A stretch of 47,581 nucleotides of DNA, from NCBI RefSeq assembly GCF_017302275.1, contig NZ_JAFLDR010000032.1, forward strand, positions 1 through 47,581. Reading direction: 5' to 3'. The DNA is from Sulfuritalea sp. Lineage in GTDB: Bacteria; Pseudomonadota; Gammaproteobacteria; Burkholderiales; Rhodocyclaceae. The notes below the pieces were generated by a model. It was not told where the DNA came from, did no database searches, and saw only the letters and a list, made by a program, of their open reading frames with translations. This document shows, piece after piece, positions 1 through 47,581 of the stretch. The number at the start of each line of letters is the position of its first letter. The first letter of the stretch is position 1. A program made the translations under genes and the position numbers.

Positions 1-354
1 GGCCACCGGCGCGGGCGCCGGCACGGGAGTCGGCGCCGGCGGCACGGCGATTGGCGAGGGCGAGGGCGAATCGGCAGGCGCGGCGAGTACGGTCGGGTCC
101 GGCACCGGCGCCGGTACCGGTTTGCGCGCCACCGGCAGCGGCTTCGGCGGCAGGATGTCCGGTTGCGGCCGGATCTCGGGCGCCGGCGGCAGCAGGCTGA
201 CGCTGAGCACGGCAAGCGGCGCCGGCAGGGCGATGACGTTCAGGCGCAGCAGCGCCGCCAGTACCAGCAGGTGAATGGCGATGACGATCGCCAGACCCGT
301 TGCCGACAGGCGCGGCCGCAGGCCTTGTTCACAGGAGGATGCGGCGGCGTTCAT
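1..354 (-). CDS. tonB: Energy transducer TonB, N-terminal part (runs off window start)
   Basis: This is an open reading frame with no stop before the window edge; 118 codons are visible. The N-terminus has a short polar stretch, then a single hydrophobic segment at about residues 17-45, then a long Pro/Ala/Val-rich region with repeated P-A-P and K-P elements. That is the layout of TonB: an inner-membrane anchor plus a proline-rich periplasmic spacer. The C-terminal TonB fold that would contact outer-membrane receptors lies outside the window. The start ATG overlaps the stop of the DUF2325 gene (ATGA), so the gene belongs to the iron operon and would energise outer-membrane uptake. Other proline-rich anchored proteins cannot be excluded without the C-terminus. 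Confidence 0.72.
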   Translation of the reverse strand, partial: MNAAASSCEQGLRPRLSATGLAIVIAIHLLVLAALLRLNVIALPAPLAVLSVSLLPPAPEIRPQPDILPPKPLPVARKPVPAPVPDPTVLAAPADSPSPSPIAVPPAPTPVPAPAPVA

Positions 355-1616
355 TGGCGCGGAGCAAGGCGGATGACCTGGTCGGTCGGCGCCGCGTTGG
401 TCAATGCGGTCAGGCTGCGCGCGAAGCTGCCGACTCCGGGCGACTGGACGAAGACGCAAGGCTTGCCCAGCTTCTTGCAGGCGTCCTTGAGCCGCCAATA
501 GGCCGCGTGCGAAACGCAACCGGTCTGGCAGACGACGGCATCGGCGCTGGCGATCGCCGCATCGATGCGATGCAGGTGCTCCTCCTGCCCGCCGTCGTGG
601 TGCAGGAAGCGTCCGCCGCGTTGTTCGACGAGTTTGCGGTAGCCGTCCACGAGGCCACTGCGGCCGCCGACGCAGAGCACGCAGCGCCCTTCCAGGGCCG
701 GACCTGGCGGGCAGTCGCGGCCACATTCCGGGGCGTCGCCGCTTGCGGCCGGCGTGGCCTGCGCGGCGGCGAGCGCCATACGCGCCTGCTGGAGTTCGAT
801 TTCGAGCTGCGCGGCGCGGCGTACGTTGGCGGTGTTCCATTCCTCGAGCGCCTCGGCGCGCGCGGCCAGCATGGCGGCGCGCTGCTGCAAGGCGGCGTGC
901 TCCTTGCGCTCGCGTGCGGCGGCCGCCAGTTCGCGTTCCAGCGCGGCGGCTTGTGTTGCGCGCCGCCGGTTCTGGTCGAGTTCGGCGCGCAGGGCGGCGA
1001 GTTCGGCGGCGTGGCTGCGTCGCTCGTCGGCGCTGCTTCGCCGCAGCGCATCGAGTTCCTGGCGCAGGGCTTGCGCTTCGCGTTTGAATTGCTCGACCTG
1101 GCGCAAGTCCGCGCGTACGCTGGCTCCCACCTGGTGCGAGAGCATGTGGATGTCGCCGTGGATATCGCGGCCGAGGTCGTCGTCCATGGCCGGATGCGTC
1201 CAGGCGGCCCACAGCGCGCCGGGGATGTCGTCGCCGCGCGCCAGCGCCTCGCGCCAAAGGAAAGCGATCGCGGCGGCATCGGCGGCCGGTGCGAAGCGTG
1301 CGAGCGCTCCGGCATGGCGCTTGTCGAGGAAGCGCTGGATGGCCTCGCTCAGGGCGTCGCGTTTTTCGCAGTAACCGACCACCACGGTATGCAGGCTGTA
1401 GTCGCTCATGTAGCCGACGTCGTAGCCGGAGTGGGGGGCGAGCCTGCGCATGTCGGGCACCGGCAGGCAGGTGCCGATCAGCGCGCAGTGGAAGGCGTGC
1501 GGCAGCTCCCATAGCTTGCGGCGACGGCCCGGGCGCGCCACGGGAACCTCGTCGGGCGAGCACAGGCAGTCCGGACCGCCCGGAAAGGCGCTGCTGATCA
1601 TTTGCGCCAGGGTCAT
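351..1616 (-). CDS. DUF2325 domain-containing protein with central coiled coil
   Basis: A 421-residue protein of unknown function. The last ~105 residues match the DUF2325 domain as I remember it: a beta strand ending in CVGGR, then a Rossmann-like alternation with a buried 'VCQTGCVSHAA' segment and an 'SPGVGSF' end. Residues of about 165-290 are Ala/Arg/Glu-rich heptads that should form a coiled coil. The N-terminal ~100 residues carry several Cys and His (PHAFHC, IGTC, and later DIHGDIHMLSH), which could bind a metal or haem; that is inference. No signal peptide is seen, so it should be cytoplasmic. It overlaps the 76-residue gene upstream and tonB downstream by 4 nt each, so it is translationally coupled to an iron-uptake operon. 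Confidence 0.75.
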   Translation of the reverse strand: MTLAQMISSAFPGGPDCLCSPDEVPVARPGRRRKLWELPHAFHCALIGTCLPVPDMRRLAPHSGYDVGYMSDYSLHTVVVGYCEKRDALSEAIQRFLDKRHAGALARFAPAADAAAIAFLWREALARGDDIPGALWAAWTHPAMDDDLGRDIHGDIHMLSHQVGASVRADLRQVEQFKREAQALRQELDALRRSSADERRSHAAELAALRAELDQNRRRATQAAALERELAAAARERKEHAALQQRAAMLAARAEALEEWNTANVRRAAQLEIELQQARMALAAAQATPAASGDAPECGRDCPPGPALEGRCVLCVGGRSGLVDGYRKLVEQRGGRFLHHDGGQEEHLHRIDAAIASADAVVCQTGCVSHAAYWRLKDACKKLGKPCVFVQSPGVGSFARSLTALTNAAPTDQVIRLAPRQ

Positions 1617-1843
1617 GCGGCCACTTTCTCCCCGGCCGCGTCACGTTCGAGGATCTCGACCAGTTCGCGGGCATGGGTGCGCAGGTGGCCGTCGGCCTCG
1701 GGGTCGTTGGCGACCTGGTCCAGCAGCAGCGCGGCGAGATGCCCGGCGCGCGCGCAGCCGGTTTCCATGTGCCGCGCCAGATGCGCCAGGGCGCCGGCGA
1801 CCATGCGCGCGGGCGGTTGTTCGAGTTGAATGTCTTCGCTCAT
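1613..1843 (-). CDS. Small helical protein of unknown function (76 aa) in the iron operon
   Basis: The start ATG at 1843 follows a purine-rich site and the stop overlaps the DUF2325 start as ATGA. A longer frame reading back into ftrD has no reason to be used. The product is 76 residues, acidic and rich in Ala, Leu, Glu and His, predicted to be two or three helices, with one cysteine in a His-Met-rich stretch (HLARHMETGC). There is no signal peptide or membrane segment. I do not recognise the family. Its fixed place between the polyferredoxin and DUF2325 genes suggests a cytoplasmic accessory of the iron system, but that is inference from context only. Confidence 0.7.
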   Translation of the reverse strand: MSEDIQLEQPPARMVAGALAHLARHMETGCARAGHLAALLLDQVANDPEADGHLRTHARELVEILERDAAGEKVAA

Positions 1844-1853
1844 GAAGCTCTCC

Positions 1854-3365
1854 TTACCAGACGTAGAACGCCAGAATCCAGGTGCCGCCGACGGCGGCCA
1901 GTGGCAGCAGCCAGAGCAGGCCGGCGAGCAGGTGCGCCACCGTCGCGGCAGCACCAGCGTGGTGCGTCGCTTCGGGAACCTTGATCAGTTGCCAGCCGAG
2001 CCATGCCGACCACGACAGACCTAGCGCCAGAAGCGCGCCGCGCAATCCGGGCAGCCAGCCCAGCGCAATGCCCTCGGCGCGCAGGTGGGTCACGCTCATC
2101 ATCGACAGGCCGAGGAACAAACCGATGCCGGCCAGCGGCACGAGGCCCAGCGCCAGGCGCCGCCAGTCGACGCCGGCGAGATGCGCTGCGGCGCGCACCA
2201 ACAGCCAGGCGAAGCCGCCCAGCACGATTGAATAAATGGCGATCCAGGCCAGGATGGCAGTGCCGTCGAGCCAGGTAAATACGTCACCCGCCTCCGGGTA
2301 GCGCGTCAGCAGCCACCAGGCCGGGCTGTCGCCCAGCGGCCAGAGGATGTCGCGGTTCACCAGCCATTCGGCGGCGGCCTGCTTGCCGCGCACGAACCAC
2401 GGGCTGACGGTCCACTGGAAGGCGCCCATGGCGACGCCGAGCATGCCGAACAGCAGCAGCACGGCCTCGTTGGTGCGCGGCCGGTCGCCGCCGGCGCCGA
2501 GGATCTCGGCGTTGGGCGAGCGCGCGGCGAGCGTCACGGCATCGCGGTGGCCGCTGCAGCGGCCGCAGGCGTGGCACTGGCCGGCGCCCTTCATGTGCTT
2601 GACGTCGAGCAGCGGCGCGCAATCGACGGCGGCGCTGCGCTGCGGATGGGCGTCCCAGGCGGCGCGGTCGATGCGGAAATGCAGCGGCGCGATGCGCGCC
2701 AGCAGGCTGAAAACGCCGGAGACGGGGCACAGGTAGCGGCACCAGACGCGCTTGCCTCGGCCATAGAGCCAGCCCACGGCGACGGCGGCGACGGTGGAGC
2801 CGCCGAGGATCAGCAGCGCGGCCTGCGGGTAGTCATAGACGCTGACCAGCTGGCCGTAGACCGTGGTGAGGATGAAGGCCAGCACCGGCCAGCCGCCCCA
2901 GCGCATCCAGCGCGGGATGGCGCCGCCGCGCCCGTGGCGGCTGGCGAACTCGGCCAGCGCGCCTTCCGGGCAGAGCACGCCGCACCAGACGCGGCCCATG
3001 AGCATGATCGACAGGATCACGAAGGGCCACCAGACGCCCCAGAACAGGTACTGCGCCAGGAGCACCAGGCGGTCCTGCCAGCAGGCGAGGTAGGCGGCCT
3101 TTTCGGTCGGGGTCGGCGTACCCGTGGTGCATACGCTGCGATCGATCGCCGACGTGGCGCCGAAATCCGAGGAGAACAGCCGGGCTTCCGGGTGCGGATG
3201 GGGCAGGAAGGCGGGCAGGGCCACCAGCGCCAGGTAGAAGACCACGATCAGCCATTGCACGCCGAGGATGGCGCGCCGATGCGCGGCCATCCAGTCGCCG
3301 AGCCGCGCCAGCCGCGGACGTTGCCGCGGGCGGCGGGGATGCAGGGTGATGGTTGCGGTCTGCAT
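1854..3365 (-). CDS. ftrD: Membrane-bound polyferredoxin, FtrD/NapH-like 4Fe-4S protein
   Basis: A 503-residue integral membrane protein with about eight to ten hydrophobic segments. It contains two CxxxCP motifs (CGVLCPEG near residue 130 and CRYLCPVSG near 210) and a downstream CxxCxxC cluster (CHACGRC, near 265), the pattern of the NapH/FixG/CcoG-type 4Fe-4S proteins. In Bordetella and Brucella the FtrABCD ferrous-iron system has such a polyferredoxin (FtrD) with P19 and a cupredoxin, proposed to carry electrons across the inner membrane. Those partners are immediately upstream here (6-nt gap to the cupredoxin). The C-terminal ~45 residues (KVPEATHHAG...) carry a DNA repeat shared with glnS. 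NosR/NapH-like alternatives are less likely given the neighbours. Confidence 0.78.
   Translation of the reverse strand: MQTATITLHPRRPRQRPRLARLGDWMAAHRRAILGVQWLIVVFYLALVALPAFLPHPHPEARLFSSDFGATSAIDRSVCTTGTPTPTEKAAYLACWQDRLVLLAQYLFWGVWWPFVILSIMLMGRVWCGVLCPEGALAEFASRHGRGGAIPRWMRWGGWPVLAFILTTVYGQLVSVYDYPQAALLILGGSTVAAVAVGWLYGRGKRVWCRYLCPVSGVFSLLARIAPLHFRIDRAAWDAHPQRSAAVDCAPLLDVKHMKGAGQCHACGRCSGHRDAVTLAARSPNAEILGAGGDRPRTNEAVLLLFGMLGVAMGAFQWTVSPWFVRGKQAAAEWLVNRDILWPLGDSPAWWLLTRYPEAGDVFTWLDGTAILAWIAIYSIVLGGFAWLLVRAAAHLAGVDWRRLALGLVPLAGIGLFLGLSMMSVTHLRAEGIALGWLPGLRGALLALGLSWSAWLGWQLIKVPEATHHAGAAATVAHLLAGLLWLLPLAAVGGTWILAFYVW
1932..1981. repeat. Dispersed repeat, long form, copy in ftrD
   Basis: About 37 of 47 positions match the segment at 15872-15921 inside glnS when aligned without gaps. 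The best-kept part is GTGCGTC followed by CTTCGGGAAC. It encodes KVPEATHHAGAAATV in FtrD and [15 protein letters not shown] in GlnRS, i.e. the same frame. The core CACCAGCG resembles the shorter 20-bp repeat found at other sites in the window. Confidence 0.55.
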
Positions 3366-3371
3366 GACGAA

Positions 3372-3722
3372 CTATTTGGCGATGACCAGCAGCTCGCCGG
3401 TGGCGATGTTGAACTCGTCGACGAACATGTGTTCGCCGGGCGGCAGCTTGAAGACGACGAAGGATTCCGCGCCGGCGGCGACGATCTTTTCGACGTGCAG
3501 GTCGGCGTTCTCGAATTCCAGCGGCCCGGGGCCTTCGTTCTTGAGGATGAACTTGATGCGCTGGCCGGCCGGCACTTCGACACGCTTCGGCGCGAACACG
3601 CCGTCCCTGACGGTGATGGTCCAGGCCGGCAAGGGCGACGACTGGGCGTGGCCATGCGTCGCCCAGCCGAGGCCGAGCCAGAGCGTGGCCACGAAAAGGA
3701 GATGGGCGAGCGCCGCCGGCAT
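3372..3722 (-). CDS. ftrB: Periplasmic cupredoxin-like protein, FtrB-type
   Basis: A 116-residue protein with a signal peptide (residues 1 to about 26, cleavage near HGHAQ) and one cupredoxin-fold domain: 'AWTITVRDGVF', 'VEVPAGQRIKF', and 'PPGEHMFVDEF'. In the Bordetella FtrABCD ferrous iron system, FtrB is thought to oxidise Fe(II) in the periplasm. The mature protein has no cysteine, so it cannot form a standard type-1 copper site (His2-Cys-Met). Remaining candidate ligands are two His (DLHVEK, GEHMF), a Met and acidic residues. It starts 3 nt after the porin stop and ends 6 nt before ftrD, so the genes are one transcription unit. Confidence 0.78.
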   Translation of the reverse strand: MPAALAHLLFVATLWLGLGWATHGHAQSSPLPAWTITVRDGVFAPKRVEVPAGQRIKFILKNEGPGPLEFENADLHVEKIVAAGAESFVVFKLPPGEHMFVDEFNIATGELLVIAK

Positions 3723-3725
3723 GGC

Positions 3726-5141
3726 CTAGAAGCCGATCTTCGCGCGCAGGCCCAGCACCTTTACCGTCGGCGCCGTGGCGTTGCCGCCGGGCTGGCGGAT
3801 CCACTGGAAGTCCGGCGTCAGCTCGACATGGCTGTTGAGCTTGTAGCGGTAGTAGAGCTCGACCAGCTTTTCCGATCCGCCGGCCTGGTAGCCAAAATCG
3901 GGTACCGCATCGCCGTCGGCATCGATCGTCGGCGAGTCGTTGCGGAAATCCGCGCTGGTGCGCAGTGCGCCGAACGCGAGCCCCATACTGTCGGCGGCGC
4001 GCGACCAGGGATTGCCGGCCAGCTCGGCGCCCACCGTCAGCGCCCGGTCGAAGCGCACCTTGCCCTTGAGCTGGTGACCGTAGCGGCCGAACAGCGCCAG
4101 GTCGTCGGTGACTTTCTGGTCGGCGGAGAAGCCGATGCCCGAATGCCGGCGCTCGATCTGCTCGTAGTTGCTGCCACGCCCCTGGTTCCACAGATAGATG
4201 CGGTAGTTGCCCGCCAGGTGGTTGAAACGCGCGGCGGTTTCGGCCTGGGCGATGACGAGGGGACCGGCCAGCGAGCCGCTGAAATTGGCGCCGGGACCGG
4301 ATCCGAACATGCCGAACGAGAGCGCCCATTCGCCGCCCTTCCGTGCGCTGTTCTCATACTTGACGATGACGCCGGGCGCGAAGCCATAAGCATCGGCGCG
4401 GATGTCGCCCCCGGAATCGAGCAGCGGGTTGTGCACGAAGGCATTGTTGAGGAAGCGCGACGACTCGTCGTCGGCGATGCCGTTCTGGTCGAAGAAGACG
4501 AAGGGATCGATCTTGCCGGCCGTCAGGTACAGATGCTCGCGCGCATTGGCCTTGATGCCGTCATCCCGCAGCGGAACCTTGAGCTGGTACCAGGCCTGGG
4601 CCAGTATGGCGAAGGAGTCGTCGGCGCCGGCGTTGGTCTGGAACGCCGCGGTGTTGGCGGTGCTGGTGTAGGTCGGGCGCAAGCCGGTGCCGGTGCCCTG
4701 GCCGAAGCGGAAGTGGCTGAAGATCTTGCCCTCGGCATCGCCCATCTCGCCGCCGGGGAGCGTCACCGTCAGGTCGCCGCGATAGCTGGCGCGGGTTTCG
4801 TCGCTTGCGCTCGCCGTGTGGCCAGCGCCGACTTTCTGCACTACGCCGGTGAGGCTGCCGCCGACCTCGATACCTTCGAGCGCCTCGGCCAATTTCTTGA
4901 ACGGCCCCTGCATCGCCAGGGTCTGGGCTTCGGTGGCCTTCAGCCGGGTGGCGAGTTCTGGCTCTTTTTCGGAAATGCGTTCGCTGGCGAGGGCCTTTTC
5001 GAGATCCTTGTTCTGGCGTTCCAGCGCTTCGATACGGGCGGCCAGCCGTTTCATTTCCGCCAGCACGGATGCCATGTCGTTGGCCGCGGCGGGCATGGCG
5101 AAGCCGGCCGCCAGAAGGGCGGCGATCAGCTTGACGCGCAT
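3726..5141 (-). CDS. OprB/LbtU-like outer-membrane porin with N-terminal coiled coil
   Basis: A 471-residue protein with a signal peptide at 1-20 (cleavage after MPAAA). Residues of about 24-75 form a coiled coil typical of trimeric porins that bind peptidoglycan, followed by amphipathic beta strands and a terminal Phe (LRAKIGF), the hallmark of an outer-membrane barrel. The block 'LTAGKIDPFVFFDQNGIADDE' style region matches OprB-family carbohydrate porins and the related LbtU siderophore porins. ATG at 5141 follows the P19 stop by 2 nt. The position between P19 and cupredoxin suggests passage of iron or an iron chelate, which is inference. Residues 103-110 (KVGAGHTA) are encoded by a dispersed DNA repeat. 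Confidence 0.75.
   Translation of the reverse strand: MRVKLIAALLAAGFAMPAAANDMASVLAEMKRLAARIEALERQNKDLEKALASERISEKEPELATRLKATEAQTLAMQGPFKKLAEALEGIEVGGSLTGVVQKVGAGHTASASDETRASYRGDLTVTLPGGEMGDAEGKIFSHFRFGQGTGTGLRPTYTSTANTAAFQTNAGADDSFAILAQAWYQLKVPLRDDGIKANAREHLYLTAGKIDPFVFFDQNGIADDESSRFLNNAFVHNPLLDSGGDIRADAYGFAPGVIVKYENSARKGGEWALSFGMFGSGPGANFSGSLAGPLVIAQAETAARFNHLAGNYRIYLWNQGRGSNYEQIERRHSGIGFSADQKVTDDLALFGRYGHQLKGKVRFDRALTVGAELAGNPWSRAADSMGLAFGALRTSADFRNDSPTIDADGDAVPDFGYQAGGSEKLVELYYRYKLNSHVELTPDFQWIRQPGGNATAPTVKVLGLRAKIGF
4813..4835. repeat. Dispersed 20-bp repeat, copy in porin gene
   Basis: Matches the core GCCGTGTCGCCAGCGCCGAC at 19 of 20 positions (G for C at position 8). On the coding strand it gives the porin residues KVGAGHTA. 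See the copies at 12521, 16605, 23387 and 31773. Confidence 0.7.
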
Positions 5142-5143
5142 GA

Positions 5144-5692
5144 TCAGTAGCCCCCCTTCTTGCCGACGCCGGCGTAGGTGAATTCCCATTCGGCTTCGAC
5201 CGCCTTGAACCAGGGGCGCACGCCCGTGGCGCGATCGGTGTGGCGGCCGAAATGGTTGCCGCTGGCATTTTCCTTGGCGCCAGGCGGGTAGATGGTGAAC
5301 TTGACCCTGTACTTGCCCGGTCCCTTGAGCTTGACGTTGTCGCCGTAATGCGGGCCGTCGCTGGCGACCATGGGCATCATGTCGCCCTTGATGACCTCGT
5401 TGCCGCCGACCTTGGTCAGCTCGTACTTGACCAGCAGGTAGGGCACCCACATGCCTTCGGCAAAGCCGTTGGGATTGTTGCCCAGGGCGTGGATGTCCGC
5501 TTCGAGATGGATGTCCGACTCGGATGCCTTGCGCATGTGGCCCTCGGGTTCCATCTCGACGGCTTGCAGGTACACGGCGGCGACTTCCATGCCGGCGAGC
5601 TGCTTGGGCGTGCCAATCGGATATTCCAGCGCGGCGGCGGAGGCGGTCCAGAGCGTGGCGGTGATGGCGAGCAGGGACTGGGAAAAGCGCAT
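5144..5692 (-). CDS. ftrA: P19/FtrA-type periplasmic iron-binding protein (Tp34 family)
   Basis: A 182-residue protein with a signal peptide (1 to about 21, cleavage after ASAAA). It has the immunoglobulin-like fold markers of the P19/Tp34/FetP family: 'GMEVAAVYLQAVEMEP', 'SDIHLEADIHA' with two His that serve in the metal site, 'WVPYLLVKYEL' and 'YPPGAK..GNHFGRH'. Family members bind copper and ferrous or ferric iron in the periplasm and feed FTR1-type or MFS permeases. It is the first gene of the run P19-porin-cupredoxin-polyferredoxin, with a strong ribosome site (GGAGG at 5699-5703). The 127 nt before it separate it from bfr and may hold its own promoter; I see no convincing Fur site there. 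Confidence 0.88.
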   Translation of the reverse strand: MRFSQSLLAITATLWTASAAALEYPIGTPKQLAGMEVAAVYLQAVEMEPEGHMRKASESDIHLEADIHALGNNPNGFAEGMWVPYLLVKYELTKVGGNEVIKGDMMPMVASDGPHYGDNVKLKGPGKYRVKFTIYPPGAKENASGNHFGRHTDRATGVRPWFKAVEAEWEFTYAGVGKKGGY

Positions 5693-5819
5693 GGCAAACC
5701 TCCAAAGGAAATAAATCGGACTTTGGCTGGCTTGCCGTGCGCGGGGGGCGCGGCTGGCTGGCTGGAAATGCGTGGGTGGCGGACCGGGCGCGCTGCGCCC
5801 GCCGCCTGTAATGCCTGAA

Positions 5820-6302
5820 TCAGGAGCCGGACGGCGCTCCCATTTGTGTCTGCAGGTAGTTCTGGATGCCGACCTTCTCGATCAGCTCGAGCTGGGTTTC
5901 GAGGTAGTCGATGTGTTCTTCGGTGTCTTCGAGGATGTCTTCGAGGATCTCGCGCGAAACGTAGTCATTGACGCTTTCGCAATACGTGATCGCGGCCTTG
6001 GTGTCGGCGTGGGCGCCGCGTTCCAGGGTCAGGTCGCCGGCCAGGCATTCCGGCACGTTCTCGCCGATGATCAGCTTGTTCAGCGCCTGCAGGTTGGGCA
6101 GGCCTTCGAGGAACAGCACGCGCTCGATCAGGTGGTCGGCGTGGTGCATTTCCTCTATCGATTCCTTGTATTCGTGCTTGCCCAGTGCCTCGAAGCCCCA
6201 GTTCTTGTACATGCGGGCGTGAAGGAAGTACTGGTTGATCGCGGTCAGCTCATTGACCAGGCACTTGTTGAGCAGTTGGATGACCTTCTTGTCGCCTTTC
6301 AT
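5820..6302 (-). CDS. bfr: Bacterioferritin
   Basis: A 160-residue ferritin-family iron-storage protein, the standard length. Start MKGDKK matches the conserved bacterioferritin N-terminus, so the longer upstream frame was rejected. Ferroxidase ligands E18, E51, H54, E94 and H130 are present, and so is the haem-ligand Met52. At the position of E. coli Glu127 there is Thr (EDTEEH instead of RDEEGH). The protein would form a 24-mer storing ferric iron with haem b between subunits. It lies 13 nt after bfd, in the hemP-bfd-bfr unit, so iron storage and iron release are co-transcribed. A GC-rich hairpin without a T-run (5786-5800) follows. Confidence 0.95.
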
Positions 6303-6315
6303 GTCGATCTCCCGA

Positions 6316-6531
6316 TCACGCCGCCAGGGGCTGCGAACCCGAGACGGACAGTTGATGAGGCGCACGGGCATGAAGGTTGTTCTTCAGCACGTCGCGCGCG
6401 CAACCGGTGCAGCGACCACAGCAGGCGCCGACGCCCAGTTGCTCGCGCAATTCTCGCAGACTGCAGCAGCCTTCGGCGACGGCGCTGCCGATATCGCGTT
6501 CGGTCACGGCATTGCAAATACAGACGTACAT
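6316..6531 (-). CDS. bfd: Bacterioferritin-associated ferredoxin
   Basis: A 71-residue [2Fe-2S] protein with the BFD-domain cysteine pattern C4-x-C6 (CICNAVTE) and C38-x2-C41 (CCGRCTGC). Bfd docks on bacterioferritin and passes electrons through the haem to reduce and release stored iron. The usual family length is 60-75 residues. It lies directly upstream of bfr (13 nt) and downstream of hemP (13 nt), which fits the known Fur-controlled pairing of bfd and bfr. Two extra cysteines (C22, C23) are present in addition to the cluster ligands. Confidence 0.93.
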
Positions 6532-6544
6532 GGTGGCTCCAGGT

Positions 6545-6727
6545 CTATTTGGTCAGGATCAGCTTGTCTTGCCGGGTGCGGCGCAGCCGATAGGTTTCGT
6601 CGCCGTGGGCGATCAGGACTTCATCCCGCTCGCCGAGCAGCGCGGCGCTTTCCAGCAGGGAACCATCCCGCGCCGGGAGGGGCTGGGGTTCCGGCTTTCC
6701 GGTCGGCACTTGGGGCGTGGGCTTCAT
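6545..6727 (-). CDS. hemP: Hemin uptake protein HemP
   Basis: A 60-residue protein ending in YRLRRTRQDKLILTK, the conserved C-terminus of the HemP/HmuP family. In Burkholderia and Bradyrhizobium, HmuP-type proteins are needed for expression of haem-uptake genes. ATG at 6727 was chosen over a 104-codon upstream extension because family members are about 55-75 residues and the extension would cross the Fur-like site. It is the first gene of a hemP-bfd-bfr unit. No haem receptor gene is next to it, so here its role may be in the wider iron response; that is inference. Confidence 0.85.
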   Translation of the reverse strand: MKPTPQVPTGKPEPQPLPARDGSLLESAALLGERDEVLIAHGDETYRLRRTRQDKLILTK

Positions 6728-6752
6728 GGGTTCTTCGTCTCGGTAAATCGTA

Positions 6753-6773
6753 TTGGGAATGATTCTCATTGAC
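6753..6773. promoter_or_regulatory. Fur-box-like operator upstream of hemP
   Basis: Contains AATGATTCTCATT (6758-6770), a perfect AATGA/TCATT inverted repeat with a 3-nt centre, close to the Fur consensus half-sites. It lies 26-46 nt before the hemP start, between plausible -35 (TTCAAG on minus) and -10 (near CAATAC/TACGAT on minus) elements. Fe-Fur binding here would shut off hemP-bfd-bfr when iron is plentiful. The site is about 100 nt from the ppa -10 box and probably does not control ppa. Confidence 0.7.
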
Positions 6774-6869
6774 TTGAACCGTTTTGTCAACAGGGAAATG
6801 GGGCGTATGTGGCCAGCCCGTGATTTTTTGCCGATGGTTTTCGTCAGGAAGGCGAAATCTTGGCGACGG

Positions 6870-6875
6870 TATAAT
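6870..6875 (+). promoter_or_regulatory. Probable -10 box for ppa
   Basis: Perfect TATAAT 28 nt before the ppa GTG start. No good TTGACA-like element is seen at 16-18 nt spacing, so the -35 is weak or an activator is used. Confidence 0.5.
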
Positions 6876-6902
6876 TCAAGCTTTAACAAGAAGGAGTCTG
6901 CC

Positions 6903-7451
6903 GTGGGTCTCGATCGCGTTACGTCAGGCAAGGATTTGCCCAATGATTTCAATGTGGTTATCGAGATATCGATGCACTCGGAGCCGATCAAGTACGAGGT
7001 CGACAAGGAGTCGGGCGCGATTTTCGTCGATCGTTTCATGTCGACCTCGATGCACTATCCGTGCAACTACGGCTATATCCCGCACACCATTTCCGGCGAC
7101 GGCGATCCTGTGGACGTGTTGGTTCTGTCGCAATTTGCCCTCCCGCCGGGCGTCGTGGTGCGCTGCCGGCCGATCGGCATGCTCAAGATGACCGACGAGG
7201 CCGGCGAGGATGCCAAGCTGCTGGCGGTGCCGGTGGACAAGCTGACGCCCATGTACCGCAGCGTTTCCAGTCCGCGCGACCTGCCGCAACTGGTGCTCGA
7301 CCAGATCTCGCACTTCTTCGCCCACTACAAGGACCTGGAGCCCGGCAAGTTCGTCAAGATCAACGGTTGGGTCAATGTCGAGGAAGCGAAAAAGGAAATC
7401 ATGGACGGCGTCGCCGCCTACGAGGCCGCCAAGGAAAAGCCGGCATACTGA
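6903..7451 (+). CDS. ppa: Inorganic pyrophosphatase
   Basis: A 182-residue family I soluble pyrophosphatase that hydrolyses PPi to two phosphates and pulls biosynthetic reactions forward. The signature DGDPVDVLV (Mg-binding aspartates), the N-terminal '[13 protein letters not shown]' and 'CNYGYIPHT' are present. GTG at 6903 was chosen because it follows AAGGAG by a normal distance and gives the usual ~178-residue length; the upstream extension lacks family similarity. It is monocistronic: own -10 box before it and a strong terminator after. Confidence 0.96.
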
Positions 7452-7473
7452 GGCGCGCGTCCGGCCACCCAAG

Positions 7474-7497
7474 CCCGCCGCATGGCGGGTTTTTTTA
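7474..7497 (+). terminator. Rho-independent terminator of ppa
   Basis: CCCGCC (7474-7479), loop GCAT, GGCGGG (7484-7489) followed directly by a run of seven T. Confidence 0.9.
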
Positions 7498-7553
7498 TCC
7501 GCTATAGTTATGGCCCCGCTCGATTGGGCGGCCACGCCATCCCAGGATCGCCC

Positions 7554-9176
7554 ATGACCCGCCTGCGCATCGCCGTCGCCCAGTTCAACGCCGTCCTCGG
7601 CGACCTGGCCGGCAATTCAGCCCGCATACTGGAGTTCGCGCGGAGCGCCCGCGAGGCCGGCGCGCAGGTGCTGCTGACGCCGGAGCTGGCGCTCTGCGGC
7701 TATCCGCCGGAAGACCTGCTGATGCGGCCGGATTTCTATCGGGCCTGCGCCGCGCAGGTCGAGGTGCTCGCCCGCGCCGCGCCGCTGCCCATCGTACTCG
7801 GCTATCCGGAGCAGTCCGGCAGCCGCCGCTACAACGCGGCGGCCCTGCTCGACGGCGGCGAGGTGCGCGCCAACTACCGCAAGCATCGCCTGCCGAACTA
7901 CGAGGTCTTCGACGAGGAGCGTTATTTCGCGGCGGGCAGCGAGCCCTGCGTGATCGACATCAACGGTATCCGCTGCGGGCTGGCGATCTGCGCCGATGTC
8001 TGGGAATACGGCGCCGCCGAGGCGGCGGCGCTGGCCGGTGCGGAGCTGATGCTGACGTTGAATGCCTCGCCCTTCCACATGAACAAGCAGGCGCGGCGCT
8101 ACGAGGTGCTGCGCGACAGGGTGACGGCGACCGGCAAGCCGGTGATCTATGCCAACCTGGTCGGCGGCCAGGACGAACTGGTGTTCGACGGCGCGTCCTT
8201 CGCGCTCGACGGCCAGGGCCGCCTGGCCCACCAGTCGCCAGCCTTCGTCGAGGACCTGGCGATCATCGATTTTGCCGACGGCCAACTGCTGCCCGGCCGG
8301 ATCGCCGAAACGCTGCCAGTCGAGGCGGAAGTCTATGCGGCGCTGAAGCTGGGCGTCGCCGACTATCTCGGCAAGAACGGTTTTCCCGGTGCCATCCTCG
8401 GCCTTTCCGGCGGCATCGACTCCGCCCTGACACTGGCCATCGCCGCCGACGCCCTCGGCCCCGACAAGGTGCGTGCGGTGATGATGCCGTCGCCGTGGAC
8501 GGCGCAGATGAGCCTCGACGATTCCCGCGAGATGGTGAAGCGTCTCGGCGTGCAATACGACGAGATCCCGATCGCCGCCGCGATGGAGCAGTTCGCCGTG
8601 CTGCTGGCGCCGACTTTTGCGTCACTGGGCCCCAAGCCGGAGTGGGACACCACCGACGAGAACCTGCAGGCGCGCATCCGCGGCATGTTGCTGATGGCGC
8701 TCTCCAACCGCACCGGACGCATCGTGCTGACCACCGGCAACAAGAGCGAGATGGCGGTCGGCTACGCCACGCTTTACGGCGACATGGCGGGCGGATTCGC
8801 GGTGATCAAGGACGTGTTCAAGACCTTCGTCTATCGCCTGTCCGAGTACCGCAACACGCTGTCGGAGGCGATCCCGCGCAACATCATCACGCGCGCGCCC
8901 TCGGCCGAACTCAAGCCCGGCCAGACCGACCAGGACATGCTGCCGCCCTACGCGGTGCTCGACGCCATCATCGAGGCCTACATGGAGCGCGACGAAAGCC
9001 CGCGCCGGATCATCGCCGCGGGCCACCCCGAAGCCGACGTGCGCAAGGTGGTCGGCATGCTCAAGAAGAACGAATACAAGCGGCGCCAGGCGCCGGTCGG
9101 CATCCGCGTCACGCAACGCGGGTTCGGCAAGGACTGGCGCTATCCGATAACATCGGCTTACGCCGACGAATGGTGA
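7554..9176 (+). CDS. nadE: Glutamine-dependent NAD+ synthetase
   Basis: A 540-residue two-domain enzyme that amidates deamido-NAD+ with ATP, the last step of NAD biosynthesis. Residues 1 to about 250 are a nitrilase/CN-hydrolase glutaminase domain (TPELALCGYPPED with the catalytic Glu, 'YRKHRLPNY' with the Lys, 'GLAICADVWE' with the Cys). Residues of about 270-540 are the synthetase domain with the ATP pyrophosphatase loop SGGIDSALT and 'TTGNKSEMAVGY'. ATG at 7554 gives the usual length; an upstream start overlapping the ppa terminator was rejected. A TATAGT (7503-7508) could serve as its -10. Followed by a complex hairpin region and glnB. Confidence 0.95.
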   Translation: MTRLRIAVAQFNAVLGDLAGNSARILEFARSAREAGAQVLLTPELALCGYPPEDLLMRPDFYRACAAQVEVLARAAPLPIVLGYPEQSGSRRYNAAALLDGGEVRANYRKHRLPNYEVFDEERYFAAGSEPCVIDINGIRCGLAICADVWEYGAAEAAALAGAELMLTLNASPFHMNKQARRYEVLRDRVTATGKPVIYANLVGGQDELVFDGASFALDGQGRLAHQSPAFVEDLAIIDFADGQLLPGRIAETLPVEAEVYAALKLGVADYLGKNGFPGAILGLSGGIDSALTLAIAADALGPDKVRAVMMPSPWTAQMSLDDSREMVKRLGVQYDEIPIAAAMEQFAVLLAPTFASLGPKPEWDTTDENLQARIRGMLLMALSNRTGRIVLTTGNKSEMAVGYATLYGDMAGGFAVIKDVFKTFVYRLSEYRNTLSEAIPRNIITRAPSAELKPGQTDQDMLPPYAVLDAIIEAYMERDESPRRIIAAGHPEADVRKVVGMLKKNEYKRRQAPVGIRVTQRGFGKDWRYPITSAYADEW

Positions 9177-9688
<512 letters not shown>

Positions 9689-9703
9689 TGCGGCAAACTG
9701 GTT

Positions 9704-9768
9704 GGCCATCCCCCCGGCCCCCTTCCCGTGGAAGGGGGTGACCGAGCTAGTCCGCTGCGCTCGGCTAT
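9704..9768. repeat. Two-hairpin repeat element, copy 2
   Basis: GGCCATCCCCCCGGCCCCCT and GGAAGGGGGTGAC are the same blocks as at 9177-9275 but without the insertion. CCCCCTTCC and GGAAGGGGG pair around a 3-nt loop. A second stem CCGAGC...GCTCGG follows. It lies between the 3' ends of the convergent glnB and cNMP-binding genes. Confidence 0.65.
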
Positions 9769-10331
9769 TTCTTCGAGCCGTCAATGAAAGGCAGCAGCCT
9801 TTCGCCCGTTTCACGTAGCCGTTCCAGGCTGTGGTACAGGAGCAGCAGCAGCAGTTTGCTGCCCAGCGAGGGCTCGAGCAGCAGGATGTCATAGACGGTA
9901 TCGCGGGTCAGAACGGCGAAATCCGTTGGCTCCCGCGCGACGCAGGTGGCAAACCTCGGCTTGCCATCGATGATCGACATCTCGCCAAACGTGGCGCCCG
10001 GACCGATGACCGACAACAGCCTTTGCTGGCCATCGGCGTGCTGTTTGAGTATCGAAACTTCTCCGGTCAGCACGATGCCCAGAAAGTCACCGTCATCGCC
10101 TTCCCTTGCAATGACCTCGTCGCGCCTGGCGCAAAAACACTCCATCTTGGCGCACAGGCGCGAAATATCATGGTGGGTCAATTCCTGGAACAGCGAAATC
10201 CGGTCGACGAGTTCGAAGATTTCCTCCTCGTAACGGGAGCCTTTGCCAAGGTGGACGAGCCCCTCCAGGGCAGGCAACAAAGGCCTTCTGATGTTGAGGA
10301 CGGCAACTTCGGTGACAGCGTTATCGCTCAT
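9765..10331 (-). CDS. Stand-alone cyclic-nucleotide-binding domain protein
   Basis: A 188-residue protein with one cNMP-binding (CRP-like) beta-roll at about residues 40-160: 'LFQELTHHDISRLCAKMECF', 'GDDGDFLGIVLTGEVSI' and 'GPGATFGEMSIIDGKPRFATCVA', the last being the phosphate-binding cassette. The cassette has Glu in GEMS and Arg in KPRFA, so nucleotide binding is plausible. No C-terminal helix-turn-helix follows, only a Leu-rich helix, so it is not a CRP-type transcription factor. The role is unknown; such proteins act as regulatory subunits or partners. It is convergent with glnB. Minus-strand upstream sequence is AT-rich (TATGAA, TTTAATAC near 10340-10360) and probably holds the promoter. 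The 245 nt up to smr hold nothing else I recognise. Confidence 0.8.
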   Translation of the reverse strand: MSDNAVTEVAVLNIRRPLLPALEGLVHLGKGSRYEEEIFELVDRISLFQELTHHDISRLCAKMECFCARRDEVIAREGDDGDFLGIVLTGEVSILKQHADGQQRLLSVIGPGATFGEMSIIDGKPRFATCVAREPTDFAVLTRDTVYDILLLEPSLGSKLLLLLLYHSLERLRETGERLLPFIDGSKK

Positions 10332-10576
10332 GAATTTGGCTGAGTATTAAACATTTCATATATTGCTACTTTCGGCCTATTTTCCCCGGATTCATTGGCG
10401 CGTCAACGGCCCGTTCGGACTAACGGGTCAGGGAGCCGGGGCGGACCCCAACCATGTTTCGATGCCTGTTCCAGGTCCCTTGATGGAATTCCGGGGCTAT
10501 GCCAATAGTAATACAAGGGCTTTCTGGCCAAGGAGGGTGCGGGTCGGATCAGGGGCATCGGGAGCCGCCCGGGGAT

Positions 10577-11125
10577 TCATCTCGGGGCGGCGAGCAGCAC
10601 CAGCGCCGCGCCGGCTCCGCCGTCCATGGTGCGCGCCTGGCAAAAGGCCAGCACCTCCTGGCGCTGGCTGAGCCAGCCCAGCACCAGCTTCTTCAGCACC
10701 GGTTCGCGTCCCGGCGAACCGATGCCCTTGCCGTGCACCACGCGCACGCAGCGCAGCCCGCGGCGATGGCAGTCGTGCAGGAATTCGGCGACGGCGCGGC
10801 GCGCCTGGTCGCGGTTCATGCCATGCAGGTCGAGTTTGCCCTGTACCACCCAGCGCCCGCGGCGCAGGTCACGCAGCACGGAGCGTTGCAGGCCTGGGCG
10901 CGCCCAGGCCGCCTGGTCGCCGCCGTCGAGTTGCAGGTCCAGCAGGTCGGCGCCGTCGATCGCCTCGCGCAGCACCGCCGCGTCGTCCAGCTGCGAATAG
11001 CGCGGGATCGCGGGCGGCAGGGGCGGTTCGTGATGCACCCGGTCCCAGGTGAGGGGCTGCGCATCGGCCACCGCGGCACGAAACGCGGCGCGGTCTTCCT
11101 CGGCGGGGGGCGACCGCCGCCGCAT
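10577..11125 (-). CDS. Smr-domain protein (MutS2 C-terminal-like)
   Basis: A 182-residue protein. The C-terminal ~85 residues are an Smr domain: 'KLDLHGMNRDQARRAV' (LDLHG motif) and 'VRVVHGKGIGS' (HGxG motif), the nuclease-like fold found alone in SmrA/SmrB proteins. SmrB in E. coli cleaves mRNA at collided ribosomes; whether this protein does the same is inference. The N-terminal ~90 residues are charged and match the DUF-like leader of proteobacterial Smr proteins. It starts 4 nt after the trxB stop and is probably co-transcribed with it. Confidence 0.85.
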   Translation of the reverse strand: MRRRSPPAEEDRAAFRAAVADAQPLTWDRVHHEPPLPPAIPRYSQLDDAAVLREAIDGADLLDLQLDGGDQAAWARPGLQRSVLRDLRRGRWVVQGKLDLHGMNRDQARRAVAEFLHDCHRRGLRCVRVVHGKGIGSPGREPVLKKLVLGWLSQRQEVLAFCQARTMDGGAGAALVLLAAPR

Positions 11126-11129
11126 GGGA

Positions 11130-12143
<1,014 letters not shown>

Positions 12144-12198
12144 GGCATGGCAACGATATAGATGGGCCGCATCGCGACGCTTTCAAGCGCCGCCGGCG

Positions 12199-13017
12199 CT
12201 AGCGCCAGCGGTTGATCGCGTCGCGGGTTTCCAGCGCCACCTTGCGCGCGGCGGCGGCATAGTCTTCGCCCTTGCCGGCGTAAAGGATGGCGCGCGAGGA
12301 ATTGATCATCAGGCCGCTGCCGGCGGCGGTCTTGCCGGCCATGACCGTGGCCTCGATGTCGCCGCCCTGGGCGCCGATGCCGGGCACCAGCAGCGGCATC
12401 TCGCCGACGATCTGGCGCACGCGGGCGATCTCGCCGGGGAAGGTGGCGCCGACCACCAGCGCGCACTGGCCCGTCGTGTTCCATTCCGCGGCGACTTTCT
12501 CCGCGACCAGCTCGTAAATCGCCGTGTCGCCAGCGCCGACTCTTTGAAACTGCAGGTCGCTGCCGCCGGGATTCGACGTGCGACAGAGTAGGATCACGCC
12601 CTTGCCCTTGTAAGCCAGCCAGGGCTCGACCGAATCGCGTCCCATGTAGGGGTTCACCGTCACCGCGTCGGCCCGGTAGCGCTCGAAGGCCTCGATCGCG
12701 TACTGCTCGGCGGTGCTGCCGATGTCGCCCCGCTTGGCGTCGAGGATCACCGGCACGCCGGGGTGCTTCTCGTGGATGTGCGCGATCAGGGCTTCGAGCT
12801 GGTCCTCGGCGCGGCGCGCGGCGAAATAGGCGATCTGCGGCTTGAAGGTGCAGGCCAGGTCCGCCGTGGCGTCGGCGATTTCGCTGCAGAAGCGGAAGAT
12901 GGCGTCCGGCTTGTCCTTGAGGTGGGCGGGAAATTTCGCCGGGTCGGGATCGAGTCCGACGCAGAGCAGCGAGTTGTTGGTCTTCCAGGCGGCGGTGAGC
13001 GATTCGATGAAGGTCAT
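12199..13017 (-). CDS. pyrF: Orotidine 5'-phosphate decarboxylase (group 2)
   Basis: A 272-residue enzyme converting OMP to UMP, the last step of de novo pyrimidine synthesis. 'CVGLDPDP' at the N-terminus, the catalytic '[12 protein letters not shown]' with Lys95, 'VNPYMGRDS' and '[20 protein letters not shown]' place it in the longer group-2 family found in betaproteobacteria and mycobacteria. Its ATG overlaps the stop of the MFS gene (ATGA). Residues 159-166 (RVGAGDTA) are encoded by a dispersed 20-bp repeat, in a surface region that is variable in the family. Confidence 0.94.
12521..12545. repeat. Dispersed 20-bp repeat, copy in pyrF
   Basis: GCCGTGTCGCCAGCGCCGAC at 12521-12540, used as the reference core. 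It is read on the coding strand as VGAGDTA. Confidence 0.7.
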
Positions 13018-14189
13018 GATCTGCGTTCCTGAGCGTAAGGGCGGCGCCACAGCGGTGCCAGCAGCACGAGACCCAGCAGCGGACCCGGCAGCAGCCACCA
13101 GGCGATTCTGGCGCCCCATTGTTCCACATGCGCGGTGGCGAGGTGTATCGAGGCCAGCGTGATGGCGAAGCCGATGCTGTTCTGGATCGCCAGCGCGCTG
13201 CCGACATCCTGCGGCGGGCAGGCGCGCGCCGAGAGCGCCGAAAACTGCGGCGAATCGGCGACCACGGCGAAACCCCAGAGCAGCAGCAGCGCCAGCAGCA
13301 CTGACGCCGGTGCCGCGGCGGCGAAGGGGAACAGCAGGCAGCAGGCGGCGGAGGTGGCCAGCGCCCAGGCCGCGACGCGCGCGCCGCCGATGGCGAGGCC
13401 CAGTTGCCCCCCGGCGAAGCAGCCCAGCCCGCCGCAGCCGATCACGGCGAAGGCCAGCAGCGGGGTGCCCCAGGTCGGGTCGAGGCCGAGTCGCGCCGCC
13501 AGGCCGGTCGCCGCCAGCAGCAGTGGTACCAGCGTCCAGAAGGCATACAGCTCCCACATGTGGCCGAAGTAGCCGCCCGCCGCAGCGCGGAAATCCGCGA
13601 TCGAGAAGGCATGCAGCACGTGGCCGAAGGCGATGCGCTGGCCGCGCCCGCGCAATTTGAGGTGCGGCCCGTCGCCGAGGCGGAAGATCATCAGCGCGGC
13701 GACCACGGCCAACGCCGAGGACGCCAGCACCACGTACCGCCAGGACCCGCCGCCGCCCAGCGCGCGCAGGCCGTGGGGCAGGGCGGTGCCCAGCGTCAGC
13801 ATGCCGACCAGCCAGGCCAGCGCCTGTCCCGAACGCTCGGGCGCCCAGCCCACCACCAGCTTCATGCCCAGCGGATAGATGCCGGCCAGCGCCAGGCCGA
13901 CGCAGAAGCGGCAGACCAAGGCCTGTTCCAGGCTGGCGGCGAACAGCGCGAAGGCGGCGTTGGCGGCAGCGCCGGCCAGTGCGCTGGCGGCGACGATGCG
14001 GCTCGCGGCGTAGCGGTCGGCCAGGCCGCTGGTGGCGGCGCCCAGCGTGCCGAGGATGAAGCCGAGTTGAACCGCATTGGTCAGGCTGCCGATCTCGGCG
14101 TTGCCCAGGCCCCAGGCCTGGGCCAGGTCGGGCGCGGCGGCGTTGGCGGAAAACCACAGCGAGGTGCCCAGCAGCTGGGCGACCACCAC
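13014..14189 (-). CDS. Major facilitator superfamily transporter
   Basis: About 391 residues and twelve hydrophobic segments, starting with '[19 protein letters not shown]' and including the MFS motif-A-like loop '[11 protein letters not shown]' after TM2. The substrate is unknown; the first segment resembles CynX/NarK-like uncharacterised proteobacterial MFS proteins. No ATG exists between the glnS stop (14246) and TM1. The candidates are GTG at 14189 or 14186, or CTG at 14198, which has the better spaced GGGAG. The reading frame open into glnS is not credible as coding. Its TGA overlaps the pyrF ATG, so it is coupled to pyrF and lies in the glnS-MFS-pyrF unit. Confidence 0.75.
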
Positions 14190-14245
14190 GACGGCCAGGG
14201 CGCTGTTCTCCCGGCCCCGGTCGCCAGCGTTGGCCTTCGCCTCGC

Positions 14246-16039
14246 CTATTTGCCCTTGCTCCAGGAATCCTTCAGCGTCACGGCACGGTTGAACACCGGT
14301 GCGCCGGGTCTGGAATCGACGCGGTCGGCGACGAAGTAGCCGTGGCGCTCGAACTGGAAGCGTTCTTCCGCCGCGGCGTCCTTCAACGCGGCCTCGAGTT
14401 GCGCGGCGACCACCCGCTTGGATGTCGGGTTGAGGTCGGCGATGAAGTCGCGGTCGCCGCTGCCCGGCGCTTCGACCGAGAACAGCCGGTCGTAGAGGCG
14501 TATCTCGGCGGCACAGGCATGCCTGGCCGAGACCCAGTGGATGTTGCCCTTGACCTTGTAGGCGTCGGACCCGGGCGTGCCGGATTTCGAGTCGGCGAAG
14601 TAGTTGCAATGCACGGCAGTGATGTTGCCGGCATCATCGCGGTCGGCGCCGGTGCATTCGACGACGAAGCCATAGCGCAGGCGTACGCGGTTGCCCGGGA
14701 AGAGGCGGAAGTAGCCTTTGCTCGGCGCCTCCATGAAATCCTCGCGCTCGATCCACAACTCCTTCGAGAAGGGCACCGGGCGCTTGCCCCACTCTGGCTT
14801 TTGCGGGTGGTTGGGGGCGAGGCATTCCTCCTCCTGGCCCTCCGGGTAATTGTCGATGACGAGCTTCACCGGGTCGAGCACGGCGATGCGGCGCGGCGCG
14901 GTTTCGTTGAGGTGTTCGCGCTGGCATTCCTCCAGCACGCTGATGTCGATCCAGGAATCCGACTTGGTGACGCCGATCATCTCGCTGAAGGCGCGGAAGC
15001 CCTCCGCCGTGAAGCCGCGGCGGCGCGCGCCGACCAGGGTCGGCAGGCGCGGATCGTCCCAGCCATCGACGTGCTTCTCGTCCACCAGCTGGATCAGCTT
15101 GCGCTTCGAGAGCACCACATAGGACAGGTTGAGGCGGGCGAATTCGATCTGCTGCGGCAGGGGGGTATTGACGCAACCGAGTTCCGCCAGGCGCGCCAGC
15201 AGCCAGTCGTAGAACGGCCGCTGGTCCTCGAACTCCAGGGTGCAGATCGAATGCGTGATGTTCTCCAGCGCGTCCTCGATCGGGTGCGCGTAGGTGTACA
15301 TCGGGTAGATGCACCAGGTGTCACCCGTATTGTGGTGCGTGGCGTGGCGGATGCGGTAGATCGCCGGGTCGCGCAGGTTGATGTTGGGCGAGTCCATGGC
15401 TATCTTCGCCCGCAGCACGTGCGTGCCGTCGGCGAATTCGCCGCCGCGCATGGCGCGGAACAGCGCCAGGTTCTCGGCCGGCATGCGCTCGCGGTAGGGC
15501 GAGTTGCGGCCGCCTGCGGTCAGCGTGCCGCGGCTGGCGCGCATTTCGTCCGCCGTCTGCGAATCGACGTAGGCGTGGCCGGCCTCGATCAGCTTTTCGG
15601 CGAACTGGTACATCCACTCGAAGTAGTCCGACGCCAGGTACTGGTTGATTTCGTCGCCGAAGCGCCATTCGAAGCCGAGCCAATGCACGGCGTCGATGAT
15701 GGCATCAACATACTCCTGCTCTTCCTTTTCCGGATTGGTGTCGTCGAAGCGCAGGTGGCAGGCGCCCTGGTAGTCCAGCGCCAGGCCGAAATTCAGGCAG
15801 ATCGACTTGGCATGGCCGAAATGCAGGTAGCCGTTCGGCTCCGGCGGGAAGCGGGTGCGGATTTTCGCCCCATCCACCGCGGTGCCAGCGCCAGCGCTGT
15901 GCGTCCCTTCGGGAACTTTTTGCTGTTCGGCCGGGCCGGGCTTGCCGCTCCAGCGCCGCGCGGCGTACTTGCCGGACTTGAGGTCGCCATCGATGATGTG
16001 GCGGATGAAGTTGGAGGGTTTGTTGTCCGGTTCGGCCAT
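14246..16039 (-). CDS. glnS: Glutaminyl-tRNA synthetase with N-terminal insertion
   Basis: A 597-residue class I synthetase charging tRNA-Gln. After the N-terminal helix ([15 protein letters not shown]) come the ATP motifs '[14 protein letters not shown]' (HIGH-like) and 'VVLSKRKL' (KMSK-like), the 'RFDDTNP' site, and a C-terminal anticodon-binding barrel ending DSWSKGK. Compared with E. coli GlnRS as I recall it, about 30 extra residues sit between residues 26 and 60, just before TRFPPEP. They are Gly/Ala/Pro-rich and contain the repeat-encoded [18 protein letters not shown] at 16039 gives the canonical [11 protein letters not shown] start; longer upstream frames were rejected. Divergent from crcB. 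Confidence 0.94.
15872..15921. repeat. Dispersed repeat, long form, copy in glnS
   Basis: Partner of the ftrD copy at 1932-1981 (about 37 of 47 identical). It contains GCCAGCGCCAGCGCTGTGCG followed by CCTTCGGGAAC and lies wholly inside the extra N-terminal segment of GlnRS. Confidence 0.6.
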
Positions 16040-16104
16040 GATCGGCGGCAGCAGGTGGCAAAGCGGCGATTCTACCGGCAGGCGTAAAATCCAAACAATG
16101 GATT

Positions 16105-16141
16105 CCTTCCCCCCATCCCCCTTGGAATTGAAGGAGGCGAC
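16105..16141. repeat. Diverged copy of the C-rich/G-rich repeat between glnS and crcB
   Basis: CCTTCCCCCCATCCCCCTT, six spacer bases, then GAAGGAGGCGAC, the same order as the elements at 9177 and 9704 (CCATCCCCCC-GG-CCCCCTT ... GAAGGGGGTGAC). It lies in the 174-nt divergent region that must also hold both promoters. Confidence 0.45.
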
Positions 16142-16213
16142 ACCGGGTCGCGTACTGCACCCGCTCCGGTTCAATGGCTCGCTGCCTGCTTGGGGCGGCC
16201 CGGCGCAGGCAAC

Positions 16214-16597
16214 ATGAACTGGACCAGTCTTCTCGCCATCGGCGGCGGCGCAATGCTCGGGGCGTGGCTGCGCTATGTCCTCGGACTCTGGCTCAACCCG
16301 GTCTTGCCCGCCATGCCGCTGGGTACGCTGGCCGCCAACCTGGTCGGCGCCTACCTGGTCGGCGCGGCGGTCATGGCCTTCCATATCAATGTCGATCTGG
16401 CGCCGGAATTCAAGCTGTTCTTCGTCACCGGCTTCCTCGGCGCGCTGACCACCTTCTCGACCTTTTCCGCCGAAGTCGTGGCCATGATCCAGCGTGCCGA
16501 CTATGGCTGGGCCCTCGGCACCGCCTCGCTGCACCTGTTCGGTTCGCTGTTGCTGACCGGGCTTGGCATTTTCACCATCCACAAGCTGGCGCAATAG
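16214..16597 (+). CDS. crcB: Fluoride-specific ion channel CrcB/Fluc
   Basis: A 127-residue protein with four membrane segments, the standard length for a Fluc subunit that works as a dual-topology dimer exporting fluoride. Conserved features are 'GAMLGAWLRYVLG' with the Arg, 'PLGTLAANLVGAYLVG' with the Asn, 'TGFLGALTTFSTFS' with the Phe-box and Thr-Thr sodium site. ATG at 16214 gives MNWTSLLAIGGG; an upstream ATG adds eight unlikely residues. No fluoride riboswitch consensus is seen upstream. A dispersed repeat follows 5 nt after the stop. Confidence 0.94.
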   Translation: MNWTSLLAIGGGAMLGAWLRYVLGLWLNPVLPAMPLGTLAANLVGAYLVGAAVMAFHINVDLAPEFKLFFVTGFLGALTTFSTFSAEVVAMIQRADYGWALGTASLHLFGSLLLTGLGIFTIHKLAQ

Positions 16598-16601
16598 TTT
16601 T

Positions 16602-16627
16602 GGTGCCGTCGCGCCAGCGCCGACTAT
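16602..16627. repeat. Dispersed 20-bp repeat, copy after crcB
   Basis: GCCGTCGCGCCAGCGCCGAC at 16605-16624 matches the core at 18 of 20 positions. It is non-coding, in the 165-nt gap between crcB and the convergent response-regulator gene. Confidence 0.65.
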
Positions 16628-16762
16628 TGGCCAGCCGCGCTTGATTCCGGTTCCGGAACCGGGTATTCACTCCAGCCATCCTGGCGTCGACCGGCGCAAC
16701 CTCGCCCGAGCGGCCCCGTTGGTTTCGATCCGGTTTTGTCGCGAGAGTTTCCGGGCGGACGG

Positions 16763-17368
16763 CTATCCGCCGAGCGTGCTCAGCAGCTGTGAAAGCTCCA
16801 CTGCCGAGCGCACCTGCATCTTTTCGAAGATGTGGGAGCGATGAACCTCGACGGTGCGCATTGCGATGCCCAGGTCATCGGCGATGACCTTGTTCAGCTT
16901 GCCGGCGAGGATCATCTGCATAACTTCCTGCTCGCGCTGCGTAAGTTGCTCCAGTTTTTGGCGCAGAGCGCGAATTGCGTTGGCGTGGGCGCAACGCTTC
17001 GCGTCGTGCCCGATCGCGGCCAGCACCTTGTCCACCAGGGCGTTGTCATCGTAGGGCTTTTCGATGAAATCGAAGGCGCCGTCCTTGAGTGCCTGAACGG
17101 CCATCGGCACGTCGCCGTGCCCGGTGAGGAATATTACCGGCAGGTGGCAGCCGATACCGCGCAAGCGATCGAACAGTTCGATGCCGCTCATGCCGGGCAT
17201 CCGCACATCGAGCAGCAGGCAGCCGCACAGTTCGCGACTGTCCGCCGACAGGAATTCCTCCGCTGATGCCCAGGTTTGGGACTGGACACCGCGCGACTTC
17301 AGCAGCCATTGCAGCGCATCGCGTACCGCCGGATCGTCGTCGACGATATGCGTGACGGGGCTGCTCAC
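16763..17368 (-). CDS. dctR: FixJ/DctR-family response regulator
   Basis: A 201-residue two-domain regulator. The receiver domain (1 to about 120) has the acidic pair D10-D11-D12, phosphoacceptor D54 (LLLDVRMPGM), Thr in LTGHGD and Lys in EKPYDD. The C-terminal LuxR/GerE helix-turn-helix (LTQREQEVMQMILAG ... MRTVEVHRSHIFEKM) binds DNA. Its start overlaps the kinase stop (ATGA), so the pair is one operon. Placement divergent from dctPQM makes it the likely activator of that TRAP transporter, as in Rhodobacter DctSR; direct target sites are not identified. The gene symbol is by analogy. Confidence 0.85.
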   Translation of the reverse strand: MSSPVTHIVDDDPAVRDALQWLLKSRGVQSQTWASAEEFLSADSRELCGCLLLDVRMPGMSGIELFDRLRGIGCHLPVIFLTGHGDVPMAVQALKDGAFDFIEKPYDDNALVDKVLAAIGHDAKRCAHANAIRALRQKLEQLTQREQEVMQMILAGKLNKVIADDLGIAMRTVEVHRSHIFEKMQVRSAVELSQLLSTLGG

Positions 17369-19332
17369 GGCGGCGCCAGGGGTAGCAGGATGCGGAATAC
17401 GGTTCCTCCTTCCGGGTTGGCCTCGAACGAGAGGCGGCCCCGGTGATTCTCAATCACCGAACGGCAAATTGCCAGCCCCATGCCAAGGCCTTCGGTCTTG
17501 GTGGTGAATAGCGGGTCAAACAACTGATCGGCCACGCCGGGATCGATTCCGCAGCCGCGATCGGCGATTGCGAGCCTGGCGTAGCCATCGGCGCAGTCGA
17601 GTGCAATGACCAGTTGCCGCTGATCGGGCGCGGTGTCGCGCATGGATTCGATCGCATTGCGCAGCAGGTTGAAGAGGGCCTGCTCCAGCAGGACCGGATC
17701 GCCCTCGACCGTCACCTGCGGGAAAAGCGCCAGCGAGACGCGGATGCCCTTTTGCCGGATCTCGCCGTCCATCAGCGCCAGCGCGGCTTCGATGCGCTGC
17801 GCAAGATGAACTTTTTCGAAGTGATTTTCGCCCGGTCGGGCGAGGCTGTAGATCCGACGGATCACCTGTCCGGCGCGGTGTGCCTGTTCCACCGCCTTGT
17901 CCAGCGCGGGCAGCACGTCGGTCGTCGGCGTCTGCTTGCGCAGCAGGTTGGCCGCCCCGGTGCAATAGCTCGATATGGCGGCCAGCGGCTGGTTCAGTTC
18001 ATGCGCGATGCTCGACGCCATTTCCCCCATGGCGACCAGCCGCGCCGTGGATTGCAGGCGATCCTGCTGCTGGCGCGCGCGTTCGTCGGCGTGCTTGCGC
18101 TCGGTGATATCGACCATCGAGCCCATCCAGCCGGAGTGCCGGCCCTGGGCGTCGATCAGCGGCGCCTCGTGGATCAGCACATCGATTACGTCGCCGTTGC
18201 GGCGCTTGAACTTCAGCTCGAAGCCTTCTTCCGGGCCCTGTCCGGCGAGGACCCGGTCATGCATGGCGCGGGTTTCGTCGAGATAGTCGTCAGCCCAGTA
18301 AGGCATCGGCGGACGGCGGCCGATCAGTTCCGCCGCCGACCAGCCGACCATGCGGCAGAAGGCCGGGTTGACGTAGATGATCTCCCCGTCGAGGTTGCGT
18401 GCGCGCATCCCGGTATCGAGCGAATCCTCCATCGCCTTGCGGAATGCGTGTTCCCGCTGCAACTGCTCCTCCACGGCCTGGCGACGCAGGACGTGGCGGC
18501 GCAGGATCCAGAGGCTCCACAGCACGATCAGCGCCAGGATGACCAGGCTGACCGAGAGCAGCACGCTGGCCAGGGGCCGCGGCGCGTGATAGGGCACGGC
18601 GTGTATGCTCAGGCCCCAGCCGGGAGGATCAAAGGCGACCTGATAGCCCTCTTCGGTCACCGCGGATTCAATCTTGGAACGTGTGCCTAGCACCTTGCCG
18701 GAATCGCCGACGATGCTGATGCGATAGCGCTCGGCCAGCCACCATGGCACGCTGTCGCCGAGAAGCTCGCGGATGCGGTAGACGCCTACGACCACGCCGA
18801 CGATCTTGCCCTCGCGCGAAACAGGGACGTGGACTTCGAACTGCCAGTCGTCCGTGAAGTAGGGATAGGCTTTGCTGTAGACAGGCTTGCCCAGCGAGCG
18901 CGCGAGGCGAAAGCTTTGTCGGGACGGAAGGGCTTCCCCGGCTTCGCCTACCAGACTGGGATCCATGGTGATCGGATGCGCTTGTCGCAAGCTGCCGTCG
19001 GTTCCCAGCCAGATCAGTTGCCGCAGCCCGCTTTCGAAGCCGAATACGGTACGGGCGAAGGACTCGAAGGCCCTGGCGTCGAGCGTGTGCGCCAGGTCGA
19101 TGCGTCCGAGGACTTCCTGGTTGCGCGTCAGATGAAAGCGAAGATTCTGTTCCAGCCACAGGATGTCGCTGATGAGCGTCGCGCGCCTTTCCTCTTTGTC
19201 GGCGCGATCAGACATCCAGAGCAGCAGGGCGACGCCGCTGACGAACAGGACAAAGGCCAGTCGCGGCAGGATCCACAGCCAGCTCCGTCGGCTGGTGCGC
19301 TCTGGCGGTGGACTGGGCGAGTGAAGGTTCAC
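17365..19332 (-). CDS. dctS: DctS-like sensor histidine kinase
   Basis: A 655-residue inner-membrane kinase. TM1 is at about 21-40 and TM2 at about 255-277, enclosing a ~210-residue periplasmic sensor domain of the double-PAS/dCACHE kind ('GRIVGVVVGVYRIRELL'-type strand). A cytoplasmic PAS with PAC follows (about 300-410, ending VDITERKHADE), then HisKA with H444 in SSIAHELNQPL and an HATPase domain with N, G1 (DRGCGIDPG) and G2 (GLGMGLAICRS) boxes. In Rhodobacter DctS senses C4-dicarboxylates and phosphorylates DctR. The substrate is inferred from the neighbouring TRAP genes. The gene is divergent from dctP across a 151-nt gap. Confidence 0.87.
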   Translation of the reverse strand: MNLHSPSPPPERTSRRSWLWILPRLAFVLFVSGVALLLWMSDRADKEERRATLISDILWLEQNLRFHLTRNQEVLGRIDLAHTLDARAFESFARTVFGFESGLRQLIWLGTDGSLRQAHPITMDPSLVGEAGEALPSRQSFRLARSLGKPVYSKAYPYFTDDWQFEVHVPVSREGKIVGVVVGVYRIRELLGDSVPWWLAERYRISIVGDSGKVLGTRSKIESAVTEEGYQVAFDPPGWGLSIHAVPYHAPRPLASVLLSVSLVILALIVLWSLWILRRHVLRRQAVEEQLQREHAFRKAMEDSLDTGMRARNLDGEIIYVNPAFCRMVGWSAAELIGRRPPMPYWADDYLDETRAMHDRVLAGQGPEEGFELKFKRRNGDVIDVLIHEAPLIDAQGRHSGWMGSMVDITERKHADERARQQQDRLQSTARLVAMGEMASSIAHELNQPLAAISSYCTGAANLLRKQTPTTDVLPALDKAVEQAHRAGQVIRRIYSLARPGENHFEKVHLAQRIEAALALMDGEIRQKGIRVSLALFPQVTVEGDPVLLEQALFNLLRNAIESMRDTAPDQRQLVIALDCADGYARLAIADRGCGIDPGVADQLFDPLFTTKTEGLGMGLAICRSVIENHRGRLSFEANPEGGTVFRILLPLAPP

Positions 19333-19483
19333 GCCACGATATTAGCGCGGCCCGCCGCACCGGGTGGCACGTTTGCGGAAATCCACAATAGGCAGCCCAA
19401 GCGGGGACATGGAGAATTCGCCTCACCGCAGCGTGCGGAGTGGTAATCTTTCGCGCACCACAACACCAACAGGAGGATGGAAC

Positions 19484-20488
19484 ATGAAAATGCATACCAT
19501 GGTTGTCGGCCTAGTTGCCGCCACGTTCTCGATGATCGCCATGGCCCAGGCCCCGATCGTCATCAAGTTCAGTCACGTGGTGGCCGCCGATACGCCCAAG
19601 GGCAAGGCCTCGGAATTTTTCGCCAAGAGGGCCGCGGAGCTGACCAAGGGCAAGGCCAAGGTCGAGGTCTATGCCAACAGTGCGTTGTATAAGGACAAGG
19701 AAGAGATGGAGGCGCTGCAACTCGGTGCCGTGCAGATGCTGGCACCATCCTTGGCAAAATTCGGCCCGCTGGGCGTCAAGGAATTCGAGGCATTCGATTT
19801 CCCCTACATCTTCGACGACACGGCCGATCTGCACAAGATCACGCAGGGACCGATAGGAGCCGGCATGCTGGCCAAGCTGGAGCCCAAGGGTATCAAGGGG
19901 CTGGCCTTCTGGGACAACGGCTTCAAGTCCTTCTCCGCCAATACACCGATCAAGGCACCGGCCGACCTCAAGGGCAAGAAGCTGCGCATCCAGTCATCGA
20001 AGGTGCTCGAAGAGCAGATTCGCTCGGTCGGCGGCCTGCCTCAGGTTATGGCCTTTTCCGAGGTCTATCAGGCACTCCAGACCGGCGTCGTCGATGGCAC
20101 CGAAAATCCGATCTCGAACCTTTACACGCAGAAGATGCATGAAGTTCAGAAGCATCTGACGCTGACCAATCACGGTTACCTCGGCTACGCGGTCATCACC
20201 AACAAGAAGTTCTGGGAAGGCTTGCCCGCGGATGTTCGTGGTCAGCTGGAAGCGGCCATGAAGGAGGCTACGGCCTACGCCAACAAGATCGCGCAGGAAG
20301 AGAACGACATGTCGCTCGAAGGTGTCAAGAAGAGCGGCAAGACGACCGTCTATGTGCCGACCAAGGAAGAACGCATGGCGTTCAAGAAGGCCATGGCTCC
20401 GGTGCACGTGAAGATGGCCGACCGTGTCGGCAAGGACCTGCTCCAGTCGATCTACAAGGAAACCGGGTTCGATCCCAACAAGCTTTAA
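19484..20488 (+). CDS. dctP: TRAP transporter substrate-binding protein DctP
   Basis: A 334-residue periplasmic protein with a signal peptide (1 to about 21, cleavage after AMAQA). The DctP family pattern is clear: 'IKFSHVVAADTPKG', 'LGAVQMLAPSLAKF', the carboxylate-binding Arg in 'GKKLRIQSS', 'QTGVVDGTENPISN' and 'VITNKKFWEGLP'. Such proteins bind C4-dicarboxylates such as succinate, malate or fumarate, or related organic acids. ATG at 19484 follows a perfect AGGAGG (19471-19476); an upstream 40-codon extension was rejected. A hairpin after the gene may raise its level relative to the membrane subunits. Confidence 0.92.
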   Translation: MKMHTMVVGLVAATFSMIAMAQAPIVIKFSHVVAADTPKGKASEFFAKRAAELTKGKAKVEVYANSALYKDKEEMEALQLGAVQMLAPSLAKFGPLGVKEFEAFDFPYIFDDTADLHKITQGPIGAGMLAKLEPKGIKGLAFWDNGFKSFSANTPIKAPADLKGKKLRIQSSKVLEEQIRSVGGLPQVMAFSEVYQALQTGVVDGTENPISNLYTQKMHEVQKHLTLTNHGYLGYAVITNKKFWEGLPADVRGQLEAAMKEATAYANKIAQEENDMSLEGVKKSGKTTVYVPTKEERMAFKKAMAPVHVKMADRVGKDLLQSIYKETGFDPNKL

Positions 20489-20504
20489 GACAGATCGGCA
20501 TCAA

Positions 20505-20532
20505 ACCGCCGGCATGCCATGCTGCCGGCGGT
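20505..20532 (+). promoter_or_regulatory. Intercistronic hairpin between dctP and dctQ
   Basis: ACCGCCGGCA (20505-20514) pairs perfectly with TGCCGGCGGT (20523-20532) around an 8-nt loop. No T-run follows. Such structures after a binding-protein gene often stabilise its mRNA or attenuate read-through to the permease genes; that role is inference. Confidence 0.65.
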
Positions 20533-20588
20533 AGCCTCAACTCGTAGAGCATCAAGCAGGCTACCGTCAATCCCGGGGGAGCATTTCC

Positions 20589-21329
20589 ATGAAATTTCTC
20601 GATCATCTTGAGGAGTGGTTGATCACATTCCTCATGGGCGCCGCTACGTTGATCATATTCGCCGCGGTTGTCCATCGCTATGCCGCCAGCGCCGGAATCC
20701 CCGGGGTGCAGGATTGGCTGCTGTCGCTCAACTTCAGCTGGGCGCAGGAACTCTGCATCATCATGTTCGTCTGGATGGCCAAGTTCGGCGCCGCCTACGG
20801 CGTGCGCACCGGCATCCACGTCGGCGTCGACGTGCTGATCAATCGGCTCGAAGACAGCATGCGCAGCAAGTTCATCATATTCGGCCTGGCTGCCGGCGCA
20901 CTGTTTACCGGCATCGTCGGTACGCTGGGCGCTCACTTTGTCTGGGAGAACGGCGCGCACTACGCGATATTCACGACCCTGGGCATGTCGGTCGGCGACG
21001 TACCCGAAGGCCCGACCACGCCTGACCTGGAATGGCCGACGTGGATCGTGTATTCGGCGATTCCGCTCGGCAGCAGCCTGATGTGCTTCCGCTTCCTGCA
21101 GGTGTTGGTGAGCTTCATCCGTACGGGTGATCTGCCACATCACGATCATGGCCACGTCGATGGTCTCGAGGAGGAAACACCGCCGGTCGACGTCAATCCT
21201 TACGAAATGGATGACAACCTGCACATGCGGGATCTCAAGCACACCATGGTGGGCGACGACCGTCGCTCGCGGAATGTTCCGACCGACCCGGATCGGCGCA
21301 AGGAAGATCTGGGAGGACAACCGAAATGA
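20589..21329 (+). CDS. dctQ: TRAP transporter small permease DctQ
   Basis: A 246-residue membrane protein with four hydrophobic segments (about 10-30, 52-72, 95-117 and 150-172) of the DctQ family, the small subunit that partners DctM. 'SWAQELCIIMFVWMAKFGAAYGVRTGIHVGVD' style spacing shows the typical charged loop after TM2. The last ~65 residues are a hydrophilic tail rich in His and Asp (HHDHGH) and Arg, longer than most DctQ proteins I recall. Its stop overlaps the dctM start by 4 nt (ATGA). Confidence 0.88.
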   Translation: MKFLDHLEEWLITFLMGAATLIIFAAVVHRYAASAGIPGVQDWLLSLNFSWAQELCIIMFVWMAKFGAAYGVRTGIHVGVDVLINRLEDSMRSKFIIFGLAAGALFTGIVGTLGAHFVWENGAHYAIFTTLGMSVGDVPEGPTTPDLEWPTWIVYSAIPLGSSLMCFRFLQVLVSFIRTGDLPHHDHGHVDGLEEETPPVDVNPYEMDDNLHMRDLKHTMVGDDRRSRNVPTDPDRRKEDLGGQPK

Positions 21330-22609
21330 ACGCCACCATCATTTTTGTGATCCTGCTGGGATTGATGCTGACCGGCATGCCGATTTCGATTTCGCTCGGC
21401 CTCACGGTGCTCAGTTTTCTCTTCCTCTTCACCCAGGTACCTCTGGAGTCCGTTGCACTGAAGCTTTTCACCGGCATCGAGAAGTTCGAGATCATGGCGA
21501 TCCCGTTCTTCATCCTCGCCGGTAACTTCCTGACCCATGGCGGGGTGGCGAAACGCATGATCCGCTTCGCTTCGTCAATGGTCGGACACTGGCATGGAGG
21601 CTTGGGCCTGTCGGGCGTGGTCGCTTGCGCCTTGTTCGCGGCGATTTCCGGTTCGTCGCCGGCAACCGTGGTGGCGATCGGCTCGATCCTGCTGCCGGCG
21701 ATGGTCAAGGCGGGGTTCCCGAACAAGTTCGGCGCCGGCGTGATCACCACCTCGGGCGCGCTGGGAATCCTGATCCCGCCGTCCATCGTCATGGTGATGT
21801 ACTCGGTGGCGACCAATACTTCGGTCGGTGCCCTTTTCATGGCCGGCGTGGTGCCTGGCATAGGCCTGGCCATGGTTCTCGGCGGGGTAACTTACTACCG
21901 GGCGCGCAAGTTCGACTATCCGCGGTTGCCCAAGGCCACTTTTCCCGAGAAACTCAAGGCCTTCAAAGAGTCTGCCTGGGGCCTGCTGCTGATCGTGATC
22001 GTGATGGGCGGCATCTATTCGGGCATGTTTACGCCGACAGAGGCGGCGGCCATGAGCGCGGTGTATGCCTTCTATGTGGCCGTGTTTGTGTATAAAGATC
22101 TCGGCCCGAAGGATGTGCCGCGAGTGCTGCTCAATTCGGCAAACATGTCGGCGATGCTGCTCTACATCATTACCAACGCCGTGCTGTTCTCCTTCATCAT
22201 GACCAACGAGAACATCCCGCAGGCGCTGGCGGACTGGATGCTGGGCCACGGCCTGGGCATGATCACCTTCCTGCTTGCCTGCAACATCATCCTGCTCTTG
22301 GCCGGCAACTTCATGGAACCGTCATCGATCGTGCTGATCTTTGCGCCCATCCTTTTCCCGGTGGCGGTCAAGCTGGGCATCGATCCGGTACATTTCGGCA
22401 TCATCATGGTAGTCAACATGGAAGTCGGCATGTGCCATCCGCCGGTGGGCCTCAATCTTTATGTAGCCTCGGGTATCACCAAGATGGGCATCACCGAGCT
22501 GACGGTTGCGGTCTGGCCCTGGCTGCTTTCGATGCTGGGATTCCTGGTCGTGGTGACTTACTGGCCCGGCCTGTCGATCTGGTTCCCGAAGTATCTGGGC
22601 ATGATGTAG
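21326..22609 (+). CDS. dctM: TRAP transporter large permease DctM
   Basis: A 427-residue permease with about twelve membrane segments, the Na+-driven transport subunit of the TRAP complex. Family hallmarks are 'MAIPFFILAGNFLTHGG', 'GSSPATVVAIGSILLPAM' (binding region), 'GALGILIPPSIVMVMYS' and 'FTPTEAAAMSAVYA'. Length is normal for dicarboxylate DctM. It is coupled to dctQ by a 4-nt overlap and followed by a strong terminator. Confidence 0.93.
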   Translation: MNATIIFVILLGLMLTGMPISISLGLTVLSFLFLFTQVPLESVALKLFTGIEKFEIMAIPFFILAGNFLTHGGVAKRMIRFASSMVGHWHGGLGLSGVVACALFAAISGSSPATVVAIGSILLPAMVKAGFPNKFGAGVITTSGALGILIPPSIVMVMYSVATNTSVGALFMAGVVPGIGLAMVLGGVTYYRARKFDYPRLPKATFPEKLKAFKESAWGLLLIVIVMGGIYSGMFTPTEAAAMSAVYAFYVAVFVYKDLGPKDVPRVLLNSANMSAMLLYIITNAVLFSFIMTNENIPQALADWMLGHGLGMITFLLACNIILLLAGNFMEPSSIVLIFAPILFPVAVKLGIDPVHFGIIMVVNMEVGMCHPPVGLNLYVASGITKMGITELTVAVWPWLLSMLGFLVVVTYWPGLSIWFPKYLGMM

Positions 22610-22628
22610 CAATCCGACTGCCTCGGCG

Positions 22629-22662
22629 ACAAGGGCCCGGCATTACCGGGCCCTTGTCTTTT
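22629..22662 (+). terminator. Rho-independent terminator of dctPQM
   Basis: ACAAGGGCCCGG (22629-22640), loop CATTA, CCGGGCCCTTGT (22646-22657), then CTTTTC. A 12-bp perfect stem. Confidence 0.88.
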
Positions 22663-22774
22663 CTGCGTCCGGCGGGCCGTCATGCCCGAAAATGGGCAGG
22701 AAACTGAGATAAAATATCAAGTTAGGTTTTTTGCGCAATTTATTCTTGTAGTTCAACCTGTTCTGGAGAAAGTA

Positions 22775-23200
22775 ATGGCTGTCGAGCGTACCCTGTCGAT
22801 CATCAAACCCGATGCAGTTGCAAAGAACGTGATCGGCAAGATCTATTCCCGATTCGAGACCAACGGTCTCAAGATCGCCGCATCCCGCATGATTCACCTT
22901 TCGCGCAAGGATGCCGAGGGTTTCTATGCCGTGCACAAGGACCGTCCCTTCTTCAAGGACCTGGTCGAGTTCATGATTTCCGGCCCCGTGATGGTTCAGG
23001 TGCTCGAAGGCGAGGGCGCCATTGCCAAGAATCGCGAACTGATGGGCGCCACCGACCCGAAGAAGGCGGCTCCCGGCACCATCCGCGCCGACTTCGCCGA
23101 CAGCATCGACGCCAATGCCGTGCATGGCTCGGATGCGCCGGAAACCGCCGCGGTCGAGATCGCCTACTTCTTCCCGGCGCTGAACGTCTACTCGCGCTAA
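22775..23200 (+). CDS. ndk: Nucleoside diphosphate kinase
   Basis: A 141-residue enzyme that transfers the gamma phosphate of ATP to nucleoside diphosphates through a phosphohistidine. Start [15 protein letters not shown] and the active-site NAVHGSDA with His117 are diagnostic. ATG at 22775 follows GGAGAA at normal spacing; the upstream frame is not conserved. The 5' region is AT-rich (TAAAAT, TATTCT near 22710-22745) and should hold the promoter of the ndk-to-hisS gene run. rlmN starts 6 nt after its stop. Confidence 0.96.
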
Positions 23201-23206
23201 GCAGAA

Positions 23207-24328
23207 ATGAGCGTCAACCTCCTCGATTTCGATGCAGAAGGCCTGAGCGCCTGGTTCGCACGGCAGGGCGAGAAGCCCTTCCGCGCGCGCCAGGTGCTGC
23301 GCTGGATCCATCAACGCGGGGAGGGCGATTTCAATGCAATGACCGACATTGCCAGGTCGCTGCGCGAGAAGCTCCTGGCCTCGGCCGCCGTGTCGCCGGC
23401 GCCGACTGTCAGCGACAAGCTGTCTGAAGACGGCACGCGCAAGTTCCTGTTCGATGTCGGCAATCGCAACGCGGTGGAAACCGTGTTCATTCCCGAGGAT
23501 GACCGCGGCACGCTGTGTGTTTCCTCGCAGGCGGGCTGTGCGCTGGAATGCGCGTTCTGCTCCACCGGGCGCCAGGGCTTCAACCGGAATCTGACCACGG
23601 CCGAAATCATCGGCCAACTGTGGCAGGCCAATCGCGCCCTGGGGTTTGCCCCCGGGGGCGAACGCATCATCAGCAACGTGGTGCTGATGGGCATGGGCGA
23701 ACCCCTGGCCAACTTCGACAACCTGGTGCCCGCCCTGCGCCTGATGCTGGACGACAACGCCTACGGCCTGTCGCGGCGGCGCGTCACGGTGTCCACCTCG
23801 GGTATCGTGCCGACCATGGACAGGCTGGCCGAGGCCTGCCCGGTGGCGCTCGCCGTTTCGCTGCACGCGCCGACCGACGGCCTGCGCAACAGGCTCGTCC
23901 CGATCAACCGCAAATATCCGCTGGCTGAGCTCATGGCGGCGTGCCGGCGCTACCTGGTCCATGCGCCGCGCGATTTCATCACCTTCGAGTACGTGATGCT
24001 CGACGGGGTCAATGACAGCGACGCCGATGCCCGCGCGCTGCTGCACCTGGTGCGCGACGTACCCTGCAAGTTCAACCTGATCCCCTTCAACCCGTTCCAA
24101 GATTCCGGTTTCCGTCGTTCCCCGGCGGAACGGGTGCGGCGCTTCGCCACCCTGCTCATCGATGCCGGCATCGTTACCACGATCCGCAAGACGCGCGGCG
24201 ACGACATCGATGCCGCTTGCGGACAGCTGGCGGGACGGGTGCAGGACAAGTCGCGGCGTGTGGTTCGTCTTGCCGCTTCGGCCAGCGTGACGGCTGGCAG
24301 CCTTGCTGGAGTTGAACTGCACCCATGA
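23207..24328 (+). CDS. rlmN: Dual-specificity 23S rRNA/tRNA methyltransferase RlmN
   Basis: A 373-residue radical SAM enzyme methylating C2 of A2503 in 23S rRNA and A37 in some tRNAs. The radical-SAM cluster motif C111-x3-C115-x2-C118 (CALECAFC) and the catalytic cysteine in '[11 protein letters not shown]' near the C-terminus are both present. It also has 'GMGEPLANF' for SAM and the N-terminal RNA-binding helical region. Residues 62-67 (AVSPAP) fall in a dispersed DNA repeat without length change. Its stop overlaps the pilW start (ATGA), the conserved ndk-rlmN-pilW order. Confidence 0.95.
23387..23406. repeat. Dispersed 20-bp repeat, copy in rlmN
   Basis: GCCGTGTCGCCGGCGCCGAC, 19 of 20 identical to the pyrF copy. 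Here it is read in the opposite sense relative to the gene (VSPAPT), unlike the porin and pyrF copies. Confidence 0.65.
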
Positions 24329-25113
24329 ACAATACGATCCTGGTTCTTTCGATGGCGTTCCTGCTGGCGGCCTGCACCACGTCCGGGTCCGGTTCCGGCG
24401 AGGGCGCGCAGCAGGCGGTCTCGGCACAGCCCGCGGCCAGCGAACAGCAGCAACGGGCCAGGGTCCATGTCGAACTGGGCTCCCTCTACCTGCTCGACGG
24501 ACGCTTTGCGATTGCGCTCGAGGAGGCGCGCATCGCGCTCGCGGCCGATTCCGGCTATGCGCCGGCCTACAACCTGCTGGGCCTTACCCACATGGGGATG
24601 AACGAGCCCGGACTGGCCGACGAAAATTTTCGGAAAGCCCTCGGTCTGGCTCCCGGCGATCCGGAAATCAACAACAACTACGGCTGGTTCCTTTGCCACA
24701 ATGGTCGAGAAAAGGATTCGATCGGCTATTTCACGGCGGCGGCAAAGAACCCGCTGTATCCGACGCCGACCAAGCCCTACACCAACGCCGGAATCTGTTC
24801 CCTGCGCATGAAGGACGACAAGGCCGCCGAGGATTACCTGCTGTTGGCGCTGCGTTTGTCGCCGACCAATACGCAGGCTCTGTACTGGCTGGCGGACATC
24901 GCCTATCGCAAGGGCCGCCTTGCGGAAGCCCGCCAGTGGGCGACCGATATCGAAAGAATGATGGAACCGACGGCCGAGCTCGTTTGGCTGGCCTTGCGCA
25001 TCGAGCGCAAGCTTGGCAATCGGGATACGGAAGCGCGCTACGCATCGCAATTGCGCCGCCGCTTTCCCGGGTCGCCGGAACAGCGCCTGATGAACCAGGG
25101 GCAGTATGACTGA
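24325..25113 (+). CDS. pilW: Type IV pilus biogenesis/stability lipoprotein PilW (PilF)
   Basis: A 262-residue outer-membrane lipoprotein. The signal peptide ends with lipobox LLAAC17, and the mature protein is made of about six TPR repeats ('[29 protein letters not shown]', '[15 protein letters not shown]'). PilW/PilF pilots the secretin PilQ to the outer membrane for pilus assembly. The conserved neighbours rlmN upstream and rodZ downstream support the call. It overlaps rodZ by 8 nt. Confidence 0.91.
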
Positions 25114-25954
25114 GGCACCAGTGACGGAATCCGCCGTACCCGAAGCGGAACAACCCGGCGCGACGCCCGCCGACAATTCGGCCGAACCGGCGCTGTCGAA
25201 CACGCCGGGCGCGGTCTTGCATCGCGCGCGGGAAGAGCGCGGCCAGTCGATTTCCGACGTGGTGCAGGTAATCCGGTTCAGCGCACGCCAGATCGAGGCG
25301 CTGGAGCGCGACGACTACGCCGCCTTGCCGGGTCCCACCGCTGTTCGCGGGCTGGTGCGCAACTACGCGAAGTTCCTCAAGCTCGATCCGACTCCACTGC
25401 TAGCCCAGCTCGATCCGGCGGTACCGATTCCGGAATCCGACGTCCGTCCGCCCGCCAACATGGGGGAGGCCGAGGATTCGACCCTTGTCGAGAAAAGCTC
25501 CGCCAGCCTGCCGGCCATCGTCGCGGTACTTGTGCTCCTTGCCTTGGGAGCCTATTGGTTTCTCGTCATGTCCGGTTCCGACGAGCCGCCGGGCACGTCC
25601 GCCGTCTCCGGCATCGTGGCGCCGGCAACGAATCCGCCGACCTCGCCGCCCGTGGCTCCCGTGGTCGTGCCGACGCCGCCGACGACCGTCGAGGGCGCGC
25701 CGGTCGTCGCGCCACCGGCGGGCGGACTGCGCGTTGAATTCGACGACCGGTCCTGGGTCGAAATACGCGACGCGACGCAAAAGATCGTATTTGTCGGCGA
25801 GTACCCGGCCGGAACCCGGCAGGACGTCGACGGCAAGGCGCCGTTCCAGATCTGGATAGGCAAGGCATCCGGCGTGCGACTGTTCATGGGTGAGCGCAGC
25901 ATCGACCTCAAGCCGCATACCCGCGAAGAAGTCGCGCGGTTTACACTCGAATGA
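25106..25954 (+). CDS. rodZ: RodZ-like helix-turn-helix membrane protein
   Basis: A 282-residue bitopic protein. The cytoplasmic part has an Xre-like HTH at about 34-100 ('[21 protein letters not shown] ... [11 protein letters not shown]'), the domain that binds MreB in E. coli RodZ. One TM follows at 136-155, then a Pro/Val-rich periplasmic linker (about 165-210) and a beta-rich DUF4115 domain ('[21 protein letters not shown]'). It helps set rod shape with MreB. It overlaps pilW by 8 nt and ispG by 4 nt. Confidence 0.9.
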
Positions 25955-27204
25955 GCGGCGTTTCCCGGGGCTTGGCGGCGCGGCGGAGCAGTCGCCGCGT
26001 CATGGTGGCGAAAGTCAGCGTTGGTGGTACGGCGCCCGCATCACCGGTGGTCATCCAGTCCATGACCAATACCGACACCGAAGATGTATTCACGACGTCC
26101 ATGCAGGTGGCGCAACTGGCGCGCGCCGGGTCCGAACTGGTGCGCATCACCGTCAACACACGCGAAGCCGCCGCCGCCGTGCCGAAGATTCGCGACCGAC
26201 TGGCGCAGATGAACGTCGACGTGCCGCTGATCGGAGACTTCCATTTCAACGGGCACAAGCTCCTCGCCGAGCATCCGGCATGTGCCGAGGCGCTGGCCAA
26301 GCTGCGCATCAATCCGGGCAATGTCGGCAAAGGGGCGCGGCGCGACGAGCAGTTCGCGCAATTGATCGAGATCGCCTGCAGGTACGACAAGCCGATTCGC
26401 ATCGGGGTGAACTGGGGCAGCCTCGACCAGGCGCTGCTGGCCCGCATCATGGACGAAAACGCCACGCGTGCGGAGCCCAAGGATGCGACCGAGATCATGC
26501 GCGAAGCGATGGTGACCTCCGCCCTGGAATCGGCGGCCCAGGCCGAAGCACTGGGCCTGCCCGGCGACCAAATCATCCTGTCATGCAAAGTCTCCGGCGT
26601 GCAGGACCTGATCGCGATCTATCGCGAACTCGCGCGGCGCTGCGACTACCCACTGCATCTGGGCCTGACCGAGGCCGGCATGGGCAGCAAGGGCATCGTC
26701 GCGTCGACCGCGGCGCTGGGCGTGCTGCTGCAGGAAGGCATCGGAGATACCATCCGCGTGTCGCTCACCCCCGAGCCCAACGGCGACCGCACCCGGGAAG
26801 TGATCGTCGCCCAGGAGATCCTGCAGACCATGGGCCTGCGCGCATTCACTCCGCTGGTGGCGGCCTGCCCCGGTTGCGGACGCACCACCAGCACGGTGTT
26901 CCAGGAGCTGGCGCAGGATATCCAGAACTACGTGCGCGAGCGCATGCCGGAATGGCGCCTCGCCCGGGTCGGCGTCGAGAACATGACGCTGGCCGTGATG
27001 GGCTGCGTGGTGAACGGTCCCGGAGAAAGCAAGCACGCCAGCATCGGCATCTCGCTGCCCGGTACCGGCGAGGCGCCCGTGGCTCCGGTATATGTCGATG
27101 GCGAACGTGTCGTCACGCTGCGCGGCGAGAACATCGCCGCGGAGTTCCGTCAGATCGTTGACGACTACGTTTCGAGAAAGTATCCGGAAAGAGCGAGTCA
27201 CTGA
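25951..27204 (+). CDS. ispG: 4-hydroxy-3-methylbut-2-enyl diphosphate synthase
   Basis: A 417-residue iron-sulfur enzyme of the MEP isoprenoid pathway, converting MEcPP to HMBPP. The TIM-barrel part carries '[13 protein letters not shown]' and 'RINPGNVG'. The C-terminal part has the [4Fe-4S] cysteines in 'ACPGCGRTT' and '[14 protein letters not shown]'. Its ATG overlaps the rodZ stop (ATGA). The segment [13 protein letters not shown] near residues 20-32 resembles the dispersed repeat, but it also fits the normal family start, so I do not count it as a copy. Confidence 0.95.
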
Positions 27205-27249
27205 TCGCGATTGGCGCAGTACCAACGCGCCTGCCGAAATAGACAAAAC

Positions 27250-28557
27250 ATGAGCCAGACATTGCAAGCCATCCGCGGCATGAACGACATCCTGCCGGTC
27301 GAAGCCGAACTCTGGGAGCAGTTCGAGGAGGCCGTGCGCGACTGGCTGCGTGCCTACGGCTACCGTCCGATACGCATGCCGATGGTCGAACCGACACCGC
27401 TGTTCGCCCGCGCCATCGGCGCGGTGACCGACATCGTCGAGAAGGAGATGTACTCCTTCGAGGACGCCCTGAACGGCGAGAGCCTGACCCTGCGCCCGGA
27501 GGGCACGGCGTCCTGCGTGCGCGCGGTGCTGCAGCACAACCTGCTTTACGACGGACCCAAGCGCCTCTGGTACATGGGCCCGATGTTCCGCCACGAACGG
27601 CCACAGAAGGGCCGTTACCGGCAGTTCCACCAGGTCGGTGTCGAGGCGCTGGGGTTTCCCGGACCCGACATCGATGCCGAGCAGATCGCCATGTGCGCAC
27701 GCCTCTGGGACGACCTCGGGCTCGAGGGCATCCGCCTTGAAATCAACTCGCTCGGCCAGAGCGACGAGCGCGCGCGGCATCGCGCCGACCTGCAGGCCTA
27801 TCTCGAAGGGCATCGCGAGCAGCTCGACGCCGATGCCCAGCGCCGCCTGCACAGCAATCCGTTGCGCATCCTGGATACCAAGAATCCTGCGCTGCAGGGT
27901 ATGGTCGAGGCAGCGCCGAAGCTGATCGATTATCTCGGCGAGGAGTCCCTCAAGCATTTCGAAGGCGTGCAGCAGTTGCTCAAGGATGCGGTGATTCCGT
28001 ACCGGATCAACCCGCGCCTGGTGCGCGGCTTGGACTACTACAACCTGACCGTGTTCGAGTGGGTGACGGACCAGCTCGGGGCGCAGGGTACCGTGTGCGC
28101 CGGAGGCCGCTACGACGGACTGGTCGCACAGCTGGGTGGCAAGCCCCAGCCTGCCTGCGGTTTCGCCATGGGCGTCGAGCGCCTGCTGGCGCTGTGGCAG
28201 GATCAGGGGCACCGTCATGAAGTGCCGGCGCCCGACGCGTATCTTGTTCATCAGGGCGAGGCCGCCGGACGATTTGCCTTTCGCATCGCCGAAGCACTGC
28301 GCAGCGGCGGATTCACCATCCACCTGCATTGCGGCGGCGGCAGCTTCAAGTCGCAGATGAAAAAGGCCGACGCCTCTGGCGCGCAGCTTGCGCTGATAGT
28401 CGGCGATGACGAGACGGCCGCAAACGAGATAAGCGTGAAACCCCTGAGGTCGGATGCCGATCATCCGGCGGCGCAGGTACGCGTGAGTTTTGACCAACTG
28501 GCCGATCATCTCGGCGATATTCTTTTTCCCATGGAAGACGACAATGGCAGCCTATGA
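27250..28557 (+). CDS. hisS: Histidyl-tRNA synthetase
   Basis: A 435-residue class II synthetase. Motif 2 region '[29 protein letters not shown]' has the catalytic Arg, the histidine-specific motif is [11 protein letters not shown], and motif 3 is '[12 protein letters not shown]'. The C-terminal ~90 residues are the anticodon-binding domain. Start [16 protein letters not shown] is the family N-terminus; the earlier ATG was rejected. It overlaps yfgM by 14 nt. Confidence 0.96.
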
Positions 28558-29209
28558 CCTGGAAGAACAGGAACAGCTCGACGAGCTGAAGACCTGGTGG
28601 AAGATGTACGGCAACCTGGTGACCGGGTTCCTGCTCGTCGTGGCGCTGGCCATGGCCGGCTGGCAGGGCTGGAACTGGTGGCAGCGCCAGCAGGCCGTCG
28701 AGGCGTCGGCGGTGTTCGCCAACTTGCAGGCCGCCGCGATGCAGCGCGACGCAAAGCGCGTCCGCGAACTGGCCGGAGAACTGGTCGACAAGTACTCCGT
28801 GACGGCTTATGCCGGCATGGGCGCATTGCTCGCGGCGCGGGTTCAGGTGGATACTGGCGATGCGCGCAATGCCCGCGTGCAGCTTGCGTGGGCGGCTGAA
28901 AACGCCAAGGACCCGGGTTTGCGCGAGTTGGCCCGGCTACGCCTGGCGACACTGCTGCTCGACGAAAAGTCCTACGATGAAGCGATGAAGCAGCTTGCAG
29001 CGGAACCGGCGGCGCCGTTCGCGCCGCGGTTCGCGGAACTGCGCGGCGACATCCTTGCCGCCCAGGGGAAAGCCGCCGAGGCGCGGGACGCCTATGACTC
29101 CGCGCTGACCAAGCTCGCGGCGCTGGCCAAGGACGACGAAGCCAGCCAACGCGCCGGCTACAAGGATGTGCTCGAAGCCAAACGCGACGCGCTCGGGGCG
29201 GCCAAGTGA
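28544..29209 (+). CDS. yfgM: YfgM-like ancillary SecYEG translocon/BamB-linked protein
   Basis: A 221-residue protein with a cytoplasmic start, one TM at about 24-42 ([22 protein letters not shown]), and a periplasmic TPR-like helical domain ('[25 protein letters not shown]'). E. coli YfgM sits at the SecYEG translocon with PpiD and hands over periplasmic proteins. It is found between hisS and bamB in many proteobacteria, as here. It overlaps hisS by 14 nt and directly precedes bamB. Confidence 0.9.
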
Positions 29210-29220
29210 GGCTGCCCGCC

Positions 29221-30363
29221 ATGAGGTTTTCCCTGCTTGTCGCTGGCGCGTTTGCCCTGGGCGCCTGCTCGAGCGTGGAGAAGCTCAACCCCTTTGCTTC
29301 CAGCGGGCCCAAGGTGAAGCCGGCCGAACTGGCAGCGATCCAGGCCAGTGCCGAACTCAAGGGCTTGTGGCAGGCCGGTGTCGGCAGCGCCGGCGAATTC
29401 ACCTTCTCGCCCGCGGTGGTTGGCGAGAGCGTCTATGCAGCGGCGCGCGATGGCTCGGTGGCGCGTTTCGACGCCGGCCGCCAGGTCTGGCGCATCGCGG
29501 CCGGGCAGGCCATCTCCGGCGGCGTCGGCAGCGACGGCAAGCTGGTGGTGGTGGGAACGCCCAAGGGGGAGGTGCTGGCCTTCGAGGCGGCCACGGGCCG
29601 CGAAGCATGGAAGGCACGGGTTAGCTCCGAGGTGCTGGCGGCGCCGGCGGTGGCGGAAGGACTGGCCATCGTTCGTTCCGGGGATTCGCGCATCTTCGGC
29701 TTCGATGTAGTGGATGGCAAACGGCGCTGGGTGTACCAGCGCAGTACGCCGCCCTTGTCGCTGCGTTCGAACGTCGGCGTGCTTCCCGCCGGAAAGTTCA
29801 CGCTGGCCGGCTTCCCGGGCGGCAAACTGGTGGCGATCGCCAACAACAATGGTGCGGCGGTATGGGAGGTCACGGTGGCCCTGCCCAAGGGTGCCACCGA
29901 ACTGGAGCGTGTGGCCGATATCACCAGTGCGCCGGTGGTCAGCGGCAGCACCGTTTGCGCTGCGGCCTTCCAGGGGCGGGTCGCATGTTTCGACAGCAAT
30001 ACCGGCAACACGCTCTGGTCGCGTGAAATGTCGTCCAGCGCCGGCGTCGACATCGACGACCGCCGTGTCTATGTGGTGGATGACAAGGGCGGCGTGCATG
30101 CGCTGGATCGCAACAGCGGGGCAAGCGTCTGGAAGCAGGACAAGCTCGCGCTGCGCGGGCTTACGCGTCCGCTGGCACTGGATGGCCGTGTCGCCGTCGC
30201 CGACTATCAGGGTGTGGTACACCTGCTGCGCGGTGACGATGGCGCGTTCGCCGCCCGTGCCAGCACTGATGGCAGCGCGGTGCGCGCCGCCCCGGTCCGC
30301 TTCGCTGGCGGATTGCTGGTGCAGACCGCGAACGGCGGCCTGCATGTGCTTGAAGTCCGCTGA
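29221..30363 (+). CDS. bamB: Outer-membrane assembly factor BamB
   Basis: About 380 residues with a lipoprotein signal peptide ending LGAC and eight PQQ-like beta-propeller blades ('VYAAARDGSVARFDAGRQVWRIAAG', 'VYVVDDKGGVHALDRNSGASVWKQD'). BamB is the propeller lipoprotein of the BAM complex that inserts beta barrels such as porins. ATG at 29221 with GAGG upstream gives a compact signal peptide. A GTG at 29206 overlapping the yfgM stop (GTGA) is the alternative start. der follows after 48 nt. Confidence 0.92.
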   Translation: MRFSLLVAGAFALGACSSVEKLNPFASSGPKVKPAELAAIQASAELKGLWQAGVGSAGEFTFSPAVVGESVYAAARDGSVARFDAGRQVWRIAAGQAISGGVGSDGKLVVVGTPKGEVLAFEAATGREAWKARVSSEVLAAPAVAEGLAIVRSGDSRIFGFDVVDGKRRWVYQRSTPPLSLRSNVGVLPAGKFTLAGFPGGKLVAIANNNGAAVWEVTVALPKGATELERVADITSAPVVSGSTVCAAAFQGRVACFDSNTGNTLWSREMSSSAGVDIDDRRVYVVDDKGGVHALDRNSGASVWKQDKLALRGLTRPLALDGRVAVADYQGVVHLLRGDDGAFAARASTDGSAVRAAPVRFAGGLLVQTANGGLHVLEVR

Positions 30364-30411
30364 TTTCGTGCGCATTCGTCGCACGCACAATGCCGTGGTT
30401 GGCGGTACGGG

Positions 30412-31770
30412 ATGAAGCCGACGCTGGTGATCGTCGGCCGCCCGAACGTCGGCAAGTCGACCCTGTTCAACCGCCTGACACGCTCGCGTGATGCGCTGGT
30501 CGCCGATCAGCCGGGATTGACCCGCGATCGTCATTACGGTCACGGGCGCCTCGGCAGCAAGCCCTACCTCGTGGTCGATACAGGAGGCTTCGAGCCGCAG
30601 GCCAAGGAAGGCATCGTCCATGAAATGGCGCGCCAGGCGGAGGCGGCGATCGCCGAGGCCGACGTGCTGGTCTTCGTGGTGGATGTGCGTACCGGCCTGG
30701 CGCCGCAGGATCGGGTCATCGCCGAACTGCTGCGCCGCAGCGGGCGCCCGGTGCTGCTCGCGGCGAACAAGGGCGAAGGAATGGATCGCGCCGTGGTTGC
30801 AGCCGAATTCTACGAACTCGGCTGCGGCGCCCCCTGTGTCATATCCTCGGCCCACGGCGAGGGCGTGCGCGAGCTGGTCGAACTGGCGCTGGCGCCGTTT
30901 CCGGGCGAGAGCGAAGCCGAAGACGCGACGGCCGGCCCCCGTGTTGCCATCGCCGGACGGCCCAACGTCGGCAAGAGCACGCTGGTCAATACGCTGCTCG
31001 GCGAAGAGCGGGTGATCGCCTTCGACATGCCCGGCACCACGCGCGATGCGATCGAGGTTCCCTTCGAACGCAATGGCCGTGCCTACACCCTGATCGACAC
31101 GGCGGGCTTGCGGCGCAAGGGCCGGGTGTTCGAGACCATCGAGAAGTTTTCGGTGATCAAGACCCTGCAGGCGGTGGAGGAGGCCAACGTGGTGGTGCTG
31201 ATGGTCGATGCCACCCAGGAAATCTCCGACCAGGACGCGCACATCGCCGGGTTCGCGATCGATGCCGGGCGGGCGCTGGTCGTTGCCGTCAACAAGTGGG
31301 ATGTGGTGGACGACTACCGGCGCGAGCAGATCAAGCAGGACGTGGCGCGCAAGCTGAACTTCCTCGGTTTCGCCCGGGTTCATCACATCTCGGCGCTCAA
31401 AGGTCAGGGCATTGCTGGCGTCCTGACCTCGGTCGACAAGGCGTACGCCGCGGCCATGGCCAAATTGTCTACGCCCAAGCTGACGCGGGTGCTGATCGCC
31501 GCCCAGGAAAAACAGGCGCCGCCGCGCCATGGCGCGTTTCGTCCCAAATTGCGCTATGCCCACCAGGGCGGCAGCAATCCACCCGTAATCGTCATCCACG
31601 GCAATGCGCTCGAACACATTCCCACGTCCTACACCCGCTATCTGGAACGTTATTTCCTCGAGGCGTTCAAACTGCAGGGCACTCCATTGCGCATCCAGTA
31701 CAAGACCAGCAAGAATCCTTTTTCACAAGAGGGGCGGCCGGTCAAACCGAAACTTCGGCGCGAAAAGTGA
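30412..31770 (+). CDS. der: Ribosome biogenesis GTPase Der (EngA)
   Basis: A 452-residue protein with two tandem GTPase domains, each with a P-loop [10 protein letters not shown] (residues about 7 and 183) plus DTGG/DTAG switch II and NKGE/NKWD G4 motifs, then a KH-like C-terminal domain. Der acts in late 50S subunit assembly. The order bamB-der-hfq-hflX is conserved in betaproteobacteria. A dispersed repeat begins at the base after its TGA. Confidence 0.96.
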
Positions 31771-31792
31771 AAGTCGGCGCGGGTGGCACGGC
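31771..31792. repeat. Dispersed 20-bp repeat, diverged copy between der and hfq
   Basis: The reverse complement of 31773-31792 matches the core at about 17 of 20 positions. It lies right after the der stop and 61 nt before the hfq ATG, so it would be in the hfq 5' leader or promoter region. Confidence 0.5.
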
Positions 31793-31853
31793 ACCGCAAA
31801 ATCGATTACAGTAATTCACTCAAAAAACCAACAATCCCCAAAGGATCACCACC

Positions 31854-32090
31854 ATGAGCAATAAAGGGCAAATGCTACAAGACCCGTTTTTGAACACATT
31901 GCGTCGCGAGCACGTTCCGGTTTCCATTTACCTGGTCAACGGGATCAAGCTGCAGGGGCAGATCGAATCCTTCGATCAGTATGTCGTTCTACTCAAGAAT
32001 ACGGTGACGCAGATGGTTTACAAGCATGCGATCTCGACTGTCGTCCCCGGACGGCCGGTGAGTTTCGCCCAGGAAGCCGACACCGATTGA
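31854..32090 (+). CDS. hfq: RNA chaperone Hfq
   Basis: A 78-residue Sm-like protein that forms a hexameric ring and pairs small RNAs with mRNAs. Sm1 has '[29 protein letters not shown]' and Sm2 the conserved YKHAIST with the Lys-His of the proximal face. The short C-terminal tail is normal for betaproteobacteria. The ribosome site is AAAGGA. AT-rich sequence before it could hold a promoter. It is followed by hflX as in E. coli. Confidence 0.97.
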
Positions 32091-32135
32091 CGATTCAGCG
32101 CGGATTCCGGCGATTGCCATGAGGCGATTGCCCTG

Positions 32136-33251
32136 ATGTTCGAACGTCCCGCCAGTGGCGAGAATGCGGTACTGGTACAACTTGACTTTGGCGAAGGCGA
32201 CTATGAAGAGCGCCTCTCGGAGTTCCGCCTGCTGGTCGGAAGTGCCCGTGCGCGGGCGCTGGGGGTTATTTCCGGCAGGCGCGCAAGGCCCGACCCGGCG
32301 CTGTATGCCGGCAAGGGCAAGGTCGAGGAAATCGCCGCGGCGGTCCGCCTGCATATTGCCGACGTCGTGGTCTTCAACCACGAATTGTCGCCGGCGCAGC
32401 AGCGCAATCTCGAGCAGGCACTGGAATGCCGCGTCGTCGATCGCAGCAGCCTGATCCTCGATATCTTCGCGTTGCGCGCGAGGAGCCACGAAGGCAAGTT
32501 GCAGGTCGAGCTTGCCCAGTTGCAGTTTCTGGCGACGCGCCTGGTCCGTGGCTGGACCCACCTGGAGCGGCAGAAGGGCGGCATCGGATTGCGCGGCCCC
32601 GGGGAAAAGCAGCTGGAAACCGACCGCCGCCTGCTCGGCAAGCGCGTCGCGCTGCTCAAGGATCGGCTGAAACAATTGGAGCGGCAGCGCGCGGTCCGAC
32701 GACGCGGACGCACGCGCGGCGAAGTGTTGGCGGTCTCCCTGGTCGGCTACACCAACGCCGGGAAAAGCACCTTGTTCAACGCGCTCACCAAAGCCGGGGC
32801 CTATGCCGCCGATCAGCTTTTCGCCACCCTGGACACGACCTCGCGCCGCTTGTTCGTGGCCGATTCCTGCCCGATGGTGTTGTCTGATACCGTTGGCTTC
32901 ATCCGCGATTTGCCGCACGCCCTGGTAGCGTCCTTTCATGCCACCCTCGAAGAGACCGCGCAGGCCGATTTGCTGCTGCACGTTGTCGATTCCTCCAGCC
33001 CCGACCGCGACCAGCAGATCCACGCCGTGGCTGAAGTGCTGAAGGAAATCGGGGCACTCGATGTGCCGCAGATCGTGGTCTGGAACAAGACCGACCTGAC
33101 CGCCGCCAGTCCCGGGGTCGAGCGGGACGACTGTGGTAAGATTTCGACCGTTCGACTCAGCGCCCACAGTGGAGCTGGAATACCGCTGCTGCGGGAGGCC
33201 CTCGCCGAATTTGCGGGACCGCTTGGCGAGTTCCGCGTTATTGCGGCCTGA
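32136..33251 (+). CDS. hflX: Ribosome-splitting GTPase HflX
   Basis: A 371-residue protein with an N-terminal HflX domain ('ISGRRARPDPALYAGKGKVEEIAA', 'VVFNHELSPAQQRNLE'), a coiled-coil linker ('GLRGPGEKQLETDRRLL') and a G domain with P-loop GYTNAGKSTLFN, switch 'DTVGFIRDLPH' and NKTD. HflX dissociates stalled 70S ribosomes. It is shorter than E. coli HflX (426 residues) because the C-terminal domain is small. It sits between hfq and hflKC. Confidence 0.95.
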   Translation: MFERPASGENAVLVQLDFGEGDYEERLSEFRLLVGSARARALGVISGRRARPDPALYAGKGKVEEIAAAVRLHIADVVVFNHELSPAQQRNLEQALECRVVDRSSLILDIFALRARSHEGKLQVELAQLQFLATRLVRGWTHLERQKGGIGLRGPGEKQLETDRRLLGKRVALLKDRLKQLERQRAVRRRGRTRGEVLAVSLVGYTNAGKSTLFNALTKAGAYAADQLFATLDTTSRRLFVADSCPMVLSDTVGFIRDLPHALVASFHATLEETAQADLLLHVVDSSSPDRDQQIHAVAEVLKEIGALDVPQIVVWNKTDLTAASPGVERDDCGKISTVRLSAHSGAGIPLLREALAEFAGPLGEFRVIAA

Positions 33252-33318
33252 TGACATTCGCAATCCATCCCTAATCCTTCCTTTCCTGAACAAACACAAC
33301 GTGATCGCCGGAATCCTC

Positions 33319-34584
33319 ATGTCTCTCAACGACCACGGCTGGGGTAATCAACCCGGTGGCGGCAAGCGCGGCGGCGGCAACCAAGGCCCTCCCGACCTCG
33401 AAGAACTCTGGCGCGATTTCAATCGGCGCCTGTCGGGCCTGTTTGGCAGGAAGGCCGGCGGGGGCGGTGATGGCGGCGGTGATGGGGGAAGTCGGATGCC
33501 TTCGATCAGCCCCCGTCAGTTCGGCGGTGGCATCGGTGTCATCGTGATGCTGGTGGTTGCGATCTGGCTGGGCAGCAGCTTCTACATCGTCGATGCCTCT
33601 CAGCGCGGCGTGGTGTTGCAGTTCGGCCGCTTCAAGGAAGCCACCGAGCCGGGCTTGCGCTGGCGCCTGCCGTGGCCGATCCAGACCCACGAGATCGTCA
33701 ATGTCACCGGCGTGCGCACGGTGGAAATCGGCTATCGGGGTTCGGACAAGAACAAGGTGCTCAAGGAAGCGCTGATGCTGACCGACGACGAGAACATCGT
33801 CAACGTGCAGTTTGCCGTGCAGTACCTGCTGTCGGATCCGCAGGCCTACCTGTTCAACAACCGCCATCCTGATGATACTGTCATGCAGGCGGCGGAGACC
33901 GCGATCCGCGAAGTGGTCGGCAAGAGCAAGATGGACTTCGTGCTCTACGAGGGGCGTGACCAGATTGCCGCCAATACGCAGAAGCTGATCCAGGACATCC
34001 TCGATCGTTACAAGACCGGTATCCTGGTTCGCTCGGTCAATATGCAGAGCACCCAGCCGCCGGAGCAGGTACAGGCCGCGTTCGATGATGCGGTCAAGGC
34101 AGGGCAGGATCGCGAGCGGCAGAAGAACGAAGGACAGGCCTATGCCAACGACGTGATCCCGCGCGCGCGGGGTGCCGCCTCGCGGCTGATGGAGGAGGCT
34201 ACTGGATATCGGCAACGCATCATCGTCACTGCCGAGGGCGATGCATCCCGATTCAAGCAGATCCTGACGGAATACAGCAAGGCACCTGAAGTGACGCGCA
34301 GTCGCATGTATCTGGAAACCGTGCAGCAGGTCTACGCCAATACCAGCAAGGTGATGCTGGACTCCAAGGGTCCTGGCAATCTGCTCTACCTTCCCCTCGA
34401 CAAGCTGATGCAGGCTGCTGGTGCTGCAGTTGCCACGCCGGTAGCCGTCGAAACAGCTGTACCTCGAGTAGTGCCCGGCGTTGCGACCGCCACGCCCGAT
34501 GCTCCGCCGCAGACCGAGCGCACCGCGCCGGGCGACGCGCGCGCGCGCGGAAACCTGGGCTCTCGCGAGCGGGGAGAACGTTGA
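33319..34584 (+). CDS. hflK: FtsH protease activity modulator HflK
   Basis: A 421-residue membrane protein. A Gly-rich cytoplasmic N-terminus (RGGGNQG, AGGGGDGGGDGG) precedes one TM at about 70-90, then an SPFH/band-7 domain ('SQRGVVLQFGRFKEATEPGLRWRLP'), a long helix and a Pro/Ala-rich C-terminus. With HflC it forms the large periplasmic cage around FtsH. ATG at 33319 gives MSLNDHGWGNQPG, typical for HflK; the longer frame overlapping hflX was rejected. It abuts hflC (stop TGA shares one base with the ATG). Confidence 0.95.
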   Translation: MSLNDHGWGNQPGGGKRGGGNQGPPDLEELWRDFNRRLSGLFGRKAGGGGDGGGDGGSRMPSISPRQFGGGIGVIVMLVVAIWLGSSFYIVDASQRGVVLQFGRFKEATEPGLRWRLPWPIQTHEIVNVTGVRTVEIGYRGSDKNKVLKEALMLTDDENIVNVQFAVQYLLSDPQAYLFNNRHPDDTVMQAAETAIREVVGKSKMDFVLYEGRDQIAANTQKLIQDILDRYKTGILVRSVNMQSTQPPEQVQAAFDDAVKAGQDRERQKNEGQAYANDVIPRARGAASRLMEEATGYRQRIIVTAEGDASRFKQILTEYSKAPEVTRSRMYLETVQQVYANTSKVMLDSKGPGNLLYLPLDKLMQAAGAAVATPVAVETAVPRVVPGVATATPDAPPQTERTAPGDARARGNLGSRERGER

Positions 34585-35459
34585 TGCAGCGCCACTTGTC
34601 TTTCGTTGCGTCATTCATCTTCGGCCTTCTGGCGCTGTTCGCGATGACGATATTCACGGTCGATCAGCGACAGTTCGCAATCATTTTCCAGCTCGGAGAA
34701 ATAAAGGAAGTCGTTTCCGAGCCGGGACTTGCATTCAAGTGGCCGCTGATTCAGAACGTGAGGATTTTCGACAAGCGCATCCTGACAATGGATAGCCCCG
34801 AGCCAGAGCGCTTCCTGACCGCCGAGAAAAAGCCGGTGCTGGTGGACTCTTTTGTCAAATGGCGCATCCACGATGTCAAGCAGTACTACGTTTCGGTCGG
34901 CGGCGATGAAACCCTGGCCAGGACCCGACTCTCGCAGACTGTCAATGCCGGGTTGCGCGAAGAGTTCGGCCGGCGCACAGTGCATGACGTGGTCTCCGGC
35001 GCGCGCGACGACATCATGGTCGTGGTAAAGAAGAAAGCCGATGCCGACATGCGTGCTATCGGTGTGGAAATCGTGGACGTTCGCTTGAAGCGTGTCGATT
35101 TGCCGCCGGAAGTCTCCGAGTCGGTTTATCGGCGCATGGAAACCGAGCGCAAGCGCGTGGCCAGCGAGTTGCGCGCCGAAGGTGCCGCGGAGGCGGAAAA
35201 GATTCGCGCAAATGCCGACCGGCAACGCGAGGTGATCCTGGCCGAGGCCTATCGCGATGCGCAGAAGATCAAGGGTGAGGGCGATGCCAAGGGTGCGGCG
35301 ATCTATGGTCGTGCGTTCGGCGAGAACCCCGAGTTCTATGCCTTCTATCGCAGCCTCGAAGCCTATCGCGGCAGTTTCCGGAGCAAGAGCGACCTCATGG
35401 TTCTCGAACCCAATTCCGAGTTCTTCAAGTACCTGAAGAACAGCGGCAAGGGCAAGTGA
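34584..35459 (+). CDS. hflC: Protease modulator HflC
   Basis: A 291-residue SPFH-family partner of HflK. An N-terminal TM at about 5-25 is followed by 'VDQRQFAIIFQLGEIKEVVSEPGL' (band-7 start), the typical 'VKWRIHDVKQYYVSVGG' and a long Ala/Glu-rich helix. Start MQRHLSF at the ATG is preferred over the TTG three bases upstream. It follows hflK without a gap and is followed by a small DUF2065 gene. Confidence 0.95.
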   Translation: MQRHLSFVASFIFGLLALFAMTIFTVDQRQFAIIFQLGEIKEVVSEPGLAFKWPLIQNVRIFDKRILTMDSPEPERFLTAEKKPVLVDSFVKWRIHDVKQYYVSVGGDETLARTRLSQTVNAGLREEFGRRTVHDVVSGARDDIMVVVKKKADADMRAIGVEIVDVRLKRVDLPPEVSESVYRRMETERKRVASELRAEGAAEAEKIRANADRQREVILAEAYRDAQKIKGEGDAKGAAIYGRAFGENPEFYAFYRSLEAYRGSFRSKSDLMVLEPNSEFFKYLKNSGKGK

Positions 35460-35480
35460 TCCCTTCGGTTCCGGGTTGCG

Positions 35481-35666
35481 ATGCTCAATCTTCTGTTGCT
35501 GGCGTTCGCCCTGATGCTTGTAATCGAGGGACTCATGCCATTCCTCGCGCCACGCGCCTGGCGCGAAATGTTCCGGCGGGTTACCGAGTTGAGCGACGGG
35601 CAGATCCGCTTCATCGGCCTGACGTCGATGCTGGTCGGCGTCGTTCTGCTCACCATCTTTCGTTGA
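35481..35666 (+). CDS. DUF2065 (YjeT-like) small membrane protein
   Basis: A 61-residue protein with two hydrophobic helices (about 2-20 and 43-60) around a short Arg-rich loop (APRAWREMFRRV), matching the DUF2065/YjeT family that accompanies hflC and hisZ or purA. Function is unknown; the link to HflKC is by position. It lies 21 nt after hflC and 3 nt before hisZ. Confidence 0.9.
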   Translation: MLNLLLLAFALMLVIEGLMPFLAPRAWREMFRRVTELSDGQIRFIGLTSMLVGVVLLTIFR

Positions 35667-35669
35667 TCC

Positions 35670-38145
<2,476 letters not shown>

Positions 38146-38163
38146 GCAGACGGCAGAAAAAGC

Positions 38164-38203
38164 CAAGGGCCGTTGGGAAAAACCCGGCGGCCCTTGCTTT
38201 TTT
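38164..38203 (+). terminator. Rho-independent terminator of purA
   Basis: CAAGGGCCG (38164-38172) pairs with CGGCCCTTG (38188-38196), with an inner GGG/CCC pair, followed by CTTTTTT. Confidence 0.88.
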
Positions 38204-38222
38204 CGTCATCGCATCACATGCT

Positions 38223-38307
<85 letters not shown>

Positions 38308-38327
38308 AGGCGCGAAACGAGGCGCGA

Positions 38328-38355
38328 ATTCTAAAGGAAATACCCAGATTGTCAA
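38328..38355 (-). promoter_or_regulatory. Strong sigma-70 promoter for tRNA-Leu
   Basis: On the minus strand TTGACA (38355-38350), 16-nt spacer, TAGAAT (38333-38328), 20 nt before the mature tRNA 5' end. The -35 box overlaps the TTG start codon proposed for the divergent rnr gene. Confidence 0.8.
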
Positions 38356-40586
38356 ACAAGCCGCATAAGCCCGCAGCACTTTCCAAAATGCGTCGCGCCG
38401 ACCCCCAGTTCGAGCGCGAAAAGGCCAAGTACGAGCATCCCTTGCCAAGTCGCGAGTACATCCTGCAGACGCTGAATGCCCAGGGCGCGCCGCTGGAATT
38501 CGAGCGCCTCGCCGGGCTGCTCGACATCCAGGCCTACGAGCTGGAGCCATTCCAGCGCCGGTTGGGAGCCATGGCGCGCGAGGCGCAGCTGATGCAGAAC
38601 CGCCGTGGCGACTGGCTGATTCCGGACAAGGCTGACCTGGTGCGCGGGCGCGTGACCGGGCATCCGGACGGCTTCGGCTTCCTGACGCCGGAGGATGGCG
38701 GTACCGACCTGTTCCTTGCCGCCAAGGAAATGGACAAGGTGCTGCATGGCGACAAGGTCATAGCGCGCGTCATCGGCGTCGATCGCAAGGGCCGCCCCGA
38801 AGGCAAGATCGTCGACGTCACCGAGCGCGCCAACCGCTTCGTGGTCGGGCGGGTGATCGAAGAGCATGGCGTGCGTTTTGTCGCCGCCGAGAACAAGCGC
38901 ATCAGCCAGGACATCCTGCTGGCACCGCCTGAGAAGGGCGCCCGCAAGCTGCTCAAGGCGCAAGCGGGCCAGGTGGTGATGATCGAACTGATCGAGCAAC
39001 CGAGCAAGCATGGACAGCCCATCGGCCGCTTGGTCGAGGTGCTGGGGAACTATGCCGACCCCGGCATGGAAATCGAGATCGCGCTGCGCAAGCATGAACT
39101 GCCCTATGAGTTCTCGAGCGCCGCGCTGGCGGAAGCGAAGAAGCTGCCCGATGCGGTACGCAAATCGGACTGGAAGGGCCGTGAAGACGTCACCGGCCTG
39201 CCGCTGGTGACCATTGACAGCGAGACGGCGCGGGACTTCGACGATGCCGTGTATTGCCAGCGCAAGGGCAAGGGTTTCCGCCTGGTCGTGGCGATCGCCG
39301 ATGTATCGCACTACGTGACCGCGGGTGGCGCGCTGGATGGCGACGCCTACGCACGTGGCAACTCGGTGTACTTTCCGCGGCGCGTGATCCCGATGCTGCC
39401 AGAGAGGATTTCCAATGGCCTGTGTTCGCTGAATCCGCAGGTCGAGCGCCTGTGCATGGTGTGTGACATGGAGATCGCCGGCAACGGCGCGATCCGGCGC
39501 TACCGTTTTTATCCCGCGGTGATGTTCTCCCACGCGCGACTGACCTATACCGAAGTGGCGGCCGCGCTCTACGAGAACGATGCCGCGGCGCGCGAGCGCC
39601 TGGCGCCGCTGCTGCCGCATCTCGAGGCGCTGGACGCACTCTACCGGCAGTTGGCGAAGGAGCGCGTCAAGCGCGGTGCGATCGATTTTGAAACTACGGA
39701 AACGCGTATGGTTTTCGATGACCGCGGCAAGATCGAGCGCATCGAGCCCTACGAGCGCAACGAAGCGCACAAGCTGATCGAAGAGTGCATGCTGGCCGCC
39801 AACGTTTGCGCCTCGGAGTTTCTGCGCGAGCGTGGACATCCGTCGCTCTACCGCATCCATGAAGGCCCGACGCCGGAGCGATTGACGAAGTTGCGGGATT
39901 TCCTTGCCACCTTCGGTTTCCAGTTGGCCGGCGGTGATGCGCCCAAGGCGCAGGACTATGCAAAACTGCTGGAAGAGATCGGCCAGCGCCCGGACCGGCA
40001 GCTATTGCAGACCGTGATGCTGCGATCCTTGCGCCAGGCCATCTACAGCCCGGACAACGTCGGCCACTTCGGCCTGGCCTATGAGAGCTACACCCATTTC
40101 ACTTCGCCCATCCGCCGTTATCCGGATCTGCTGGTGCATCGGGCCATAAAGTCGGCGCTGGCGGTACGGCGCTTCGAGCCGGCGGGAGGAGCAAATGCGT
40201 GGGAGGACATCGGCCTGCACTGCTCCATGACCGAGCGCCGCGCCGACGACGCGACGCGCGACGTCGAGGCGTGGCTCAAGTGCTTCTACATGAAGGACCG
40301 CGTCGGCGAGATCTTCGAAGGCAGCATTTCATCGGTGGTGCCCTTCGGCATCTTCGTCGCCCTGGACGGCGTATTTGTCGAAGGTCTGGTCCATGTTTCC
40401 GACCTTGGGCAGGACTATTTTCACTTCGAAGAGAAATCGCACGCCATGGTCGGGGAACGCACAGGCAAGCGCTTCCGCTTGTCCGATCGGGTACGCGTGC
40501 AGCTGACCCGGGTCGACATGGAGGCGAACAAGATCGACTTTTGCCTTGCTGATGCCGAACCGGCGCGGCGCAAGGCAAAACATTGA
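38349..40586 (+). CDS. rnr: Ribonuclease R
   Basis: A 745-residue 3'-5' exoribonuclease of the RNB family, degrading structured RNA. Order: an N-terminal winged-helix/HTH region (to about 85), cold-shock domains (RGRVTGHPDGFGFL), the RNB catalytic domain with IDSETARDFDDAV (metal-binding Asp residues), and a C-terminal S1 domain (VGEIFEGSISSVVPFGIFVAL). TTG at 38349 gives MSNKPHKPAAL with AAAGGA 10 nt upstream; ATG at 38388 is the alternative. Any promoter must lie within or before the antisense tRNA-Leu region, as purA is terminated at 38203. Confidence 0.92.
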   Translation: MSNKPHKPAALSKMRRADPQFEREKAKYEHPLPSREYILQTLNAQGAPLEFERLAGLLDIQAYELEPFQRRLGAMAREAQLMQNRRGDWLIPDKADLVRGRVTGHPDGFGFLTPEDGGTDLFLAAKEMDKVLHGDKVIARVIGVDRKGRPEGKIVDVTERANRFVVGRVIEEHGVRFVAAENKRISQDILLAPPEKGARKLLKAQAGQVVMIELIEQPSKHGQPIGRLVEVLGNYADPGMEIEIALRKHELPYEFSSAALAEAKKLPDAVRKSDWKGREDVTGLPLVTIDSETARDFDDAVYCQRKGKGFRLVVAIADVSHYVTAGGALDGDAYARGNSVYFPRRVIPMLPERISNGLCSLNPQVERLCMVCDMEIAGNGAIRRYRFYPAVMFSHARLTYTEVAAALYENDAAARERLAPLLPHLEALDALYRQLAKERVKRGAIDFETTETRMVFDDRGKIERIEPYERNEAHKLIEECMLAANVCASEFLRERGHPSLYRIHEGPTPERLTKLRDFLATFGFQLAGGDAPKAQDYAKLLEEIGQRPDRQLLQTVMLRSLRQAIYSPDNVGHFGLAYESYTHFTSPIRRYPDLLVHRAIKSALAVRRFEPAGGANAWEDIGLHCSMTERRADDATRDVEAWLKCFYMKDRVGEIFEGSISSVVPFGIFVALDGVFVEGLVHVSDLGQDYFHFEEKSHAMVGERTGKRFRLSDRVRVQLTRVDMEANKIDFCLADAEPARRKAKH

Positions 40587-40638
40587 CAAAGGCACTGTCC
40601 GCTGCGCAAACTGGGCGCAATTCTTGAAGGCGATCTTC

Positions 40639-41802
40639 ATGTACTCCGGAATCCTTGATCTCCCCTGGTGGGGTTATGTGATCGTCACTGCGGTGCTTAC
40701 GCACATCACGATCGCCGCAGTCACCATATTCCTGCATCGGCATCAGGCGCATCGGGCATTGGACCTCGGCCCGCTTCCCAGTCATTTCTTTCGCCTGTGG
40801 CTATGGCTGACCACCGGGATGGTCACCAAGGAATGGGTAGCGATCCACCGCAAGCATCACGCCAAATGCGACACGGCAGCCGATCCGCACAGCCCGCAGG
40901 TGTTCGGCATCAATCGGGTGTTGTGGACGGGCGTGTTTCTATATGTCAGGGAATCGCGCAATGCCGATACGCTGGAGCGCCACGGGCGCGGGACACCCGA
41001 TGACTGGCTGGAGCGGAAGGTGTATGCCCGAAAGTTCAAGTTCGGAATCGTGCTCATGCTGGGCCTCGATGTCGGCTTGTTCGGCACCTGGCCGGGCATC
41101 TTGATCTGGGGGGTGCAGATGGCCTGGATCCCCTTCTGGGCGGCCGGGGTGGTGAATGGCATTGGGCACTTCTGGGGCTATCGGAATTTCGCTTGCGCCG
41201 ATGCCTCGACCAATTTCTTTCCGCTCGGCATCCTGATCGGCGGCGAGGAACTGCACAACAATCACCATGCATTCGCAACCTCGGCCAAGCTTTCCAGCAG
41301 GTGGTACGAGTTCGACATCGGCTGGATGTACATCTGCGCCATGGAAAAGCTCGGCCTCGCGCGGGTGAAGAAGGTCGCGCCACGGCTTCGGCTGGGCGCG
41401 GCGCGTCCGACGATAGACGTCGAGTTGCTGCAGGCGGTTTTCACACACCGCTACGACGTCCTGGCAAAGTACATAAAGGGGCTGCGCCAACTGGCGGCCG
41501 AGGAGTTTTCCCGACTGAAGATCGATGCGCACGAAGGGCGCGTGATGAAGCGCCTGCTTGGTCAGGACGGTGCTGTCCTGGCGGCGCCGCAGAGGGAGCG
41601 TCTGGCGGGACTGCTTGCCCAAAGCGAACCGCTTTCCCGCGGCTACGCCATGCGCGCCGAATTGGAGGCGCTGTGGGCTCGCTCGGCCGCATCGCACGAC
41701 CAGTTGGTTACGCAGTTGCAGGATTGGGTGGCGCGCGCCGAGCAGAGCGGGATTCGCCAACTGGAAGAGTTTTCGCTGCGCTTGCGGCGCTATGCGGCCT
41801 GA
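40639..41802 (+). CDS. Membrane fatty-acid desaturase (acyl-CoA delta-9 type)
   Basis: A 387-residue integral membrane di-iron enzyme. The three histidine boxes are at residues 33-38 (HRHQAH), 70-74 (HRKHH) and 206-210 (HNNHH), with 'NGIGHFWGYRN' before the third, typical of SCD/Ole1-like delta-9 desaturases. Hydrophobic segments flank boxes one and two and the 135-180 region. The last ~130 residues are a soluble helical extension of unknown role. Start ATG at 40639 was taken because the longer frame overlaps rnr. It would introduce a double bond into acyl chains for membrane fluidity; the electron donor is unknown. Confidence 0.85.
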   Translation: MYSGILDLPWWGYVIVTAVLTHITIAAVTIFLHRHQAHRALDLGPLPSHFFRLWLWLTTGMVTKEWVAIHRKHHAKCDTAADPHSPQVFGINRVLWTGVFLYVRESRNADTLERHGRGTPDDWLERKVYARKFKFGIVLMLGLDVGLFGTWPGILIWGVQMAWIPFWAAGVVNGIGHFWGYRNFACADASTNFFPLGILIGGEELHNNHHAFATSAKLSSRWYEFDIGWMYICAMEKLGLARVKKVAPRLRLGAARPTIDVELLQAVFTHRYDVLAKYIKGLRQLAAEEFSRLKIDAHEGRVMKRLLGQDGAVLAAPQRERLAGLLAQSEPLSRGYAMRAELEALWARSAASHDQLVTQLQDWVARAEQSGIRQLEEFSLRLRRYAA

Positions 41803-41818
41803 AGTTGCCGCGTCCAAC

Positions 41819-41850
41819 AGAAAAAACCCGCCGCAGCGGGTTCTTTTTTA
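41819..41850. terminator. Bidirectional terminator between desaturase gene and rpmG
   Basis: AACCCGC (41825-41831), loop CGCA, GCGGGTT (41836-41842), with A-rich sequence before and CTTTTTTA after. It therefore works in both directions for convergent genes. Confidence 0.88.
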
Positions 41851-41863
41851 AGGAAGCGTTGCC

Positions 41864-42031
41864 TTACTTCAGCTTTACTTCCTTGTAGGCGACATGCTTG
41901 CGCGCCTTCGGGTCATACTTCAAGAATTCCAGCTTCCCCGGAGTTGTTTTCTTGTTCTTCGTGGTCGTGTAGAAGTGACCGGTACCGGCTGTGGATTCCA
42001 GCTTGATCTTTTCACGTCCGCCTTTGGCCAT
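41864..42031 (-). CDS. rpmG: 50S ribosomal protein L33
   Basis: A 55-residue basic protein reading [14 protein letters not shown]..., ending KEVKLK. Family features are '[26 protein letters not shown]' with no zinc-binding cysteines, i.e. the C-minus form usual in proteobacteria. It is 14 nt after rpmB and ends at a bidirectional terminator. Confidence 0.96.
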
Positions 42032-42045
42032 GTTCGTTTCTCCTG

Positions 42046-42282
42046 TTAGACGCGCTCGCCGCGCTCACGCAATTCGGCGAGGACAACGTCGATGCCCTTC
42101 TTGTCGATGGTGCGCAGACCGGCGTTGGACACGCGCAGGCTGACCCAGCGGTTTTCGGTTTCACTCCAGAAGCGGCGGCTGTGCAGGTTAGGCAGAAAGC
42201 GACGCTTGGTCTTGTTGTTGGCGTGGGACACGTTGTTCCCAACCATCGGGGCCTTGCCCGTCACTTGACATACGCGAGACAT
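42046..42282 (-). CDS. rpmB: 50S ribosomal protein L28
   Basis: A 78-residue basic protein: [29 protein letters not shown] and '[12 protein letters not shown]' are highly conserved L28 segments. Co-transcribed with rpmG. A promoter with TAAAAT lies 37 nt upstream. Confidence 0.97.
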
Positions 42283-42318
42283 GATGTGCTCCTGAATGCT
42301 TATTTCGCAAAGTCGGCG

Positions 42319-42348
42319 ATTTTACCAAACAATCGCGTGAAAGCCCAA
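42319..42348 (-). promoter_or_regulatory. Probable rpmB-rpmG promoter
   Basis: On the minus strand TTGGGC (-35, starting with the T at 42350-42348 region), 18-nt spacer and TAAAAT (42324-42319). It lies in the 72-nt gap between radC and rpmB. Confidence 0.6.
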
Positions 42349-42354
42349 TCCTTT

Positions 42355-43035
42355 TTAAATCAATCCGCGTTCGGCAAAGGAAAGCGGCCTGGCGCTGCCG
42401 GCGACGATGAAATGGTCGAGCAGTTTCACGTCGATCATCGCCAGGGCCTGTTTCAGCGACGAAGTGAGCACTTCGTCGGCGCGCGATGGCTCGGCCAGAC
42501 CCGATGGATGGTTGTGGGCGAGGATGACGGCGCCGGCGTTGTGGTCCAATGCGCTTTTGACCACGACGCGCGGATAGACGCTGGTTTGCGTAAGGGTTCC
42601 ACGAAACAGTTCCTCGCTGGCGATCAGGCGGTTCTGGGCATCGAGCCAGAGTGCAATGAAGACTTCATGCGGCAAGCTGGACAGCGAGAGCCGCAGCCAG
42701 TCTCGCACCGCCTCGGGCGAGGCAAGGGCATCCTTGGCTTTCATGGGCGAGGCAAGGGCGCGGCGCGCCAGTTCCAGAGCGGCGGCAAGCTGGGCGGCCT
42801 TGGCCGGGCCGATCCCGTGAAGTCGTGCGAGTTCCTTGGGAGTCGCCGCAGCCAGTGTGGCCAGGTCTCCATCGAAGCTTGCAAGCAGTTCGCGGGCGAG
42901 GTCCACAGCGCTCTTGCCGCGAATGCCGACACGCAGGAAGATCGCCAGCAGTTCGGCATCGGACAGGGCGGCGGCGCCTTGTTTGGCAAGTCGTTCCCGC
43001 GGGCGCTCGGCCTCGGGCCAATCGCGTATGGCCAT
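42355..43035 (-). CDS. radC: RadC/JAB-domain protein (UPF0758)
   Basis: A 226-residue protein with an N-terminal helix-hairpin-helix part ('[24 protein letters not shown]') and a C-terminal JAB metalloprotease-like domain with the motif '[18 protein letters not shown]' (HxHPSG...D zinc ligands). The name RadC is historical; a DNA-repair role is not established and function is unknown. It is conserved beside rpmB-rpmG and divergent from coaBC. Confidence 0.93.
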
Positions 43036-43081
43036 GGTTTAGAATCCCTGCCTGGTTGCCGAATGGCGGGATTTTAATGTC

Positions 43082-44269
43082 ATGAACGAATTTCAGGGCA
43101 AGCGTGTCGTCCTCGGTATTACCGGCGGCGTGGCGGCGTACAAATCGGCCGAACTGGTGCGACTGCTGGTCAAGGCCGGCGCCGAGACGGATGTGGTACT
43201 GACCGCCGCCGGGGCCAAGTTCGTTGGGCCCGCCACCTTTCAGGCGCTCTCCGGTCGTCGTGTGTGGCAGGCCTTGTGGGATGAGCGGATGGACAACGGC
43301 ATGGCGCACATCGACCTGACCCGAGGCGCTGCGGCATTGCTGGTGGCGCCTGCCACGGCGGATTTTCTCGCCAAGTTGGCGCACGGTTTTGCCGACGATC
43401 TGTTGTCCACGCTCTGCCTCGCCCGAGCCTGCCCGCTCCTGGTGGCACCGGCGATGAACCGACAGATGTGGGACAACCCTGCCACCTACCGCAATGTGGC
43501 GCAACTGCGAGCGGACGGTGTCAGCGTTCTCGGTCCAGGGCACGGCGACCAGGCCTGTGGCGAAGTGGGAGACGGGCGCATGCTGGAAGCACAGGATCTG
43601 TTCGAGGATCTCCATGCCGCGCTGCAAGTCAAGTCGCTGGCCGGAAAGCGCGTCCTGCTCACTGCTGGCCCGACTTTCGAAGCGCTGGATCCGGTGCGCG
43701 GCCTGACCAATTCAAGCTCGGGCAAGATGGGTTTTGCGCTTGCCCGTGCCTGTGCCGAGGCGGGAGCGCACGTCACCATGGTGGCCGGTCCGGTAGTGTT
43801 TCCGACGCCGCGCGGCGTGCATCGGGTAAATGTCCAGAATGCGCTGCAGATGCGGGAAGCCGTATTGCAGGCACTGCCGGGGCAGGATGTCTTCATCGCT
43901 GTAGCGGCCGTGGCCGATTACCGCCCGCGCCAGGCGGCGGAGCACAAGATCAAGAAAGGTGCGCAAAGTCTGGCGATCGAACTGGAAGCCAATCCTGACA
44001 TCCTGGCCGAAGTGGCGAGCCGTCCCGACGCGCCGTTTTGCGTCGGTTTCGCCGCCGAGAGCCGCGACCTGGCGACCTATGCCGAAGGCAAGCGCCTGGC
44101 GAAGAACCTCAAGCTCGTGGTCGGCAACCTGGTACAAGACGGCCTGGGCGGCGACAACAACACGGTAACCCTGTTTGATGTGCATGGTGCGCACCCCTTG
44201 CCGCCGGCGGACAAGCACGAGGTGGCGCGCGGCATCGTTGCGCATATCGCCGCCCTGCTGGAGAAATGA
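43082..44269 (+). CDS. coaBC: Bifunctional phosphopantothenoylcysteine decarboxylase/ligase
   Basis: A 395-residue two-domain enzyme of coenzyme A synthesis. CoaC (1 to about 185) is an FMN flavoprotein starting '[17 protein letters not shown]' with the '[14 protein letters not shown]' substrate clamp. CoaB (about 190-395) has '[26 protein letters not shown]' and binds CTP to join cysteine to phosphopantothenate. The ATG at 43082 is the only sensible start. dut begins one base after its stop. Confidence 0.95.
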
Positions 44270-44270
44270 C

Positions 44271-44729
44271 GTGGCAACGATCGACCTGAAGATACTCGAC
44301 GCCCGCCTCAAGGATGAACGCTACATGCCGGCCTATGCCACGGCAGGCGCCGCAGGCGTTGACCTGCGGGCGTGCATTGACGTGGCGCTCAAGATCCATC
44401 CCGGAGAAACCATACTGGTACCCACGGGAATGGCCGTGCACCTGGCCGACCCGGGTTACGCGGCAATGATCCTTCCGCGTTCCGGCCTCGGACACAAGCA
44501 TGGAATCGTGCTGGGCAATCTGGTCGGTCTGATCGACTCGGATTACCAGGGGGAGATATTCGTTTCGACCTGGAATCGCAGCCACGACACATTCACCTTG
44601 AATCCGCTGGATCGCCTTGCGCAACTGGTCGTCGTTCCCGTGGTTCAGGTGAAGTTCAATGTCGTCGACGATTTTCCGGCGAGCGAGCGTGGTGCGGGCG
44701 GGTTTGGCAGCACCGGGATCGCGGGATAG
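44271..44729 (+). CDS. dut: dUTP diphosphatase
   Basis: A 152-residue trimeric dUTPase removing dUTP and supplying dUMP. The five motifs are present: [40 protein letters not shown] and the C-terminal [13 protein letters not shown] at 44271 is used as start: it lies one base after the coaBC stop, and the upstream frame is inside coaBC. The coaBC-dut order is conserved in proteobacteria. Confidence 0.95.
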
Positions 44730-44746
44730 CTTTCAGGGCAGCCCGA

Positions 44747-45361
44747 ATGATCCGGTCTTTCCTATCCCTGCTTGGAGTCGCACTGTTCGTGGTTACGCTA
44801 CCGGCGACTGCCGCCTCCTCGCCGGCGCCCGCGCCGCGCGTTGCAGCAATCATCCAGTCGCGCTGTGCCTTGTGCCACGGAGCCGAAGGCGAAAGCGCCA
44901 GCGTCGTGTATCCGCGTATCGCCGCGCAGCATCCGGACTACCTGGTCAAGCAGTTGAGGGATTTTCGCGATGGTCGTCGCCGGAGCGAGACGATGACCGA
45001 TATGGCCAAGGATCTCAACGATGATGTGATAGTGGAACTGGCGGCGTACTTCGCCGGCAGGAAGGCGGGTGCGCGACAGCCTGGCGATACAGACCTTGCC
45101 GCAGTGGGAAAGTACATCTATCAGCGCGGCAACGGCTATTCCGGCGTGGCGGCTTGTGCTTCCTGCCACGGTCCTGGCGGTCTCGGCACGGCGCAATTGC
45201 CTCGCCTCGCCGGGCAGCATCCGGCCTACATCGAAACGCAGTTGAAGGAATTCAACCGTCGCGCGCGCACCAACGACAATTCAATCATGCACTCGATTGC
45301 GTCAAAGCTCACCGAATTGGAAACCAAGGCCGTGGCGGTATACATCGGCGGCTTGCAGTAG
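44747..45361 (+). CDS. Dihaem cytochrome c4
   Basis: A 204-residue periplasmic protein with a signal peptide (1 to about 23) and two tandem class I cytochrome c domains, each with one haem motif: C40-ALCH and C136-ASCH. The repeated 'YPRIAAQHPDYLVKQL' and 'LPRLAGQHPAYIETQL' sequences are typical of cytochrome c4, which carries electrons to terminal oxidases. Methionine axial ligands are expected in 'ETMTDMA' and 'SIMHSIA'. It lies 17 nt after dut and ends at a bidirectional terminator facing fccB. Confidence 0.92.
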   Translation: MIRSFLSLLGVALFVVTLPATAASSPAPAPRVAAIIQSRCALCHGAEGESASVVYPRIAAQHPDYLVKQLRDFRDGRRRSETMTDMAKDLNDDVIVELAAYFAGRKAGARQPGDTDLAAVGKYIYQRGNGYSGVAACASCHGPGGLGTAQLPRLAGQHPAYIETQLKEFNRRARTNDNSIMHSIASKLTELETKAVAVYIGGLQ

Positions 45362-45394
45362 GATCCCCTCGACGCTGTGCCGAGATCGATCGCG

Positions 45395-45431
45395 CAAAAA
45401 CAAAACCCCGCCGAAGCGGGGTTTTGTTTTG
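45395..45431. terminator. Bidirectional terminator between cytochrome c4 and fccB
   Basis: ACAAAACCCCGC (45400-45411), loop CGAA, GCGGGGTTTTGT (45416-45427), then TTT. It has an A-rich flank on the left, so it works both ways for the convergent genes. Confidence 0.92.
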
Positions 45432-45447
45432 GTGTGAAGCATTTCGA

Positions 45448-46728
45448 TCAGGTCGACATTTCGGTAAGGATGTTCTTCAGCCAGCTTTCGGCGAAAATCG
45501 CCTCCATCTTGGCGGCCGAGAAATCCGCCGGGGACACGCCGCCCGAGTTCGGCACGGCGACGATCTTGCCGTCCTTGGCGGCATACACCGCAGCGACGCT
45601 GACAGCCTCCTTGTCGGTGATGTAGCTGTAGCAGGTGTTGATGCCCGACATGTCAGTCAGTTCCTTGCCATTCATCAGTGCAACGATGTTGGTCGCGCAA
45701 ATCTTGGCTTCGGAGTTGGCCGAATAGCCCGACTTCGGCATCGCACCGGCGTTCGATGCATCGCCGATGACGTGAATGCCAGCCTGCTTGGTCGACTCGA
45801 AGGTGTTCGGATTCACCGGGCACCAGTTCTTGTCGTCACCGACCAGACCCGCGGCAACCGCGATTTGCCCGGCACGCTGCGGCGGTATGACGTTCACCAC
45901 ATCGCCCTTCACGTCTTCGAGGCCTTCGATCAGAACCGTCATCTTTCCGGCGTCCACTTCGGTCACCTTCTTGGCTGGACGATAGTCGATGATGCCCGCG
46001 TAGTTGTCCTTCCAACCCTTGGTGAACAGTGGGCCCTTGGAAGCAATCGCCGGGTTGGCGTCGAGGACGACGATCTTCGACTTCGGCTTGTGGGCCTTCA
46101 GGTAGTGGGCAATCATGCTGGTCCGCTCGTAGGGGCCGGGCGGGCAGCGGAAGGGCGAGAGCGGTACGGAAAGCACGACGGTGCCGCCGTCCTTCATCGC
46201 TTCGAGCTGCTTTCTCAGCAGCACGGTCTGGGGGCCGGCCTTCCACGCGTGGGGCATTATTTCCATGGCGGCGGCGTCGTAGCCCTTCATGTCTTCGAGA
46301 CGGAAATCGATGCCGGGTGAGAGCACCAGGCGGTCGTAGCTGACGGTGCCCTTGCTGGTGGTGACCACCTTGGCCGCCGGGTCGATGGCCGTGACTTCGG
46401 CCTGGACGACCTTGATGCCGTGGTTGGCGGCCAGTTTGTCGTACTTGATGGTCAGCGGGCTGAGGTCCTTGAGGATGCCTCCGATGTACAGGTTGCTGAA
46501 CGGGCAGGAAATGAAATGATCGTTGCGTTCGATCATCACCACTTCGATGCTCTTGTCCATCATGCGAATGTACTTGGCGGCGATGGTGCCGCCATAGCCG
46601 CCGCCGACCACCACCACGCGCTTGGCGCCCTTGGGCATCAGTTCGGCGGCACGGCCGATCATCGGCAGCCCCGCGGCGCCGGCGCCTGCGCCGACCAGTT
46701 TCAGGAAACTTCTGCGATCCAGTGTCAT
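45448..46728 (-). CDS. fccB: Flavocytochrome c sulfide dehydrogenase-like flavoprotein
   Basis: A 426-residue FAD protein exported by Tat (DRRSFLKLVGAGAGAAGLP). It has 'VVVVGGGYGGTIAAKYI' for FAD, 'HFISCPFSN' with C75 in the place of the cysteine that binds FAD covalently in FccB, and C195 (FRCPPGPYE) and C366 (INTCYSY) as candidates for the redox-active disulfide. The C-terminal FCSD flavin-binding domain ends 'AKMEAIFAESWLKNILTEM'. The family oxidises sulfide (FccAB, SoxF) and passes electrons to the partner cytochrome encoded 13 nt upstream. The actual substrate is not proven by sequence. Confidence 0.88.
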   Translation of the reverse strand: MTLDRRSFLKLVGAGAGAAGLPMIGRAAELMPKGAKRVVVVGGGYGGTIAAKYIRMMDKSIEVVMIERNDHFISCPFSNLYIGGILKDLSPLTIKYDKLAANHGIKVVQAEVTAIDPAAKVVTTSKGTVSYDRLVLSPGIDFRLEDMKGYDAAAMEIMPHAWKAGPQTVLLRKQLEAMKDGGTVVLSVPLSPFRCPPGPYERTSMIAHYLKAHKPKSKIVVLDANPAIASKGPLFTKGWKDNYAGIIDYRPAKKVTEVDAGKMTVLIEGLEDVKGDVVNVIPPQRAGQIAVAAGLVGDDKNWCPVNPNTFESTKQAGIHVIGDASNAGAMPKSGYSANSEAKICATNIVALMNGKELTDMSGINTCYSYITDKEAVSVAAVYAAKDGKIVAVPNSGGVSPADFSAAKMEAIFAESWLKNILTEMST

Positions 46729-46741
46729 GTTGTCATCCCCC

Positions 46742-47320
46742 TTATTTAACGCTGGCGTAGAAGTGGAGCAGGGCATCGATGTCGCCCGCCGACAGCGGTT
46801 TGACCTTCTCCGCCATCTTCTCCGGCATCTTGCGCTTGCCCGATTGGTAGAGTTCCATCTGCATTTGCAGATAGGGTAGCCATTGACTGGCCATCACCGG
46901 CGTCTCGTCCTTGCCTTCGCGCCCGTCCTCGTTGTGGCAGCGATTGCAGTGCTCTTCCTGGAGGCTGGCCCCCTTCTTGACCTTGGCCGCGTCGACTTGC
47001 TGGCTGGTTACGTGCAGCTTCTGTTTGGAGAAAAACTCGCCCATCGCCTCGAAATCGGAATCGGTGTAGCCCTTGGCCAGCCGTCCCATAACGGTCGAAG
47101 GACGCTCACCGCTCTTGAACTTTTTCATCGCGTCGACGACGGCTGCCTTGGATTGGCTGGAGAGGCTGGGCATGGTCGGACCGGCGCTGCCGCCATTGGT
47201 GCCGTGACAGCCGGCACAGGCGTTCGCCAGCATCGTCGGCGAAGGCGGCGCAGCATGTGCTACTGCGGACATCGCAAGGACGCTGCCTGCCAGCGCCCAT
47301 CCTTTCAACTTCATCGTCAT
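46742..47320 (-). CDS. fccA: Dihaem cytochrome c, FccA/c4-like subunit
   Basis: A 192-residue periplasmic protein with a signal peptide (1 to about 23, cleavage after AHA) and two haem motifs, C35-AGCH and C125-NRCH. 'PTMPSLSSQSKAAVVDAMKKFKSGERPSTVMGRLAKGY' resembles cytochrome c subunits of flavocytochrome c. ATG at 47320 follows AAGGAGGAAAA. It is directly upstream of fccB, so it should be the electron acceptor subunit. The fccA symbol is by context; a plain c4 cannot be ruled out. Confidence 0.82.
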   Translation of the reverse strand: MTMKLKGWALAGSVLAMSAVAHAAPPSPTMLANACAGCHGTNGGSAGPTMPSLSSQSKAAVVDAMKKFKSGERPSTVMGRLAKGYTDSDFEAMGEFFSKQKLHVTSQQVDAAKVKKGASLQEEHCNRCHNEDGREGKDETPVMASQWLPYLQMQMELYQSGKRKMPEKMAEKVKPLSAGDIDALLHFYASVK

Positions 47321-47357
47321 CAAGTTTTCCTCCTTGGTTTTAAGAGATGCTGCGGTC

Positions 47358-47581
47358 CTACTGCTTCTGGACGTTGATGTAGCTCTTCGTCGCCGGGTCA
47401 TCCTTGTCAAGGCCGAACTGATAGCCGAGCGACACGTAATGATAGCGGGCATTTGTGAAATCCTCGTGGATGGCGAAGCCGAAGTTATATACCTTGTCGG
47501 CGCCGATGGCATGGTCACCCTTGCCGCCGGACGCGGCCAGCGTGCGTTCCATCAGCACCACCCACTTGTTGCCTTCCTTCT
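47358..47581 (-). CDS. Probable ethylbenzene-dehydrogenase-gamma-like haem-binding protein, C-terminal part
   Basis: An open frame entering from the window end; 74 codons to a TAG stop. 'KWVVLMERTL', 'KVYNFGFAIHED' and 'ARYHYVSLGYQFGLD' match my recollection of the EB_dh domain, a beta-sandwich haem b-binding fold found in the gamma subunit of ethylbenzene dehydrogenase and in cytochromes fused to it. The N-terminus, with any c-type haem motif, is outside the window. It lies 37 nt upstream of fccA on the same strand and is probably in the same operon. Confidence 0.6.
   Translation of the reverse strand, partial: KEGNKWVVLMERTLAASGGKGDHAIGADKVYNFGFAIHEDFTNARYHYVSLGYQFGLDKDDPATKSYINVQKQ

Follow-up and report, generated by a model that had tools for sequence, protein, structure and literature searches.

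The genome of Sulfuritalea sp. to which the analysed stretch of DNA belongs (47,581 nucleotides, hereafter the window) contains several hundred copies of a motif, TCGCCGTgtCGCC(A/G)GCGCCGACTtTt, which is non-palindromic and about 26 bp long, lies on both strands and probably serves as a DNA uptake sequence, that is, as a self-mark for the competence (type IV pilus) machinery. Self-recognition DNA uptake tags are otherwise described from two bacterial families. The evolutionary signature of the motif matches those of the known tags, DUS and USS, and for this reason we infer a third uptake-sequence system beside them, with a putative receptor and putative uptake.

In the original prediction, a 20-bp sequence was described as recurring five times in the window, both inside and outside genes. 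All five places were found again with the expected degree of matching (Table 1), yet the number was too low, as four more copies with at most three mismatches are present (29 -, 28399 -, 30185 + and 40151 -). The resulting nine matches compare with 0.04 expected by chance, and nine were reached in none of 100 shuffles. The repeat unit extends from about 2 bases upstream of the 20-mer to 4 bases downstream of it; the 20-mer is followed by T in 96% of copies and then by T or C. Two copies were non-coding in that prediction, and gene calls agree with this (16605 and 31773) and place the copy at 26009 outside genes too. The peptide reading was correct for pyrF and for rlmN, while the porin reads VGAGHTA and not VGAGDTA.

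When the motif was counted over the whole genome (G000), a check already named with the original prediction, 727 matches with at most three mismatches were obtained, or about one per 6 kb, compared with 8 (3 + / 5 -) for a reversed-pattern control, an about 90-fold difference which is not at the level of composition. No overall strand bias was found, with 353 + / 374 - matches in this genome and 341/342 in the single-contig genome G002, these being whole-genome totals with both replication arms taken together. An apparent clustering of copies on one strand in G002 was rejected, because both strands are represented in 20 evenly spaced stretches across that genome. By weight matrix, the copies share one sharp consensus and form a discrete score class: 448 kb contained 73 sites with a score of at least 20 and only 79 with at least 12 (controls 0 and 2), and G002, which was outside the training set, contained 69 and 75 (controls 0 and 0). 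A GC-rich genome might produce such a repeat as an artefact of its composition or codon usage, as would suit the high GC content of the motif and the open reading of its common copies in the observed frames. Nevertheless, such an origin is refuted, to the point of having a negligible probability, by the reversed-pattern control, counts close to zero in most of the family's genera, the discrete distribution of scores and the occurrence of copies in intergenic DNA as well as on both strands.

Table 1. Motif copies in the window; weight-matrix cut-off for counts, score 18
Feature	Positions	Strand	Matrix score	20-mer (match)	Location
Motif copy	24..51	-	33.3	29	Short called gene (1-354, -) without Pfam match
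Motif copy	4810..4837	+	35.9	4813 (19/20)	Antisense in OprB-family porin gene, peptide VGAGHTA
Motif copy, added by matrix	8592..8619	+	32.7		Inside NAD synthetase gene, peptide AVLLAPT
Weak, doubtful motif-like site	11611..11638	+	15.2 (below cut-off)		Called gene (11130-12083, -)
Motif copy	12518..12545	+	42.4	12521 (exact)	Antisense in pyrF, peptide VGAGDTA, length-variable loop
Motif copy	16602..16629	+	33.0	16605 (18/20)	Intergenic, core 7 bp past CrcB-family gene
Motif copy	23384..23411	+	33.1	23387 (19/20)	In rlmN, peptide AVSPAPT; ungapped against 15 genomes outside the genus
Motif copy, added by matrix	26009..26036	-	20.7		Intergenic, between RodZ-like gene and ispG
Motif copy	28394..28421	-	25.3	28399	Antisense in hisS
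Motif copy	30182..30209	+	30.4	30185	Inside bamB
Motif copy	31768..31795	-	28.5	31773 (17/20)	Intergenic, directly 3' of der
Motif copy	40146..40173	-	35.1	40151	Antisense in rnr (IKSAL)

The in-gene copies at several sites arose by substitution and not by insertion. Alignments of rlmN, hisS, bamB and rnr with those of motif-free genera are ungapped at the motif, which indicates that base substitutions wrote these copies into existing codons; the pyrF copy, situated in a length-variable loop, was left out of this tally, and the bamB of genome G029 has one extra codon just before the motif. Comparisons with PDB homologues were tried for eight proteins, of which those of L342, L335 and L344 were uninformative at the motif; four of the five informative ones are ungapped there, and HoxF has two 2-residue gaps. 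At the site, orthologues from motif-free genera differ in their codons and, for the most part, in their peptides as well, and do not show the same peptide with unrelated codons. The earlier view that common protein function is not the cause was borne out. The suggestion of a small dispersed element tolerated in frame held in part: the motif is dispersed over the genome and read at the level of DNA, but it is not a small element inserted in frame, no insertion gap being found in the four genes. On the same grounds, an inserted micro-element of the MITE or Rickettsia palindromic element type was rejected.

Motif copies hold the same positions in many species. In hisS, 11 of 15 genus relatives have the motif at the same place, all with an ATA codon, which is also present in the motif-free genome G034. 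Counterparts of the copy at 26009 and of that after der were recognized in 11 and 9 of 15 genus relatives, respectively, by matching distance from rlmN and orientation and not by base-by-base alignment; in G007, the latter falls inside the der reading frame. The rnr copy also occurs in genomes of g32, g43, g62, g70 and g88 and, with T at the variable base described below, in g69. Within the panel, bamB has a copy in G029 and the window's genome only. Codons within the motif are conserved clearly above the gene-wide level in hisS alone (0.91 against 0.64, 6 of 433 windows being as high), weakly above it in rlmN (0.75 against 0.64; 65 of 352) and rnr (0.76 against 0.61; 38 of 730), and not in bamB (0.48 against 0.55).

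REP and REPIN elements of RAYT transposases are short, dispersed, palindromic and extragenic sequences present in hundreds of copies. The motif resembles them in its size, dispersal and number, and spread by a transposase, for instance a RAYT, in the manner of a REP or MITE might also be suggested by the Y1 transposase matched in 16 of 28 genomes, including several motif-bearing ones, and by an abundant word in a motif-free sister genus (G034), which we take to resemble known REP sequences. In our opinion, this explanation is extremely unlikely, since the motif is non-palindromic, lies largely in genes and has no insertion footprint in rlmN, hisS, bamB and rnr. Nor does it track Y1_Tnp, which is unmatched in the motif-rich genomes G018, G072, G177, G091 and G117 and in G098, and matched in the motif-poor G034, G036, G071 and G135.

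According to gene calls by a simple codon-model finder made for this analysis, not a published annotator, 46 of 74 copies in G000 and 38 of 70 in G002 are in genes, and the remaining 28 and 32 lie outside them, where only 19% and 12% of the DNA, respectively, is non-coding (p = 1e-4 and 7e-12). Gaps between convergent genes are enriched as well (p = 0.05 in G000 and 5e-5 in G002), and 79% of 48 copies lie no more than 60 bp from the 3' end of a gene, compared with 52% for places drawn at random from these gaps. G002 contains two inverted pairs, each a perfect hairpin with a short T tail; they are the only ones in 848 kb of G000 and G002, and another 2.2 Mb of loci had none. The gene-end enrichment and the two hairpins would be expected if the main role of the motif were to terminate transcription or to mark gene ends, the copies inside genes being by-products. 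That is, however, very unlikely, considering that over half of the copies are in genes, that the orientation relative to the gene end is the same in 20 cases and opposite in 28, and that a special hairpin with the left flank (z below -2) was found for only 10 of 55 intergenic copies, four of them from the two pairs, and for 6 of 84 in-gene copies. The proposal of an RNA-binding site found no support: copies inside genes lie as often in sense as in antisense orientation, and most intergenic ones are without the special hairpin.

The motif is nearly absent from low-GC DNA: five stretches, grouped by GC after the counts were seen and totalling 100 kb, contain 2 copies, compared with 72 in 348 kb elsewhere. 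Conjugation (tra) genes were found in two of these five stretches, the gene content of three having been checked.

Among relatives, all 30 searched members of the genus have the motif in abundance (55-721 copies), as do five other genera of the family, and counts in most of the remaining genera are close to background; six sister-genus genomes gave 3-6 matches against 1-8 for controls. One species has few and partly degraded copies. Motif-poor genomes include G017, G293 and G305. The motif may be ancestral with later losses, or it may have been gained more than once; the rnr tree has low support at many deep nodes. One genus has switched one motif base from C to T, forming a dialect: T stands in 40 of 42 sampled copies in its genome G098 (15 of 16 where the contig had not been selected through a hit), against C in 79 of 79 copies in G000 and 72 of 73 in G002. 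A species of the window's own genus, G011, is mixed, with 22 T and 14 C among 36 copies.

If the motif is an uptake sequence, free DNA carrying it would be preferentially taken up by competent bacteria through a surface DNA receptor and then recombined into the genome, so that alleles resembling the motif through mutation would enter more often. On both strands, permissive sites would gain copies through substitution, and uptake bias, the presumed driving force, would keep them there; foreign DNA would be without them. A shift in the preference of the receptor would respell the motif genome-wide, giving dialects, and after loss of the uptake bias the copies would decay.

The motif could instead be a genome-wide site for an intracellular protein of co-evolving specificity, engaged in nucleoid organisation, recombination, segregation or self-marking for defence. 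Substitution origin, conservation and dialects are equally expected in this case, nothing from a receptor or from uptake ties the motif to the cell surface, and any genome-wide binding site of an evolving protein could yield the same pattern. HIP1, Chi and KOPS are over-represented genome-wide oligomers of about 8 bases, palindromic or strand-biased and partly read by proteins; the motif is likewise over-represented, but it is about 26 bp long, asymmetric and without the overall strand bias of Chi or KOPS (in the whole-genome totals given above). The matS and parS sites have copy numbers far below that of the motif, and we are not aware of any intracellular system whose site is asymmetric, about 26 bp long and present several hundred times. 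Together with the fit of the enrichment in permissive places and the near-absence from low-GC stretches to uptake sequences, this makes an intracellular site rather unlikely. A categorically new kind of mark, in which substitutions have written such a word into several hundred places where it is read inside the cell, for chromosome organisation, recombination or self/non-self recognition, and not by an uptake receptor, with G011 in the middle of switching to a new word, is likewise unlikely in our estimation.

With regard to the putative uptake machinery, the ComEC-type Competence family was matched in 22 of 22 genomes; motif-free genera, G017 with its scarce copies and E. coli are matched equally, so its presence proves nothing about the motif. 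Pfam ComP_DUS (PF16732) was also matched in 22 of 22 genomes, including six motif-free genera, by a mixed set of pilins. No receptor is named here, because neither family separates motif-bearing from motif-free genomes, a point which speaks against the uptake reading.

Comparison with the known systems shows both likenesses and differences. As described in PMC2397512 and PMC3630211, the DUS of Neisseriaceae also consist of many short non-palindromic copies in permissive places of the core genome, with some inverted pairs acting as terminators (PMC2397512), lineage dialects and a genome with two of them, Simonsiella muelleri (PMC3630211). Absence of DUS from recently acquired genes, noted in PMC2397512, parallels the near-absence of the motif from low-GC stretches. 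The consensus is unrelated to DUS (AT-GCCGTCTGAA) except for GCCGT, belongs to another family and has a putative receptor and a putative uptake role; at about 26 bp, it is longer than DUS (10-12) and the DUS and USS cores (9-12), and it has very few inverted pairs. Its density, though counted with at most three mismatches, is about five-fold lower than that of exact DUS in N. meningitidis, for which PMC3630211 gives about 1900 in 2.2-2.3 Mb. For the USS of Pasteurellaceae, Redfield et al. used a gap test to show that they are not insertions; according to that paper (PMC1626085), USS arise by point substitution and prefer non-coding DNA with many copies in genes, as the motif does. The USS core AAGTGCGGT is unrelated to it, and USS hosts belong to the class Gammaproteobacteria; the USS receptor (ComN) is described as only predicted in PMC12616744. 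Lower density, greater length than DUS and USS, rare inverted pairs, mixed codon conservation and the gaps in HoxF count against the uptake reading. Among open-licence papers, preprints excluded, those listed concerned, apart from one unrelated paper, the DUS and USS families and transformation elsewhere, and none of them by its title this bacterial group.

If the uptake reading is true, environmental Betaproteobacteria would provide a third, independent case and show that self-marking for uptake evolves repeatedly. A single family would then include genera having, lacking, seemingly having lost and respelling the mark, and one genome apparently part way through a dialect switch, which would allow a test of the old question whether such sequences are written by receptor bias (molecular drive) alone. 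Gene flow out of these bacteria could also be traced by means of the motif. The ComM homologue in the window's genome itself carries a motif copy.

With up to three mismatches allowed, nine matches to the 20-mer, the repeat core that occurs exactly in pyrF, were found in the window, against 0.04 expected from shuffles. The whole genome (G000; 4,409,354 bases in 88 contigs) contains 353 forward and 374 reverse matches, and the reversed-pattern control gave 3 and 5. According to 68 of 69 copies with full flanks in 448 kb (the window and 20 stretches of 20 kb), the conserved unit, or motif, extends from about 2 bases 5' of the 20-mer to 4 bases 3' of it, has the consensus T C G C C G T g t/c C G C C A/G G C G C C G A C T t T t, and is flanked on both sides by sequence of low information. 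A weight matrix trained on this same sample sets the motif copies apart as a discrete class, with 73 sites scoring at least 20 and 79 at least 12 (0 and 2 in reversed-sequence controls). An independent check in 400 kb of another genome, G002, gave 69 and 75 sites at these thresholds and 0 and 0 in the controls. The window itself contains 11 sites at a score of at least 18, plus one doubtful site.

Among 30 genomes of the window's genus (g1), 55 to 721 matches per genome were found with up to three mismatches, against only 3 to 6 in six sister-genus genomes (controls 1 to 8) and 0 to 12 in 24 genomes from other families of the order. A survey of 395 genomes of the family, with up to two mismatches, showed the motif to be abundant in g1 (19 to 537 copies, 23 genomes), g32 (305), g43 (84–421 in 17 of 19 genomes, the exceptions being G293 with 0 and G305 with 14), g62 (476), g70 (133–390, four genomes) and g88 (156–263, nine genomes). 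Low counts were obtained for g47 (23 and 0), g80 (10) and the variant genus g69 (18), and all other genera had at most 8 copies per genome. In a survey of 399 genomes of the order, rich genomes were found only in family f1 (members of g1, g43 and g70), the others having 0 to 5. Among the matches listed (80 of at least 115 stretches), most of the named records belong to Sulfuritalea sp. or to unclassified Rhodocyclaceae or Rhodocyclales; Sulfuritalea is placed in Sterolibacteriaceae by NCBI, and a flavocytochrome c sulfide dehydrogenase-type gene in the window is consistent with a sulfur oxidiser.

Some motif-poor genomes (G483, G047, G436, G598 and G109) have a few exact or near copies, at least two of them lying no more than about 10 kb apart on the same contig; these were either imported from bacteria that carry the motif or come from contamination in the assembly. 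The motif may serve as a tracer of gene flow. IMG/VR contigs carry it too, with at least 120 matching stretches (L144–L263), in which host DNA, proviruses and phages are pooled together. Its density in the fetched loci is 0.18 per kb, inflated by the choice of loci for the motif.

Orthologous regions from rlmN onward were compared in 15 other members of the genus and five sister genera, several contigs being shorter than the length sought. Copies at the same place (score of at least 16) were found at rlmN in 12, hisS in 12 and rnr in 8 of the 16 genus genomes including that of the window, and none within the stretches fetched from the sister genera. Two intergenic copies recur in 11 and 9 of the 15 relatives, as judged by distance and orientation rather than base alignment. 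Alignments of rlmN, hisS, bamB and rnr between motif-bearing and motif-free genera are ungapped at the motif. In rnr, the peptide IKAVL, IKAAL or IKAVI of motif-free genera corresponds to IKSAL (codons ATA AAG TCG GCG CTG) in motif-bearing genomes. This form occurs in g1 (with ATC in G013 and degraded copies in G021 and G025), g32, g62, g88, g70 (in full in G153, with ATC in G099) and g43 (G177 and, with one further change, G305; degraded in G370), and the g43 genomes G072 and G293 lack the motif at the aligned site. Eight further motif-carrying proteins were compared with PDB sequences; three were uninformative at the motif, NAD synthetase, D-hydroxyacid dehydrogenase and the CbbY and ComM homologues were ungapped there, and HoxF showed two 2-residue gaps. 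The pyrF copy sits within a variable-length loop, and at this site G016 (L304/L306) has an in-frame, glycine-rich expansion of about 20 codons with motif-like units. Inside the motif, synonymous codons are clearly better conserved in hisS and slightly better in rlmN and rnr; bamB, whose copy is confined to two of the compared species, shows no such rise. The hisS ATA codon is retained in 12 of 12 motif-bearing genomes and was seen also in G017 and the motif-free G034.

Copies occur inside genes less often than coding content would give: 46 of 74 in the G000 sample (81% of bases coding) and 38 of 70 in G002 (88%), with binomial p values for the non-coding excess of 1e-4 and 7e-12. In G002, 13 of 31 intergenic copies lie between convergent genes, in gaps that make up 12.7% of the intergenic sequence (p 5e-5); for G000 the figures are 9 of 25 and 20% (p 0.05). 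Of 48 intergenic copies, 79% lie within 60 bp of a gene end, against 52% of random places in the same gaps. In-gene orientation is balanced (21 sense, 22 antisense). G002 contains two inverted motif pairs, each giving a perfect hairpin (23 to 26 bp). The G000 sample and a further 2.2 Mb from other loci yielded no such pair. When stretches were grouped by GC, after the copy counts were known, the five below 0.60 had 2 copies over 100 kb, and the remaining 348 kb had 72 (p = 2e-6). Ten proteins scanned from three of the five (L011, L012 and L013; the other two are L014 and L025) included conjugation proteins (TraI_2, TraH, TraC, TrwB/TraG-type) alongside metabolic and regulatory ones in L011 and L012, and SAVED, HipA-like and methyltransferase proteins in L013.

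The motif also has dialects. At base 16, counting from 1 within the 20-mer, G000 has C in 79 of 79 copies and G002 in 72 of 73; in G098 (g69), T stands there in 40 of 42 copies in 227 kb. Half of the 20 stretches from G098 were picked for a listed match; the ten picked otherwise gave T in 15 of 16 copies. Training of the matrix on the C form disfavours detection of the T form. At rnr, G098 carries the T form and the peptide reads KST. Among the 395 genomes, CCRGCGTCGACTHTT is most frequent in G098 (180 copies), followed by G011 (50), G236 (12), G069 (10) and G398 (5); each of the other genomes has 0 to 3. It is absent from G005, the nearest relative of G011 (support 1.0) in a genus tree built on 14 proteins of the rlmN–rnr region. 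In G011, a member of the window's genus, base 16 is T in 22 and C in 14 of 36 copies (171 kb sampled irrespective of variant), and a strict count of bases 16–18 over 191 kb gave TCT 10, TCG 9, CCG 8 and CCA 1. Since these spellings interleave on single contigs, and the rlmN site reads CCG TCT ACT in G011 against CCG CCG ACT in G005, G011 employs more than one spelling simultaneously. With 55 copies, G017 falls inside the genus as sister to G025 (234 copies; support 0.89). Its copies (score of at least 18) in 25 of 30 fetched loci, together with a weakened hisS copy (14.4), are consistent with decay of the motif; its rlmN sequence resembles the motif-free form, so recombination or a different tree position may account for the pattern instead.

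In our opinion, the motif is probably a DNA uptake sequence of a third family, in addition to Neisseriaceae and Pasteurellaceae. This reading is based on the origin by substitution, conserved positions, permissive placement and use of gene ends, along with near-absence from low-GC stretches, including those with conjugation genes, the gapped family-wide distribution and the dialects. These features, taken together, make up the uptake-sequence signature recorded in passages of PMC2397512, PMC1626085, PMC12616744, PMC5031613, PMC13020248 and PMC3630211. All 22 genomes tested, motif-bearing or not, gave a match to the Competence family (ComEC type), and matches to ComP_DUS (PF16732) in the same genomes are mixed pilins. 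The main rival explanation is that the motif is a site for an intracellular protein.

A RAYT/REP element was rejected, since the presence of Y1_Tnp (matched in 16 of 28 genomes searched, with no match in G018, G072, G177, G091, G117 and G098) does not track the motif, which is, moreover, neither palindromic nor extragenic. Other repeats were observed as well. The motif-free sister-genus genome G034 (L429–L448) has a different abundant word around TGTGGGAGCGGC, whose 12-mers occur 45–47 times in 400 kb against 0.03–0.09 expected; it resembles known REP elements. In the G000 sample, another 12-mer, CCGGCAACGACA, is also over-represented, with 11 copies counted where 0.25 would be expected. Two terminator-like inverted repeats of the window are not related to the motif. 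In L010 (G000 contig 1, 40001–60000), the entire 20 kb was called by a codon-model gene finder as one ORF encoding a giant protein.

Inverted repeats of the window, located at or near gene ends
Feature	Position	Structure
Inverted repeat	9640-9688	perfect, 23 bp
Inverted repeat	45381-45446	imperfect, 31 bp
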